Shown here one piece after another: positions 1 through 64,000 of a DNA stretch of 64,000 nt. Positions within the stretch are counted from its first letter, which is position 1. Each line of letters starts with the position of its first letter. The stretch covers positions 62,001-126,000 of the forward strand of contig JADIIU010000003.1 in the NCBI GenBank assembly GCA_027603945.1, written 5' to 3'. This DNA is from Terramyces sp. JEL0728. Lineage: Eukaryota; Chytridiomycota; Chytridiomycetes; Rhizophydiales; Terramycetaceae. A program made the translations under genes and the position numbers. Below the pieces are notes generated by a model. That model did not search any database and was not told where the DNA came from. It saw nothing but the letters and a program-made list of their open reading frames with translations.

Positions 1-3000
1 ACGAGATAAAACATAAAACATTGCTAGCGGCTAAAAGAATCAAAATAAACCCCGGAGTACCCACTGCAGCCATCCAAAAAGAAGTGGAACAGCATAATCT
101 CGGCCTTTCCAAAAAAAGTGCTATTCCTCCAATTAGAAAAGCGTCCGGAAGGGAAAGCTCAGGGACTACAACAGAAGGGTTTTCACAACAAGTTCAGATA
201 TCTATCGATGTCGATATCCCGCCAGCAGAGGGAGGGGAAACAAGCAAGTTTGCAAGCCCATTTACTTTTTTAAAGTACTTGAAGCAACACACAGACACAG
301 ATGAATTTGTCTATTTGATTCCAGTAACATCTACGCAAAAAGGACAACCAACTTACAATCCTTATAATTTGCAAATTGTCGATTTTTTCAAAATAAATAC
401 AAAGTCTTCTGAAGGATACTATACAATGTCGGCAAACGTAAGCGCGAATTGATCATAGGGAATTACTCATATTAACCAATATGGCCAAGGAACATTCACC
501 CCCATTGAGCAATGGTGCAGAGAATATGAGCTGTATCATAAATTGCTCAAAATCCCATTTTTTGCCCGATACAGATCGTGGAAATGCTTCACTTTATGGA
601 AGAACACTGTCCTCCACACCAAGATTCTAAGTGCAAAGAAACTTTTGCAAAAACAACTGTTTATTTTGCATCCATGTATACGGCCTGCACTGCAAGCTAT
701 AAATAATCAAAATATGGATATTATGTTAGAAAAACGGCTAGTAGGGTTTGAAGAGCAAAAGACGTTGGAGCTGAACGATTTTGTCCGAGAACAGAAGAGT
801 CTAGTTGAAAAAGTAACAGTTGAAGTATTAACGCCTTGGGAAGAACAAATTAGAGAAGTTGTGGAAAATGCATCCCGCCAGTGTTTAGTTAATGGCGGGT
901 TTGAAGTTCAAACATCCGACGAAAATCAGGAAAATGAAACCAAAGAAGTTAGGAAGCTAACTTTCACCGAACAGGCTGCCAGACGAACCGAATGCAAAAA
1001 GTTGGCGAGGTTTGTAAAGTTGGCAGACTATATGATGGTTTCTACTCTTCACATGCTTGCTATTGCCTCTGTTCAGGATTTACTCTGTTTCACTTTTCAA
1101 GGATGCCAGGATTCTGATGTTGTCGTAGACGATATTGGAGTCGGAACAGCATTCATCAACGAATACGGCGTGGCAGTACCAAATCCTGAAAACGGAAATG
1201 GCGAAAGAACAAATGAAAGTGCATATACTGATGGAAACCTCACCGGTGTCCAAGTTGGAGGCGTAGTAGTTGGAAAGGAAGTCAAAACTTCTCAACTTAT
1301 AGAATGTGGATTTGATGGATTTTCCAATATTTTAAGCCGCTTGGTGGTTGCTTCAATGCAAAAAATCGAGCTTATTGAAATCATCGAGGAAGAAGGTGTT
1401 AATTTGGAACAAAACATCGCAATGGAAGAGTTAGCTCAACCCGAACCCACCAAAAAAGCTGAGGATGGCAAATGGAAAATCAGCAGCGAAAAAGCAAAGC
1501 AATTTGTACCGCTCTTTCGAACTGAATTGATGGTCGAACGAGATGGAGAAAATACTAGATTTTACTTTTCTTCATCTTTGGCAGACTACCTTGCAACTTT
1601 AGACATCCTGTTAAAGGTTTACCTCTCTACAATTGAAAGGATTGGGCAGCTCACAAACACCATTTCCTTTTTAGATTCATCAAATTTGGCTGGAGGTTCC
1701 TACTCCACTGTAAGAGGATTGGATGATCCGGAATATGGCGACGGTCCTCAAGTAGGGTCTATTGTGCTGGAAGGTGGCTACTTTAAAGAACTGTGCGGAA
1801 GAATTAGAGGAGTGCTAGTTGGTATGTTTGCAAACGCTTCCAGCTGGTTGAATACTTTGGACAACATGAAAAATATGTGGATAAATAATGAATCGTTCAA
1901 AGGGCTGGAGTCTCTTCGAAAAGAAGTTGGAGAGCTGGCATACATATTGGCTACTTCAACTTCCGAAACGCATGAAGGAGGGGCAGCAGCTATCATTGCA
2001 GCAGTAAAGCAAGCTAAAGATCTGGAAAATCAAGATGCTAGTATGGAAGAGGGGGAGCAGCCTAAAAGCTACAACATTCTTGAATACGGGTCGACTGCAT
2101 CTAAAAACGCAGACGGGATTGTGATATCTACTATGGTCGACTTTTTTGAAAGTTCTCTCCGAAATTTTGCAAACCAAAAGCAGATTATGACTTCAATTCC
2201 TACCAAGTCTGTAATTAACAATCTACTTGTTGACTCGTCAAATCTTAAAGGCATATTGGTTCCAAGTCCAGAACGGTGTTTTGAAGAAGTTGCAAAGATC
2301 CTGCCTGGTTTGGCGCGAGACAAAAATGAATTATTGCTAACCGAGATTCAAACTTGGGTGCGTATCTTGAACACGCATCCGGCAACAGTTGAAGGATTTG
2401 TTGAATATCTAGGCTGGCTTGAAAAAGGTAATAGGGAATTAAATTCAGTACAGGATAGTCTGGAAACGGTTGACATTTTGGAAGCCGAGACCATTCAACT
2501 TTACAATTTGCTGGACAACTATAAAATTTATATTCAGCCCACCGATTTGGCTATGTTCCAGACTCTATCGCCAACAATTAGAAGTTTGAAAGAAGCTGTA
2601 GAAATTGCTGTGGATACGAAAGAAGATAATATCAACAAATTCACCGTGGATTTAGAAAAGCTTCTTGGTGATTTATCTTCCGAAGTATCGGAAATTCGAA
2701 ATGCCGCGCAAGACCCAATGGTTCTAAATAGCTCTTCCAACAACGATGAAGTAATTTCTTATCTTGAAGATCTTCGTAAACAACTAGAAAAAGTTGAAAT
2801 ATTAAAATCTAAATACGAGACTTGGGGTAGACTATTTAAAAGCGGTGGCAAAAAAACTGCAGAAGCAGAGGAGGGCCAAATTGAGAATGCAGATTTCGGC
2901 GACTTGAATGAAGATATTGAAATGGAAGAGACCAAAAAAGAAGTAGAGCTAAAGAACTCTTTATGGTCCAGCCTAAAAGACTGGGACAGATTGGCAGAGT

Positions 3001-6000
3001 ACCTATTTTTAACTTTAGTGGCTGGAAGACCCAAGCATTCGATACGCTGGTGACTGACGACATCAACACCAAGATTTTGACATACCTGAAGGTAGCATAC
3101 AACTTGGACAAAGGACTTCCGCCAAATGAAGTTGTGCCAAAATTAAAAGAGCTGGTCGAAGAATATAGGAAAATGTATCCGACAATTGTGGATCTTAGGA
3201 ATCCTGCTTTGAAACAGAGACACTGGGATAAAATCCAGGACGCTGTAGGAAAACCTCTGGTTCGAGATGAAAACTTTACGCTGGGCCAGTTGATTGATTG
3301 TCGAGTGTTTGATTTTAAAGAAGAAATTGGCCATATATCAAGTCAAGCTGGATCTGAAGCTGCATTGGATGAGATGCTCACCAAAGTCGTAAAGCTATGG
3401 AATGATGCTGAATTTATTGTTACTCCATACAGAGACATCAAAGACGTTTTTATTTTAGGAACGGTAGAAGAAATCCAAACGCTTTTGGAAGACAGCCAGG
3501 TCACAATTGCTACTATCAAAGGATCTAGATTTATTGGACCCATCAAGGCGGAAGTGGAGCGATGGGATAAAATGCTGAGTCTTTTTGCTGAAACTCTGGA
3601 TGCTTGGTTAATCTGTCAAAGGAACTGGCTGTACCTGGAGAGTATTTTCTCTGCTCCAGATATCCAAAGGCAGTTGCCGGAAGAGGCAAGAATGTTTTCG
3701 CAAGTGGATAGAAGCTGGAAAGAAGTAATGCGCAAAGTTTCCAGGAATCCAAACGCAATAAAGGCTGGAACTATGCCTGGGCTATTAGAAACTATGCAAC
3801 AAAATAACATTTTACTGGAACAAATCCAAAAATGTTTGGAGGATTATCTGGAAAGCAAGAGACTGTTATTCCCTCGGTTTTATTTCCTGTCGAACGACGA
3901 ATTGCTTGAAATTTTATCGCAAACCAAAAACCCACAAGCAGTCCAGCCTCATCTAAGCAAATGCTTTGATGCAATCAAAAGCTTGGACTTTTCCTCTAAT
4001 GATCCAAAGAGCATTGATATTCTAGGAATGAATAGTCCGGAAGGAGAGCGTGTGCAGTTTTTGAAAACCATAAAAGCCAGGGGGAATGTAGAAGGATGGC
4101 TATGCAATGTGGAAGAAGGAATGGTCGCCGTCCTCAGGAGACTAATCAAAATTGCTCTTGCTGAGTATGATGAAACCAAAAGATCTGATTGGGTAAGGGA
4201 ACATGTTGGCCAGGTTGTAGTAACTGGGAACCAAGTGATTTGGTCAAAAGATGTTTCTGAAGCATTGAAAACCAGTGAACCAAACAAAGCCCTCCTTGCA
4301 TTGAAGCAAAAATCGATCACGGTAATTGCTTTCTAAGTGTAGAACCTTTCCGGTTTGGCCATGCTCGTTCGCGGCGATCTAACCAAAATCCAACGTGCGA
4401 TATTAGGGGCTCTAATTACAATCGACGTTCATAATAGAGATATAATCCAATCGCTTGTCAATGCCAAGGTTACCACCGCTGGTGACTTTGAATGGACAAA
4501 GCAGCAAAGATATTATTGGGATGTTGACTCTGATACTTGCCATGTCAAGATGTCAACATCAGTCTTTTCATATGGTTATGAATATCTCGGATGTTCCCCA
4601 AGACTGGTTATTACCCCGCTCACTGACCGTTGTTATCTAACCCTAACAGGGGCGATGCAGCTTAATCTTGGTGGGTCTCCAGTTGGACCTGCTGGAACTG
4701 GAAAAACCGAAACTGTCAAGGATTTGGCAAAAGCTATGGCTAAACAGTGTGTTGTTTTCAACTGTTCTGATGGTATGGACTATAAAATGATGGGCAAAAT
4801 GTTTGCTGGATTAGCTCAATCCGGCGCTTGGTGCTGCTTTGATGAATTTAACAGAATCGATATCGAGGTACTTTCTGTCATTGCTCAGCAGCTGCTGACA
4901 ATCAAAAATGCTAAAGATATCAAAGCTACTAGATTTATTTTTGAAGGTCGTGAAATTCGATTAATTGAAACCTGTTGTGCATTTATTACCATGAACCCTG
5001 GGTATGCTGGCAGAACCGAGTTGCCAGATAATTTAAAGGCCCTTTTTAGACCGATTGCAATGATGATTCCAGATTACGGCTTGATTGCAGAAATAATGCT
5101 CTTCTCTGAAGGGTTTGAAAATGCAAAAGTACTAGCAGGAAAGGTTGTAAATCTATACAAATTATGCTCGGAGCAGCTCTCCCAGCAAGATCACTATGAC
5201 TTTGGAATGCGTGCTGTCAAATCTGTATTGATTATGGCGGGATCATTGAAAAGGAGTGCGCCGGAACTCAGTGAAGACGTTGTACTAATAAGATCATTAA
5301 GAGACTCAAACTTACCCAAGTTTTTGTCTGAAGACATTGGCCTTTTTAAAGGTATTCTCTCAGACTTGTTCCCTGGCGTGGTTGTTCCTGAAAGAGATTT
5401 TGGCACCTTGGTCGGGGCAGTGAAGGAGGTTATGACTGAAAAACAAATGGAAATCGTGGACGGATTTGTGTCTCGAATTTGTCAGCTGGCTGAAACTATG
5501 AAAATCAGACATGGTGTTATGTTAGTAGGGCCGACAGGTGGTGGTAAAACTTCTTGTTATGAAATATTGCAGACAGCCAGCACTAATTTGCGGGAAAGAG
5601 GAAACAAAGAATTTGAGAGAATCAAGACGTGGGTGCTCAATCCTAAGGTCATGATAATTAACAGTAGTGTGTATCTATGAATGAGCTGTACGGCGAATTC
5701 AATTTGGCTACCATGGAGTGGAAAGACGGTCTAATAGGGACTATGTTTAGAGCTCAGGTTACCGATAACAGTCCTGACGAAAAATGGACGGTGTGTGACG
5801 GGCCGGTTGATGCTCTATGGATCGAAAATATGAATACGGTGCTAGATGACAACAAACTCTTGACTTTAATTAATGGTGAACGAATCAAAATGTCTCCAAC
5901 TATGCACATGCTCTTTGAAGTTGGAGATTTGGCGGTAGCTTCGCCTGCCACGGTAAGTAGATGTGGTATGGTATATATGGATCCTGCAATACTAGGCTGG

Positions 6001-9000
6001 ATTTCCTACGTTAAAATGTGGTTGAGAAAACAACCAGAAAAAGTTCCAAGCGAATTGAAGGAATTTCTTTTGCATCTATTTACAACATATGTGGACAAGG
6101 GGCTTCAGTTTGTACGGAGACATGGAAAAGAGTACATTAGATCCGTAGACTTGAATTTGGTTGTCAGTTTATGCCGACTGCTTCAGACATACATTAACAA
6201 GCCAGAGATAGATTTTAAAAAACCAATTGCCGACCTTCAAGTCCTATTTGCCAATCTGTTTGTATTTTGCTACGTTTGGTCAATTGGCGGAAACCTGGCG
6301 GATGGCTGCCAAGAAACATTTGATACATGGTTCAGAGATTATCTAGATGCTTGTCCAGTTAATGAACTCAATTTGCCGACTAACAGCTCTGTTTTTGGAT
6401 ATTTCGTTGATTTGAAAAGAGGCTTTATTCCATGGGATGAAATCGTCCCGACTTTTAAATATTCTGCAGACATACCATACTTCCAAATGATGGTTCCAAC
6501 AGTAGATACGGTCAAGTATGCCTATCTATTAGAGCCATTGCTTACAAATAGCTACGCTACACTATTTTCTGGAGAAACTGGTGTAGGTAAATCAGTCATT
6601 GTTCAAGATCTGCTAAATAGAATCGGCAAACAAAACAAGTATATTAATGTGGTTCTCAACTTTTCAGCCCAAACGAGCAGTACTCAAACCCAACAAATGA
6701 TGGAGTTAAAGGTGGAAAAGAAGAGGAAAAATATTTCTGGCGCTCCTGCTGGATTCAACAAAATCGTGCTATTTGTGGATGATTTGAATATGCCAAAGTT
6801 GGACACATATGGTTCCCAGCCTTCAATTGAACTATTGCGTCAATATATAGATTATTCAGGGTTCTATGATCGAGAAAAGCTATTCTGGAAAGTAATTCAG
6901 GATGTGGAGCTGATAGCTGCCTGCGCTCCTCCTGGAGGCGGGAGAAATCAAATATCCCCAAGATTTTTACGGCATTTTAATATGCTCAGCATCCCTGCAC
7001 CAAGCGAGCTTTCACTGGCAAAGATTTTCAAGTGCATTGTTGAAGGGTTCCTCAAACCGTTTTCAGCAGAGATAAAGGCCTCTTGCGATGCAATTGTCAA
7101 TTCATCTATCGAGATCTATCATCGAATGCTGACAGAATTACTCCCAACGCCTGCCAAATCTCATTACACCTTTAACCTCAGAGATTTATCAAAGGTTGTG
7201 CAAGGTATACTGCAAGTCAGACCACAAACAATTTCTACAAGGCTAGATTTAGCGCGCTTATTCTGCCACGAGTCATCCAGAGTATTTCATGATCGCTTGA
7301 TTGATGACAATGACCGAAAATATTTCAACCAGCTCCTGTCTGAGTTGTCAGATAAGAATTTTGGCGCTACTCTTCCCAAAGAAAGCTTTTCGACCAATCC
7401 TATCATGTTCTGCGATTTTACAAAGAGAGGCGTTCCTGCTGAGGATCGCATTTACTTGGAAATTTCAGATATGAAGTTAATGACAAACCTCTTGGAAGAA
7501 TATTTAGAAGAATATAATGTAACAATGAACAAGGAGCTGCGATTAATCTTCTTTATGGACGCCAAACAGCACATAACAAGAATATCGCGCATAATCCGCC
7601 AGCCAAGAGGTAATGCATTGTTGGTAGGTGTTGGTGGCACAGGAAAGCAATCTCTCACAAGGTTGGCGTGCCACATTTCAGACTATCAATGTATCCAGAT
7701 TGAACTCACCCGAACATATGGAAGTGAAGAGTGGCATGAAGATTTAAAAAAACTATACCGACTAGCTGGAGTAGAAGGCAAAAACACAGTCTTTTTATTA
7801 TCCGACACACAAATCAAATCTGAAACTTTCTTGGAGGATGTCAACAATATTTTGAACTCTGGCGAAGTACCTAATTTGATTGAATTCGAAGAAAGGGAAA
7901 AGATTTTAGGGGAATTGCGTCCAATTGCAAGAGAGAAGGGGCTAGGAGAAGACAGAGATAGTGTTTACCAATTCTTCATCAACAGGGTCCGAGATAACTT
8001 GCACATAGTACTTGGAACAAGTCCCGTTGGGGATACCTTTAGAAATAGATGTAGAATGTTTCCTTCGTTAGTGAACTGCTGTACTATAGATTGGTTTGAT
8101 GAATGGCCAAAAGAAGCACTCCTATCGGTCTCGACACGATTCTTGGAGTTTGTAGACTTGGGCTCCGATCAAATGAAAGAGAAGATTGCTGCAATGTGTG
8201 TCGAAATTCACTCTTCGGTTGGAGAGTTGGCCAAGAAGTTTTGGACTGAGCTACGCAGAAGATATTACACTACTCCAACCTCGTACCTTGAACTAATCAA
8301 CATCTATGTAAAAATGCTTTCAGAACAAAGAAAAGAGCTGGGTACCGCAAGAGACCGATTAAGAAACGGGTTGAACAAATTATCCGAAACAAATGAATTG
8401 GTAGCCAATATGCAGGTTGAATTGAATGTGCTTGGGCCGGAATTAAAGGTTAAAGCTGCAGATACTGAAGAGTTAATGATCAAAATCGCAAAGGATCAAG
8501 AAACTGCAGATGGGGTCCGTAAAATTGTTTCCGAAGAAGAAGCAATCGTAAGAGAAGCCGCGTCCCAAACGGAAGCAATTGCTAATGACGCCCAACGAGA
8601 TTTGGACGCAGCAGTTCCGGCATTAGAGTCTGCATTCAAGGCACTGGATGCGCTTGAGAAAAAAGATATTGCTGAATTGAAGGTATTTTCAAAGCCTCCT
8701 GATGCTGTGCTGATGGTTATGGAAGCTATCTGTATCCTTTTCAAAAGCAAACCGGACTGGGAAAATTCAAAAAAACTGTTGGGGGATTCTCAATTAATGA
8801 AGAAGATGCAAGAGTACGACAAGGATTCAATTCCGGAAGCAATCACCAAGAAACTTAGAAAGTATATTGAAATGCCAGCGTTCAACCCTGAAGCTGTTGA
8901 GCGGGTTTCCAGAGCCTGTAAAAGTATGTGTATGTGGGTAATTGCGATGGAACTCTATTCCAGAGTTTTCAAAGAAGTGGCTCCAAAAAGAAAGAGATTG

Positions 9001-12000
9001 GAAGAAGCTCAGCAATCTTTGGAATCGACAAGGGCTAAATTGGCGGAAAAGGCTGCCGCTCTGCAGGAAGTAGAGAACCAACTTGAAAAGCTAAAAGCGA
9101 CCTATGAAAATTCAGTGTTAAGCAAGAAGCAGTTACTCGAAAAAATGGAAGAAACAACCAAAAGACTAGCACGAGCAAACAAGTTAACAACCGCATTGGC
9201 AGACGAACAAGTGAGATGGACTGAATCTGTTGAAAAGCTGAATGTGCAAATCGATTCCTTAGTTGGGAATATTTTCTTGAGTGCTGCATCCGTGGCCTAC
9301 TACGGCGCCTTTACGTCTGTATTTAGAGATGAATTAGTACAAACCTGGATAAAAACTTGCACAGAGCTGGAGATCCCTGTTTCACAAAACTTTAATCTTG
9401 TAGATACCCTATCAGACCCTGCAGCGGTTAGGGATTGGAATATTCAAGGGCTGCCTTCCGATTCTTTATCAATTGAAAATGGGCTTTTGGTAACAAAAGG
9501 ACGAAGATGGCCACTGATGATAGATCCGCAAGGCCAAGCAAATAGGTGGATAAGGAATATGGAGGGATCCGAGTTGAAAGTGATCAAGCTAACGGAACCT
9601 AAATTTTTACGCTCGCTGGAAAACGCAGTTAGAACAGGGCAGCCGGTGCTCATTGAAGATGTCGGGGAGCAATTGGATCCAGCATTAGAACCACTGCTCC
9701 TAAAGCAAACGGTCCGTCAGGGAGGAAGAGTATTAATGAAATTAGGAGATTCTTTGGTTGAATATGATCGAAATTTCAAACTTTACATTACTACAAAGCT
9801 CCAGAATCCACACTATTTGCCAGAAGTCTGCATTAAAGTTACAATTATTAACTTTACTGTTACTAAAGCAGGTCTAGAAGGGCAACTATTGGCAGACGTG
9901 GTGAAGCTAGAACGGCCAGAGCTGGAAGAGCAGCGAAATTCACTTATTGTTAATATTGCATCAGACAAAAAGCAGCTCAAGGATATTGAAGAGAAGATTC
10001 TGAAACTCTTATTCAACTCTCAAGGAAATATTTTAGACGATGAAGAACTTATTAACATTTTAAACCAATCCAAAGTTACATCCTCTACAATTAACGTTCG
10101 ATTAGCAGAAGCCCAGGAAACCGAAGTCAACATTAACACGGCAAGAGAACGGTATAGACCTGTCGCGATAAGAGGGTCTGTGCTTTATTTTGTTATGGCT
10201 GACTTGGCTGAAATGGACCCAATGTATCACTTCTCGTTGAAATACTTTAAAAATCTCTTTGTAAATACAATTAAGGAATCTGAATCTTCGGACGTATTGC
10301 CGGTCAGAATCAGAACCCTGTGCAAAAACACTACTTTTGATACGTTCACCAATGTTTCTCGCGGATTGTTTGAAGCGCACAAGCTAATTTTTGCATTTAT
10401 GATCTGTATTGAAACTATGCGCGAAAAGAATTTAATTGATCCAAACGAATGGAATTTCTTCTTGCGGGGGAGTGGTGTCATGCGAAATAGCCTGCCTCCT
10501 AAACCGCCTATTAGGTGGCTTTCCCCATACATGTGGCAGAATCTATGTGATTTGGCTTATACCATACCCCAATTTGCATATACAATTGATCACGTTAATA
10601 TGTACCCAACTGACTGGGAGACACTCGTCGAATCTGACCAGCCGAATTTAGTTCCAGTTCCTGGAGATACTACCTCCCAGCTCACAGACGTTCACAAACT
10701 GCTGTTGGTCAAAGTGTTGCGGGAAGAAAAGGTAGTTCCGTGTGCGATAGAATTCGTCAAAAGGAACCTTGGGCCAGAATATATAGACATTCCCCCTCTG
10801 GACTTGTCAAAAGCCTACAAGGACACTAATCCAGCGACCCCCCTCATATTCATTTTGTCAACTGGATCAGACCCTGTTACACAGCTGATGAAATTCGCCA
10901 GCTCTCCAAAGATGAATATGCAAGAAAAGCTTCAAATGATATCTTTGGGACAAGGACAAGGTCCGATAGCGGAAGAGCTGGTAAGGAAAGCAACTACTTC
11001 AGGAGACTGGGTATTCCTGCAAAATTGCCACTTGGCAGCCTCTTGGATGAACAGGTTGGAGGCAATTGTTAAAGAATTCGGACAAGGCGAAATGGAAATC
11101 AACCAGAAGTTTAGATTGTTCCTGTCGTCAATGCCCTCAAAAGTATTCCCAGTGTCGGTGCTTCAAGAAAGTGTCAAGGTTACTAACGAGCCGCCAAAAG
11201 GTCTGAGGGCAAATCTTGCCAGGAGTTTTGCCGATATTCCAAAAGATTTGTTTAATGATCATCCGCCTCAAGGAGTGAAGTTTAAAAAATTACTATTTGG
11301 TGTCTGTTTCTTCAATGCCATTATTCACGAAAGAAAGAAATTTGGACCATTGGGATGGAATATTCTGTATGATTGGAGCAATTCGGACTTGGAAGTGTCT
11401 TGCATCATACTTCGAAACATGCTGCAAGAATATAAAACCATTCCTTGGGAAGCCTTGACGTATTTGACCGGAGAAATTACATTTGGAGGCAGAGTAACTG
11501 ACGATTGGGATCGAAGAGCACTGAAATCCATTCTTGCAAGATTTTATACCACCTCGATTTTGGATGACAATTACCAGCTCTCTCCTTCAGGAATCTATTA
11601 TGCACCACCAGACGGAGATATGGCGAGCTTCAAATCATACATTGACGGGCTACCATTTAATGAAGAGCCTTCAGTCTTTGGAATGCATGAAAATGCAAAT
11701 ATTAGTTTCCAGTTGCAAGAAACCCGCAGGTTAATTCGAACAGTTCTAGATGTTCAGCCTCGCATGTCTGCCGGAGCTACAGGAAAATCAAGCGAAGAAA
11801 CAGTACTGGAATTAGTGGCATCTATTTTAGCTGAATGGCCGGCTACCCTTCACATTGATCCATATTCGGATACCTTGAACCCCACTTTACAAATATTGTT
11901 TAGAAGAGATGAATCAGGAAGAATGCTTAATTCTTTAAGCACTGTCTTGCTGCAAGAAATTGTACGATTCAACAAGTTGAACAACATTGTAAAGGCGTCG

Positions 12001-12772
12001 TTGGAAAGTCTGGCCAAGGCAGTAAAAGGCTTAATCGTAATGAGTGCAGAGTTGGAACTAGTCTATAAAAGCTTGTTGCTGAACGAGGTGGGTCATATTT
12101 TATATTAGGTTCCGCAAAAATGGTCAAACAGTGCTTACCCGTCGCTAAAAGGACTAGGGTCATGGGTGAAAGATTTCCATAAAAGAATGCAGATGGTAAG
12201 AGATTGGTCCGAGTTTGGCCAACCAAAATCTTTCTGGCTGCCTGGCTTTTTCTTCCCTCAAGGTGAAAATAGGCTAACTTTAGGATTTCTAACAGGTGTT
12301 TTGCAGAACCATGCGCGTAAATTCAATATTCCAATCGACTCATTGCAGTTCAATTACGAAGTAAAAACATACGATGAAGGCGACCCAGAAGTGTCTTCCA
12401 GTGTCGAGAATGAAGAAGGAGCCTTGATGAGCGGTTTGTTCCTTGAGGGAGCACGGTGGGATAAAGAAAAACAGTTAATCCAAGATTCCTTCCCAATGGA
12501 AATGTACTCGGTAAGTAACTTACTTAACTATAGCCCATGCCATTAATACGATTTGTTCCCACACAAGTCGCCTCTAATAGGGATAAATTATATGCATGTC
12601 CTTTGTACAAAACTTCTGCCAGAGCAGGTACATTGTCGACCACAGGGCAGTCGACAAATTTTGTGGTTACGCTTTATATTCCGTCTGATAAACATGCAGA
12701 CTATTGGATAGCAAAGGGAGTTGCTTTGCTGGTAAAAATTATATTAATATGTAGTGTCAATTGAATGAATAG
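1..12772 (+). CDS. DNAH6: Axonemal inner-arm dynein heavy chain, DNAH6 type (5' partial)
   Basis: Motor heavy chain of a single-headed inner dynein arm, which drives flagellar bending. The spliced frame is open from the window edge, so the start lies upstream; 4199 residues are visible. The tail matches dynein N-termini ([12 protein letters not shown] near 545). P-loops lie near 4684 (AAA1, GPAGTGKT), 5528 (AAA2, GPTGGGKT), 6571 (AAA3, GETGVGKS) and 7627 (AAA4, GVGGTGKQ). The coiled-coil stalk and microtubule-binding region span about 8280-9240. The C-terminus ([14 protein letters not shown], then [11 protein letters not shown] joined to CQLNE) matches DNAH6 best by memory. Introns: 438-458, 2999-3018, 4322-4342, 5648-5667, 12088-12108, 12263-12283, 12511-12533, 12732-12754 (20-23 nt). 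Their removal keeps one frame to the TAG at 12770. Assignment to DNAH6 over other inner-arm classes is likely, not certain. Confidence 0.95.
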
Positions 12773-12774
12773 GG

Positions 12775-14359
12775 TTATTTATTCCATGGCCCAATATCTA
12801 TATACTCACCATTCAGATCTTCATTTTCTGTTTCTCTAAATATAGTATTGACACAGTCGGACTTTTTAATTTGTTGCTTTCTTGGATATGGAGTGTTTCT
12901 AAACTGAGCTTGAGCTTCAGAGCCTTTTTGCAACTTTAATGGCGGCAGCTTGCTTGTGGTATCTACCGCTGGCTTTGTAAGTTCTACAGCTTTAAATTCA
13001 GATTTCCCAGGCTTTTCTGGATTGAGTAGATCAAGCTGAATAGTTTGAATATCTTCAAACTCACTCTTGGCCACCGTACTCTCGGCAATTAAGAAAGCAT
13101 GGGTTTTCTTGCATGATTCAGATTGCTTTTTCTTTTGGATATTGGTGCTTTTCTTTGGTCTGCCAGCCTTTTCTACTGTAGGAGGCAGGATGGTTGAAAG
13201 GATTTCTGCCATCGACACTTTTGAATGAGACAACTCCACGGCTGGCTTGTTCTTTGTTTTATTGAACGGCTCCTTCATTGTAGGTAGAAATGGTTTCTTT
13301 GTATGGCTTTCCCCCGGGATTTGCAACTGCAAGGTAATTGAGTGAGTGGTATCAGGTCTTTTTGTGTTTTTAATTGAATGTAAAGATTTGTCGTTGATTT
13401 TTTGTAATAGTGTAGAGAGGTTTTTGCTTCTTATTTTGGAAGGGATTGTTTTGGGCAAATTCAGGTTTAGCGTTTGCAAATGTATGACATTCTTCTCTAA
13501 AGTCGCACAACTTTCCTGCAAATCTGCTTCAATAGTGCTCTTGGATTTTTTTACGGAAATCGCCTTTTTGGATTTCTATGATTAAGAATATTTACATCTA
13601 TCAACAACGCGATTTCTGTGTCGGTATTCTACATTAGTAAACCATTACATTAAAACTGTTAGCAGGAACAGCGGTATTGTAAACTCCACAAGACTTTACA
13701 TTTTGATATCTATCTGGGGGAGAAATGACATCAAACTTAAAAATTGGCCCAATCAAAGTTATTCGTCGCTTTTTCCCGTGCGGCTTTTTTGGTAGAGGTT
13801 GTGGTACATGTTTGGAATATTTTGCTTTAACAAATAAGCTATTGAACCCAAAACTGTTTCCCACATTTACATGTGTCATCTTGTTGCTGCCACCTACTTT
13901 TGTATTCAGCTGATCTGCTCGTAGATTCTGAGTGTTGGGTCTGCTGGGTTTAATGGTGCAGATATCAGTGGTGAGGTGGACGTTTGGTTTAAAAAATGTG
14001 GTGTTTGGGATACGATGGAATGCCGAAAATAGTCTGCATTTAAGCGGAGTTGATTTTTCTTTCTCTTTATTTGATTTCTGTAGTGGTGGTTTTATTTCTT
14101 GATATCTCTTCCCTTCTCTGTTATCCTCGGTATTTTCCATTTGGACAGTTTTGTTTCCAAAATGTGTATCGTCGGAGACACCTAGCTTATCGGTATACAG
14201 TGAGGAATCTGAGCTATTTCTTTGAATTTTCTTGGTTCCAACTAAAGGTTCACAAAGCATTTCATCGGGACAGGCACATCGCTCGTCAGCAGCTTTCGGG
14301 CTTTTACTGTCTTTGTGGAATAGATTCACAAGGGTAGAGTGGGTGCTAATCGCATTCAT
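12775..14359 (-). CDS. Uncharacterised basic Ser/Lys/Pro-rich protein, 514 aa
   Basis: I do not recognise this protein. Two 20-nt introns (13629-13648 and 13576-13595) join a 237-codon first exon, an 11-codon middle exon and a 266-codon last exon into one frame. The ATG at 14359 is the first available. The product is rich in Lys, Ser, Pro and Asn, with low-complexity tracts and no membrane segment or domain I can name. Its stop lies two bases from the dynein stop (tail to tail). It is divergent from the coiled-coil gene at 14388, with 28 bp between the starts. A flagellar role is only a guess from the neighbours. Confidence 0.7.
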
Positions 14360-14387
14360 TGAATTTTTTGAAAGTGTAGTTCACACA

Positions 14388-15546
14388 ATGACGTGTTTTG
14401 AAAAACAATAGATTCTTTGAAAATCAAATGAAACAAAATAACTATTCTTACGAAAGTCAACTAAGAAAAGAAGTCCAGCTGCTGAATGAGCAAAAAATCA
14501 GCCAGACCTCGTACACGCAACTTTTCAGAGCAACGAGGTCAATGCAAACGGAAGAAGAATCGATTCCTGCCGTTAAAGAATTAAATTATTTATTTAGTCT
14601 ATTGATTTTGGGAATTTTCGGTTAATTTAGGAGGTTGACCAAGCAAGAGAAGATATTGAAACAGCAATGGGGAAAGATGTCCAAATGCTTATATCATCGT
14701 TTACAACGCATTTAGAAAAACAAACAGAACGCATGAAGATCAGATACGACGAAGCATTGCAAAGGATTTTAAGTGCAGGGAGAACAAATTTGGCAAATTC
14801 AATTGCAACCGTTTTTAAGACAGAGCAGGTATTTGCATGCTGAACGAAAGGCTCGCTCAAGCAAGATTTTTGATGAAGCATTATGCGTTCACAGAAACGA
14901 GATGGAAATGATTGATAATGAAATTAAAACTATAAAGAAAAAAGTATTGGGGATAGACAGCATGCTCATCAAATATCGAATGTTCACCGAAAAGGCCGTC
15001 ATTCTTGCAAAGAAATCAGGAATCGACTTGGAAGTAACTTGCACAGTAATTTAGGGAAATTCAACAGCAGAAATCAGCAATTTGGAGCTGCTGGACAGTT
15101 TGCAAAAGAATTTGGACAGCAAACAACTTCAATGCTCGACTTTGCAGGCTAAATTTGCTTCAAAACCACAAAATCGCAAACCAATCAAATCTGAAACTAC
15201 CTTAGAACATGGCTGCTTAAGACTTGAGAAAAAATTGATTCAAGACGCTAAAAAAGAGTCAACAGGGAACCTAGCAGCTTCATTTCACGAATTAAGCTCG
15301 AGAAAAATGGACATCAATGACATTCTAACAGCAATGAAGATTGAATTCGAAAAGGTGAAGGAGGAAGAGTTGCAGTTGACCAAAGATACGCTGGACGATT
15401 TTCAAACTCAGTTTGAGAATCTTCGGCTGCAGACAAAGGAATCAAAATTAAACTTGTCTAATGAAAAATATGTAAATACAGCGAAAAAGCTATTTACAAG
15501 GTACAAGTCTACATGTACACAATGCAATATCGAAGATACGTATTAG
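14388..15546 (+). CDS. Coiled-coil protein, about 345 aa, function unknown
   Basis: The product is almost entirely charged helix with heptad-like spacing (for example ISNLELLDSLQKNLDSKQ and KMDINDILTAMKIEFEKVKE) and a Cys-x-x-Cys near the C-terminus. I chose the ATG at 14388 with a 19-nt intron (14393-14411) directly after codon 2; the alternative is the ATG at 14428. Further introns are 14829-14850 (22 nt) and 15034-15054 (21 nt). The junction before EVDQAREDIE is unsure: the only frame-consistent GT-AG choice is 14572-14630, 59 nt, far above the local norm. With these the total length is divisible by three. It ends seven bases before the 3' end of DCP1. No family is recognised; coiled-coil and position next to a dynein gene hint at, but do not show, a flagellar role. 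Confidence 0.65.
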
Positions 15547-15553
15547 ATTTATT

Positions 15554-16203
15554 CTATTTCCGTGTTGAAAGGTAGCCAAGATACATGGCTCTTGCAAAGA
15601 ATGGGCTCTTGATAATAAATGCTAGTTTACCTGAACAAGAATTTGGAATCTGGCGAGAAATTCAGTCTCAGTCAAATACTTGGTATTATGTGGTGCCATA
15701 GTTTCCAACGCGGCCCAAATTTCTTCCAGAGAAACGGTTTTGAGAGATGGAGTCTCTTGTTAATTCTACTTACCACTGATGGAACAGATTTCTTAACGCA
15801 CCTAGATAAACCTCTTATTACTCTTCCAACAGGTAAAACAGCCTATTGCGATCCTCTTCTCCAAAAATCCAAATTCCATGGACAGTTTCAATTTTGTACA
15901 TTAGGTAATCATCCACTTGTTGGAACTGTAAATCAGGTGTAACTTCTACTCGCAGATTTTCCAATCCTACCCTAGAGTTAGTTGAACACACCTATTTAGT
16001 ATATAGAATCCATATCGTGGCTCTTCATTTCGTTCATACAAGAATAAAGTCCCTTCAATCCCTCTCTTTTTCCACTGGGATGAATGGGTATCAAAATCAT
16101 ACAAAACTACGTGACTAGATGTTTCTATAATGTGGATGATTGAGCTATCGTATCTTTTGAGTACGTTCAAATTTATTACATTTTTCGCTTGCTGCAAATC
16201 CAT
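15554..16203 (-). CDS. DCP1: mRNA-decapping activator Dcp1, 188 aa
   Basis: EVH1-type regulatory subunit that activates Dcp2 to remove the mRNA cap in 5'-3' decay. The N-terminus (NLNVLKRYDSSI, VVLYDF, GIEGTLFLYERNEEPRYGF, ILNR) and the following VHGIWIF segment are typical Dcp1 EVH1 motifs. After splicing, the C-terminus reads LTETEFLARFQILVQ then SPFFARAMYLGYL, which resembles the trimerisation helix of animal Dcp1 and is informative because budding-yeast Dcp1 lacks it. Introns: 15972-15991, 15802-15821, 15754-15773 (20 nt each) and 15608-15630 (23 nt). The ATG at 16203 lies only 16 bp from the MED14 start on the other strand. Confidence 0.9.
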
Positions 16204-16219
16204 TTCAAGAAAAAGGAGA
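16204..16219. promoter_or_regulatory. 16-bp DCP1/MED14 divergent start-to-start spacer
   Basis: The two predicted ATGs face away from each other with only 16 bp between them. Each transcript's 5' leader and promoter must therefore overlap the other gene or start essentially at the ATG. Either start could be slightly wrong, but both proteins align from close to their N-termini. Confidence 0.5.
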
Positions 16220-19200
16220 ATGAATCTGGATCAGCTTCCGGAAGTAAATGTTGCGCAGGTGCCTTTCAAGCAAATTCTGAAAGCTGTAATCGACAATACT
16301 ACACTAGAATTATACAGCATGACGGAATTGTAACAATATTTAACCAAAGGTACTCAAAGGATAAAATTCTGAAATTACTGGAATTCTGCAAGTTTTCCAG
16401 AAAGGCATTTATCAAACTGTTATGTCTGTATCGATTCCCACCAGCAAAGATTCTATTTCAAGTGCACGCATTCTTGGATTCTCAGGATCAGCTAATAGAG
16501 AAATGCGCCAATGACATGTTTCTTTTGCATAATCAGTTGAAAACCGCAAAGTAATTTTGAGCTTATGCAGGATAATCAACCTTGATTTATTTTCCGCAAT
16601 TGATATTTTGACTACTGGGAAATACCAGCAACTACCTCTAATCGTCAAAGTATTCATCTTTAACGCCAGAATCGGTATATAACGGAAAATACGCTATCAG
16701 AAACTGAGCGCAAACAGTCTTTGTCTCGTTTGGAGAAAGTCATTCAAATGAAGATTCTGACAGAGCAAGTTTTGCCCCTTGCTTATAGAAAATCCATGGA
16801 GATATGTAATCCATACTAAAAGTAGCGGAGGGATGTGCAACATTTACTGTGCCAAATGAATATTCAATCACTTTGACACTAGTTCTCGATGAAGTTGAAT
16901 GGTGGGAAATAGTAGATTTGAAATTTTACATCGAGTTAGAAGATAGTGTGCCGCTTAGGGATACACAGTTGAATTATTTACGGAGTGAAGCGCAAAACAG
17001 CTTGAAATCTCAAGCAGATTGCTTCAAGTTCAAAAATCTAAATAGCAAATTACGGAACTATTGTTTACGAGCAAAAACGAGCATATTGTATTCTCAAGGT
17101 TTAAAATTAACTGCTGGGCAATGGGAAAATCTATTGGCGGTGAAGAACGATATTGACTTGGAGTTTTCATTCTGGAAAAAAGGGTCTGAAAATCCCATCT
17201 GCTATATCTTAAAAATAGCATGCCCGACCCCTACAAGTTCCACTGTTGTACATAGCGGTTTTGGCTTGGGAGATAATATTGTGAACAATCTGGTGGAGTC
17301 GCTTGAGGACAATTTAACTAATCAACTTGACCTGCAGTATTCTCTTTTTTTATCACAAAATAATGAAATGCAACCTGTATCGATATCAGAACTGGAGTTG
17401 GATGGGAAAATAGCTGCCGAGTCAATTTTGCTGAAAGTGACAGGATACCTGGCAAACAATTTGCTGACAATATGGAAATCGCACGTTTCAGCAGTTGTTA
17501 GCTGTGTTGAATCGGTAGACGGATCATACGCTCGACTTGGTGTGGAATACTACAAGGAAAACTTGGTGGTGTTTGAAATCAACCCAAGAACCGGACATAT
17601 TTCCATCAATTTGGCAGATATGATTAACCTGGATACTGAAAAAAGTATTATATTCAACGTCATAAACACTTTGGAATCAAAAATCAACAATAACTTCAAC
17701 TGTATAAAAGAATGCTTGACTATCCTGAAATTAGCGGTTATTCTGGAAAATGTTGAATCTAAAGTATTATTGAATGGATTTAAGCTGATTAGCAATCCTA
17801 CGCATTTTCTGGGTTTGAATGGTATGGGAATATTAACGTCAGGAATGCTGAAACTGATAAAGCCAGAAGCATCATTGAGCATATATGTGAATTCTTTGCA
17901 GTTGCCAGATTGCTATTTTGTGATTACAATTGCAGCGCAGTGCGATTGGCAAGGGATCGAATCCACCGAGGATAGTGTTCCGATGTTCAAAATTTGGTCT
18001 GTATACCTGGATAAGTGATTTTATCTAATTCAGAAATTCATCGGACGGCGGACTGATCAACCAACTGACGCCTTCGTCAGTATACGCAGGGCAAAGCGGA
18101 GGATATCCAACGGATGAGTGGCTTGATATTTCTATTGACGACCTACATGCAATTCACAACAGTAGCTGGCTCCAAATTGCCTTCTCCAAGGTTTGCGATA
18201 AACTGGAAGAAATGAATATTTACTTTCAGTACATATTGCCGTTAAATCAGTCCTACTCGTCGCCAGTCAAAATCTCAACTATTTGCCCACCACTGCTGTT
18301 ATACTTTAATTTAAATACACCTCCAACGGCAACCGAGCAAAACAACAATCTATACATAGGGAGAAAGGTTAATTATCCAGTGTTTCTGAAAATTGAGAAT
18401 GGACCAACAACTGATTGGAATACTCAGCCGCAGGACTTTAACATCTTCCACAAATTGCATGTCAGGATACCTGCGGAATTGTCAAGCTACTTTGCGAATG
18501 CGACAGGAGGTATTATATGGATAACTCAGAAAATAAGTGTGTGATCAATGTTGTTGAAAGCACAATTACTGTCAGCTTTCGTGATTTCGATTCTTTTGCC
18601 GCTGGTTGTCAGGAGCAAATGCTGAAAATATCTTTGCTAGTGGATCTTTTACTTTCAAGTAAGTATAAACTGATAATAGTACATGAGTGTAGTGAAGAAT
18701 TGGCTGCACGAGGTGTCAATATTCTAGTGGTCAATGAAGCCAAAATACAAATTGATTTTTCAATGGATAACATTATTTTCCTTGAATGGAAAGACAACAC
18801 CTGGGAAGTAGTATTAGGAAACGAAGCGGACGGGATGGCAGTGATTGTAGATAGTATTAATGGCTTCATATCCAAGAAAATTCATCCTCACTTTTGGTTG
18901 GAGGTAGGTTCCAAGTAATTTAGTATGCGCGCAACGTTTTGCCTCCAATTTCCGAATTAAATAGAATGAAAATACAACTATCAGCGTTGTATACCACTGA
19001 TATTCGACTGAATGTGAATCACTGGGATATCGAATTGTTTTATCTTAATTATGGCCTTTTAATATCAATTAATTCCAATACAATTGAATTGTCGGATATT
19101 TGTGGCAAACCTGCTCACAATACAAATGATTCTTCGCCGCTATTCAAGGATTCTATCATTAAAACTACGAATACTACGGTCACTAGGGAAGGGCTGATTT

Positions 19201-20023
19201 CATATTTATCAAAGGAATTTAACATCCCTCGATATGAGGACAGAATTTACGTACCACTGAACCAGTTTCACAATTTGGTCACTGCTATTGAAGGTTATAT
19301 CGAGACCATACTGGCTTTGCGCAAATTTGATGAATATTTGGCCGCAAAAGTTAGCCAGAAGAAAATCGAAGTTGAGAATATGCGCATAGTAATTCAAATT
19401 ACAAATGAATTTGCATTCGCCTACACTGCACATGTACATGGAAGATGGACGATCCAAGTAAGATCTAAAATTGAAATTCCATGTGCCAGTGAATTTTTTT
19501 CACTGCTGGCTGAAAAAGTACTTGTTTTCTAATCTTTGGTCTATGAATTGCCAGTGCTGCGTAGATTTTCAATTTCTTGGTTGCAATTTAGCTACGATCT
19601 TACACAAATAAGGCGGGATATACTCGCAGACATTTGTACCCTTGGCGGCGACAATACCCAAAATGAAGTTACTCTCAGAATGCTATTGGAAATTCCAAAC
19701 GATTTAGCACTAATGAGCAATGGCCAACTTGTCGAAGGACAAAATGCAGTGTTCAAGGACACCACCACAGGAAATATTTTCATTCTGGTACCCTTTCAAT
19801 AACCTAGCTTCAATTAATGAAACCTACAAACTCTGTCTACTTGCCCTTCATAGTGGATGTTAAAACTAGTAAATTGAACCTTTGGCCTACCCCAGACACG
19901 CTTTCAAATCTTCCGTTGTTTAAGGCACTTGTAACATCTGGTATTGAAAAGGTGAATCAAAGCAACGTTGGAAAATTCACCAAACTTATTCCACATTTAA
20001 TTAATAAATTTTCTGAGCATTGA
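16220..20023 (+). CDS. MED14: Mediator complex subunit 14 (Rgr1), about 1207 aa
   Basis: Backbone subunit of Mediator, linking head, middle and tail modules for RNA polymerase II transcription. The start MNLDQLPEVNVAQVPFKQIL, the KLLEFCKFSRKAFIKLLCLYRF helix and SAIDILTTGKYQQLPLIV followed by VEWWEIVDLKFYIE follow the conserved MED14 N-terminal half; the C-terminal half is diverged. Nine introns: 16330-16349, 16551-16570, 16650-16669, 16806-16825, 18015-18033, 18510-18529, 18904-18923, 19518-19538, 19788-19807. Eight are canonical and 19-20 nt. The one at 19518-19538 ends in TTTG instead of AG yet holds an in-frame TAA and keeps the frame. Spliced length is divisible by three. Confidence 0.9.
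19518..19538 (+). other. Probable non-canonical GT-TG intron in MED14 (21 nt)
   Basis: The frame is open on both sides but carries a TAA here. A GTACTT donor and a CTAAT branch-like box are present at the usual spacing, but the 21-nt element ends CTTTG. No AG acceptor nearby keeps the frame. Protein conservation at the junction is weak, so a nonsense mutation or a sequencing error is the alternative. Confidence 0.55.
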
Positions 20024-20110
20024 TTTGCCAGAAAGTGCAGATAATTTGCTTGTCACAGGTTCCACGTTTGAATTTGTATAAAAGCAGCGCCAAAAAACTT
20101 TGAACACAAT

Positions 20111-20925
20111 ATGTCCTGGTCCCACAAAGAAAATCCCACCACCCTTGTATTATTTGATATTGATGGAACTCTAACTCCTGCAAGAAAGGTTAAATCTGCT
20201 AACCAAGACGATCTCCCAGGAAATGAGAAACGCACTTGCTGAACTTCGCAAAAAGGTTGTGGTAGGGTTTGTAGGCGGCAGTGATTTGCCAAAGCAAGTG
20301 GAGCAAATCGGGGATGACGGTAACTTGTATTAATATTAGTGTTGGACTTATTTGATTTTTCCTTTGCAGAAAATGGACTCACAGCGTATAGACTTGGAGC
20401 AAAATTAGAGTCTGAAAGCTTCATCAAGTTCCTTGGAGAAGAGCGCTACAAGAGATTGGCTAGCTTTATCCTCAAGTATATTGCGGAATTAGATATTCCC
20501 ATCAAGCGGGGAACTTTTATTGAATTTCGTAACGGAATGATCAATGTTTCCCCCATTGGCCGAAACTGCAGCCATCCAGAAAGAGAGGAATTTGAAAGGT
20601 TTGACAAACTTCACAATATCCGCTCCAAATTTGTAGATGCACTAAAAGCTGAATTCCACGACTACGGATTAGTTTATTCTATCGGCGGACAGATTTCATT
20701 CGATGTTGTTCCAGAAGGCTGGGATAAGGTAATTGCTCGTTGACCAAGACCTACTGCTTGAAGCACATCAAGAATGAAAACTTTAGGGAAATTCACTTTT
20801 TTGGAGACAAGACTTTCAAAGGTGGTAATGATTATGAAATTTACACCCATCCTGATATCAAAGGGCACTCTGTCACTAGTCCTGACGACACTATTAGAAT
20901 TTTAAAAGAGCTCTTTTTGAAATAA
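20111..20925 (+). CDS. SEC53: Phosphomannomutase, 251 aa
   Basis: HAD-superfamily enzyme that converts mannose-6-phosphate to mannose-1-phosphate for GDP-mannose, N-glycosylation and GPI anchors. The catalytic DxD-type motif [12 protein letters not shown] lies at residues about 16-27. [36 protein letters not shown] and [16 protein letters not shown] are the family signatures. Introns at 20189-20207 (19 nt), 20320-20339 and 20729-20748 (20 nt) fall at points where family residues join exactly. Length equals the usual 250 or so residues. It converges on SEC61-beta with 24 bp between the stops. Confidence 0.97.
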
Positions 20926-20949
20926 AGCGTTTATTAAAACATCCAGCGT

Positions 20950-21229
20950 TTATCTCAACATCTTTCCAACTGGTGATTAGAAAAAGGTTACCAATATGTA
21001 GAATGAAAACCGAAGCAATAAAAGTCAAGCTTCCTACAAGAACCACGACAGGATCTCTAAATTTAATACGCATTTACACTTGAATTCCAGGAGCATCGTC
21101 AGTATACATTTTCATCATTTGTCCTGGTTGCTGGGCAGGTCTGTTACTTCCTTGCGCATTTGCTGCCCTGCTTGCTGTGTTTCTCCTGCGAATTCCAGCA
21201 GCTGTTCTTGGTACTGTTGAATCTGCCAT
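20950..21229 (-). CDS. SBH1: Sec61 translocon beta subunit, 78 aa
   Basis: Tail-anchored small subunit of the ER protein-conducting channel. The cytosolic N-terminus (MADSTVPRTAAGIRRRNTAS) is Ser/Gln/Arg-rich. The spliced sequence APGIQVDPVVVLVGSLTFIA followed by SVFILHI is the conserved PG-x-K/Q-V-x-P-V-x-V-L motif and the single membrane anchor. Two introns, 21057-21077 (21 nt) and 20970-20991 (22 nt), break it into exons too short for ordinary ORF calling. It is divergent from SAM50, with 63 bp between the starts. Confidence 0.9.
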
Positions 21230-21292
21230 TTTAAAAGTTGAAGTGCTTTTTGCTGATTTTTCATTGGCTGTTCAAACTGGAATCAAAAAACA

Positions 21293-22746
21293 ATGTCAGA
21301 CTTCGCCGGATTGATTATTGATTCACAAGCAAAATCCGTTCGAATAAATCAAGTTAGGGTGGAAGGTTTGGTGCATACAAAGCATGAATTTGTTCAAGAA
21401 ATCACTGAGCCGTTAATTGAAGCAAAAACTTTGGGAGACGTAATCATTGGGACTAGGAATGTTGCTACTCAGTTACGCGAGCTGGGAATATTCAAGGAGG
21501 TGTCGATTACACTGGATGCAAATCCCAACTCAGAGTCAGACTGTGTGGATGTTGTTTATACCGTTACTGAGAGACCAAGGATTGATGCAAGAACTGGAGC
21601 CGATTTTGGATACGATGAAGGATCCTTGGTAGCATGCGGCTAATAGTAGAACATGTCGTTGTTATTTAGAAATGCATTTGGGAAAGCAGAAACTATAACG
21701 GCGACCAGTTCCTATGGGGTTGATACTGCAAGTTCTTTACAAACCCCAAAGGACGAGTCTGTCAGTTCCACTGGAATGCAAGGTGCATCGGCTCATCAAC
21801 TGACCTTTACCAAACCTTTATTTACTAGTAGTGATCAAATTTTGGAAACCTGTCTGTTCAAAAACGATAGAAACCACACAGCATTGATGTCGTACCAGGA
21901 AGCGATCCAAGGGTTTACGGCTACCCTGAGAAATAAGATAAGCTACACTTCGCTGTACGAAATTGCATACAATGCTATCTGGAGAGAAAATCACTCGCTT
22001 TCTCCAAATGCGTCGCTCAGGTATCAATCCGTTTAATTCAGTATTCGCAAAGACGCTGGACATTCATTGAAGTCAAGCATTTCCCATGCATTTTCCGTCG
22101 ACACAAGAGATGATCCTGTGTTTCCTACAGCTGGTAGATATCTCAGAATATTCCAGGAACTGGCAGGGCTTGGAGGGAACGTATCTTTCTTGAAGAACGA
22201 ATTAAACTCTGTGTATGTTCAAAACTTTAAAGACATTATCGTAAAAGCAATTTAATTATAGAGCATTTCCGGAAGCTTACGTTGTGGAGTGCTGTTTCCT
22301 TTATCTTTTGGTGGACATGAAGCTGGAATACGGGCGAATGACAGATTCCAACTTGGTGGGCCAAATAGCCTAAGAGGATTTGGACAGAGCGGAATTGGAC
22401 CTAAAGACTCTAGTATTTGAATCTAATAGTAGAGGATGCGATTGGCGGGGATTTATATTATGGGTTAGGTTTGAGCGCACTCTTCCCTCTGCCTGTTCTA
22501 CCGACTAATTTGTTCAGAGGTCATGCATTTGTAAATGGCGGATCATTAGTCAAGTTGGATAAACAAAGTTTTGTTGAAAGCACCAACAATATGCTATCAA
22601 ACCCAAGTGTTGCAGCTGGCGTTGGTTTGGTTGCTAGATTCACCAATTTTAGATTGGAGCTTAACTATTGTGTTCCAATAAGAGCGACTGTCACTGATAC
22701 TCCTAAACAAGGATTTCAATTTGGAATCGGCATGCATTTTATGTAA
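21293..22746 (+). CDS. SAM50: Sam50/Tob55 outer-membrane beta-barrel assembly protein, 456 aa
   Basis: Omp85-family core of the mitochondrial sorting and assembly machinery. It has one N-terminal POTRA-like domain (NQVRVEGLVHTKHEF to VVYTVTERPRIDARTGADFG) and then the barrel. Barrel hallmarks are SVDTRDDPVFPTAGRYLR, the FQLGGPNSLRGFG motif of the Omp85 L6 loop, and GGDLYYGLGLSALFPLP. It ends in an aromatic-rich last strand (GFQFGIGMHFM). Four introns: 21629-21649, 22021-22041, 22241-22261 (21 nt) and 22413-22432 (20 nt). It converges on ULA1 with 42 bp between the stops. Confidence 0.95.
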
Positions 22747-22788
22747 ATTGATTGTCCGTCAAGTTAATAAACCTTTAACATCTTTATT

Positions 22789-24543
22789 TTACAGCTTGAA
22801 CGACGTTGATGTTGAAGTAATTCCATCGAAAACAAAGCAGTTATCAACTGGGATGTATTGATGTGTGATCAATTTGATTATCTCTTGTGATGCAATTCCA
22901 CCTAAAAGTGCTGCAATAGATGGCAGTTCACACGCACCAGCATATACGCTGTAATTAGCAAAATTTACATTTCTTTCACCTTTGTATGGTATTGAACATC
23001 TAAAATGCCAACTTCTTTCAAAAAAGTATCGAACAGGGCTTCAAAAGCTACCAAATCCGAGGCAAAAGTCTGTTCCACTGTTCCAGGGAATCTACCATGC
23101 AAAGCTTTGAATCGGTCGGCAGTTCTCAAAATTAAATAATGGAGCTGGTTCTCATCATTTTTGGCAGCGTTTTCTACAATTAAAACGGCTTACTGAATTC
23201 TTCTTCGGGTGACGAATTCATATGAGCTTTCAATGAATTAGTCCGAAAGAGTTTAATATATCCTGAATTCTTGCAAAAAATATCAATGATTTCAGAATTT
23301 AGCATGGTTCTTTTCAAAGTGGAGCATATCGTAGCAACGTAATTCTTCAAACACTGCTTGTCGGCTTCTGCCTTGTGGTGAAATCTAGTTGAGGGCAGAA
23401 TTACAATTTTTGCAAGGTAACATAGGATTCAGTATCTGCTTTCATATCGGGAACAGAGCCTGGTAGCGGTAGAGAGCCATTTCCTTCATTTTCAATAAAG
23501 GATTTGAGAGCTTTCAATAAAATCCAGAATTCAGAAGCATTCCCATGCAAGTTATCCAAAACTGAATCATTCAAATACGATTGAACGTCGGCAGGAATCT
23601 GGTTAGAATAATCGTACTAGGCTGCCCCTAAAAAGTCGGCTGCTGTTTGAAAATGCTTCTTTGATATTTTCTTCGTCTTCGGGAATGTTTGGCAATAAAC
23701 TTTTAATGATGTTTTGAAACTCAACTCGTTCTTCCCTGGTACTTGGAAATTTAGGTTTCTAATCAGTTAAAAGGTACCTTTGACTTCCATAATTTCGCAG
23801 CTTTGAGTAAAATGACAGGAAATGGTGTGTGTGTTAATGCCATTGAATCTTTAGGATCCATTTTGTGGTTTTCTGCAAATTCTGCCAATTCCGGCCAAGG
23901 ACAATCCAATCTTAAATCAATATTAGACTCTGGATGTACTTCAATAACTAGGATTATCTATTATCCTACCTGCGTGTTCCGGAAAAACTAAATGCATAAA
24001 CCCTAAAAATCCATAGGTACGGACAACTGCCAAAGGTATTTTTTCACCCCAGCATATCTCAGAAAGCGTCATTAGATCCGCTTCAGCGAGTTCTGAAACA
24101 ATTACATGAGTGAACTTTTTGAATATATCCGGCTCCGTTCTAATAAGTGTGCTGGGATCCTGAATTAACCTCAAATACTTTTGAAATAGACGAACCTCGA
24201 ACTTCTGGGTTCAACTCATTGAGCAACTTTGCAACGCATTCTGCTTTGGATTTCCCAATATGTCCATGTTCCAAAAAGAAGTTGTTTCCGGCAGCCTCTC
24301 CGGTTACTTCTTTATGATCAATGATACAGTATGAACCAATTCCTGGTGTCAAGGAGAAATACCTGGTAGAATAATATTTTTCAGCGTTTCTGTTCCAACT
24401 ACAGTTGCCCCAATTAAACAAATGTTTGCATTCTCCAATCGCTCTTGTCCGTGAGACCCCCACAATCAATTTTGAGCTATTCGTTACCTTAATTGTCGAT
24501 CGTATTTCTGTTGTTTCGAATTCGGGGTTTCGAGATTGTTCAT
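22789..24543 (-). CDS. ULA1: NEDD8-activating enzyme E1 regulatory subunit, 524 aa
   Basis: The ULA1/APP-BP1 half of the heterodimeric E1 that adenylates NEDD8/Rub1 for cullin modification. Conserved blocks are KYDRQLR then [55 protein letters not shown] and the C-terminal [20 protein letters not shown]. Nine introns: 24467-24487, 24343-24362, 24160-24178, 23948-23969, 23759-23777, 23599-23617, 23385-23404, 23174-23193, 22949-22968 (19-22 nt). The first ends in TTG rather than AG, at the invariant RQLR/LWG junction. Length is close to the human protein. The start is the ATG at 24543; some open sequence precedes it but has no ATG. Confidence 0.92.
24467..24487 (-). other. Non-canonical GT-TG intron in ULA1 (21 nt)
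   Basis: On the minus strand the exon ends TTA AG and resumes A TTG TGG GGG. This gives the universal E1 sequence RQLRLWG with no extra residue. The 21 nt removed begin GTAACG and end AAATTG. No AG acceptor here gives the right frame or protein: the only AG lies 11 nt after the donor. Confidence 0.75.
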
Positions 24544-24651
24544 TCTGAGATCAACTCCACAAATTCTGCAGAAATTTGGCACGCTATCTGCAGCCAAAAA
24601 TAACACAAATGGCTTGCCTAAAGATAATATTCCTTTTCCTTTACGCGTATC

Positions 24652-26474
24652 ATGTCAGGAAAAGTGTTCCCAGTGGACGACTCCAAACTAGATGAAACCA
24701 GGATACCAATTAACGAGACAGATAAAAAGGGTACCACTGACGGCCAATCGATTAACTCCAGTAGTATAGGTTCGTCCCAAGCACAAGGTGCTAAATTGGG
24801 AAAGGAGTTGGTAGAAAACAAACTACTATTTATGAAGTGGATTTTTGGGGCATTATCAATGAATTTGATTTTATTAGCTATCCTATGGCAGTTAAATAGC
24901 ACGTCTGGTTTGCTACTTACTTTCTTTGGAGAGGTTTTCAACGCTGCCTCGCCCGTGATTCTAGAAATTTGGATGATTCTCTGTTTCATTGCAACTCAAA
25001 AAGCTATGGTTTCAGGAGCTGCTGCATACGTTGGCTACCTAGTAAACACAGTTTAACGTAGATTACAAAGCCGGAAGGGTACAGTCTCGCTGCATGTGGG
25101 TTTGTTCAATCTAGTGTGTTTGAGAAATTCTCGTTTGCCACTAAATTATCGTACAGAAGCACCTCAAGGAATTTCTTGACCAGAATGTCTTATCTTTGGA
25201 TGATTCAATCAATAACCATTTTACTTCCGCTTTATTCAGCATCTACCCTCTCGTCCTCTGACTACAGGCAATATGCAGGTGCTTTGGGTTGTGTTCAATA
25301 CAAAGAAACCGGAAGCCCATATGATCGAGAGTGGCCAAATTTGTACACTGAAATGGGTGTTAGTGAACTAATATTTGGTTCATCTCTTGGCATTATGCGG
25401 TCCGAGAATAAAGTAGACAACACCACTTTTGTAATAGCACCACAGCTTGTAGATACCGCAGACGATGGGACCACCATTGTGGGTGATGGCTTTGTGTCGA
25501 CTATTGTCACGTCATGCAACTGTATACCTACAGGGAACAGCTCGTACCTTGTGGATGCAAATATTACTGGCAATATTGCTACTAATATGAGTCAACAATT
25601 ACTAGAGTTTGACTCTACACCAGGAATGGTAAATTATGTATACATGGAATCTTCCACGGTAAAAATTACAACCATACTGTCGGGCACAAATGTGTGTGGT
25701 TCAACTTCTCCCACACAGGTTAGTTATCCAATTTGCTCAACCTCGATATCCGATCACTTCCACGCATCCATCAGCACCACATTTATGACGGATGGCTCAC
25801 CTGCTTCAATTGCTCCTAAATTAGTCGAAATATTGTCGGTTGGGCAACCAGCGAATATCACTTGGATGTTCGCTGCTTTCAAGAACATATTTGGAGGCGA
25901 CGCTGAATCAGCTACAGATCTTCCACAAACATATAGGGGGACTATTAATCCACTATTGTGGTGGACTTCCCCAAATATGGAAGTTGTGAATGCCGCATTA
26001 CTGGAAGCTGGGATGGAAACCATGTTTTCAATTCTTGGAAGAGCTGGGGCACAGCGGTCCTTCACCCACACTTCTGCTAAATGTGAACAAAGCGTGATTA
26101 ATTCAGCTTATGTTGTGATAAAAATTTCAAAAACTGGTTTCCAATTGGGACTGTTATTCTTTATCAGCCAGCTAGTGATGATACTAATTTCAATCACTGG
26201 AACAATACCTTGGATAAGAAGTAAATATCCCATAAGCCCTGGAATCCGCCTTGCTCACGACCATACATTTTTCACAGTAATGGTGAACAACACAATTGTA
26301 TCATTATTTGGAATTAATTCTACTATGGACACTCCCCTAGTTTGGAGTAGATTTGATTTCGGTGTTCGCATTGGCGAAGAACATCAAACAAGAGATGATC
26401 CTGATTTAGGACACATGATAATGGACAAACCAAAATTTGTAGCTACCTTTACAAAAGGGAAGGCGTATTACTAA
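24652..26474 (+). CDS. Multi-pass membrane protein with large glycosylated ectodomain, 600 aa
   Basis: Family not recognised. One 20-nt intron (25042-25061) joins two open frames. About 60 hydrophilic residues precede membrane segments near residues 61-82 (KWIFGALSMNLILLAILW), 86-130 (two hydrophobic stretches) and about 175-195 (YLWMIQSITILLPLY). A region of roughly 300 residues with many N-x-S/T sequons (NTT, NSS, NIT, NMS) and several Cys follows. A last membrane segment (GLLFFISQLVMILISITG) and a polar tail of about 80 residues end it. The layout suggests a plasma-membrane or endomembrane protein. It is the last gene before the gene-poor stretch. Confidence 0.8.
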
Positions 26475-28215
26475 GAAAATACTATGAACTTTTCTAAAAT
26501 AAACACCTGAGATATTATTTTCTCTCAGAATTTAAGGTTAAACATTGCAGCTTTTATGTACTTTTTCTCACTTGATACTTTGTGTTATAGGCAAACAACA
26601 TTGTATTTGGCTGCAGAAAGTACCAGCTACGTTGCTAATGGTACTAGTTGTTAGAGTAATTAGTTAGGAATTAATATATCTACTGTTATCAAAATAAGGC
26701 GCTGTTTCATTCGAACAATGTTAGTTTGCAACCACTTTTATGGGACAGATTGGCATCAATAAAATTGTTTCAGCAAAATCGTTCCTTATTGTTATATTCC
26801 AATAAAATTATTTCTATCTTCGTTTGACTATGAGAATGATATCAATGACAATTTGTTAATATATATACAGGTTGTTTACTCCAGCTGCACAAGACAAAAA
26901 TAAATAAATACCTGAATATGTAAAGGGCGGCTAATAACCATGTAGACGTATAGACTAGAATTCTGCCCTATAGTATCTACAATCAAGTATTTGAACTAGA
27001 CACTTTCGATTACACAGCCATTGTTGTCAACTGATTATCACTGGTAACAATAATTATTGTTTACACTTTATAATTGATAGAGAGCCTTATAGGTTGTTTT
27101 ATACACTGAACATTATCCTTGAAGATGATGTGTAGTTCAATATTGACATTGGTGTTGTCCGCAACCTGGCAAACAACCAAAACGACAATATTATTCCAGC
27201 TCATTGTCCTTGGGACACTTAGTTATTTACTGCTTCTCCCAAATAATATCAGATTAAACCAAAGTTACCTTGAACTTGAAATTGGTTGAGTCTCATCATT
27301 CAAACTCGATACTTGTCCGCTAATTCTAGTTCGGCCGTTATAATTGGATCTCAAGTATAGAAATATGTTATTACATTCTGAGATTTATTAAGACACCTAA
27401 AGTGTCAAAAATAATGAACGATTATGATTGTACATAAAGCAATGGACAGAGATAAACAATAAAAATACTGCAAAAGTATTTTACTGGACATACAACAAAT
27501 CTTGGTAAGTAATGTAGTGTAAACTTTTTGTTTGATCCCAAAGGGGCATGTATATAAATCCAATGGTTATTATTGATGTGGAAAGTTGCACAAATATTTT
27601 ATACACTAAAATGCTGGCAAATGTACTATTCCGTTAATGAGATTGGATATGACAATATGATTCATGTGTAAAATGTCTTTCAAATTGAATTCAATCGGCA
27701 TGAAATTTTTTTAATTTTATTTCAAATTGCACATGAATACTGCGAATTTAGATTTACCAATGTGCTACAAAATTGATAATCTCGGAATAACGCGATCTAA
27801 TAGAAAGCAAATTTTTAAAATTGACATAACAAATACTGTAAGATAAATTGAGATTAGTTTTCATCCTGTTTAATGATTTGTTGTTGAATAATTTGTTTTC
27901 AAAGAAACAAGCTAACAATTTAAGAAGTTGGATTTGAATAAAGCTTTGCAAAGGTAATTCTTTGATAGAGATTAGTTATTTACTGGAACTACACTATTGC
28001 TATCCGTATTAAGGCACAGATAGTGTAAATAGATGTCGCAATATATTATATTGGCGGGATGTTAAAAAGATTGACCTAATCAATAATGTTTATCCTTTGC
28101 TTTATATTGATCAACTTGATAGTTTAAAGTCTCAATAGCTAGTTGTCCCATATACTAACATCAGAGTTCGGTTTAGAATATTTTTGATGGCAGAAGCGTT
28201 CCAGATAAATAGATC
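26475..28215. other. Gene-poor AT-rich interval
   Basis: This is the only stretch above 1 kb without a supported gene. I see AT-rich sequence with short A and T runs and stop codons in all frames. No tRNA, repeat array or homologous exon is visible. The only candidate is the short hydrophobic ORF at 27125. The right end, at 28216, is the exact left edge of the segmental duplication. Confidence 0.7.
27125..27289 (+). CDS. Possible 54-aa hydrophobic ORF
   Basis: An ATG-initiated frame begins MMCSSILTLVLSATWQ and contains a second hydrophobic run, LFQLIVLGTLSYLLLL, before a polar tail. It could be a tiny membrane protein or chance, since AT-rich DNA readily yields hydrophobic codons. No homologue is recognised and no intron is needed. 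Confidence 0.2.
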   Translation: MMCSSILTLVLSATWQTTKTTILFQLIVLGTLSYLLLLPNNIRLNQSYLELEIG

Positions 28216-28298
28216 ATTTTCTTATTTCATCTTATGCAGACAACATCGAACTTGGCGTTTCTGCCAGCACTCAATTTGATGGATGGAATACCATGTGA
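28216..28298 (+). pseudogene. 3' remnant of ketopantoate-reductase-like gene
   Basis: These 83 bases equal the last codons of the gene at 56679-57584 (SSYADNIELGVSAST and the following WNTM stop). The rest of that gene is absent here; the upstream flank is unrelated AT-rich sequence. It marks where the copied segment was joined to new flanking DNA. Confidence 0.9.
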
Positions 28299-28343
28299 TA
28301 TGAAAAGTTTGGAGATAAATGATGTTTGTCATTTTCATTCAAC

Positions 28344-28359
28344 TTTAGGGTTAGGGTTA
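28344..28359 (+). promoter_or_regulatory. Telomere-like TTAGGG box upstream of SCS7 copy 1
   Basis: The sequence TTTAGGGTTAGGGTTA lies about 50 bp before the SCS7 start and is repeated at 57630-57645 before copy 2. TTAGGG-type boxes bind Tbf1/Teb-like factors in several fungi; regulatory use here is inferred. Confidence 0.4.
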
Positions 28360-28408
28360 CTTTTTCAAAAGCTAAAAAAGCACAATCCATACTTTCCTGA
28401 ATAAACAA

Positions 28409-29441
28409 ATGACTATCAATATATTTAGTAATGAAGAAGTCGCTGCTCATCATACTACCGCATCGGTATGGGTCGCAATATCCGGAAAAGTGTATGACAT
28501 TACAGAATTTATGGAAGACCATCCTGGCGGTGATGAAATTTTGCTGCAATACGGGGGGAAAGATATTACACAAGTGTTGCAAGATCCGAATGAACACTTA
28601 CACTCTGACTCTGCATACGAAATGCTCACCCAATATTACATTGGAGATTTGGAGGAAGGTACAAATGGCAATTCAACTTTGAAGAAAGAAGAAAAGTTTA
28701 TTGATGTTACTAAACCCATGCTCTACCAAGTATGGACTAAAAAGTTCAGCAAAAAGTACTACATGGAGCAAATCCACATACCTAGACATACTAAAGGTTC
28801 TGCCCCAATTTTTGGCTCATTCCTTGAAGTATTTTCCAAGACGCCATGGTTTGATTGTTCTAATATGTAGGTATGGAGTTCCGATTTTCTGGGCACCAAT
28901 CATCACCTACTGCTTTTCCAAATCACTTGCAGAGTGTAGTCTAAATACTGTTTTGTCAATGTTTGGGGTTGGATTGCTCATCTGGACGTTAATAGAATAC
29001 GGATTACATAGATTTATTTTCCATATTGATGAGTATATGCCGGACCACCCTGCAGCACTAACAGTCCACTTTCTGTTACACGGAGTTCACCACTTTTTAC
29101 CTATGGATAGGTATTTCGTATTTAATCTCAGATTGCGATTGGTGATGCCCCCAGCACTTGGGTTTACGTTGGCGTACCCATTTTGGACAATGTTTACCAC
29201 TTTCCTTCCTTATGGACTCGGGCAAGGTGTTGCAGCAGGAGCAATGTCTGGGTTTGTTATGTATGACATGTGCCACTGTAATTTACTGTTAATCTTAGAT
29301 TATGTTCACCATGGAAAACCAAGAGGATCTTACTTTAGAGAAATGAAATCTTATCATTTGGACCACCATTACAAGAACCCAGATCTTGGATTCGGAATCA
29401 CTTCAAAAATTTGGGACTATGTATTCCAAACTACTTTATAA
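28409..29441 (+). CDS. SCS7: Sphingolipid fatty-acid 2-hydroxylase with cytochrome b5 domain, 322 aa (copy 1)
   Basis: ER membrane di-iron enzyme that 2-hydroxylates the N-acyl chain of ceramides. The N-terminal cytochrome b5 domain has the haem motif DHPGGDEIL and the second haem His near EHLHSDSA. The hydroxylase domain carries the His boxes HRFIFH, HFLLHGVHH, HHGK and YHLDHHY. Introns: 28849-28870 (22 nt), 29111-29131 (21 nt) and 29278-29298 (21 nt). The last two are in frame and stopless, so unspliced reading gives a falsely continuous ORF. The last intron is one base longer than in copy 2. It converges on the next gene with 29 bp between. Confidence 0.95.
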
Positions 29442-29470
29442 TAATTTTTAATTTGATAAAATTCACTTTC

Positions 29471-30406
29471 CTAAGTATTTACTGTATTCCTATTTCTAAT
29501 TGCAGCTAATTTGCGCTTATAAACTTCTTTCTTAATCGCTGCTTCCTCATCCCAATAAGGTAGCTTTAGGTGACGGGTCTGTAATTAAACTGATTTTACT
29601 TTTTCATCTATATAGTGATGGCTGCTGGTATCAGCTTGGACCAGCTTGCTTGTTGTACGGAACCATTCCACATTCGCAGAATATCTAGTTGGTATTGCGA
29701 TTTTTTCCTTGATTGGAAGCAAAGGTGGAGATATTCTATGTGAAATACGATTACTTTGGCAATTCGTAGGGATTCGCATTGATTAGCAGTACGTTGTAAA
29801 AGTTGTTGTACCCCTGAATGTCTTTTTGTTCTTTATGAATTACTTTTTCCGGTTCTGCAAGACGAACAGGTTCAGAAACATGGTTTCGTTTTATATCCGT
29901 GCGACAAGGAGCAATTAAACTCTCGTTTGAACTCGGACATCCTGCCTCAGTTAACCCCAGAGCAAGTGGTCTCCCTTCTCCTCCTTGCCCATGATATGCT
30001 GCTGGATATTTCGGACAGACAGACAAACCTTCCTTGTACAGTTCATTCAAGAATTTCATTCGATTTGTCTTTCCAAATGGCCCTAAATTTCGTCTGGGAT
30101 GATACGCGATTGTTGCTGTAACCATTCCACCAGGAAATGAACTGCAATATGAGCTATGTGCTTTACACTCAGCGGAATCGTGAGGCACTTTAGCCCGCGG
30201 CCATTTTGCATTAAATTCTGTCTGCTCTTCCTTTAGTTGTTTGTTTGCTTTCTTTTTTTCTAACGAGGTTGCAGACGTGCTTTTTGGCCGCTCGTCTACA
30301 GTCTAGATTAGCAATAAGCAACTTTATCCATCGTAAATGTATCAAACGCTGTGTTTGGATAAGATTCTAAAGAAAATCGCTTTGCTGATAGAGTTGCTCG
30401 TTTCAT
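29471..30406 (-). CDS. Uncharacterised Tyr/Pro-rich basic protein, 291 aa (copy 1)
   Basis: Three introns (30303-30322, 20 nt; 29736-29754, 19 nt; 29579-29599, 21 nt) join four exons in one frame. The product starts MKRATLSAKRFSLESYPNTA, has many short Pro/Tyr/Gly motifs (FPGGMVTATIAYHPRRNLGP, CPKYPAAYHGQG, ISPPLLPIKEK) and ends PYWDEEAAIKKEVYKRK. There is no membrane segment or enzyme motif. The style resembles microtubule-inner or other axonemal proteins, but I cannot place it in a family, so that is only a suggestion. It is well preserved in both copies. Confidence 0.7.
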
Positions 30407-30497
30407 TGTGAAATGACGTGTGCAATGAAAAATTGAATCGTTACTGAGTTAGATTTTAAGGAATTCCTGACTTAAAGCTGAGAACAAGCCAACTTAA

Positions 30498-30653
30498 ATG
30501 TGCAGACATGCTGTTGCCTCGTGGATAGTACTAGCAGTGAGCATGACCAATACAACTGAAACATACTCAGTCGACGATCGAAAATATGCTCTTCTAACTG
30601 GTTTTTCAGGTAAAATTTTTTACTGTGCAAATTTATGTTGCGAACCATTATAA
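30498..30653 (+). CDS. Possible 51-aa secreted peptide or upstream ORF (copy 1)
   Basis: An ATG frame reads MCRHAVASWIVLAVSMTNTT and continues for 31 residues to TAA. It looks like a short signal peptide followed by a polar, Cys-containing tail with an N-glycosylation sequon. It overlaps the first 19 bases of the mL58 frame, so it could instead be an upstream ORF of that mRNA. In copy 2 (59784) the frame is kept but carries seven amino-acid changes and one silent change, while the adjacent mL58 frame is unchanged. Confidence 0.35.
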   Translation: MCRHAVASWIVLAVSMTNTTETYSVDDRKYALLTGFSGKIFYCANLCCEPL

Positions 30654-31051
30654 AACGCACGTTCTATTCATTCAACCTTCCAAAGGAAACAAAGACCTTG
30701 AAATTAGATGACGGATCCACACTGCTTTACCGCATGAAGGAAACTGTCAAGCAAGAATACGACGAGTCAAAATTACCACCAAGGGTACACAGTTATCCTC
30801 AGAGAGACAGACTTACTCCAGAACAAATCAGAGAAATTCAAAAATTGCGAGCCGAGGATCCAGATACAAATACAGTTCTACAATTAAGTAAAAAATACAA
30901 CACATTCCCAGCTTTTATTTTAAAAATCACTGAATGCCCTCCTGAAAGAAAGAAAAAATTGAAATTACAACAGAATATCGAGTTTGAAAACCTGCCTGAT
31001 AGTAGGAAAAAGACGTTGATTGATCGCATGAGAAGAAAGGCACTATGGTAA
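30635..31051 (+). CDS. MRPL20: Mitochondrial large ribosomal subunit protein mL58 (Mrpl20 family), 138 aa (copy 1)
   Basis: Fungal-type protein of the mitochondrial 54S subunit. The N-terminus MLRTIIKRTFYSFN is a basic presequence. The family core follows: RLTPEQIREIQKLRAEDPDT, then LQLSKKYNTFPAFI and PPERKKKLKLQ. It has no intron. The next gene, UNC50, starts 27 bases after the stop on the same strand. Confidence 0.85.
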   Translation: MLRTIIKRTFYSFNLPKETKTLKLDDGSTLLYRMKETVKQEYDESKLPPRVHSYPQRDRLTPEQIREIQKLRAEDPDTNTVLQLSKKYNTFPAFILKITECPPERKKKLKLQQNIEFENLPDSRKKTLIDRMRRKALW

Positions 31052-31078
31052 TGAAATAAAAAAGTTTCTGTTTTTTAA

Positions 31079-31895
31079 ATGGACAATCAGCTTCCTCCCT
31101 TTTCAGCTTCAAGAAGAAGGAGAAATCGTTTCAAATCAATTCAAGTTTATTTCCAAAGACTGGCAACGCTTCAATTAGATTGGGAGATGGCTTTATGGCA
31201 GATGCTGTATTTAGTAATAGCACCAAGAAGAGTGTAAGTCGCTGCTAATATAGTTACCGCAACATATATCACCATAGACGTAAGATTATACTAATAAGAA
31301 ACAAAGAATCATTGGGCAAGGGATGATCCAGCATTTCACATCCTTTTGGCGTTTGGAATGTGTGTCGCCGCGTGCGCTTATGGAATGGTTTACAGCGCAT
31401 CGTTTGTAGAGACTGTGAAATTGATATTTTTTACAGCTATAGTGGAATTTCTCATTGCCGGATCATTCGTGGCGACAATCAATTGGTGTTACTGGACTAA
31501 TGCAGGTATATTACAAACAAATTCATGATCCAACATCAACTTAATACCGTGGAACAGAGCGTAGAATGGATGTACTGCTTTGATGTTCATTGCAATGCTT
31601 TTGTTCCGTTCTTTCTATTCACATATGTGGTCCAGTTCTTTTTCCTATTTATCGTTACAAAAGGAGGGTTTTTCAGCAGAGTGTTCGCAAATACGATATA
31701 TTTGGTCGCAGGGACGTATTATTTCCTCATTACCTTCCTGGGATTTAATGGTAATCGCGTTTTGATTTAGCGCTTCCATTTCTGAAAAATACGTGGTTCT
31801 TTTTATATCCAATAGTCTTGGCTGCGATGCTGTATGTATTTTCTATATTCATGTTCAATGTATCGCAAATAATCTTTAAAATATATTTTGAATAA
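31079..31895 (+). CDS. GMH1: UNC-50/Gmh1 Golgi membrane protein, 245 aa (copy 1)
   Basis: Multi-pass protein of Golgi/endosomal membranes, linked in other organisms to Arf-GEF recruitment. The spliced sequence has the family signature DWEMALWQMLYLVIAPRRVY, then TKNHWARDDPAF, then VEWMYCFDVHCNAFVPFFLF and LPFLKNT, with about five hydrophobic segments. Four introns: 31234-31253, 31280-31298, 31486-31505 and 31751-31770 (19-20 nt). Length matches the family. Confidence 0.93.
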
Positions 31896-31947
31896 TTTAC
31901 GAATGCAAAGTTAATTGACCAATCACATTTTGGAAAAATCTGCCAAT

Positions 31948-31961
31948 CTAGGGCTAGGGCT
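31948..31961 (+). promoter_or_regulatory. Degenerate telomere-like box upstream of RPS11
   Basis: CTAGGGCTAGGGCT followed by a T-tract lies about 50 bp before the RPS11 start in both copies. Ribosomal-protein promoters in many fungi carry Tbf1-type AGGG boxes next to poly-T; function here is inferred. Confidence 0.4.
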
Positions 31962-32012
31962 ATTTTTTTTTCTGCATCAACTTTTGTCTATAGACTTTTA
32001 CTTTTTTTAACC

Positions 32013-32484
32013 ATGGCTGAACAAGTACCTTGCAATTAATCTTTAGACTGAAAAGGCTTACCAATTCCAACAAGGTGTTTTCCAAGGAAAGAGCAAAATC
32101 GCTCGTTGGTCAAACGAAATCGGTCTTGGATTCAAGACTCCAAAGGAAGCAGTTGAAGGAACTTATATTGACAAAAAGTGTCCATTCACCTCTTCTTCAG
32201 TTTCAATCCGTGGACGTATTTTGACTGGTGTCGTTGTTTCCAACAAGATGAAGAGAACCATCATCATCCGTCGTGAATACCTCCACTTCATCAAAAAGTA
32301 CAACCGTTACGAAAAACGTCACAAGAACTTGGCAGCTCACATTTCACCATGTTTCATTGGTGTTGTTCCTGGCGACCAAGTTACTGTTGGCCAATGTAGA
32401 CCACTTTCAAAGACTGTCCGTTTCAATGTATTGAAGGTACAAAAGAAAGTTGTCAAGGGAACCAAATCATTCGCTAAATTCTAA
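32013..32484 (+). CDS. RPS11: 40S ribosomal protein S11 (uS17), 149 aa (copy 1)
   Basis: Small-subunit cytosolic ribosomal protein. After a four-codon first exon (MAEQ) and a 22-nt intron (32025-32046), it reads [17 protein letters not shown], then the uS17 core [20 protein letters not shown], and ends with FNVLKVQKK. Codon use is visibly biased to C-ending and other optimal codons (cgt, aag, gtt, atc), unlike the neighbours, as expected for very high expression. The protein is identical in the two copies. Confidence 0.97.
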
Positions 32485-32630
32485 TTTGCTGCATTTAATA
32501 AATTGGTCGATCGAGAACAAGCAGTCGAAAGACATTGGTTCGAAACTCTTGCCTAACCACCAAGATGTCAATCAACCACGCAAGCCAGGAGTAAAATTCT
32601 GGCAATAGTCGTTTTAACGTTTATTTCAAC

Positions 32631-33117
32631 TTATAGTGTGGTGCATTTTATGATTGAAACTATCAGCAGCGCAATGTACATTGCCAGTCCTAGAAAGCAT
32701 TGCACTATCAGGGTGAAAAATCTTAGGCATTGATGTATCCACATCGTGATACTTTCAGTTCCAAAGCGAACTTTGGCAAACTCATGTGAGATTTCTTCAA
32801 TAGAACAAATAACCTGCGATTAGCAAGAATTACCGGTGCCCAGAGCAGCTGCAATATAAATCCGGCTAGCTTTGGGTGCTTGAAGATTACGGCTTTGATG
32901 AGTGGAGGCACACCAGAATAAATCGTGTATTTTGGGAACGCCAACAACCAAGGCACAAGAACCAAATACAAATGAATCGTTAACTATTCATTAACGCAAT
33001 AGTTACTGTCACTGGAATCCAAATGGATTTCCAAGCAAATCCTGCCACCAAAATATACCTGTCTGCAAAGTTTTGCCAGGAGAGGTCGCTTCTTTCGAAT
33101 AGAGCCAAGATTTTCAT
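32631..33117 (-). CDS. Small polytopic membrane protein, 147 aa, unknown (copy 1)
   Basis: Two introns (32984-33006, 23 nt; 32814-32833, 20 nt) give one frame starting MKILALFERSDLSWQNFADR. Three or four hydrophobic segments follow (ILVAGFAWKSIWIPV, LYLVLVPWLLAFP, LAGFILQLLWAP, and a C-terminal LIVQCFLGLAMYIALLIVSI). It is rich in Trp and Ile. No family is recognised. The start is chosen as the first ATG in the frame supported by both introns; an upstream open stretch in that frame lacks an ATG. Same strand as the F-box genes. Confidence 0.6.
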
Positions 33118-33291
33118 TAATAAACAGTTTCCCCTTGATAAGTAAAAAGTTACGTTGCCAAAAAGTGCGAAATTTCGTCAATGGTCCACAATAATATGCA
33201 TGAGGTGTTGATGCCCGCATAGACATGGAGATTAGAAAACTTGACATTCTTGAAAGATTTCGTCCAGTTGGTTATAAACACTAGTCTGAGA

Positions 33292-34137
33292 TTAAATATT
33301 ACTTCGTAGACTCGAACAGTCGTGTCTGTCGTCAAAGATTGAATATCGCAATCTGCACAACCACATTGCTGGAGAAGTCAGCAGCCCGAAAAGTTTCAAC
33401 GGAATGCATCCGATTCCATACAAAATATCTATTGTCAGCTGAAATATACTCGAAGCAAGTTTCCCCTCTTCAATTATTATGCCAGGTATGCCTCTGATTT
33501 TCTTGCAAGATTTTGATGGATCTGAGAATCTCTTGTAAGAAAGATAGCGTTGCTTGTACAGATGTAGAGCTGGGGATATTTTCAGTAATTTATTTGACGT
33601 TTTGGACTCGTTTCTCGCAATGAACGATTTGAAATACTGTTGCGCGGTATGTATGGCTTTCGATACTCTTTTGTACTTTTGTTTAACCGAGTAATCCGGA
33701 AAGTCAATCACCAGCTTTTCAATCCATAGAAAATTATCCATGCATTTGTGATGCACATTTGAATTGGTTTGTGCTAGACGGCAAATGGTTTTTGAATCCA
33801 GGTAGGAACAAATAATTAGCTGGATTTCATAGGGCAGGGCTTCAAACGATATTGCTAAAGTATCAATGCTTGATTCAAACCACTTTGATTCCCTTTTGCT
33901 CCTCTCCAATTCAAATTCACGATATTCATTGATTCTTTTAATCGTATTTGGCAACCTCACAATTGTCACCAGTATCGCCCCGACGGAATATATAGATTTC
34001 AGGGCTATAAACGTGTATGAAATGATCTGTCGAAATTTCCCAAAGAGTTTGTAAGATTTTCTTTTAATCAGATCATTGCGTGATTTCATGCTATAATTAT
34101 AGTCGGCTAGCTGGTATAGACTTAGCAATTGCTTCAT
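33292..34137 (-). CDS. F-box protein with N-terminal hydrophobic segment, 281 aa (copy 1)
   Basis: Probable substrate adaptor of SCF ubiquitin ligases. The F-box lies at residues about 97-142 (FEALPYEIQLIICSYLDSKT, then DNFLWIEKL). A hydrophobic run, FIALKSIYSVGAILVTIV, precedes it at about residues 43-60 and could anchor the protein in a membrane. A second weakly hydrophobic stretch is near the C-terminus. Intronless, unlike most neighbours. It is paralogous to the gene just upstream. No substrate-binding repeat is visible. Confidence 0.75.
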   Translation of the reverse strand: MKQLLSLYQLADYNYSMKSRNDLIKRKSYKLFGKFRQIISYTFIALKSIYSVGAILVTIVRLPNTIKRINEYREFELERSKRESKWFESSIDTLAISFEALPYEIQLIICSYLDSKTICRLAQTNSNVHHKCMDNFLWIEKLVIDFPDYSVKQKYKRVSKAIHTAQQYFKSFIARNESKTSNKLLKISPALHLYKQRYLSYKRFSDPSKSCKKIRGIPGIIIEEGKLASSIFQLTIDILYGIGCIPLKLFGLLTSPAMWLCRLRYSIFDDRHDCSSLRSNI

Positions 34138-34245
34138 TTCGTGCTAAAATTGATTGACGTGGATGGCTTCTAATTATATTTGCAAACAATGCAAGGTGCC
34201 AATGTACATAAAGAATATAATGTATTAATAACAAAACAAAAATAT

Positions 34246-34959
34246 TCATCTATCTTCGATGTCAAATGCATAAAGCGAGTCAATTAATATTCGTCGGAAT
34301 GGGGATAGAAACAATTCTAAAAGACAATCTATGGTTATACGGTTCTTACCTTTGACATATCCCGCTTCCTCCTTTAATATTTGAGCAATGCCCTCATTTC
34401 TAATTCGGAGCGCGTTAAATCTCATGAATGCTAATCGCCTTTGACGATATAGCTGAAAACATATCGGGCTAGGTACGTGATATTTGCTTAACATCTGCTG
34501 ATACTCAATTCTGTTGTGTTTGAATATTTTGCTAAATTTAGCCGAGGTTTGCTTGATATCACGGTAGGCTATCCTTCGAGATTTGTATTTTGGCCATTCT
34601 ATCATCGATCGTTCAATCCATATGCAATCGTTCATACACAATTTGTAATTTTTCGCACTAGTTTGAGAAAAGTTTAATAAGCTACGCGTATCCAGGTACT
34701 GCAGAACCAGCAGGTTAATTTCGGTTGGCAAATGCGGCCAATTTAGAGATCCTGCGTGATTGTGGTTATAGCTGGAGCGTAATTTCTTTGGGCACAACCA
34801 CAACTTCAGTCGGCCAAATGTATTTGGGACTCGATATCCGGTTAGTAATATTATTCCAATCGAGATACAGCCATTCAAGATTTCCAATCCCAATCCATAC
34901 CCTGATTGTACGCGCGACAGGAATGCTATCCAGTTTAGTGATTTGGTGAGAGGTGTCAT
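34246..34959 (-). CDS. F-box protein, paralogue of the neighbour, 237 aa (copy 1)
   Basis: Same architecture as the gene at 33292-34137: a hydrophobic stretch (LNGCISIGIILLTGY), then an F-box (LNWPHLPTEINLLVLQYLDT, then DCIWIERSMIEWP), then a shared basic region with the motif QLYRQRRLAFMRF versus HLYKQRYLSYKRF. The pair arose by an older tandem duplication. Intronless. Its ATG lies 23 bp from the INTS3 start on the other strand. Confidence 0.75.
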   Translation of the reverse strand: MTPLTKSLNWIAFLSRVQSGYGLGLEILNGCISIGIILLTGYRVPNTFGRLKLWLCPKKLRSSYNHNHAGSLNWPHLPTEINLLVLQYLDTRSLLNFSQTSAKNYKLCMNDCIWIERSMIEWPKYKSRRIAYRDIKQTSAKFSKIFKHNRIEYQQMLSKYHVPSPICFQLYRQRRLAFMRFNALRIRNEGIAQILKEEAGYVKGKNRITIDCLLELFLSPFRRILIDSLYAFDIEDR

Positions 34960-34982
34960 GAAGGGAAAATTTCTTCACCCAA

Positions 34983-37953
34983 ATGCAGCATCTTTTTGAG
35001 GTTCAACAATTTGACGAGCCTGATCCGCTTGAGCAGGTTTAATATAATTGCTAATATCAGGTATAGATCGCATTAATAAAAGGAATTAATATCCTCCGCA
35101 AACAATTTAAGCTCAATTGTAAAAAACCTTGAGACCGTTACCTCGTTAGATTTGCAGCAACAGGTTTAAATATTCTAATTCTAGAGTATCAATAACTATA
35201 CTGACATTGAAAATGGTCTGCTCTACCATGTTCTCTGTCCAAATTCAGATAGGTATTTGGATTTTGACAAAGCTCTGTGTTATTTAGACATTTGGCATTC
35301 ATTGTTAGAGACAAATTCCGATCTGTCATTCAAAAACTAATTTATTTATCATCCATTACAAAATATCAATCACTATCATTCACAGTTCGGAAGCAGGTAA
35401 TTCTCGAATAACCTTGATTGTATGGTTGCTAGGACAGCTGACACTTCAAAGCCGTCAATCTGAACCAGTGGCAGATATATATATATGGTTGATGAAGCAA
35501 ATTCGAGGAGGGGACTTGGGCAAGGAGAATTTAACTTTGGCATCTGGAATATGCGAAATCCTGGAAAAAAACTTGTAATTGACTTGTCTGACTAGTTAGG
35601 GATTGGATCCAAGGACAGGACCGTCTCATCAAGCACGTAATTTATACCTACACCAGACTCATTGCAGACCATGGGAAAAACCAAGTGCTAAAACAAAGGG
35701 AGGTTACACTTGTGATAACCCTTATTCGCCAGAACGTAGTTGCTTGATAACCTAGTTTCTTTTGTTTGTTTCTCTGGGAAGAGATACCGTGCGGTTGATA
35801 CAGGCAGTTTCGGATATTCCTGAATTTGCAGTTCTGTTGCAAGATATCACGGAAGATAGCCTAAAGTTGCACCCGGAATTTAGAGGGATTGAAAGCATTT
35901 GGAACTCACCGACTGAAATTGAATATCTAATATCGAGGATTACTCCAGATATGGAACATAAATTGATATTTATACTGCATAATGTCAACTCAAAGCTACA
36001 CTACACGTATCTGGAAAGATTTAGACAGCGCTTTTTTCCACCAAATGGAGCAGAGACGTTATACGTTGATATAATAAGGTATATCTGCACAGTTGTACAC
36101 CCAAACAATTCGATTTTGAGGTCGGATGTTGTTCAAAGATGGGATATTATCAGAACCTTATTGTCGTACATCAGATCAATCGCTATAGGGCAGCAGGCAA
36201 AGTTTGCCCTTTTCTATGATTGGTTTTTTTACAACCCAGCAGTCGACAAAGTCATGAATATCGAGCCTGCTATATTACTAATTGAACGGACCTTACTTTT
36301 CACAGAAAAAAGGGTAAATATTGCAAGTAGATCGCAAATAGCTTCAAATTTGATTGAATTTCTTGCCCTTATGTGTAGAGAGTTTTGGCCGCTATGGTCA
36401 AGCAAATTTGTATATCATTTTAGAATAGCAATGCACGATATTATAGAAAAACGAGTTTTGGAGTACATCATAACTAATCTAGCACGCTAAGCAACATTCA
36501 CCACTCCACTTTACTGGATGCCACAACTAAATCCAATTTAGAATTCCTGTTTCCTATGTTTATAAATTTAAACGTCGGTGTGCTCCCTGAAAATCTACTG
36601 GAAGAATCTACAACTGCACCAATGCAAATGGACACTGTGAGCGAAAACAAATCAAAGTCGATAGATGGTACATGTTCCGTAAATTAGAAATCCAGACTCT
36701 GGCTGTTCAAATAAATCAACTAATCAAAGAGTCCCAGGAGGAAGACGGAGCAAACATTATGCATGAATTTTTAAAGCGATATTGCAGCATGGTAATGGCT
36801 AGCTTATATAGAATACCCCTGGCGATGAAGAAGCTGCAACTGCGTTAATAATCGACTACTTATCTGAACATTCTATTTCCGGAACAGAAAACTTATTCAA
36901 GAAGCTGCTCATTGAGCAGTCCCTACAGTGTACAAATAACCTGGGAATAAAGGAGCGGAATCGACTATGCAATCTTTTAATCAAGATCTCGGAATTTGAA
37001 GTTAATTTCGGCCAAGAATTGTTGATTTCCAGTCTATCATTTGTAGGAGAAGCAAAACGACTGGTACTGAATTATTGCAAGATTAAATATTCTTCAGACA
37101 CTATCATCCCTATACTCACTGTAAGTGTTTATGACAGTAGGAGCTGTTTGACGAGAACAATGAAGCTTACTATCAATATTTGCCGAAACTGTGCTCGCAA
37201 TATGCAGAACTTCTTGATGGCGATATTAATCTACAGCACCAGGTTGTCTCATTGATAGATCCTCAAACGGTAGACGAATTCTGACCTAGTTGTTTCAGTT
37301 ACAAACATCACTTTTAAATCGCCATTTTAAGCTGTTTGCGAAAAATTTGATTAGCTTTGGATTGGCAATTACGGAATGGACATTGTTTGAACAATTCGCA
37401 GGCTGGAGACTAGCGATGGCGGAGCTGCTATCTAACAAGGGCGAAATACAAGAAAATTTTGGAATAGTTGTATCATTAGTCCAACATAAATGTAATGTGG
37501 AACTGTGCAATGTGTATTACAGCCTTCTACTCGCAGTGCCAATTACAACAATCACAATGCGGAATATCTTGTGTTCGGATATTGAAACATCAATTATGAA
37601 GACCAGCTTTGAAGTGTTCTTGGGAAGACTGTCCGCGTCAGAGTTTGAATCGACTCTCCTGTTAACAATAAACGAATATACGGAAACAGCAGTGCAAAAG
37701 GATAAGGAGGATCAACTCAGTCAGATGTTTGAAAGCAGCGAGCCCGCTGAGGAAGCCATCATTCATCAATCCTATGTGGACCGCATTCGCATAAACTTTA
37801 ACAACTTGTCTAAATTAAGGCGTAATATTTTGCAATGGAAAGAAAGCTCCCCACCACAGTCGAGTGGTACTATTTGCTAATTTAGATAAAGACTTGCTCA
37901 ATATTGTATTGGAGCGAATTGCACTAAAGGAAGGTAATCTGAATAAAGTTTGA
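34983..37953 (+). CDS. INTS3: Integrator complex subunit 3, about 894 aa
   Basis: Subunit of Integrator, which cleaves nascent RNAs and also forms the single-strand-binding SOSS complex in animals. Matches include KQ then IVWLLGQLTLQ, WLMKQIRGGDLGKENLTLAS, LGRDTVRLIQAVSDIPEF, DIIRYICTVVHPNNSILRSD, KFALFYDWFFYNP, MNIEPAIL and TEWTLFEQFAGWRLA. Thirteen introns: 35037-35066, 35119-35149, 35164-35184, 35253-35272, 35397-35416, 35575-35599, 35736-35755, 36463-36482, 36668-36687, 36792-36811, 37121-37140, 37270-37289 and 37867-37885. Most are 19-21 nt; the first two are 30-31 nt and less certain. The one at 35397 ends TTG. Length is below the animal protein (about 1040), mainly at the C-terminus. 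Confidence 0.88.
35397..35416 (+). other. Non-canonical GT-TG intron in INTS3 (20 nt)
   Basis: The exon ends CGG AAG CAG and resumes ATT GTA TGG, giving RKQ-IVWL, which matches RTQ-LVWL of animal INTS3 without gap. The 20 nt removed are gtaattctcgaataaccttg: normal donor, a TAAC branch-like box, but TTG at the end. Read through, it contains an in-frame TAA. Confidence 0.75.
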
Positions 37954-38029
37954 TGCGTTAACCAAAAGTCATGTGAGGGGCCGCAAGCCTGTTGCCAAAA
38001 CCAATTTTAAATTTTTCCATTTACTGCAA

Positions 38030-39315
38030 ATGAGTGATGACACCGAAACTGCACCATTGATAGAAAATCGCACATCTCAAGTATCGTCGGAACACGCCGG
38101 AAGTACTATTTTAGAAGCGCTGTATCATATTGTGTATATTAATATTAACATCAGTTGTGTAGTTGCTGGAACTGGAATTTTACAAATCCCGTACGCTCTT
38201 AATCAATCAGGATGGATAGGCGTCCTATTTTTATTCGGCTCTGCTTTAGTTAACCATTACACTGGCTCGTTAATTATCAAGAACTTGTACACGCACGGAA
38301 AGCGACTGGAGGGATACCCCCATATAGGAGGAGAAGCGTTCGGAAGTGTTGGGTACTATACGGTTTCATTCTTTTACAATACTGCTATGGGAGGGAGTGT
38401 GTGCTTATACTTGATTTTAACTGGAATGAACTTGGAAGAGCTAGTTGGTGTATTTAATCATCAAAGATGGACGATAATTGTTTCAGCGTGTTTGCTGGTT
38501 CCATATTTATCACTTAAATCTCTAAAAGAGGTAGGATTTGTAAGTTTGTTGGGAGCGCTCGCCTCTGTAGTGGTGATGGTAATTGTCGTAGTTGTAGGAG
38601 GTTAGTCCGGATTAATGATAGGTATGGAATTTGATACGTATAAAGATCAAGTTACACACCAGTGGTTCAACCCAAAAGCATTTGGCACTGTTTTGGGAAC
38701 TCTTTGTTTTTCGTATGGAGGAAACTACGTTTACCCTGAGGTTGAGCGATCGATGGCAAAGCCGGCTTCGTTCAAAACCGTATTGTCATTGGGGATGATT
38801 TTAATTACTTTCATGTACTTGGCGGTTGGAATTGTAGGATACCTTACCTATGGAAATCTCACAGTGTCTCCAATATTGCTCAATCTTCCCCCAGGTATTT
38901 ATTCCTAATGGCAGGATTCTCGAAAACTTTTGGATTGGCCATTATTACATTCCACGTGGTTTTTGCTTGTCCGTTGTTGCTGACAACTATTTCTTTGGAT
39001 TTAGAACGCGCCTTAAACTTTAATACTGTCATCTCGAGATCTTTCTTGAGAATTATTATTCTGGCGTCGATCTGCTTCTTGTCGGTATTTCTACCTTACT
39101 TTGCTGATTTGATGAATTTAATTGGGGCAGTATCAAACACCATGTTGATTTTCATCTTACCTGTCATCTTGGATCATGTCTTGCATCCATCAAAGTCACT
39201 CCCCAAAATGTTGCTCCACTTATTTATAGTTATAATAGGGTTGGTAGGGGGATCAATGGGCACCTATGATGCTTTGTTAGCCTTGTATAACGATGTTACC
39301 AATAAAACATTTTAG
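38030..39315 (+). CDS. Amino-acid transporter, AAAP/AVT family, 414 aa
   Basis: Multi-pass (about 11 helices) amino acid/proton transporter, probably of vacuolar or lysosomal membrane. An N-terminal tail of about 45 residues precedes GTGILQIPYALNQSGW, a diagnostic AAAP first-helix motif. GGEAFGSVGYY, the SYGGNYVYPEVERSMAKP segment and the C-terminal helices follow. Introns: 38601-38621 (21 nt) and 38895-38914 (20 nt). Substrate cannot be inferred. Confidence 0.9.
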
Positions 39316-39537
39316 CCGTGTGACAATGTTCCAGAGAAAGTCCTGTTAACCTATTGCTGTCTGTCTTTGATCGGGGACGGGACGGACACCAGCCACAAGA
39401 ATGGTGAAGTCAAGCTAATCATCCACCTCCAGGTTGAAGAGAGCGAAAGGTTTGCATTATGCTCGAGTCACGCAAGGCTAGTGTCCGGTGCATATAGTGA
39501 GTTTCTGCTGTTGATTCTCAAATTTTTTCACCACCAC

Positions 39538-41150
39538 ATGAACACATCTTGTGCAATAACAAATAACTTGTGCGTTACAAACAGCATCCTAACTCTTGGA
39601 CAAGAATTTATAATATACTGGCCCTTGAATCAAGCGAGTGATTCTCAAACAGCGATTTTGGAGTTGTATCAGGGAAAGATTGTAACAAATATGTTGAGCA
39701 ATCCTTGTCAACCTTTTCCGGATTTACTAGGGGCATATCCTATTACACCATGGATTTCCCCGAGCGATCCAACATTACATACTGGAGGATCGCCAGTGAC
39801 TATTTATTCTCAGAACAATATTACCTCAGCAATAAACGCCGAAAATTCATTTTTCTTCAGAATGAGAGTATCCAACAGTAATTGTATAATCGGACCAGCC
39901 GGAGCGTTCACTTCCATTCAGTTTAGTAATTTCATTGTAATTTAGATGTTGTGGCCGCACCTATCAATACTCAAACCGCCTCCCCTAGCGCTAGCCCAAC
40001 TGGTATCACTGCATCTCTTCCATCTAGTGCTAATGCTACTCCTGTTGGACTAATTGTTATTATTTCGGTTTTTGCTTTCTTAATTTTGCTTGGTGTAGGT
40101 GGGATATTAATGTGGAGGACAAAAAGATCACCTCCGTCATCAAAATCTGCTGAAAGCCTTCTACCTTCGGTTTCATCAAATGCAAACTTAACCCCATCCA
40201 GCCCTCTTCACAACACACCTGCTATTTTCAACCGTGCCTCTATGCCAAGATCTCTCGCCGAAACAAACCATCGTCGAGCAAAAAGCATAAAAATTCATCA
40301 ATATAGTGCGGCCGATGGAATTTCCAACCGCACTATCCAGGATACTTTACCGCTACTTCCAGATCAAAATGATTCTGGTAAAAATTTACAAATGGATAGG
40401 GAATTAAATACGCTGGATGAAAGGTTATTTACTTTGGCAAGGGGGCTTTCAAAATTGGATAAAGGACTGTCTCAATTGGACGATAACCTGGACAAGTTAG
40501 ATAAAGGTTTGGGCACGTTGGAAAGATATTCTGTATCAAATTCAGACGGAGTAATCAAGGCAAATGGGGTTCCGTTGTGTAGTTCTTTGCCAAGAAGCGA
40601 AAAATCTTGGGAGAAAGAAGAAAACTCTTCACTTGGAATGGCAGTTGTGGCAGTATTCAGTGAGAAAAAGAGTCTCTCTTTAGGAAGGACAGGAGAAACA
40701 ATGAAATGTAACTTGGAAAGGAATATAACAGAAAGAAGTACAATTGAAAAAGATCAATCCAATTGGAGCGTTGTCTCACAAACTACTGAAATTAGCCGCA
40801 CTACGATAAAAAGAAAGCAAATTCCATTAAAAAATGTGGACGCAGAAATTATTCCACTTAGACGTGTGTCGCTGGAAGAGAAAACTGCAAATATAGAATC
40901 AAAGACTGCCCACTTACAGCAAAAAGCCATTTCACTTGATCGTAAAGCGTTAAGCTTAAATAAAAAAGCAGAGAAAATGGATCCGATCACATCTGGTGTT
41001 TTAGATACAAATGCAGTTATTGGAGATGTGTCAAATGTTGGCTGGCTGGCTGTTGAAGATGCCACCGAAATTGCAAAAGCCTTTCGTAGCCGGTTAATTA
41101 ATCCTCCTGACGGGTGGGATGATAGCATATCAGAATCGTCAAATAATTAG
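39538..41150 (+). CDS. Single-pass membrane protein with coiled-coil cytosolic tail, about 530 aa
   Basis: Family not recognised. The extracellular part has Cys residues and sequons (NTS, NIT). A Ser/Thr/Pro/Ala stalk (TASPSASPTGITASLPSSAN), one membrane helix (VGLIVIISVFAFLILLGVGG) and a basic stop-transfer (WRTKR) follow. The roughly 360-residue tail has heptad-type repeats (LSKLDKGLSQLDDNLDKLDK; later SKTAHLQQKAISLDRKALSL). A 20-nt intron (39926-39945) sits in the stalk. The architecture resembles fungal Mid2/Wsc surface sensors, apart from the coiled coils. The start is uncertain: 39538 is the first in-frame ATG, but the frame is open back to 39367 and a signal-peptide exon may be missed in 39316-39537. 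Confidence 0.65.
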
Positions 41151-41190
41151 TTTGAATTTTATTCTTGCAAATAAATATTTTAGAAAAATA

Positions 41191-44100
41191 CTAAACGGCA
41201 ATCGGGGTTTCGTTGGAAAATTCATTTTCATCCTTTAAGGTGCTGGATTCTTTCAAAGCTATGGCGAACATTTCCCGTAATTTTGTATCTTGTGGGGATT
41301 GCTGCAGTGCAAGTTTAAATAGCTCAATAGCCGCTCTTGATTGAGAATTTTCCCAAAATGCAGTTGCACAGGTTCTAAATTAATACTCGAATACTTTAGG
41401 ATGTCTTGATCTCTAATTCCTAGTCGAATTGCTTGGGAAATTGCAAGGTTTGCCTCCACAAATCTCTCAAGTTTCAATGACAATAGAGACAAGTGCCCCC
41501 AAACATCACTATCGCGATGGTTTATAATATTAGCTTCCTAATTGTTAACCCTATATACTGAAAATGCATCTTCAGCTTGTTCAAATTCCTTGAGAGCAAA
41601 ACATGCTTGGCCAGCGCCGAGCCACGAGAGGCAAGTTCCTTGAATTTCGCATGCTTTCAAGAACATTGATTTGGCAATCCTTGCCCAGCTTTCGTCAAAC
41701 TCAACGTTATCATCAAAAAGCAGTTCGAAAATTGATTTACCTGGAACAGAGTTTTTGCAAGCGGTCAGAAGATATAAATTTCCTAATCTTATGTATATTA
41801 AATCCAAGTGAGGAATTTCAGAGTTGTCTACGTTATTGTTCAACTACCTTTCAAAACTGATAATACTGTTTCAAAGGCAATCTTTGTTTCATTGAACTTG
41901 TTTTGAATGAAATTTAGATTCCCTGGTATTAGTGGTATATACCAATAGCTGCCCAAATCCTTGGATTGCTTTGATCGATTTTCAAAGCTTCTTTAAGATA
42001 ATTTTCTGCTTGAGCATAGTTTGATCTTTGAATTTCCAATTGCGAAAGGAGTAAATACGGATAGAAGTTTAACCCATTTTGAATGATTTCCTGAGCTAAA
42101 ACTCTGTCGGCGATAAATGCACAGTTGATTTGGATTGCTAATTCTGCTAGCTCTACATTTGGTTTCGACGAATCTGGATTAAATTTGTAGTAACCTGCAT
42201 CTTGAGACACTTTGGCGGCATTGAAATATTTTTCTGCTTCTAGTTCCTCATTTGTCATTTCATAAAAGATGCCCTACGATAAAGATTTAATCACCATCAA
42301 GATATTGAGAACGCCTGATTCCGGTTTAATTTGAAGAGCAGAATGGATGAAAACTCTGGCTTGCTCCATATTGTCGGAAGCCATTGCTATCATGGCAATC
42401 GCAGTCAATGTAGGAACGTGCTTGGCGTTTCTACTAATAATCTCCCTGAAGCACTCGTCCCCCTTTTCAGGCATTTGATTGCGCATGCAAAAAGTCCCAT
42501 AGTCGAACCAGCAGGCAAGATTATCTTCATATTTGGCAATTCGTTCTTGATAATATAACGCACTAACGGAAATTTTATGACTCCTTTCAGCTTCTTCCGC
42601 GAATTGTTTCAGTGAAGTTATTTCCAACCGTTTTAATTCATGCGAATCGCTTTTAGGAACTTCTTTTTCCACGAATATCTTGTTGACTACAGTGTGCATC
42701 TGCTCAATGAAATATACATATATTTCGCTCATAAAAAGTTGTATCTCTGATTGGGAAGTGAATGGCGATTTTTTTTTGAATCGCTACCATTAATTACACT
42801 ATACCTCACGCACAACCTGAACAACGCTGGCTTTTAGCTGCTCTTTGAAGCTGAAATATGCTCCGCTCTTGTTTAAATGGTAAAAGAATAGTTTTTTGCG
42901 CATTTTTTCACCTTCTGCACTTTGAGTTGCAAGCTTCATTATCTTCTGTTCGTTTCCTGGTAGATTGTTTTCCATTTGAAGGACGTGCTTGTATTCATTT
43001 ACTAATTGCAGAATTATTTCATTTACTTTAGCCTTGTAATCGTTTTCTGCCTGTGCTGATCTTTTTTCGAACTGAGACTCTGGCTTTACAATTCTTTTGG
43101 GAATATAGTCGTGCACGCTTTTTGTAATCTATAATTATTGACTTTTTACTGCTTGAAGCCTTTGCTTGTTTATTAACGGGACTGAAAAAAGCAAAGTTAA
43201 AGATATCGCTGATCCAACCGCCTTATAAATGTCAAAATGTGCTCCTTTTTTTGATTTATTTTCCTGTCCGGCACTGCCTTGTTCTGAAAGTGACTCTGCC
43301 AATTCCAAATTGAATCTGCCGCCTACTCCAATTATAGTTGGGTTTAATGCTAATCCTAAATCCAAAAAGCCTTTTGCCTTGACCTTGTGCGAATGATTAT
43401 CGGTGCCTCCTGCGTATTTCTGATGTAAGGACCTTACAAGGTCAATATCCAAGTGGAATTTCCTTTGAGCACATTCGCGTAGCCTTGCAACTACTCCCGG
43501 ACTAAACCAAAGGATGACTGAGTTGTCCCATTTAATCTTTTTAATTTCCTTTTCTGTTTTATCTGCATTAGGAACCGCGGCAGATTCGTCCACTATGACA
43601 CTCGGATTGCGAACAACTGGCTTCCCATTTCCAGAATCAACCGACTTTATATCCGTTATAGGAATGCCATGCGGAGCCGTAAGACATATTTCGTTCTGTC
43701 CAGCATCCTCAACGCCTTGAAGTGTCCCATTAGGGATAGAAACAACTCTATATCCTTCATTTTCCATAGGAATCTTTAAATTCATTACATACGTGTATAA
43801 ATCTATTGTTTAAAGTGGAATCTACTTGAATTTGGATCTTTTTCATTGCCTTCTCTTAGACTCCAATCTTCAGGCACAGGATATACTTCCTCGGGTTTCA
43901 AAGTCGCGAAAATTCCGTTCTGTAAAACTTGCGTCGAAATCAAAGGTTTGGATAAAGTAACTTCTATCGATATGGCTGGGCTTTCTTGCGGGTTTCCACT
44001 AGTTTTGCTAGCAGAGACAGGTAAAACCTTGGTCATTGACAGGCTGCATTCAGGAATTCGCGCTTCTGGATCTTCTTGAGTGTAGTACTTTAGGAAATAA

Positions 44101-44443
44101 CTGTACAGACAAATTTCAGCATTTCCTAGCGGGGCTGTTTTTTCTTTAGGTAAAGACTCTATCAACGAAAATGTAACTGACTTATTGGCAAATATTTCGA
44201 TAAGAGTCTATGTTAATACCGCGCACCTCATCGATATTAAATGTTTGCTCGAAACTGGCGTTATATTCTGGGTTGAAATCATCTGTTACAATAGGCGTCT
44301 AGATTAGCAACATCTACATCTTTGTAATCAAAGTCAGCGAACTGAATCCTAACAAAAGAATTTAAAGTCGCTCTTGAACCTTTGAGATTCGCTGCTCGAA
44401 GGACTCTAATGGTCATTGTGAGGGCGTCCTCATTCTTGGACAT
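41191..44443 (-). CDS. CFAP70: Cilia- and flagella-associated protein 70, 1015 aa
   Basis: Axonemal protein linked to the outer dynein arm or central region and needed for normal beat. An N-terminal C2-like domain (LTMTIRVLRAANLKGSRATL) is followed by conserved GAYFSFKEQLKASVVQVVRE, then SEIYVYFIEQMHTVVN, and C-terminal TPR repeats (YYQERIAKYEDNLACWFDYG; LGNLYLLTACKN; CLSWLGAGQACFALKEFEQA). Ten introns: 44299-44317, 44208-44226, 43803-43825, 43129-43149, 42784-42804, 42274-42294, 41923-41942, 41828-41847, 41538-41558 and 41375-41394 (19-23 nt). All junctions keep frame and family alignment. An earlier in-frame ATG at 44473 would overlap the kinase start, so 44443 is preferred. Confidence 0.93.
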
Positions 44444-44474
44444 TTTCGCGTTTGCAAAGATTTTTCTCGACAAA

Positions 44475-45745
44475 ATGAATCAATACGAACCACTGGAGCC
44501 GATCGGCAGCGGATCATTTGGGATTATTAGAAAAATTAAAAGAATGTCGGACGGAAAGGTGATGGCTAACTAATGCTAGCTATTAGCGAGGTATTCTGCT
44601 TTCTAACAACAAGAAAGGAAATCGACTACAAAAAGATGACTGAAAAAGAAAAGATACAGCTAGTGGCGGAAGTGAATATACTGCGAAATTTAAGGCATCC
44701 AAATATTGTGCGCTATTATGAGAGATTTGTTGATCGATCAAATTCCCAAATTTACATAATAATGGGTTGGAACATTGCTAACAAAGAATACTGTGAAGGA
44801 GGGGATTTAGCAGGGATCATCAAGCGCTGCAGAAAAGAAAAACAGTTCATCCCCGAGGATGTTATTTGGAATTTGTTTGCCCAATTGGCCCTTGCGTTGA
44901 ATGAATGCCACAAGTCAAAATCGCATTCAGCAATATTGCATAGGAATGTTTCAATTAATTTAGGGATATCAAACCTGAAAATGTGTTTTTGGACAAGTTT
45001 CTAAATGTCAAGCTTGGAGATTTTGGTCTTTCCAGACAGATTAGTCCTGGGGAAGAATTTGCAAAGACCTATGTTGGTACGATGGTGCGTAATTTAGGGA
45101 CTCCATACTACATGTCGCCGGAATTGGTGGATGAATTGCCTTATAATGCGAAATCGGATGTGTGGGCACTTGGTTGTCTTATATATGAATTGTGCGCATT
45201 AGAGTAATCTGTATTCAATGTAGACCTCCATTCCAGGCTTCATCCCATCAATCACTGATACTGAAAATTAAATCTGGAAAAATTCCAGAGCTACCGAATC
45301 ATGTAATAATTGTCTTATGCTAGTATTCTCCAGAGCTGTCTCACCTAATCAAAAAGATGTTTACACAAAACTTTGAGTTGCGTCCAGATGCTTCCGACAT
45401 TATACTTTATCCAAGGATCAAAATATCAATCAAAGATCAGGAGCTCAATAATTTGTAATTCTCTCTCATAATAGAAAGGAAAAACTAAAGTGCAGGGAAC
45501 AGGAGCTGAAAACCAAGGAAAGCGAACTGGCAAAAAAGGAGCAGTGGTTACTTGCAATGGAAGATAAACTTCAGAACCAGTGCCAGCTGATATCTCTAAA
45601 GGAAAAAGAACTTGAGTATAGATTGCAGGATCGGAAGTTGGACGACATGTACCAAGATTTGTCAAAATTGAAACCACCTTTTCGTGTACCATTACCTGTA
45701 ACCGTTGGCGATCAAAAAGAATCCCAGGTACAGAGATATTTTTGA
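44475..45745 (+). CDS. NIMA/NEK2-type serine/threonine kinase, 367 aa
   Basis: Mitotic/ciliary NEK-family kinase. It has the glycine loop IGSGSFG, the RKEIDYKKM Lys strand, the MEYCEGGDL hinge, catalytic HRDIKPENVFLD, DFGLSR, and TPYYMSPELV, followed by a coiled coil (KEKLKCREQELKTKESELAK). Eight introns: 44559-44579, 44591-44613, 44766-44786, 44944-44963, 45077-45097, 45204-45223, 45303-45323 and 45455-45474. Two oddities: an exon of only 11 nt (44580-44590), and the intron at 44944 with a GA donor. Three introns (44766, 45077 and the canonical 45303) have lengths divisible by three. It is divergent from CFAP70 with 31 bp between the starts. Confidence 0.9.
44944..44963 (+). other. Non-canonical GA-AG intron in the NIMA-like kinase (20 nt)
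   Basis: The invariant catalytic-loop sequence HRDIKPEN is restored only if gaatgtttcaattaatttag is removed. The acceptor TTTAG and the TTAAT box are normal, but the first two bases are GA, where a GTATGT-like donor would be expected. Confidence 0.7.
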
Positions 45746-45772
45746 ATATGAATTTGTAATAGATTAGTTTTA

Positions 45773-47294
45773 TTAGCAGTTTTGAAGCTTCAGATTTTGC
45801 AGTAATGTCTCAGATGTCAAGTTATTCAGTTCATCGATTAGGGCGGCTTTGAAGGTATTTGGCCCTTTAACGTCCAATCTCTTAGCAGCAATTTCGGCTG
45901 CGACTCCCATTGATGCCAGTCCAGCAATGGCGGCAACAAGCAAGTCATCATTTGAAACTTTGGTTAGTAATATACATACCTGCAGCATAACAAGCGATTG
46001 CAGTAGTGGCCATGCATCCAGACCCAGTAATTTTGCCCAAATATTCGTGTCCATTGTGAATTGAAAACGTGCGATGGCCATCAGATACATAGTCTACCAC
46101 CCCGGTCATTGCTATTACACTCTTTTCTAGTCTAGAAGTTGAAGCAACAATGCGGGCAGCATCGTTCATCTTTCCAACACTGTCAACCCCGCGCATTTCT
46201 ACTTCTCCGGTTCCAGCTAAACTTGAAATTTCACCAGCATTTCCCTTTACGATGCCTATATCCAGTGAATCGGTAAGGAGCTTCATTGTAGATTTCCTGA
46301 GACTCGACGCACCAGCACCAACAGGGTCTAGCACTATTGGGGTACCTTTAGCATTTGCTTTCTTTCCAGCTCCGACCATTCCAGCAATAAATTCGTCATT
46401 CAAGGTGCCGATGTTTAGCAGGAGTGATCCAACAAACTCTCCCAATTCATCGACTTCTTTGATATTTTGTGCCATGATTGGAGATCCGCCTAAAGCAAGA
46501 GTTGCATTTGCAGTATCATTCATGACAACAAAGTTGGTAATGTGGTGAACCAAAGGCAAAGTAGAACGCAGCTTTTCAAAGGTTTGCGCGACTTTTAGTT
46601 TGATATCATCTGGGAAAACGCACTTTGGCAATTCGTTGACATACCCTCTTGCGATTGCCTCTTTGAGAGATTTTACCTTTTCAGCAACTTTTTCAGCGCC
46701 AACAATGTCTGACACGATTGCCAGACCATGCAACTTCCTTCCTTCAGCACCATGGGAGTGGCGAATTACTCTTTCTGCATTGGTAGAATTAATACCACCA
46801 ATTGTAACCGCTTTGACGTTGGCAGGCAGGGATTCCAAAATTTCCAATACTCCTCTTGGTCCCAATGGTGTTTTTTTCAATTTTTTGGTGTTTGTCCCAA
46901 AACATGCACCAATTCCAATATAGTCAGCTCCGTTAGTGATTGCTGCTTTGGCCTCTGCTACATTGCCAACCGTGACGCCAATAATTTTGTTTTGTCCCAA
47001 TAGCTTTCTGGCGATTGGAAGCGGAATATCATCCTGACCAATGTGGACACCATCGGCATCTATTGCGAGGGCTACATCAACACGGTCATTGATCAGTAAG
47101 GGGATATTTGCCTTTTTGGTAATTGCAAGCAAGCTCTTTGCCAATTCAATGAAAGGACCAGTTTCCAACTCCTTTTCCCTGAGTTGAACAATTGTAACTC
47201 CGGCATCTACAGCTTGTTGAACTGTTTCTACCAGATTTCTTGATGGGTGAACTAATGAGCTGTCAGTAACTAGGTAGCAGGAGTAATCAATCAT
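45773..47294 (-). CDS. THI6: Bifunctional thiamine-phosphate synthase / hydroxyethylthiazole kinase, 499 aa
   Basis: Fungal-type ThiE-ThiM fusion. The N-terminal ThiE half (about residues 1-215; VTIVQLREKELETGPF, LLINDRVDVALAIDADGVHI, GIGACFGTNTKKLKKTPLG, VTIGGIN) makes thiamine phosphate. The C-terminal ThiM half (VHHITNFVVMNDTANATLAL, GTPIVLDPVGAGAS, KGNAGEI, KITGSGCMATTAIAC) phosphorylates hydroxyethylthiazole. One 22-nt intron (45958-45979) lies near the 3' end. The ATG at 47294 begins MIDYSCYLVTDSSLV, normal for ThiE. It shares a 28-bp spacer with THI20. Confidence 0.96.
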
Positions 47295-47322
47295 TTTTTT
47301 TGAAAAAGCAAAGATCCAGAAC
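47295..47322. promoter_or_regulatory. 28-bp THI6/THI20 divergent spacer
   Basis: The two thiamine genes start 28 bp apart on opposite strands. Any shared control element (yeast thiamine genes use a Pdc2/Thi2-type activator) must lie in these bases or inside the coding exons. I see only a T-rich run and no riboswitch; the known fungal TPP riboswitch sits in longer introns than any here. Confidence 0.5.
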
Positions 47323-48991
47323 ATGATTCCAAAAGTATTAACGGTGGCAGGTTCAGATTCTGGAGGGTAAGTATCCATTAACCGTAGCGGTGCCGGTATC
47401 CAAGCGGACTTGAAAACATTCACTGCATTGTCGGTATATTCCTCCTCTGTCATCACTTGCGTTACATCACAAAATACGCAGACAGTTGATGCAATTCAAG
47501 TCATGCCCGCCGAGTTCGTTGAGGCACAATTAAGAGGTAATCTTTTCTAATAGCCAGCGGTTTTGACTGATATAGGGGCAGGTATCCTGAGTTTAACAAA
47601 GATGTAATTAAGTTTGGAATGCTCTTTTCTTCGGAAATTATAGATACGGTAGTCAATTATTTGGTTCACTTTTACGGAGACAATATGCCTAGAATTGTGT
47701 TGGATCCGGTGATGGTTGCGACTTCAGGGGCAATGCTTCTCAATCCAGAAGCTGTCCATGATATGAAAACCAAAGTATTACCAATCACATATCTCGTTAC
47801 CCCAAACGTCCCAGAAGCTATTATACTTGCTGATGAGGATGACTCGATGAAGGATTTGAATGATTTAAAGAGGATTGCAAGGAAGATTGCAGACTATGGA
47901 TCTCAAATTGTTTTATTGAAAGGAGGCCATGTACCATTTGATATCAATGGAAACACAATTTCAATTGAAGCCACTTTGGATCCGCTAAATCAAGACGAAT
48001 CCTACTATTTAATCGATCTAGTATATTCAAAAGTGGATGACGAATTTTTCGAATTGAAAAACAAGTTTGTGAAAACCAAAAACAATCATGGCACTGGATG
48101 CACAGTTAGTGCTGCTATCGCGGCAAATTTGGCAAAAGGGCTTTCGCCTCGCGAGGCAATCGTTCAAGCAGTTGAATTTGTTCAAATAGCTATTCAAACT
48201 TCTTTTGATATTGGGTTTGGAAATGGGCCGCTTAACCACTTCCATTCTACTTCACATGTAGCTGTTCCTCCGTAATCATCTCTTACCTTAGTTCTACAAA
48301 TGACAATCCATACCCATTTTCATCGATAATTCGATTGAGATTTGCAAGCTTGTGGTATGAATACACACACCACCCGTTTGTGCAAGGGTTGCAAGATGGA
48401 ACTCTTCCTCCTGAGTGTTTTGCGCATTATCTCAAACAGGATTATCTCTTCTTGCTTCATTTTGCCCGTGCAAACAGTTTGGGGGCTTACAAGTGCACAA
48501 CTTTTGAAGAAATGGCGGCATTTAATGCAACGGCAATGAACATAGTCCAGGAAAGTAAATTACACGAAGAATACTGTTTAGAATGGGGGATTTCGTTGGA
48601 AGAGCTAAAGAGCACTGAAGAATGCACGGAAACGATAGCTTACACTAGATATGTTATCGACAAAGGAAACTGTGGGACACTGCTTGAATTAAGAACAGCA
48701 ATGGCACCATGCGTGATGGGCTATGGCGATATCGGACTAAGATTGTACAACGATCCAGCAACAGTTCGGGAAGGAAACCCATATTGGAAATGGATCTGTA
48801 TGTATGCTGATGAAAACTATCAACGGGCGGTAGAATCATTCCAAGGTAGTGTTTGATTTAATACAGATGCGCTGGAACGTGATGCTGCCAATTTGAAACT
48901 AGATGCTGAAAGCTTAGAAACTGTATTGAATACCGCCAAGAAAGCAATTTTATTGGAAATTTCATTCTGGGAAATGGGGTTGAAACCTTAA
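47323..48991 (+). CDS. THI20: Hydroxymethylpyrimidine (phosphate) kinase fused to TenA/thiaminase II, 521 aa
   Basis: Fungal Thi20-type fusion for the pyrimidine branch of thiamine synthesis and salvage. ThiD half: [57 protein letters not shown] and NNHGTGCTVSAAI. TenA half: FVQGLQDGTLPPECFAHYLK, QDYLFLLHFARA, then PYWKWICMYADENYQ. Introns: 47367-47387, 47537-47557, 47582-47601, 48272-48291 and 48846-48866 (20-21 nt). The exon between introns 2 and 3 is only 24 nt. It converges on the glycerol-3-phosphate dehydrogenase with 19 bp between the stops. Confidence 0.96.
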
Positions 48992-49010
48992 TAAATGGAT
49001 ACTTTTCATT

Positions 49011-50142
49011 TTACGGCAGAGTGATCCCTTCAAATTCCGGGTGTGGATCTCGGGACATTAGTGCTTCAAAGGCAATCTCGAGTGGTTTGTCTTGATAAAG
49101 CACCGCATACACCTCATCTGTAATTGGCGATTCAACATCGAGCTTGCGCGCAAGTTCATAAGCAGCTTTTGTAGTGGGAACACCTTCAGCTACCGAACCT
49201 AACGACGAAATGATATCCTTCAACTTTTCGCCTTTTCCAATGCGATATCCCACAGTAAAGTTTCTTGACTTTTCAGAAGTGCAAGTCAAAAACAAGTCAC
49301 CTACACCGCTTAGACCCGCAAAAGTCAATGGATTGGCACCCATTGCAATACCAAATCTAGTAATTTCTGCTAATCCTCTGGTTATTAACGCAGCTCTGGC
49401 ATTCATTTGATATCCGGCGCCAGTGCATGCACCAGAAGCAATTGCGATAACGTTTTTTAAAGCCCCTGCAATTTCTAACCCAACCGTATCTTCAATGTCG
49501 TACACCCTGAATATTGGGGAATGGAACAGCCTTTGTGTACGATGAGCGCGCTTGGTGGATCTGGAGGCAACTATCGTTAACTTGATTTACCAGTGACGCA
49601 TGTAGGCTGTCTACGTACCACCTCTGCAGCAAATGACGGCCCTGACAAGAAAACAGCTCTTGGCCCCATTTGTGGACCAAGAACCTCATGAACTATGTCG
49701 TGCGGCAATTGACCCGAAGAAATTTCAATTCCTTTGTTGACAAAAATTAATAAATGTTCGATGACCAGGAATGGCTTAATGCGTCCCAGAATTTCTCTCA
49801 TGTGCTGCGTTGGGATCGATAATATGACGACATTTACTTTTTGGAATGATTCCTTGGAGAGCGAATAAATCCCCTTCAAGTTCTTGGATAGCTTGACGTC
49901 GGAGAGATAACGTGAATTGGTATTGTGTTGGTTGATTGAATCCATTATTTTAGTATCTCTTGCCCAAATTGATACATTATTCTCCAAAGCTACATGTTAA
50001 GCACAGTTGTACTTGCCAAATGATCCGCCAAGCAGGTTCCAAAGTTACCTGCCCCGATTACAAGGACATCAGTGTCAACTCCAGTTGAGCCGTCGTTAGT
50101 ATCTTCTTGGGAAGACAGCAAAGTTGACTTTATGTTTCCCAT
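49011..50142 (-). CDS. NAD(P)-dependent glycerol-3-phosphate dehydrogenase, GpsA type, 362 aa
   Basis: Converts dihydroxyacetone phosphate to glycerol-3-phosphate for lipid synthesis and redox balance. It has the Rossmann motif VIGAGNFGTCLADHL, SIPTQHM, the GPSFAAEVV motif, catalytic-domain VYDIEDTVGLEIAGALKNVI and NARAALITRGLAEITR. These match bacterial GpsA more closely than fungal Gpd1. Introns: 49990-50012 (23 nt) and 49571-49590 (20 nt), so it is a bona fide nuclear gene. The N-terminus MGNIKSTL fits an N-myristoylation consensus (Gly2, Ser6). The start at 50142 is the first ATG in frame; the extension upstream has only GTG. Confidence 0.93.
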
Positions 50143-50196
50143 TGTGATTAGAGAAAATTCCTCCACCTTGTGCAATAAATTGTACACAATAGTTTA

Positions 50197-51733
50197 TTAT
50201 TTATAAATGGAACTAGACTTGAAATACTTGCGAGGAGCATCCACTCTAGCAAATGACCTCTTGTAATCTGTTATTACATCGTGATGGTTTGGCAAATGGA
50301 ACGCCTTTGTCGTTCCCCCTTCAAACCTCGAAATCTTTGCCTTTCTAGAATCCAATTCATGAGAATCCGCAAATACGTTAAAGCTGGATTAGTAAATTAC
50401 TACTCTTTCGTTCCAGGAGTCGCTGGGAGAGGTGGTGCATGGAAATAATCTGCTTTGAGGGCTTCAGTTGCAGTTAATCGATCTTCCGGTTTTAATCTTA
50501 ATAAATCATCCAACAGATTATAGGTAGATGTTTGGAAACTATTATAAACGACAAAATTACTGATGAGCTGGGAATTTTTCTGGCAACGTCTTCTTACGAT
50601 AGTTTGACTCATCAAAATCCTTAAGAACGCCTTCCGTAAATATTGGCAGTTTAAGATAGCTCTTTCCGGGCCAATTCTGGTCGTTCGGTGTCCCAAGTAA
50701 GCTCCATATCATATCCAATTGATCCAAGTCCGACTTTCCAGGCAAAATTGCCCTCAAGTTACAAAACTGTTACCTCCGCTTTAGTATTTCCCCAAAAACA
50801 CACCCAACTCCCCACATATCAACAGCAGCATCATAACAGGTTGCACCCATCAGTAATTCTGGAGGCCTGAACCATCTTGTGATTACCATATTGGTATACT
50901 GTCCTTGATCTTTTGAATACGGCCGGGCTAGTCCAAAATCTGCAATTTTCAACACACCGCGGTTATCCACCAGAATGTTTGCACATTTCATATCTCTGTG
51001 TAAAATTAAATTTTTATGTAGATGCTCCACTCCTCTCAATAGTTGTTGCATATAACTTTTCACTTGTGCTGGAGCGAGTCTAATCAAAGGATTCTGTAAT
51101 ATTCCATCCAAATCATGTTCCATGTATGGAAATACCATAAAAGTTGCCCCTCGAACATTTGTCTCTCTATTTCCAGGCTTGACGGCCATTTCCTCCAGTT
51201 TAATAATGTTTGGGTGATTTAATCGCTTCAATATCCTGATTTCACGCAGAGCAGTTATAGGCATCTACAATAAGACGGAAATTACTCCTTCGCGCTCATT
51301 ATGAACTATTACTCTCTTTAACGCAACACTAGCATTAACCAAACAGTAACCGTTTGCCTGTAACTTTGTGAGCCCCCAATGACACCTGTTGTTAATGGAA
51401 AAGTACTTCTCCAAATGTGCCTTCTCCAATTTTCTTTTGAATTTGGTAGTTTCCAATTGTTGAACATCCAGAATAAACTCTTCTTGGAGAGTAAGGCGGC
51501 GAAGCTGGCACAGAAGCATGTGTAGTCATTTGCGAATTGGAAAAATCTTCAATTTCCAAATTCGCTTGCTCTTCATTGTAGCCTTGATGTGGAGCTCTTG
51601 GAGCCAAGGGTAATTCTTCCTGTTCCGAATCTGAATCTGAATTTTCGTCATCCCTCTTCCTCTTTCCATCCCTGCGCTCATTTATTTCATTCTCTTTTTC
51701 GATTTCCTGGTGCTTCATTTTATTTTCTGACAT
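50197..51733 (-). CDS. BUR1: Cyclin-dependent kinase, BUR1/CDK9 type, 469 aa
   Basis: Transcription-elongation kinase acting on the RNA polymerase II C-terminal domain and Spt5. An acidic, Ser-rich N-terminal extension of about 90 residues (including SDSDSEQEELPLAPRAPHQG) precedes IGEGTFGEV, VALKR, the TALREIRILKRL C-helix (in place of PSTAIRE), HRDMKCANILVD, DFGLARPYSKDQGQ and TNMVITRWFRPPELLMG. Six introns: 51386-51406, 51329-51350, 51265-51285, 50753-50773, 50539-50560 and 50385-50404 (20-22 nt). ATG3 lies upstream on the same strand, 30 bp away. CTK1/CDK12 is the main alternative. Confidence 0.9.
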
Positions 51734-51763
51734 TGATTTAGGAAAGAAAATTCAAACAAGGAT

Positions 51764-52681
51764 TTATTCCAAAGAAGCAGTAAAATCATATTCAATAGTA
51801 GGCAGCATGGCAGACATGAATTTCAAAAACAAGAGTAGATATTGATCAACTCGAATGTCATTTTCGTAGTGATCTAAGAGGATCTTCATAACATTTGCGT
51901 GCTTGCAAGGATGAATTGAAGCACAAGTCAAGCTATGATGGGGGTGCTGTTCCTAGGATTAGAGAAACCTACTATGGTACATGTCTTTTTCGCGTGGTCC
52001 TGGGATATATCTTCAAATATTTGAGTTCCCGATAGCGGTCGTTGCTGTTCATCATATCCATATAGCCACATTCTTGGCGTTTGGTAATATTTATCATAAG
52101 TAATAGACAAGTCGTAAGTTCTGTGTAAAATACAACGTACCTGGTGTGGATGATGTTTTCGTTTTGTTTTTGAGCAAAATCGACAGGCTCTTCAACTGTT
52201 CCACTAGATTAAAAGTAATTTACAATCCTTCGAGGTCGTCATCCAGATCTGGAATATCATCAAGATCAGGAATATCCGATGAGATATTCGTGTCCTTTAG
52301 CTTGGAGGAAATATCGGATTCATCCAAATCTGCAATTTCCTGTTTGTGATGATTATTGTGAGTTATTGTGAATCCATCATCTCCAACTTCTTCCTGATCT
52401 TCTTCGTTGTATTCCATCTGTTCGACTCGAGTTAAACAAGGGACACTCTTTGTCATTAGATATTGCTTGTCTGCAGGAAGATAGTCTCTCTTTTTATCTG
52501 GATCTCCAGCTCCCCATTGCCAGGTAGGGCATTTATAAACTAGATAATCGCCAGCGGCAACAAACTCTTCTGGGGTTAGTACACCAGTTTCTCTGAATTT
52601 GGAGTTTTTAAGGATTGGATTTAAATATTCTCTTGCTGCATGGAATATTGAATGAACTTGGGAGTACGTTGTTCTTTCCAT
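51764..52681 (-). CDS. ATG3: Autophagy E2-like enzyme Atg3, 285 aa
   Basis: Conjugates Atg8 to phosphatidylethanolamine. The N-terminal membrane-binding helix ([20 protein letters not shown]) is followed by the E2 fold with the acidic flexible insert ([18 protein letters not shown]). After splicing, [32 protein letters not shown] and the catalytic-Cys/HPC region ([16 protein letters not shown]) appear in order; the C-terminus is [12 protein letters not shown]. Introns: 52204-52223, 52121-52140 and 51953-51972, each exactly 20 nt. The family's full length is retained. Confidence 0.95.
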
Positions 52682-52851
52682 TTTGTAACTTGGGATTGGG
52701 ATGGCGGGAGAAAGAATTTCTGGAACAAACGATGGACTCGACAGTCTATTTCCCTAAATAAATCAGCCAGCCATTGTGAACACGGTGTGGTTGTGGAGCA
52801 GATTGCATTTTAATCGTCCCGCCAGCCAAGATTGTTTGTTTCCTTCAGCCC

Positions 52852-52963
52852 AAACTCTGGATAACAATAAATCAAACTCTGGATAACAATAAATCCAACT
52901 GGATAACAATAAATCCAACTGGATAACAATAAATCCAACTCTGGATAACAAACTCTAGATAAC
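52852..52963 (+). repeat. Minisatellite in the ATG3-OLA1 intergenic region
   Basis: About five tandem units of 20-23 bp share the core ctggataacaataaatc, two of them exact 20-bp repeats, with the last unit degenerate. It lies in the divergent promoter region (52682-53055), about 90-200 bp before the OLA1 start. No other element is recognised in that 374-bp interval. Confidence 0.9.
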
Positions 52964-53055
52964 CACATACAGATATTATAAGCCACTCTCTGTTTTTTTC
53001 TTGGATGAATTCTTTTTCCCTTTCCAAAAGGTTCCTTTCAAAACAGACAAAGCAA

Positions 53056-54361
53056 ATGCCGCCAAAGAAAGCCCAAGTAGTTGAAAAGCCGTTATTAGGC
53101 CGGCCAGGCAACAACCTGAAGATGGGAATTGTTGGATTACCAAATGTGGGGAAATCTTCGTTTTTCAATTCCATTACAAATAGCTCCATGCCATCAGAAG
53201 TACCCGTTAATTAACTTAGAACTTTCCTTTCTGTACTATAGACCCTGCTGAATCAAGAGTAGCGGTGCCAGATATTAGATTTGACTGGTTGGTGGATTTT
53301 CACAAACCAAAAAGTATCATTCCTGCCTATCTGACTGTCATCGATATTGCTGGTTTGGTTAAGGGAGCTGCTGAAGGCCAGGGGCTTGGCAATGCCTTCT
53401 TGTCCCACATTAAAGCTGTGGATGGTATCTTCCACCTTACTCGTGCTTTCGACGATGCAGACATTGTTCACGTAGAAGGTACTGAAAAACTAATAGCCAG
53501 GTGAAATTGACCCAGTCCGTGATTTGCAAATCATTCATGAAGAATTGCGTTTGAAGGATGCGGAATTCATGAATAAATTAGTGGAAGCCAGCAAAAAGGA
53601 TGTTTTGAGATTGGGCAAAGGAGGAAATGCCCAAGACAAGGAAAAGAAGGAGGCCTTTGAAGTCATGCTCAAAGTTCAAAAATGGATTTGCGAAGACAAA
53701 AAAGATCTCAGAGAAGGAACATGGACTACAAAGGAAGTTGAGCTCATCAACACTTGGTTCTTGATCACTGCTAAGCCAGTCGTTTATCTTGTGAACTTGA
53801 GTGAAAAAGACTATGCCAGAAAAAAGAACAAATGGCTACCTAAAATCAAGGCATGGATTGACGAACACCATCCTGGAGACGTCATGATTCCATTCTCTGG
53901 AATTGTGGAAAGTAGATTATCCGAAATGGAGACTCCAGAAGAAAAAGAAGAATACTTGAAGGGACTCAAAGCAAAATACGAATCCCCAGCCCCAATTAAC
54001 TCAGTATTGCCAAAAATTGTAGTTTCCGGATATCAAGCGTTATCTCTGCAATACTGTAAAACTGTTCTAACTTAGTCTTTACTGGTGGTGCAGATGAAGT
54101 GCGTGCGTGGACGATTAGAAAAGGATACAAAGCACCACAAGCTGCTGGAACTATTCACTCTGACTTTGAAAAGGCATTCATCATGGCTGAAGTAATGAAC
54201 TTTGACGATTTGAAAACACTTGGAAGTGAAGCTGCTGTGAAAGCTGGTGGGAAATACATGTCTAAAGGTTATGCATTCTAACTTTAGGAAAAGACTATGT
54301 TGTGCAAGACGGCGATATCATTTACTTTAAAGCTGGGCAAGTTACCAAAGGTAGAAAATAA
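53056..54361 (+). CDS. OLA1: Obg-like ATPase 1 (Ola1/Ybr025c), 407 aa
   Basis: Cytosolic TRAFAC-class P-loop NTPase that prefers ATP and influences translation and stress responses. G1 is [15 protein letters not shown]; then [25 protein letters not shown]3 [20 protein letters not shown] and NLSEKDY follow. The C-terminal TGS domain is [20 protein letters not shown] then [14 protein letters not shown]. Introns: 53200-53219, 53479-53500, 54056-54075 and 54268-54287 (20-22 nt). The start MPPKKAQVV matches the family, but an in-frame ATG at 53005 would add 17 residues ([17 protein letters not shown]) that look like a mitochondrial presequence. Confidence 0.96.
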
Positions 54362-54374
54362 ATGTGCAAATTTA

Positions 54375-56552
54375 TTACATATAATCGTCAGAGAGATAAT
54401 GAGAATTTTCAAATTCGTGTATTTCAACAGTCAAGTCATCATCTCCAAAGATTGAATCAAGTATTTTGGAAATATCTGTAGCGTCAGCGTAATCGTTATT
54501 AACTATCTTGGTAGGCGGGTCTGGAAGGATCAATCCTTCATCATCAGACTTATCGTGCTCTTGCCACATGCGAGTAATAATCTCAGCATTCATTTGGCGA
54601 GGTTCGTTGGAAACATTTTGGTTTGATTGCCGCACACTGATGGCCGGGGATAGATTTGAAGTCTTCCCTAATGTTTTTCGCACCTTCTTTTCAATATGCT
54701 TGCCGTCGTAATCCCAACCGCCATCTGGTTTGATAGTCACTGTTCGGACATTATCCGCAGTTGAATCTACTATATTTCGCACTACCATATCCAAATTTAA
54801 AGTGTGTAGCTCTATATGTTTGCTACACACGGGACAAGTAAGGTTGAGATATTGTGCCCCTGTGGCATAACTTGAAATCCAAGAATCCAAGTCGAAACAC
54901 TGCTATTAATTCGAAATACGTTTAAATGCTTACAGTGAGTACTGCGCACGGGCTGCTTCATTTTGGTCATTGTCAACGGGCAGTTTAAGGCAAGAGGCAT
55001 AGATTCTACCACCATCATGCACTCGTCATCAGTTCCATTGAAAAGCTCATCCACTGTGTTAGTAACATGTACCAAGCTTTTCAAAGTTACTTTCCACTAA
55101 ATGTGGCCGTGTCTTTACATATTCCAATGCTTTCAAAGGAACCAAAAGGAAGAATGATTCAATTTTGAAAACATATTCTTCTTTTAATTTTTCTGATGAA
55201 TAAAAGTGGATGGAAAGCGTTGCTTTGCCTTCTTTCAAGTATGGTTTTACTAAAGTAGGTAAATTCGTCCCTATTGTTCCCAACAAATTGTCCGGTGTTC
55301 GCTCGTACTTCTTTTTTTGTACGGGTATCTCCACTCCATTTAATAGCATCGATTTCAAATTCACAGGCCAATCATGTCTTTCGGTACTATCCATCGCACG
55401 GTGACATCTCAGCTGAATGAAGGCATCTACATTTCCCAACTTTAGCTGTTCTTTAGAAACCGCAAACTCTGCATGCACACTACTGAAAGCCCTGACATTT
55501 CCAGATTGATAGATAATACAGTGTGATAATGGAATATAGCTGCCTCTATTCGACACAGACGGCGTATGAATATGAGAGAATGAGTTTGCTACCATTGAAG
55601 TTAAATTTGTAGGATTTGGTGCTATAGACATTGGCGTATTAGCTCGAACAGACGATACAGTGGAAATTGGACGTATCGATGCACTTGCCATTGAATTTAG
55701 CCTCGCAGGGGTATGAACTGCAGAATTTTGCATAGCTGGAATTGCCGCACCAGAATTCAGTCTAGCCGGGACGTTCTCTGGTGCGCTATGATATTGGTAA
55801 GAGTAAGGAGTCTGGGGATGTATCCGGGGAGCGCCATTTGGTTCAAGTTGTGGGGTGGTTGTCATATCAAACTTTTTGAAAATTGGTGTGACCCATTCTG
55901 TAAGCTTGGAGCGAAAATGATGGACTCGAGGATCATAGTGTGCCAGAGCAGTAATTCCTACCAAATATCTATATTGCTGTAAGCATAAAGTTAAATCTAC
56001 GCGTTATTCTAACTTACTTTCAAATAATGGTAAAAACTTTGCTCTGTATTTGAGTATTATTTCCAATAAACGATAGAATCCCAGCGGTTCGTGTGGCTCT
56101 TCAATACAAATCTTTGCAATTTGAACTAGTATCACTGACAATAATGGGACATATGCACTGTTGTAGGCAAGAGGATTCTTACACCAGAATGTCATTTCCT
56201 TTATCACTTCCGATAACGCTGAACTATTTTGTAACATCTCTCTCAAATATTTCAATCTTTCTATATTTCTATTCATTACGGATTCATTCGACTGTGCAGA
56301 TTGGGTAGTATAGATTGACGGGGGTGGTAAAGAACGGATTCCAGATCCTGCAAAATTACCACGTATCTGTGGTGTTAACGTCGTTGGCGTATTAACTGGT
56401 ATCTGGAGGTTAGGCTGAACCATTGTTTGTTGTGATAAGGTGTCGGGATGGGCTGTAGATAGTTCCTTTTGCAAATTCTCTGCCTGTTTCATGAAATATT
56501 GCAGCAGATTTTGCTTTTGTTCAACTGTTAAATTCGACATTTCCGGTTGCAT
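54375..56552 (-). CDS. SP-RING (PIAS/Siz/Zmiz-type) SUMO E3 ligase, 705 aa
   Basis: Probable SUMO ligase. A Gln/Ser/Pro-rich N-terminus of about 270 residues (MSNLTVEQKQNLLQYFMKQA) is followed by a PINIT-like region (HDWPVNLKSMLLNGVEIPV). The SP-RING has LALNCPLTMTKMKQPVR, THCKHLNCFDLDSWISS and LTCPVCSK; the Zn ligands Cys, Cys, His, Cys, Cys, Cys are all present. The C-terminus holds an acidic stretch with DDEGLILPDPP, which resembles a SUMO-interacting motif. Introns: 55997-56017 (21 nt), 55054-55072 (19 nt) and 54900-54919 (20 nt). No SAP domain is obvious, favouring Zmiz-like over classical Siz. Confidence 0.85.
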
Positions 56553-56678
56553 CTCGAGATCTCTGGAAAGTAAAGAAATAAAATTACTGTCCAGTCCTTA
56601 ATATTAAATAACCAACCCCGATATTGGAAATACAAAATGAGTAGCTGACACACCGCAATTTTACCACGAAAAAGTTTC

Positions 56679-57584
56679 ATGAATATTTTGGTCATTGGTG
56701 CTGGTGCGGTTGGATGCACATATGGTTCCCACTTTCAACATCCTGGAGCAAAAGTGTCTCTAGTGTGTCGCTCAAACTACGACGCTATTAAATCCAGAGG
56801 AATCAAGTTTGAGACATATAATTGGGGAGACTACACATTCTCACCCGATGGCGTGTTTAAAACAGTAAAAGAAGCTACGGGGATATATGATCATGTCATT
56901 GTTACGACGAAAGCGACTCCAAATATAAACTTGGTTGAACTCATCCAACCAGTCGTTACGGACAATACCATGATTCACTTGATTCAAAACGGGATTGGAA
57001 TTGAAGATGATTTAGCTGCTCAATATCCAAACAATCCGATTGTGTCTTGTATAGCTTATATTGCGTGTCACCAACCAGAGCCAGGATACATAATCGCAAC
57101 ATCGCATGTCACTTACTTTACTTTGGGGCTGTTCAAACTCAATCCGGTGGACAATGAAAAACTTCAAAGATTCGTTGATCACGGCACGGCAGGCGGATTG
57201 ACGTTGAATAAGGATGACTGTATCCAGCGATCGCGATGGAAAAAGCTTATTTGGAACGGCTCATTTAACCCACTATCGATTGTATCCGGGAACAAGACTT
57301 GTAAAGAAATGCTTGATGATGAAGATTTACACTCACTTGTCCGAAGCTTGATGCTAGAAGTAGTCACAGTAGCCAATCAGCTGTTTGAAGAAAAGATTCC
57401 CTTGGAAGCAATAGATGAAAATATTGCAAATACTGTAAAGATTGGCCATTACAAACCAAGTATGTTGTTGGACTGGGAACACGGCAATCCAATTGAAATT
57501 GATTTTCTTATTTCATCTTATGCAGACAACATCGAACTTGGCGTTTCTGCCAGCACTCAATTTGATGGATGGAATACCATGTGA
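56679..57584 (+). CDS. 2-dehydropantoate 2-reductase-like protein, 301 aa
   Basis: ApbA/PanE-family NAD(P)H reductase, which reduces ketopantoate to pantoate for coenzyme A. It has the N-terminal Rossmann motif ILVIGAGAVGCTYGSHF, VTTKATPN, HLIQNGIGIEDDLA, the RSRWKKLIWNGSFNPLS catalytic-domain block and YKPSMLLDWEHGNPIEIDFL. It is intronless up to the TGA at 57582. The expected C-terminal helix (GLLFQKLKKHNPYFPE) occurs about 60 bp further on in the +1 frame, so either a splice I cannot resolve or a frameshift truncates it. Family members are often multiple and not all are true PAN5. Confidence 0.85.
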   Translation: MNILVIGAGAVGCTYGSHFQHPGAKVSLVCRSNYDAIKSRGIKFETYNWGDYTFSPDGVFKTVKEATGIYDHVIVTTKATPNINLVELIQPVVTDNTMIHLIQNGIGIEDDLAAQYPNNPIVSCIAYIACHQPEPGYIIATSHVTYFTLGLFKLNPVDNEKLQRFVDHGTAGGLTLNKDDCIQRSRWKKLIWNGSFNPLSIVSGNKTCKEMLDDEDLHSLVRSLMLEVVTVANQLFEEKIPLEAIDENIANTVKIGHYKPSMLLDWEHGNPIEIDFLISSYADNIELGVSASTQFDGWNTM

Positions 57585-57694
57585 TATGAAAAGTTTGGAG
57601 ATAAATGATGTTTGTCATTTTCATTCAACTTTAGGGTTAGGGTTACTTTTTCAAAAGCTAAAAAAGCACAATCCATACTTTCCTGAATAAACAA

Positions 57695-58726
57695 ATGACT
57701 ATCAATATATTTAGTAATGAAGAAGTCGCTGCTCATCATACTACCGCATCGGTATGGGTCGCAATATCCGGAAAAGTGTATGACATTACAGAATTTATGG
57801 AAGACCATCCTGGCGGTGATGAAATTTTGCTGCAATACGGGGGGAAAGATATTACACAAGTGTTGCAAGATCCGAATGAACACTTACACTCTGACTCTGC
57901 ATACGAAATGCTCACCCAATATTACATTGGAGATTTGGAGGAAGGTACAAATGGCAATTCAACTTTGAAGAAGGAAGAAAAGTTTATTGATGTTACTAAA
58001 CCCATGCTCTACCAAGTATGGACTAAAAAGTTCAGCAAAAAGTACTACATGGAGCAAATCCACATACCTAGACATACTAAAGGTTCTGCCCCAATTTTTG
58101 GCTCATTCCTTGAAGTATTTTCCAAGACGCCATGGTTTGGTTGTTCTAATATGTAGGTATGGAGTTCCGATTTTCTGGGCACCAATCATCACCTACTGCT
58201 TTTCCAAATCACTTGCAGAGTGTAGTCTAAATACTGTTTTGTCAATGTTTGGGGTTGGATTGCTCATCTGGACGTTAATAGAATACGGATTACATAGATT
58301 TATTTTCCATATTGATGAGTATATGCCGGACCACCCTGCAGCGCTAACAGTCCACTTTCTGTTACACGGAGTTCACCACTTTTTACCTATGGATAGGTAT
58401 TTCGTATTTAATCTCAGATTGCGATTGGTGATGCCCCCAGCACTTGGGTTTACGTTGGCGTACCCATTTTGGACAATGTTTACCACTTTCCTTCCTTATG
58501 GACTCGGGCAAGGTGTTGCAGCAGGAGCAATGTCTGGGTTTGTTATGTATGACATGTGCCACTGTAATTACTGTTAATCTTAGATTATGTTCACCATGGA
58601 AAACCAAGAGGATCTTACTTTAGAGAAATGAAATCTTATCATTTGGACCACCATTACAAGAACCCAGATCTTGGATTCGGAATCACTTCAAAAATTTGGG
58701 ACTATGTATTCCAAACTACTTTATAA
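57695..58726 (+). CDS. SCS7: Sphingolipid fatty-acid 2-hydroxylase with cytochrome b5 domain, 322 aa (copy 2)
   Basis: Same protein as at 28409, with haem motif HPGGDEIL and hydroxylase His boxes intact. Introns at 58135-58156 (22 nt), 58397-58417 (21 nt) and 58564-58583 (20 nt). The last has lost or never gained one T compared with copy 1, so unspliced reading hits a stop here but not in copy 1, although the spliced products agree. This shows the length difference is tolerated only because it is intronic. Confidence 0.95.
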
Positions 58727-58755
58727 TAATTTTTAATTTGATAAAATTCACTTTC

Positions 58756-59691
58756 CTAAGTATTTACTGTATTCCTATTTCTAATTGCAGCTAATTTGCG
58801 CTTATAAACTTCTTTCTTAATCGCTGCTTCCTCATCCCAATAAGGTAGCTTTAGGTGACGGGTCTGTAATTAAACTGATTTTACTTTTTCATCTATATAG
58901 TGATGGCTGCTGGTATCAGCTTGGACCAGCTTGCTTGTTGTACGGAACCATTCCACATTCGCAGAATATCTAGTTGGTATTGCGATTTTTTCCTTGATTG
59001 GAAGCAAAGGTGGAGATATTCTATGTGAAATACGATTACTTTGGCAATTCGTAGGGATTCGCATTAATTAGCAGTACGTTGTAAAAGTTGTTGTACCCCT
59101 GAATATCTTTTTGTTCTTTATGAATTACTTTTTCTGGTTCTGCAAGACGAACAGGTTCAGAAACATGGTTTCGTTTTATATCCGTGCGACAAGGAGCAAT
59201 TAAACTCTCGTTTGAACTCGGACATCCTGCCTCAGTTAACCCCAGAGCAAGGGGTCTCCCTTCTCCTCCTTGCCCATGATATGCTGCTGGATATTTCGGA
59301 CAGACAGACAAACCTTCCTTGTACAGTTCATTCAAGAATTTCATTCGATTTGTTTTTCCAAATGGCCCTAAATTTCGTCTGGGATGATACGCGATTGTTG
59401 CTGTAACCATTCCACCAGGAAATGAACTGCAATATGAGCTATGTGCTTTACACTCAGCGGAATCGTGAGGCACTTTAGCCCGCGGCCATTTTGCATTAAA
59501 TTCTGTCTGCTCTTCCTTTAGTTGTTTGTTTGCTTTCTTTTTTTCTAATGAGGTTGCAGATGTGCTTTTTGGCCGCTCGTCTACAGTCTAGATTAGCAAT
59601 AAGCAACTTTATCCATCGTAAATGTATCAAACGCTTTGTTTGGATAAGATTCTAAAGAAAATCGCTTTGCTGATAGAGTTGCTCGTTTCAT
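58756..59691 (-). CDS. Uncharacterised Tyr/Pro-rich basic protein, 291 aa (copy 2)
   Basis: Second copy of the gene at 29471-30406, with the same four-exon structure and only a few base differences. Frame and introns are preserved, which supports it being a real gene. Function unknown. Confidence 0.7.
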
Positions 59692-59783
59692 TGTGAAAAT
59701 GACGTGTGCAATGAAAAATTGAATCGTTACTGAATTAGATTTTACGGAATTCCTAACTTAAAGCTGAGAACAAGCCAACTTAA

Positions 59784-59939
59784 ATGCGCAGACATGCTGT
59801 TGCCTCGTGGATAGTACTAGCAGTGAGCATGATCAATACAACTGAAACATACTCAGTCGACGATGCGAATTACACTCTTCAAACTGATTTTTCAGGTAAA
59901 ATTTTTTACTGTGCAAATTTATGTTGCGAACCATTATAA
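59784..59939 (+). CDS. Possible 51-aa secreted peptide or upstream ORF (copy 2)
   Basis: Counterpart of 30498-30653, beginning MRRHAVASWIVLAVSMINTT. The frame is kept and the length identical, but residues 2, 17, 28, 29, 31, 33 and 35 differ. It overlaps the mL58 start at 59921, as in copy 1. Confidence 0.35.
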   Translation: MRRHAVASWIVLAVSMINTTETYSVDDANYTLQTDFSGKIFYCANLCCEPL

Positions 59940-60337
59940 AACGCACGTTCTATTCATTCAACCTTCCAAAGGAAACAAAGACCTTGAAATTAGATGACGG
60001 ATCCACACTGCTTTACCGCATGAAGGAAACTGTCAAGCAAGAATACGACGAGTCAAAATTACCACCAAGGGTACACAGTTATCCTCAGAGAGACAGACTT
60101 ACTCCAGAACAAATCAGAGAAATTCAAAAATTGCGAGCCGAGGATCCAGATACAAATACAGTTCTACAATTAAGTAAAAAATACAACACATTCCCAGCTT
60201 TTATTTTAAAAATCACTGAATGCCCTCCTGAAAGAAAGAAAAAATTGAAATTACAACAGAATATCGAGTTTGAAAACCTGCCTGATAGTAGGAAAAAGAC
60301 GTTGATTGATCGCATGAGAAGAAAGGCACTATGGTAA
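59921..60337 (+). CDS. MRPL20: Mitochondrial ribosomal protein mL58, 138 aa (copy 2)
   Basis: The protein is identical to the one encoded at 30635-31051, including the basic presequence and the LTPEQIREIQKLRAEDP core. It is followed after 27 bp by UNC50 copy 2. Confidence 0.85.
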   Translation: MLRTIIKRTFYSFNLPKETKTLKLDDGSTLLYRMKETVKQEYDESKLPPRVHSYPQRDRLTPEQIREIQKLRAEDPDTNTVLQLSKKYNTFPAFILKITECPPERKKKLKLQQNIEFENLPDSRKKTLIDRMRRKALW

Positions 60338-60364
60338 TGAAATAAAAAAGTTTCTGTTTTTTAA

Positions 60365-61181
60365 ATGGACAATCAGCTTCCTCCCTTTTCACCTTCAAGA
60401 AGAAGGAGAAATCGTTTCAAATCAATTCAAGTTTATTTCCAAAGACTGGCAACGCTTCAATTAGATTGGGAGATGGCTTTATGGCAGATGCTGTATTTAG
60501 TAATAGCACCAAGAAGAGTGTAAGTCGCTGCTAATATAGTTACCGCAACATATATCACCATAGACGTAAGATTATACTAATAAGAAACAAAGAATCACTG
60601 GGCAAGGGATGATCCAGCATTTCACATCCTTTTGGCGTTTGGCATGTGTGTCGCCGCGTGCGCTTATGGGATGGTTTACAGCGCATCGTTTGTAGAGACT
60701 GTGAAATTGATATTTTTTACAGCTATAGTGGAATTTCTCATTGCCGGATCATTCGTGGCGACAATCAATTGGTGTTACTGGACTAATGCAGGTATATTAC
60801 AAACAAATTCATGATCCAGCATCAACTTAATACCGTGGAACAGAGCGTAGAATGGATGTACTGCTTTGATGTTCATTGCAATGCTTTTGTTCCGTTCTTT
60901 CTATTCACATATGTGGTCCAGTTCTTTTTCCTGTTTATCGTTACAAAAGGAGGGTTTTTCAGCAGAGTGTTTGCAAATACGATATATTTGGTCGCAGGGA
61001 CGTATTATTTCCTCATTACCTTCCTGGGATTTAATGGTAATCGCGTTTTGATTTAGCGCTTCCATTTCTGAAAAATACGTGGTTCTTTTTATATCCAATA
61101 GTCTTGGCTGCGATGCTGTATGTATTTTCTATATTCATGTTCAATGTATCGCAAATAATCTTTAAAATATATTTTGAATAA
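60365..61181 (+). CDS. GMH1: UNC-50/Gmh1 Golgi membrane protein, 245 aa (copy 2)
   Basis: Second copy of 31079-31895 with the same four introns (60520-60539, 60566-60584, 60772-60791, 61037-61056). Differences are few and mostly silent. Both copies are intact. Confidence 0.93.
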
Positions 61182-61291
61182 TTTTTAAAGTTAGCCGACC
61201 AATCACATTTTGGAAAAATCTGCCATCTAGGGCTAGGGCTATTTTTTTTTCTGCATCAACTTTTGTCTATAGACTTTTACTTTTTTTAACC

Positions 61292-61763
61292 ATGGCTGAA
61301 CAAGTACCTTGCAATTAATCTTTAGACTGAAAAGGCTTACCAATTCCAACAAGGTGTTTTCCAAGGAAAGAGCAAAATCGCTCGTTGGTCAAACGAAATC
61401 GGTCTTGGATTCAAGACTCCAAAGGAAGCAGTTGAAGGAACTTATATTGACAAAAAGTGTCCATTCACCTCTTCTTCAGTTTCAATCCGTGGACGTATTT
61501 TGACTGGTGTCGTTGTTTCCAACAAGATGAAGAGAACCATCATCATCCGTCGTGAATACCTCCACTTCATCAAAAAGTACAACCGTTACGAAAAACGTCA
61601 CAAGAACTTGGCAGCTCACATTTCACCATGTTTCATTGGTGTTGTTCCTGGCGACCAAGTTACTGTTGGCCAATGTAGACCACTTTCAAAGACTGTCCGT
61701 TTCAATGTATTGAAGGTACAAAAGAAAGTTGTCAAGGGAACCAAATCATTCGCTAAATTCTAA
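61292..61763 (+). CDS. RPS11: 40S ribosomal protein S11 (uS17), 149 aa (copy 2)
   Basis: The protein is identical to copy 1, with the same four-codon first exon and 22-nt intron (61304-61325). The upstream sequence differs from copy 1 by several small indels (around 61182-61230), the most diverged intergenic part of the duplication. The CTAGGGCTAGGGCT box and poly-T are kept. Confidence 0.97.
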
Positions 61764-61910
61764 TTTGCTGCATTTAATAAATTGGTCGATCGAGAACAAG
61801 CAGGTCGAAAGACATTGGTTCGAAACTCTTGCCTAACCACCAAGATGTCAATCAACCACGCAAGCCAGGATTAAAATTCTGGCAATAGTCGTTTTAACGT
61901 TTATTTCAAC

Positions 61911-62397
61911 TTATAGTGTGGTGCATTTTATGATTGAAATTATCAGCAGCGCAATGTACATCGCCAGTCCTAGAAAGCATTGCACTATCAGGGTGAAAAA
62001 TCTTAGGCATTGATGTATCCACATCGTGATACTTTCAGTTCCAAAGCGAACTTTGGCAAACTCATGTGAGATTTCTTCAATAGAACAAATAACCTGCGAT
62101 TAACAAGAATTACCGGTGCCCAGAGCAGCTGCAATATAAATCCTACTAGCTTTGGGTGCTTGAAGATTACGGCTTTGATGAGTGGAGGCACACCAGAATA
62201 AATCGTGTATTTTGGGAACGCCAACAACCAAGGCACAAGAACCAAATACAAATGAATCGTTAACTATTCATTAACGCAATAGTTACTGTCACTGGAATCC
62301 AAATGGATTTCCAAGCAAATCCTACCACTAAAATATACCTGTCTGCAAAGTTTTGCCAGGAGAGGTCGCTTCTTTCGAATAGAGCCAAGATTTTCAT
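61911..62397 (-). CDS. Small polytopic membrane protein, 147 aa, unknown (copy 2)
   Basis: Second copy of 32631-33117, with introns 62264-62286 (23 nt) and 62094-62113 (20 nt). Base changes within the second intron keep its ends and branch-like box. The frame is preserved. Confidence 0.6.
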
Positions 62398-62571
62398 TAA
62401 TAAACAGTTTCCCCTTGATAAGTAAAAAGTTACGTTGCCAAAAAGTGCGAAATTTCGTCAATGGTCCACAATAATATGCATGAGGTGTTGATGCCCGCAT
62501 AGACATGGAGATTAGAAAACTTGACATTCTTGAAAGATTTCGTCCAGTTAGTTATAAACACTAGTCTGAGA

Positions 62572-63417
62572 TTAAATATTACTTCGTAGACTCGAACAGT
62601 CGTGTCTGTCATCAAAGATTGAATATCGCAATCTGCACAACCACATTGCTGGAGAAGTCAGCAGCCCGAAAAGTTTCAATGGAATGCATCCGATTCCATA
62701 CAAAATATCTATTGTCAGCTGAAATATACTCGAAGCAAGTTTCCCCTCTTCAATTATTATACCAGGTATGCCTCTGATTTTCTTGCAAGATTTTGATGGA
62801 TCTGAGAATCTCTTGTAAGAAAGATAGCGTTGCTTGTACAGATGTAGAGCTGGGGATATTTTCAGTAATTTATTTGACGTTTTGGACTCGTTTCTCGCAA
62901 TGAACGATTTGAAATACTGTTGCGCGGTATGTATGGCTTTCGATACCCTTTTGTACTTTTGTTTAACCGAGTAATCCGGAAAGTCAATCACCAGCTTTTC
63001 AATCCATAGAAAATTATCCATGCATTTGTGATGCACATTTGAATTGGTTTGTGCTAGACGGCAAATGGTTTTTGAATCCAGGTAGGAACAAATAATTAGC
63101 TGGATTTCATAGGGCAGGGTTTCAAACGATATTGCTAAAGTATCAATGCTTGATTCAAACCACTTTGATTCCCTTTTGATCCTCTCCAATTCAAATTCAC
63201 GATATTCATTGATTCTTTTAATCGTATTTGGCAACCTCACAATTGTCACCAGTATCGCCCCGACGGAATATATAGATTTCAGGGCTATAAACGTGTATGA
63301 AATGATCTGTCGAAATTTCCCAAAGAGTTTGTAAGATTTTCTTTTAATCAGATCATTGCGTGATTTCATGCTATAATTATAGTCGGCTAGCTGGTATAGA
63401 CTTAGTAATTGCTTCAT
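62572..63417 (-). CDS. F-box protein with N-terminal hydrophobic segment, 281 aa (copy 2)
   Basis: Second copy of 33292-34137 with two visible substitutions (Ser to Ile at ELERIKRES, Ala to Thr in FETLPYEIQ, the start of the F-box). The frame is intact and intronless. Confidence 0.75.
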   Translation of the reverse strand: MKQLLSLYQLADYNYSMKSRNDLIKRKSYKLFGKFRQIISYTFIALKSIYSVGAILVTIVRLPNTIKRINEYREFELERIKRESKWFESSIDTLAISFETLPYEIQLIICSYLDSKTICRLAQTNSNVHHKCMDNFLWIEKLVIDFPDYSVKQKYKRVSKAIHTAQQYFKSFIARNESKTSNKLLKISPALHLYKQRYLSYKRFSDPSKSCKKIRGIPGIIIEEGKLASSIFQLTIDILYGIGCIPLKLFGLLTSPAMWLCRLRYSIFDDRHDCSSLRSNI

Positions 63418-63525
63418 TTCGTGCTAAAATTGATTGACGTGGATGGCTTCTAATTATATTTGCAAACAATGCAAGGTGCCAATGTACATAAAGAATATAA
63501 TGTATTAATAACAAAACAAAAATAT

Positions 63526-64000
63526 TCATCTATCTTCGATGTCAAATGCATAAAGCGAGTCAATTAATATTCGTCGGAATGGGGATAGAAATAATTCTAA
63601 AAGATAATCTATGGTTATACGGTTCTTACCTTTGACATATCCTGCTTCCTCCTTTAATATTTGAGCAATGCCCTCATTTCTAATTCGGAGCGCGTTAAAT
63701 CTCATGAATGCTAATCGCCTTTGACGATATAGCTGAAAACATATCGGGCTAGGTACGTGATATTTACTTAACATCTGCTGATACTCAATTCTGTTGTGTT
63801 TGAATATTTTGCTAAATTTAGCCGAGGTTTGCTTGATATCACGGTAGGCTATCCTTCGAGATTTGTATTTTGGCCATTCTATCATCGATCGTTCAATCCA
63901 TATGCAATCGTTCATACACAATTTGTAATTTTTCGCACTAGTTTGAGAAAAGTTTAATAAGCTACGCGTATCCAGGTACTGCAGAACCAGCAGGTTAATT
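63526..64000 (-). CDS. F-box protein paralogue (copy 2, cut by window end)
   Basis: Second copy of 34246-34959. Its N-terminal part, including the hydrophobic segment and most of the F-box, lies beyond base 64000. The visible part is open and nearly identical to copy 1. Confidence 0.75.
   Translation of the reverse strand, partial: INLLVLQYLDTRSLLNFSQTSAKNYKLCMNDCIWIERSMIEWPKYKSRRIAYRDIKQTSAKFSKIFKHNRIEYQQMLSKYHVPSPICFQLYRQRRLAFMRFNALRIRNEGIAQILKEEAGYVKGKNRITIDYLLELFLSPFRRILIDSLYAFDIEDR

Follow-up and report, generated by a model that had tools for sequence, protein, structure and literature searches.

Ultra-short spliceosomal introns have been described in several lineages. The ciliate Stentor coeruleus has GU-AG introns of 15-16 nt, with the branch A at the 10th position of the 15-nt introns and a 5-nt tail; GUAGUA is conserved in its U2 snRNA, and its most abundant intron starts with GUAAUU (PMC9505925). 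Introns in the nuclear genomes of Paramecium and Nyctotherus are about 25 nt long, and those of chlorarachniophyte nucleomorphs are 18-20 nt (PMC5014332). Mikrocytids, which are parasites with a reduced spliceosome, have 224 predicted introns in an exceptionally narrow range of 16-17 nt (PMC10245619). The median intron of dicyemid animals is 27 bp (PMC6543705), and type B introns of Trichomonas are 23-25 nt (PMC12316389). A preliminary description of the DNA studied here placed the known cases mainly in ciliates and nucleomorphs. Both are indeed reported, but given the mikrocytid, dicyemid and Trichomonas introns that list was too narrow. Our literature search found no report of ultra-short introns in a fungus. 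Textbook fungal introns are far longer than about 20 nt.

As judged from their sequence, genes of the chytrid fungus Terramyces sp. JEL0728 are interrupted by introns of about 20 nt, which confirms the central observation of the preliminary description. We analyzed a stretch of 64,000 nt (the window) that is part of a 367,593-bp contig, within a sample of 284 kb (contigs C1, C2, C3 and C9) from the 15.0-Mb assembly. Introns were predicted with a self-trained gene finder that imposes a GT start and an AG end, so these dinucleotides are not independent evidence. Round 0 ran without splice-site weights and treated all allowed lengths as equally likely; even so, 59 of 243 introns were 20 nt long and 40 were 21 nt long, so that the distribution peaks here. 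Introns of 19-23 nt made up 424 of 600 under a flat prior (12-150 nt) and 529 of 654 with learned lengths, and most introns predicted in the sample were shorter than about 30 nt. The second commonest length was 21 nt. With learned lengths, the fit was 15,369 nats when 10-300 nt was allowed and 12,779 when only 30-300 nt was allowed. The corresponding values for flat lengths were 13,997 (12-150 nt) and 12,252 (30-300 nt, a wider range that itself costs part of the difference). Only 1 of 35 introns predicted in reversed DNA fell within 19-23 nt. Introns of this size occurred in 23 of 23 stretches examined, at an overall intron density of about 2 per kb. A TRAY-type branch motif was scarce in predicted introns of 17-18 nt (3/24) and 41-300 nt (11/71), which suggests that the true range is close to 19-23 nt.

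Counts for the window refer to its unduplicated part, positions 1-57501. The final model placed 143 introns there, 121 of them of 19-23 nt, and each of the 22 gene models lying wholly inside this part contained at least one; the preliminary description had counted about 117 introns in 27 genes. Some gene models fuse adjacent genes. The models and their introns are as follows.

3-12772, plus strand: axonemal dynein heavy chain (presumed from its motifs), 5' end outside the window; introns 438-458, 2999-3018, 4322-4342, 5648-5667, 12088-12108, 12263-12283, 12511-12533, 12732-12754; 2428-2448 doubtful
12775-14359, minus strand: gene model; 20-nt introns 13629-13648, 13576-13595
14388-15546, plus strand: gene model; introns 14393-14411, 14621-14643, 14829-14850, 15034-15054
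15554-16203, minus strand: DCP1 decapping protein; introns 15972-15991, 15802-15821, 15754-15773, 15608-15630
16220-20925, plus strand: large gene model; 19-23 nt introns 16330-16349, 16551-16570, 16650-16669, 16806-16825, 17822-17842, 18015-18033, 18510-18529, 18904-18923, 19788-19807, 20066-20087, 20189-20207, 20320-20339, 20729-20748; 18659-18679 doubtful
20950-21264, minus strand: small gene model; introns 21057-21077, 20970-20991
21293-22746, plus strand: Omp85/SAM50; introns 21629-21649, 22021-22041, 22241-22261, 22413-22432
22789-24543, minus strand: NEDD8 E1 regulatory subunit (NAE1/ULA1); introns 24160-24178, 23948-23969, 23759-23777, 23599-23617, 23385-23404, 23174-23193, 22949-22968
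24652-26474, plus strand: gene model; intron 25042-25061
28234-29441, plus strand: cytochrome b5 / fatty acid hydroxylase; introns 28849-28870, 29111-29131, 29278-29298; 28328-28348 doubtful
29471-30406, minus strand: gene model; introns 30303-30322, 29736-29754, 29579-29599
30635-32484, plus strand: gene model, probably several genes merged; 19-23 nt introns 31234-31253, 31486-31505, 31751-31770, 32025-32046
32723-34959, minus strand: gene region that we take to be F-box-like; introns 34329-34349, 33281-33302, 33134-33153, 32984-33006, 32814-32833, 32795-32813
34983-41150, plus strand: large gene model; introns 35061-35082, 35164-35184, 35253-35272, 35736-35755, 36463-36482, 36668-36687, 36792-36811, 37121-37140, 37270-37289, 37867-37885, 38134-38154, 38601-38621, 38895-38914, 39295-39315, 39926-39945
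41191-44443, minus strand: CFAP70; introns 44299-44317, 44208-44226, 43803-43825, 43129-43149, 42784-42804, 42274-42294, 42174-42194, 41923-41942, 41828-41847, 41538-41558, 41375-41394
44475-45745, plus strand: protein kinase, presumably NEK-like; introns 44559-44579, 44591-44613, 45077-45097, 45204-45223, 45303-45323, 45455-45474
45773-47294, minus strand: THI6-type (TMP synthase + hydroxyethylthiazole kinase); intron 45958-45979; predicted 18-nt intron 46328-46345 doubtful
47323-48991, plus strand: THI20-like; introns 47367-47387, 47537-47557, 47582-47601, 48272-48291, 48846-48866
49011-51733, minus strand: two merged genes, which we take to be a CDK9/11/12-like kinase and a GPD1-like gene; introns 51386-51406, 51329-51350, 51265-51285, 50753-50773, 50539-50560, 49990-50012, 49571-49590
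51764-52968, minus strand: ATG3-type; introns 52204-52223, 52121-52140, 51953-51972
53005-54361, plus strand: OLA1-type GTPase; introns 53200-53219, 53479-53500, 54056-54075, 54268-54287
54375-56552, minus strand: MIZ/SP-RING zinc finger; introns 55997-56017, 55054-55072, 54900-54919
57502-64000: second copy, 99.0% identical to 28216-34720, with its own intron set; excluded from counts

The introns share GTA at the 5' end, a TAAY branch site and YAG at the 3' end. Donor, branch site and acceptor all fit within 20 nt, as the preliminary description had proposed, and all three intron phases are used. The commonest donor hexamers are GTAATT, GTATTT and GTAAAT. Among the 547 introns of 17-25 nt, TRAY was present in 416 and absent from 131. 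Its branch A has a near-fixed position. The distance from the first G is 13-14 nt in 316 of these introns, 15 nt in 42, 12 nt in 1 and some other value in 57, and the distance from this A to the intron end is mostly 5-6 nt. A branch motif with its A 5-7 nt before the last G was found in 354 of the 547 introns; 200 shuffles gave a mean of 52 and a maximum of 64. We also scored the in-intron signals of decoys. With the threshold set to the 25th-percentile score of real introns, decoys occurred at 0.068 per kb of coding sequence versus 1.64 for real introns, and with the 5th-percentile score the two were about equal (2.10 and 2.07 per kb). No compensation between donor -1G and +5G was found (p 0.12).

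We searched for the spliceosome parts that would act on these signals. The preliminary description had suggested looking for changes in U2 snRNA and U2AF; the U2 snRNA (140 bits) and U2AF65 look ordinary, as do the U5 snRNA and U1C. The U2 snRNA carries GUAGUA, which the branch motif matches at a set distance from the AG. Neither covariance models nor patterns found the U1 and U6 snRNAs, and the U1-70K N-terminal domain gave no match in a search run without a positive control. We rejected two weak U6 matches that scored 27 bits and so fell short of the family cut-off; they kept ACAGAGA and lacked the AGC triad, and their surroundings were coding-like by eye. The U6 pattern gave 18 matches versus 16 in the reversed control, and none of the 14 that we examined in context was U6-like by eye. 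We also rejected three matches to the exact U1 5' end (six in the control), which had no U1 model match and were coding-like. A looser U1 pattern gave 13 matches versus 10 in the control.

We conclude with high confidence that the sampled DNA of this fungus contains, in all its parts, true U2-type spliceosomal introns that have shrunk to 19-23 nt; we infer that RNA is spliced at the predicted sites by the major spliceosome, with a changed early assembly. Points against this reading are the U1 and U6 snRNAs that our searches did not find, the 131 introns without TRAY, the decoys that equal real introns at the lowest scores, and the lack of a clear stop excess in introns of length 3n. The spliceosome would recognize the whole intron at once (intron definition) and read three signals in near-fixed register: the 5' GTA, a TAAY with its A usually 13-15 nt downstream of the first G, and a YAG 5-6 nt further on. 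The intron would leave no room for a polypyrimidine tract. We consider it quite possible, while leaning slightly against it, that an ordinary fungal spliceosome removes these introns, with early assembly unchanged and the helices simply coming closer. The canonical form of the parts we found fits that reading, but the human B complex is estimated to require about 52 nt from the 5' splice site to the branch site (PMC6692369). The spacing in Terramyces, mostly 13-14 nt, is far below this estimate, so U1 and U2 probably could not sit side by side on the intron as usual. We think it likely that U1 and U2 bind one after the other, or that the early complex is rearranged. We give an even chance to the full statement that of order 30,000 introns of this fungus (about 2 per kb, extrapolated to 15 Mb) are removed with the branch A only 13-14 nt from the 5' splice site by an early spliceosome so rearranged that U1 and U2 need not be together on the intron, with canonical U2, U5, U2AF65 and U1C, and that the trait predates the split of Terramyces and Boothiomyces.

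It is very unlikely that the introns are a gene-finding artefact, in which short GT-AG stretches bridge reading frames in genes whose actual introns are longer or do not exist. The finder does err. Predicted dynein introns 6587-6607 and 8051-8071, both 21 nt, are false positives that by eye are conserved dynein coding sequence including the GKS P-loop, and the 18-nt CFAP70 intron 43420-43437 is coding, with an indel relative to the gene model in 32 of 32 homologues. An artefact does not account for the peak under a flat prior, the far worse fit without short introns, the single intron of this size in reversed DNA, the fixed-distance branch motif far above shuffles, or the rarity of that motif in longer predictions. 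Reading frames support genuine introns. Retention of the intron would disrupt the frame or introduce a stop in 108 of the 121 window introns of 19-23 nt. Another 8 preserve the frame and carry a properly placed branch motif. The remaining 5 show neither feature and are doubtful; two of them are the false dynein introns. In the whole sample without the duplicate, 470 of 513 introns of this size are needed for an open frame, 28 more have the branch motif and 15 have neither.

Homologues are continuous at most of the junctions tested in THI20, U2AF65 and CFAP70, in keeping with the unbroken family alignments noted earlier; this continuity also speaks against an artefact. Indels were counted up to three residues away from each junction. 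THI20 junctions had indels in 0/117, 0/118, 0/118 and 8/117 homologues, and one in a variable region had indels in 63/119. The values for U2AF65 were 1/120, 0/120 and 1/120; its first junction, at the very N-terminus where homologues vary, had 109/113. In CFAP70, 10 of 12 junctions had indels in at most 5 of 30-32 homologues, and one in a variable region had them in 27/30. The public Terramyces THI20 protein is identical to our spliced model at 520 of 521 residues. Compared with Boothiomyces, U2AF65 has an apparent 11-residue insert, which we regard as genuine coding sequence in view of other fungal U2AF65 proteins. The predicted 89-nt NAE1/ULA1 intron 24399-24487 is wrong; by eye, the conserved protein needs two short removals instead, a 20-nt GT-AG intron (24343-24362) and a 21-nt stretch (24467-24487) that may be a GT-TG intron.

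Removal by another route, either DNA elimination like that of ciliate IESs or translational bypassing, is barely credible: the small size would suit it, but GT...TAAY...YAG stands in register, all three phases are used, canonical U2, U5, U2AF65 and U1C are present, and fungi are not known to have a ciliate-like nuclear dimorphism. Equally improbable is removal by the minor (U12-type) spliceosome. The small size and the distinct branch site close to the 3' end would suit it, but the commonest donors differ from the U12 consensus RTATCCTT and U2 matches at 140 bits.

We compared the Terramyces introns with those of the other lineages. Terramyces resembles Stentor in its near-fixed length, near-fixed branch A followed by a short tail, U2 GUAGUA and commonest donor (GTAATT), and differs in being a fungus with introns of 19-23 nt, a branch A mostly at position 14-16 and a clear TAAY. 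In Stentor, the N-termini of Cwc25 and Isy1 are altered. With Paramecium and Nyctotherus it shares ultra-short introns in a nuclear genome. Unlike the stop enrichment reported for Paramecium introns of length 3n, in-frame stops showed no clear excess in Terramyces (117 of 178 versus 107.6 expected, SD 5.7). Nucleomorph introns are nearly equal in length, but the nucleomorph is a relict endosymbiont nucleus whereas Terramyces introns lie in the nucleus of an independent cell. The exceptionally narrow length range is shared with mikrocytids, from which Terramyces differs in having about 2 introns per kb and in retaining U2AF65 and U1C. Dicyemids and Trichomonas also have shortened spliceosomal introns, but these are longer or few and belong to other lineages.

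Ciliates, nucleomorphs and obscure parasites have spliceosomes that are far removed from those whose structures have been solved. In a fungus with seemingly ordinary spliceosome parts, the minimal intron size for a spliceosome becomes an approachable question, and Terramyces is a possible model for a splicing machine that works in little space. We read the JEL number as that of a strain-collection isolate, which we take to be culturable.

Some public gene models in the Terramyces family keep or skip ultra-short introns and are consequently truncated or frameshifted. Public Terramyces and Boothiomyces proteins include translated, unremoved introns of 21-22 nt, which favor genuine introns. The Terramyces CFAP70 protein translates one 21-nt intron as GYYKFNP and terminates in another as VYRVNN-stop. 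The THI20 tail of Boothiomyces macroporosus fits an unremoved 22-nt intron at 11 of 11 dual-frame positions, which 0 of 5,000 shuffles reached; in a comparison of 510 segments of THI20, no segment other than the true continuation gave 11, and the next best gave 7. Finally, the two 99% copies in the window differ by one 1-nt indel inside an intron, with none in 5,176 columns of coding sequence. Intron 29278-29298 is 21 nt long, and its counterpart in the second copy, 58564-58583, is 20 nt.

We built a gene finder that scores codon usage and codon pairs on both strands and has GT-AG introns as a built-in requirement. It was trained on two sets: the window plus 200 kb of contigs C1 and C9 of the Terramyces assembly, and a 284-kb sample in 23 stretches, L030 and L031 included. 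In round 0, with a flat length prior and no splice-site weights, 99 of the 243 introns called in the first set were already 20 or 21 nt long. When splice-site weights were learned and the length prior was kept flat throughout, 424 of 600 introns in the 284 kb measured 19-23 nt (84, 179, 114, 33, and 14 at 19, 20, 21, 22, and 23 nt, respectively). Learned lengths gave 529 of 654 (99, 202, 155, 49, and 24). Disallowing introns shorter than 30 nt cost 2,590 nats of model score under learned lengths with an equal upper limit. Under flat lengths the loss was 1,745 nats, part of which is due to the wider range (30-300 versus 12-150). As a control, the flat model was run on reversed sequence, where its 8 models contained 35 introns in all, a single one in the 19-23 nt range.

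A duplicated stretch has its second copy at 57502-64000, which the window counts exclude. In the rest of the window, 121 of 143 predicted introns were 19-23 nt long. This count and the flat-prior count for the 284 kb bear out the preliminary description, which had taken ultra-short introns of 19-23 nt to be the norm. Each of the 22 models lying entirely within the unduplicated window has at least one such intron. The length is not a multiple of three in 83 of the 121, and a further 25 would introduce a stop if retained. That leaves 13 stretches of 21 nt that are open; the branch motif occurs in 8 and is missing from the other 5. At least two of these five are false positives of the finder, being conserved dynein sequence by eye. 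Across the whole sample, again minus the second copy, 513 introns of 19-23 nt divide into 360 that are not a multiple of three, 110 further ones with a stop, 28 open with the branch motif, and 15 open without it.

We examined junctions in three genes, THI20 (47323-48991), CFAP70 (41191-44443), and the U2AF65 gene outside the window, by counting homologues with an indel no more than 3 residues from the junction. The five THI20 junctions gave 0/117, 0/118, 0/118, 63/119, and 8/117 (119 homologues), the fourth lying in a variable region. For U2AF65 the counts were 109/113, 1/120, 0/120, and 1/120 (120 homologues); the first junction sits at the second residue and is hence uninformative. CFAP70 was compared with 32 homologues, Terramyces' own public protein excluded, and gave 4/31, 4/31, 1/31, 32/32, 1/32, and 4/32 at junctions 1-6 and 2/30, 27/30, 4/30, 5/30, 2/30, and 1/30 at junctions 7-12. 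A predicted 18-nt CFAP70 intron, where all 32 homologues carry an indel, was rejected as coding. By eye, the alignment of OLA1 (53005-54361) with 2OHF is ungapped at all four junctions. Pfam matches were found in all 10 spliced models scanned (two of them pieces), and the Omp85 profile was matched end to end across three junctions (21293-22746). In NAE1/ULA1 (22789-24543), the conserved RQLRLWG is unbroken by eye only after 21 nt, GTAACG...TG, are removed at 24467-24487 on the minus strand; this could be a GT-TG intron, an allele, or an assembly error.

Public proteins bear on the same junctions. Our THI20 model agrees at 520 of 521 residues with the public protein of Terramyces sp. JEL0728, a chytrid in the Terramycetaceae of the Rhizophydiales (Chytridiomycota). 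All five introns are removed in that protein, and public models therefore already include some such introns. The public Terramyces CFAP70 has seven additional residues, GYYKFNP, which are the translated 21-nt intron 42174-42194. Its C-terminus is VYRVNN, which intron 41538-41558 encodes ahead of a TAG. Because it reads into this intron, it lacks the last hundred or so residues, which are present in Boothiomyces and Globomyces. In CFAP70 of Boothiomyces sp. JEL0866, the junction of the 20-nt intron 41923-41942 is occupied by GNRSLTA, which by back-translation would fit a 21-nt GT....TTAAC.GCAG. The C-terminus of B. macroporosus THI20, from junction 48846-48866 on, is a frameshifted tail. At all 11 positions, this tail and the expected continuation can be encoded by a single nucleotide sequence, and 5,000 shuffled tails reached at most 10. 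Among 510 THI20 segments the expected continuation alone gives 11 (next best, 7), and the 3 of 5,000 random segment draws that gave 11 were the true THI20 segment. Since public proteins carry translated introns, ultra-short introns appear to be common to Terramyces and Boothiomyces; for Globomyces the indications are only suggestive. The public models P0242 (Terramyces), P0241, and P0002 (both Boothiomyces) retain or mis-splice ultra-short introns, and the proteins are truncated, frameshifted, or enlarged.

A set of 547 predicted introns, 17-25 nt long, was used to describe intron anatomy. The donor profile is (A)G|GTA(A/T)NT, with A at +3 in 84%, A at +4 in 51%, and T at +6 in 55%. G is usual at donor +5. 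Here it occurs in merely 20%, with T in 45%, and GTAATT is the commonest hexamer, so the 5' end of U1 may have changed to match a donor with little +5 G. The acceptor side reads T(T/A)A(A/Y)NN(T/C)AG. A TRAY motif is present in 416 of the 547. The spacing between the first G and the motif's A is 13 nt in 146 introns, 14 nt in 170, 15 nt in 42, and 12 nt in 1. It is shorter in 27 more and longer in 30, and many of these may be chance motifs. On the 3' side, 154 motifs have their A 5 nt before the last G and 174 have it 6 nt before. The 5-7 nt range takes in 354 introns; 200 shuffles averaged 52 and never exceeded 64. The motif is in place in 64/97 introns of 19 nt, 146/195 of 20, 98/153 of 21, 26/46 of 22, and 18/33 of 23-25. 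It is rare in the short tail (2/8 at 10-16 nt, 3/24 at 17-18 nt) and in the long tail (1/4 at 26-40 nt, 4/30 at 41-100, 7/41 at 101-300), so most predictions in either tail are probably errors.

We compared predicted introns, false positives among them, with decoys in spliced CDS. At the 25th-percentile intron score there were 0.068 decoys versus 1.64 introns per kb of spliced CDS; in-intron signals go far toward recognition. At the 5th percentile the two were nearly equal (2.10 versus 2.07 per kb), and the weak-scoring tail therefore requires extra information. Many internal exons are long (median 182 nt, maximum 4,016).

Introns this short would naturally be recognized by intron definition, each as a single unit. 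There is no room for a polypyrimidine tract between branch and AG. We propose that early assembly may be sequential or rearranged. Where human introns have a truncated tract, SPF45 is described as taking the place of U2AF65 (PMC8363638). Smu1/RED are described as assisting when the 5' splice site and the branch are close together, with a minimum distance estimated at 52 nt for the human B complex (PMC6692369); the 13-14 nt in Terramyces is far shorter. The Stentor account puts the branch A at intron position 10 and reports altered branching factors Cwc25 and Isy1 (PMC9505925).

The Terramyces genome contains U2 snRNA (140 bits, with GUAGUA), U5 snRNA (85.9 bits), U1C, and a full-length U2AF65 model with two RRM matches (Pfam), whose own introns are 20, 20, 19, and 19 nt. 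No canonical U1 or U6 snRNA was found in a genome search that scored the best candidates alone and is thus weak as to absence. The U1-70K N-terminal domain had no match in the genome in a search without a positive control, which is equally weak as to absence. An intron may interrupt U6, or the assembly may lack it. The presence of U1C argues that a U1 snRNP exists.

Microsporidian introns reach down to the low twenties of nucleotides. The open-access matches listed include no report of ultra-short introns in any fungus, and an earlier one may exist. The one paper among them that pairs Terramyces with introns is a general classification. For comparison with its own 23-nt introns, a 2025 paper names only the 15-nt introns of Stentor and the 18-nt ones of Bigelowiella (PMC12316389).

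The copies at 28216-34720 and 57502-64000 are 99.0% identical and about 29.3 kb apart. They differ by 30 substitutions and no indels across 5,176 CDS columns. One 1-nt indel falls within an intron (21 versus 20 nt). The other four are intergenic or fall in long intron predictions, which are probably false. Kinase matches are paired on the window's contig (106956 with 136221, 112659 with 141917), which suggests that the duplication continues past the window. Other features include the following.

45773-48991: THI6-type and THI20-type thiamine genes, adjacent and divergent
24652-26474: gene with one intron, membrane protein-like by eye
1901-1982 and 2330-2411 of the Terramyces stretch L043: two identical-looking tRNA genes that adjoin the U5 snRNA gene
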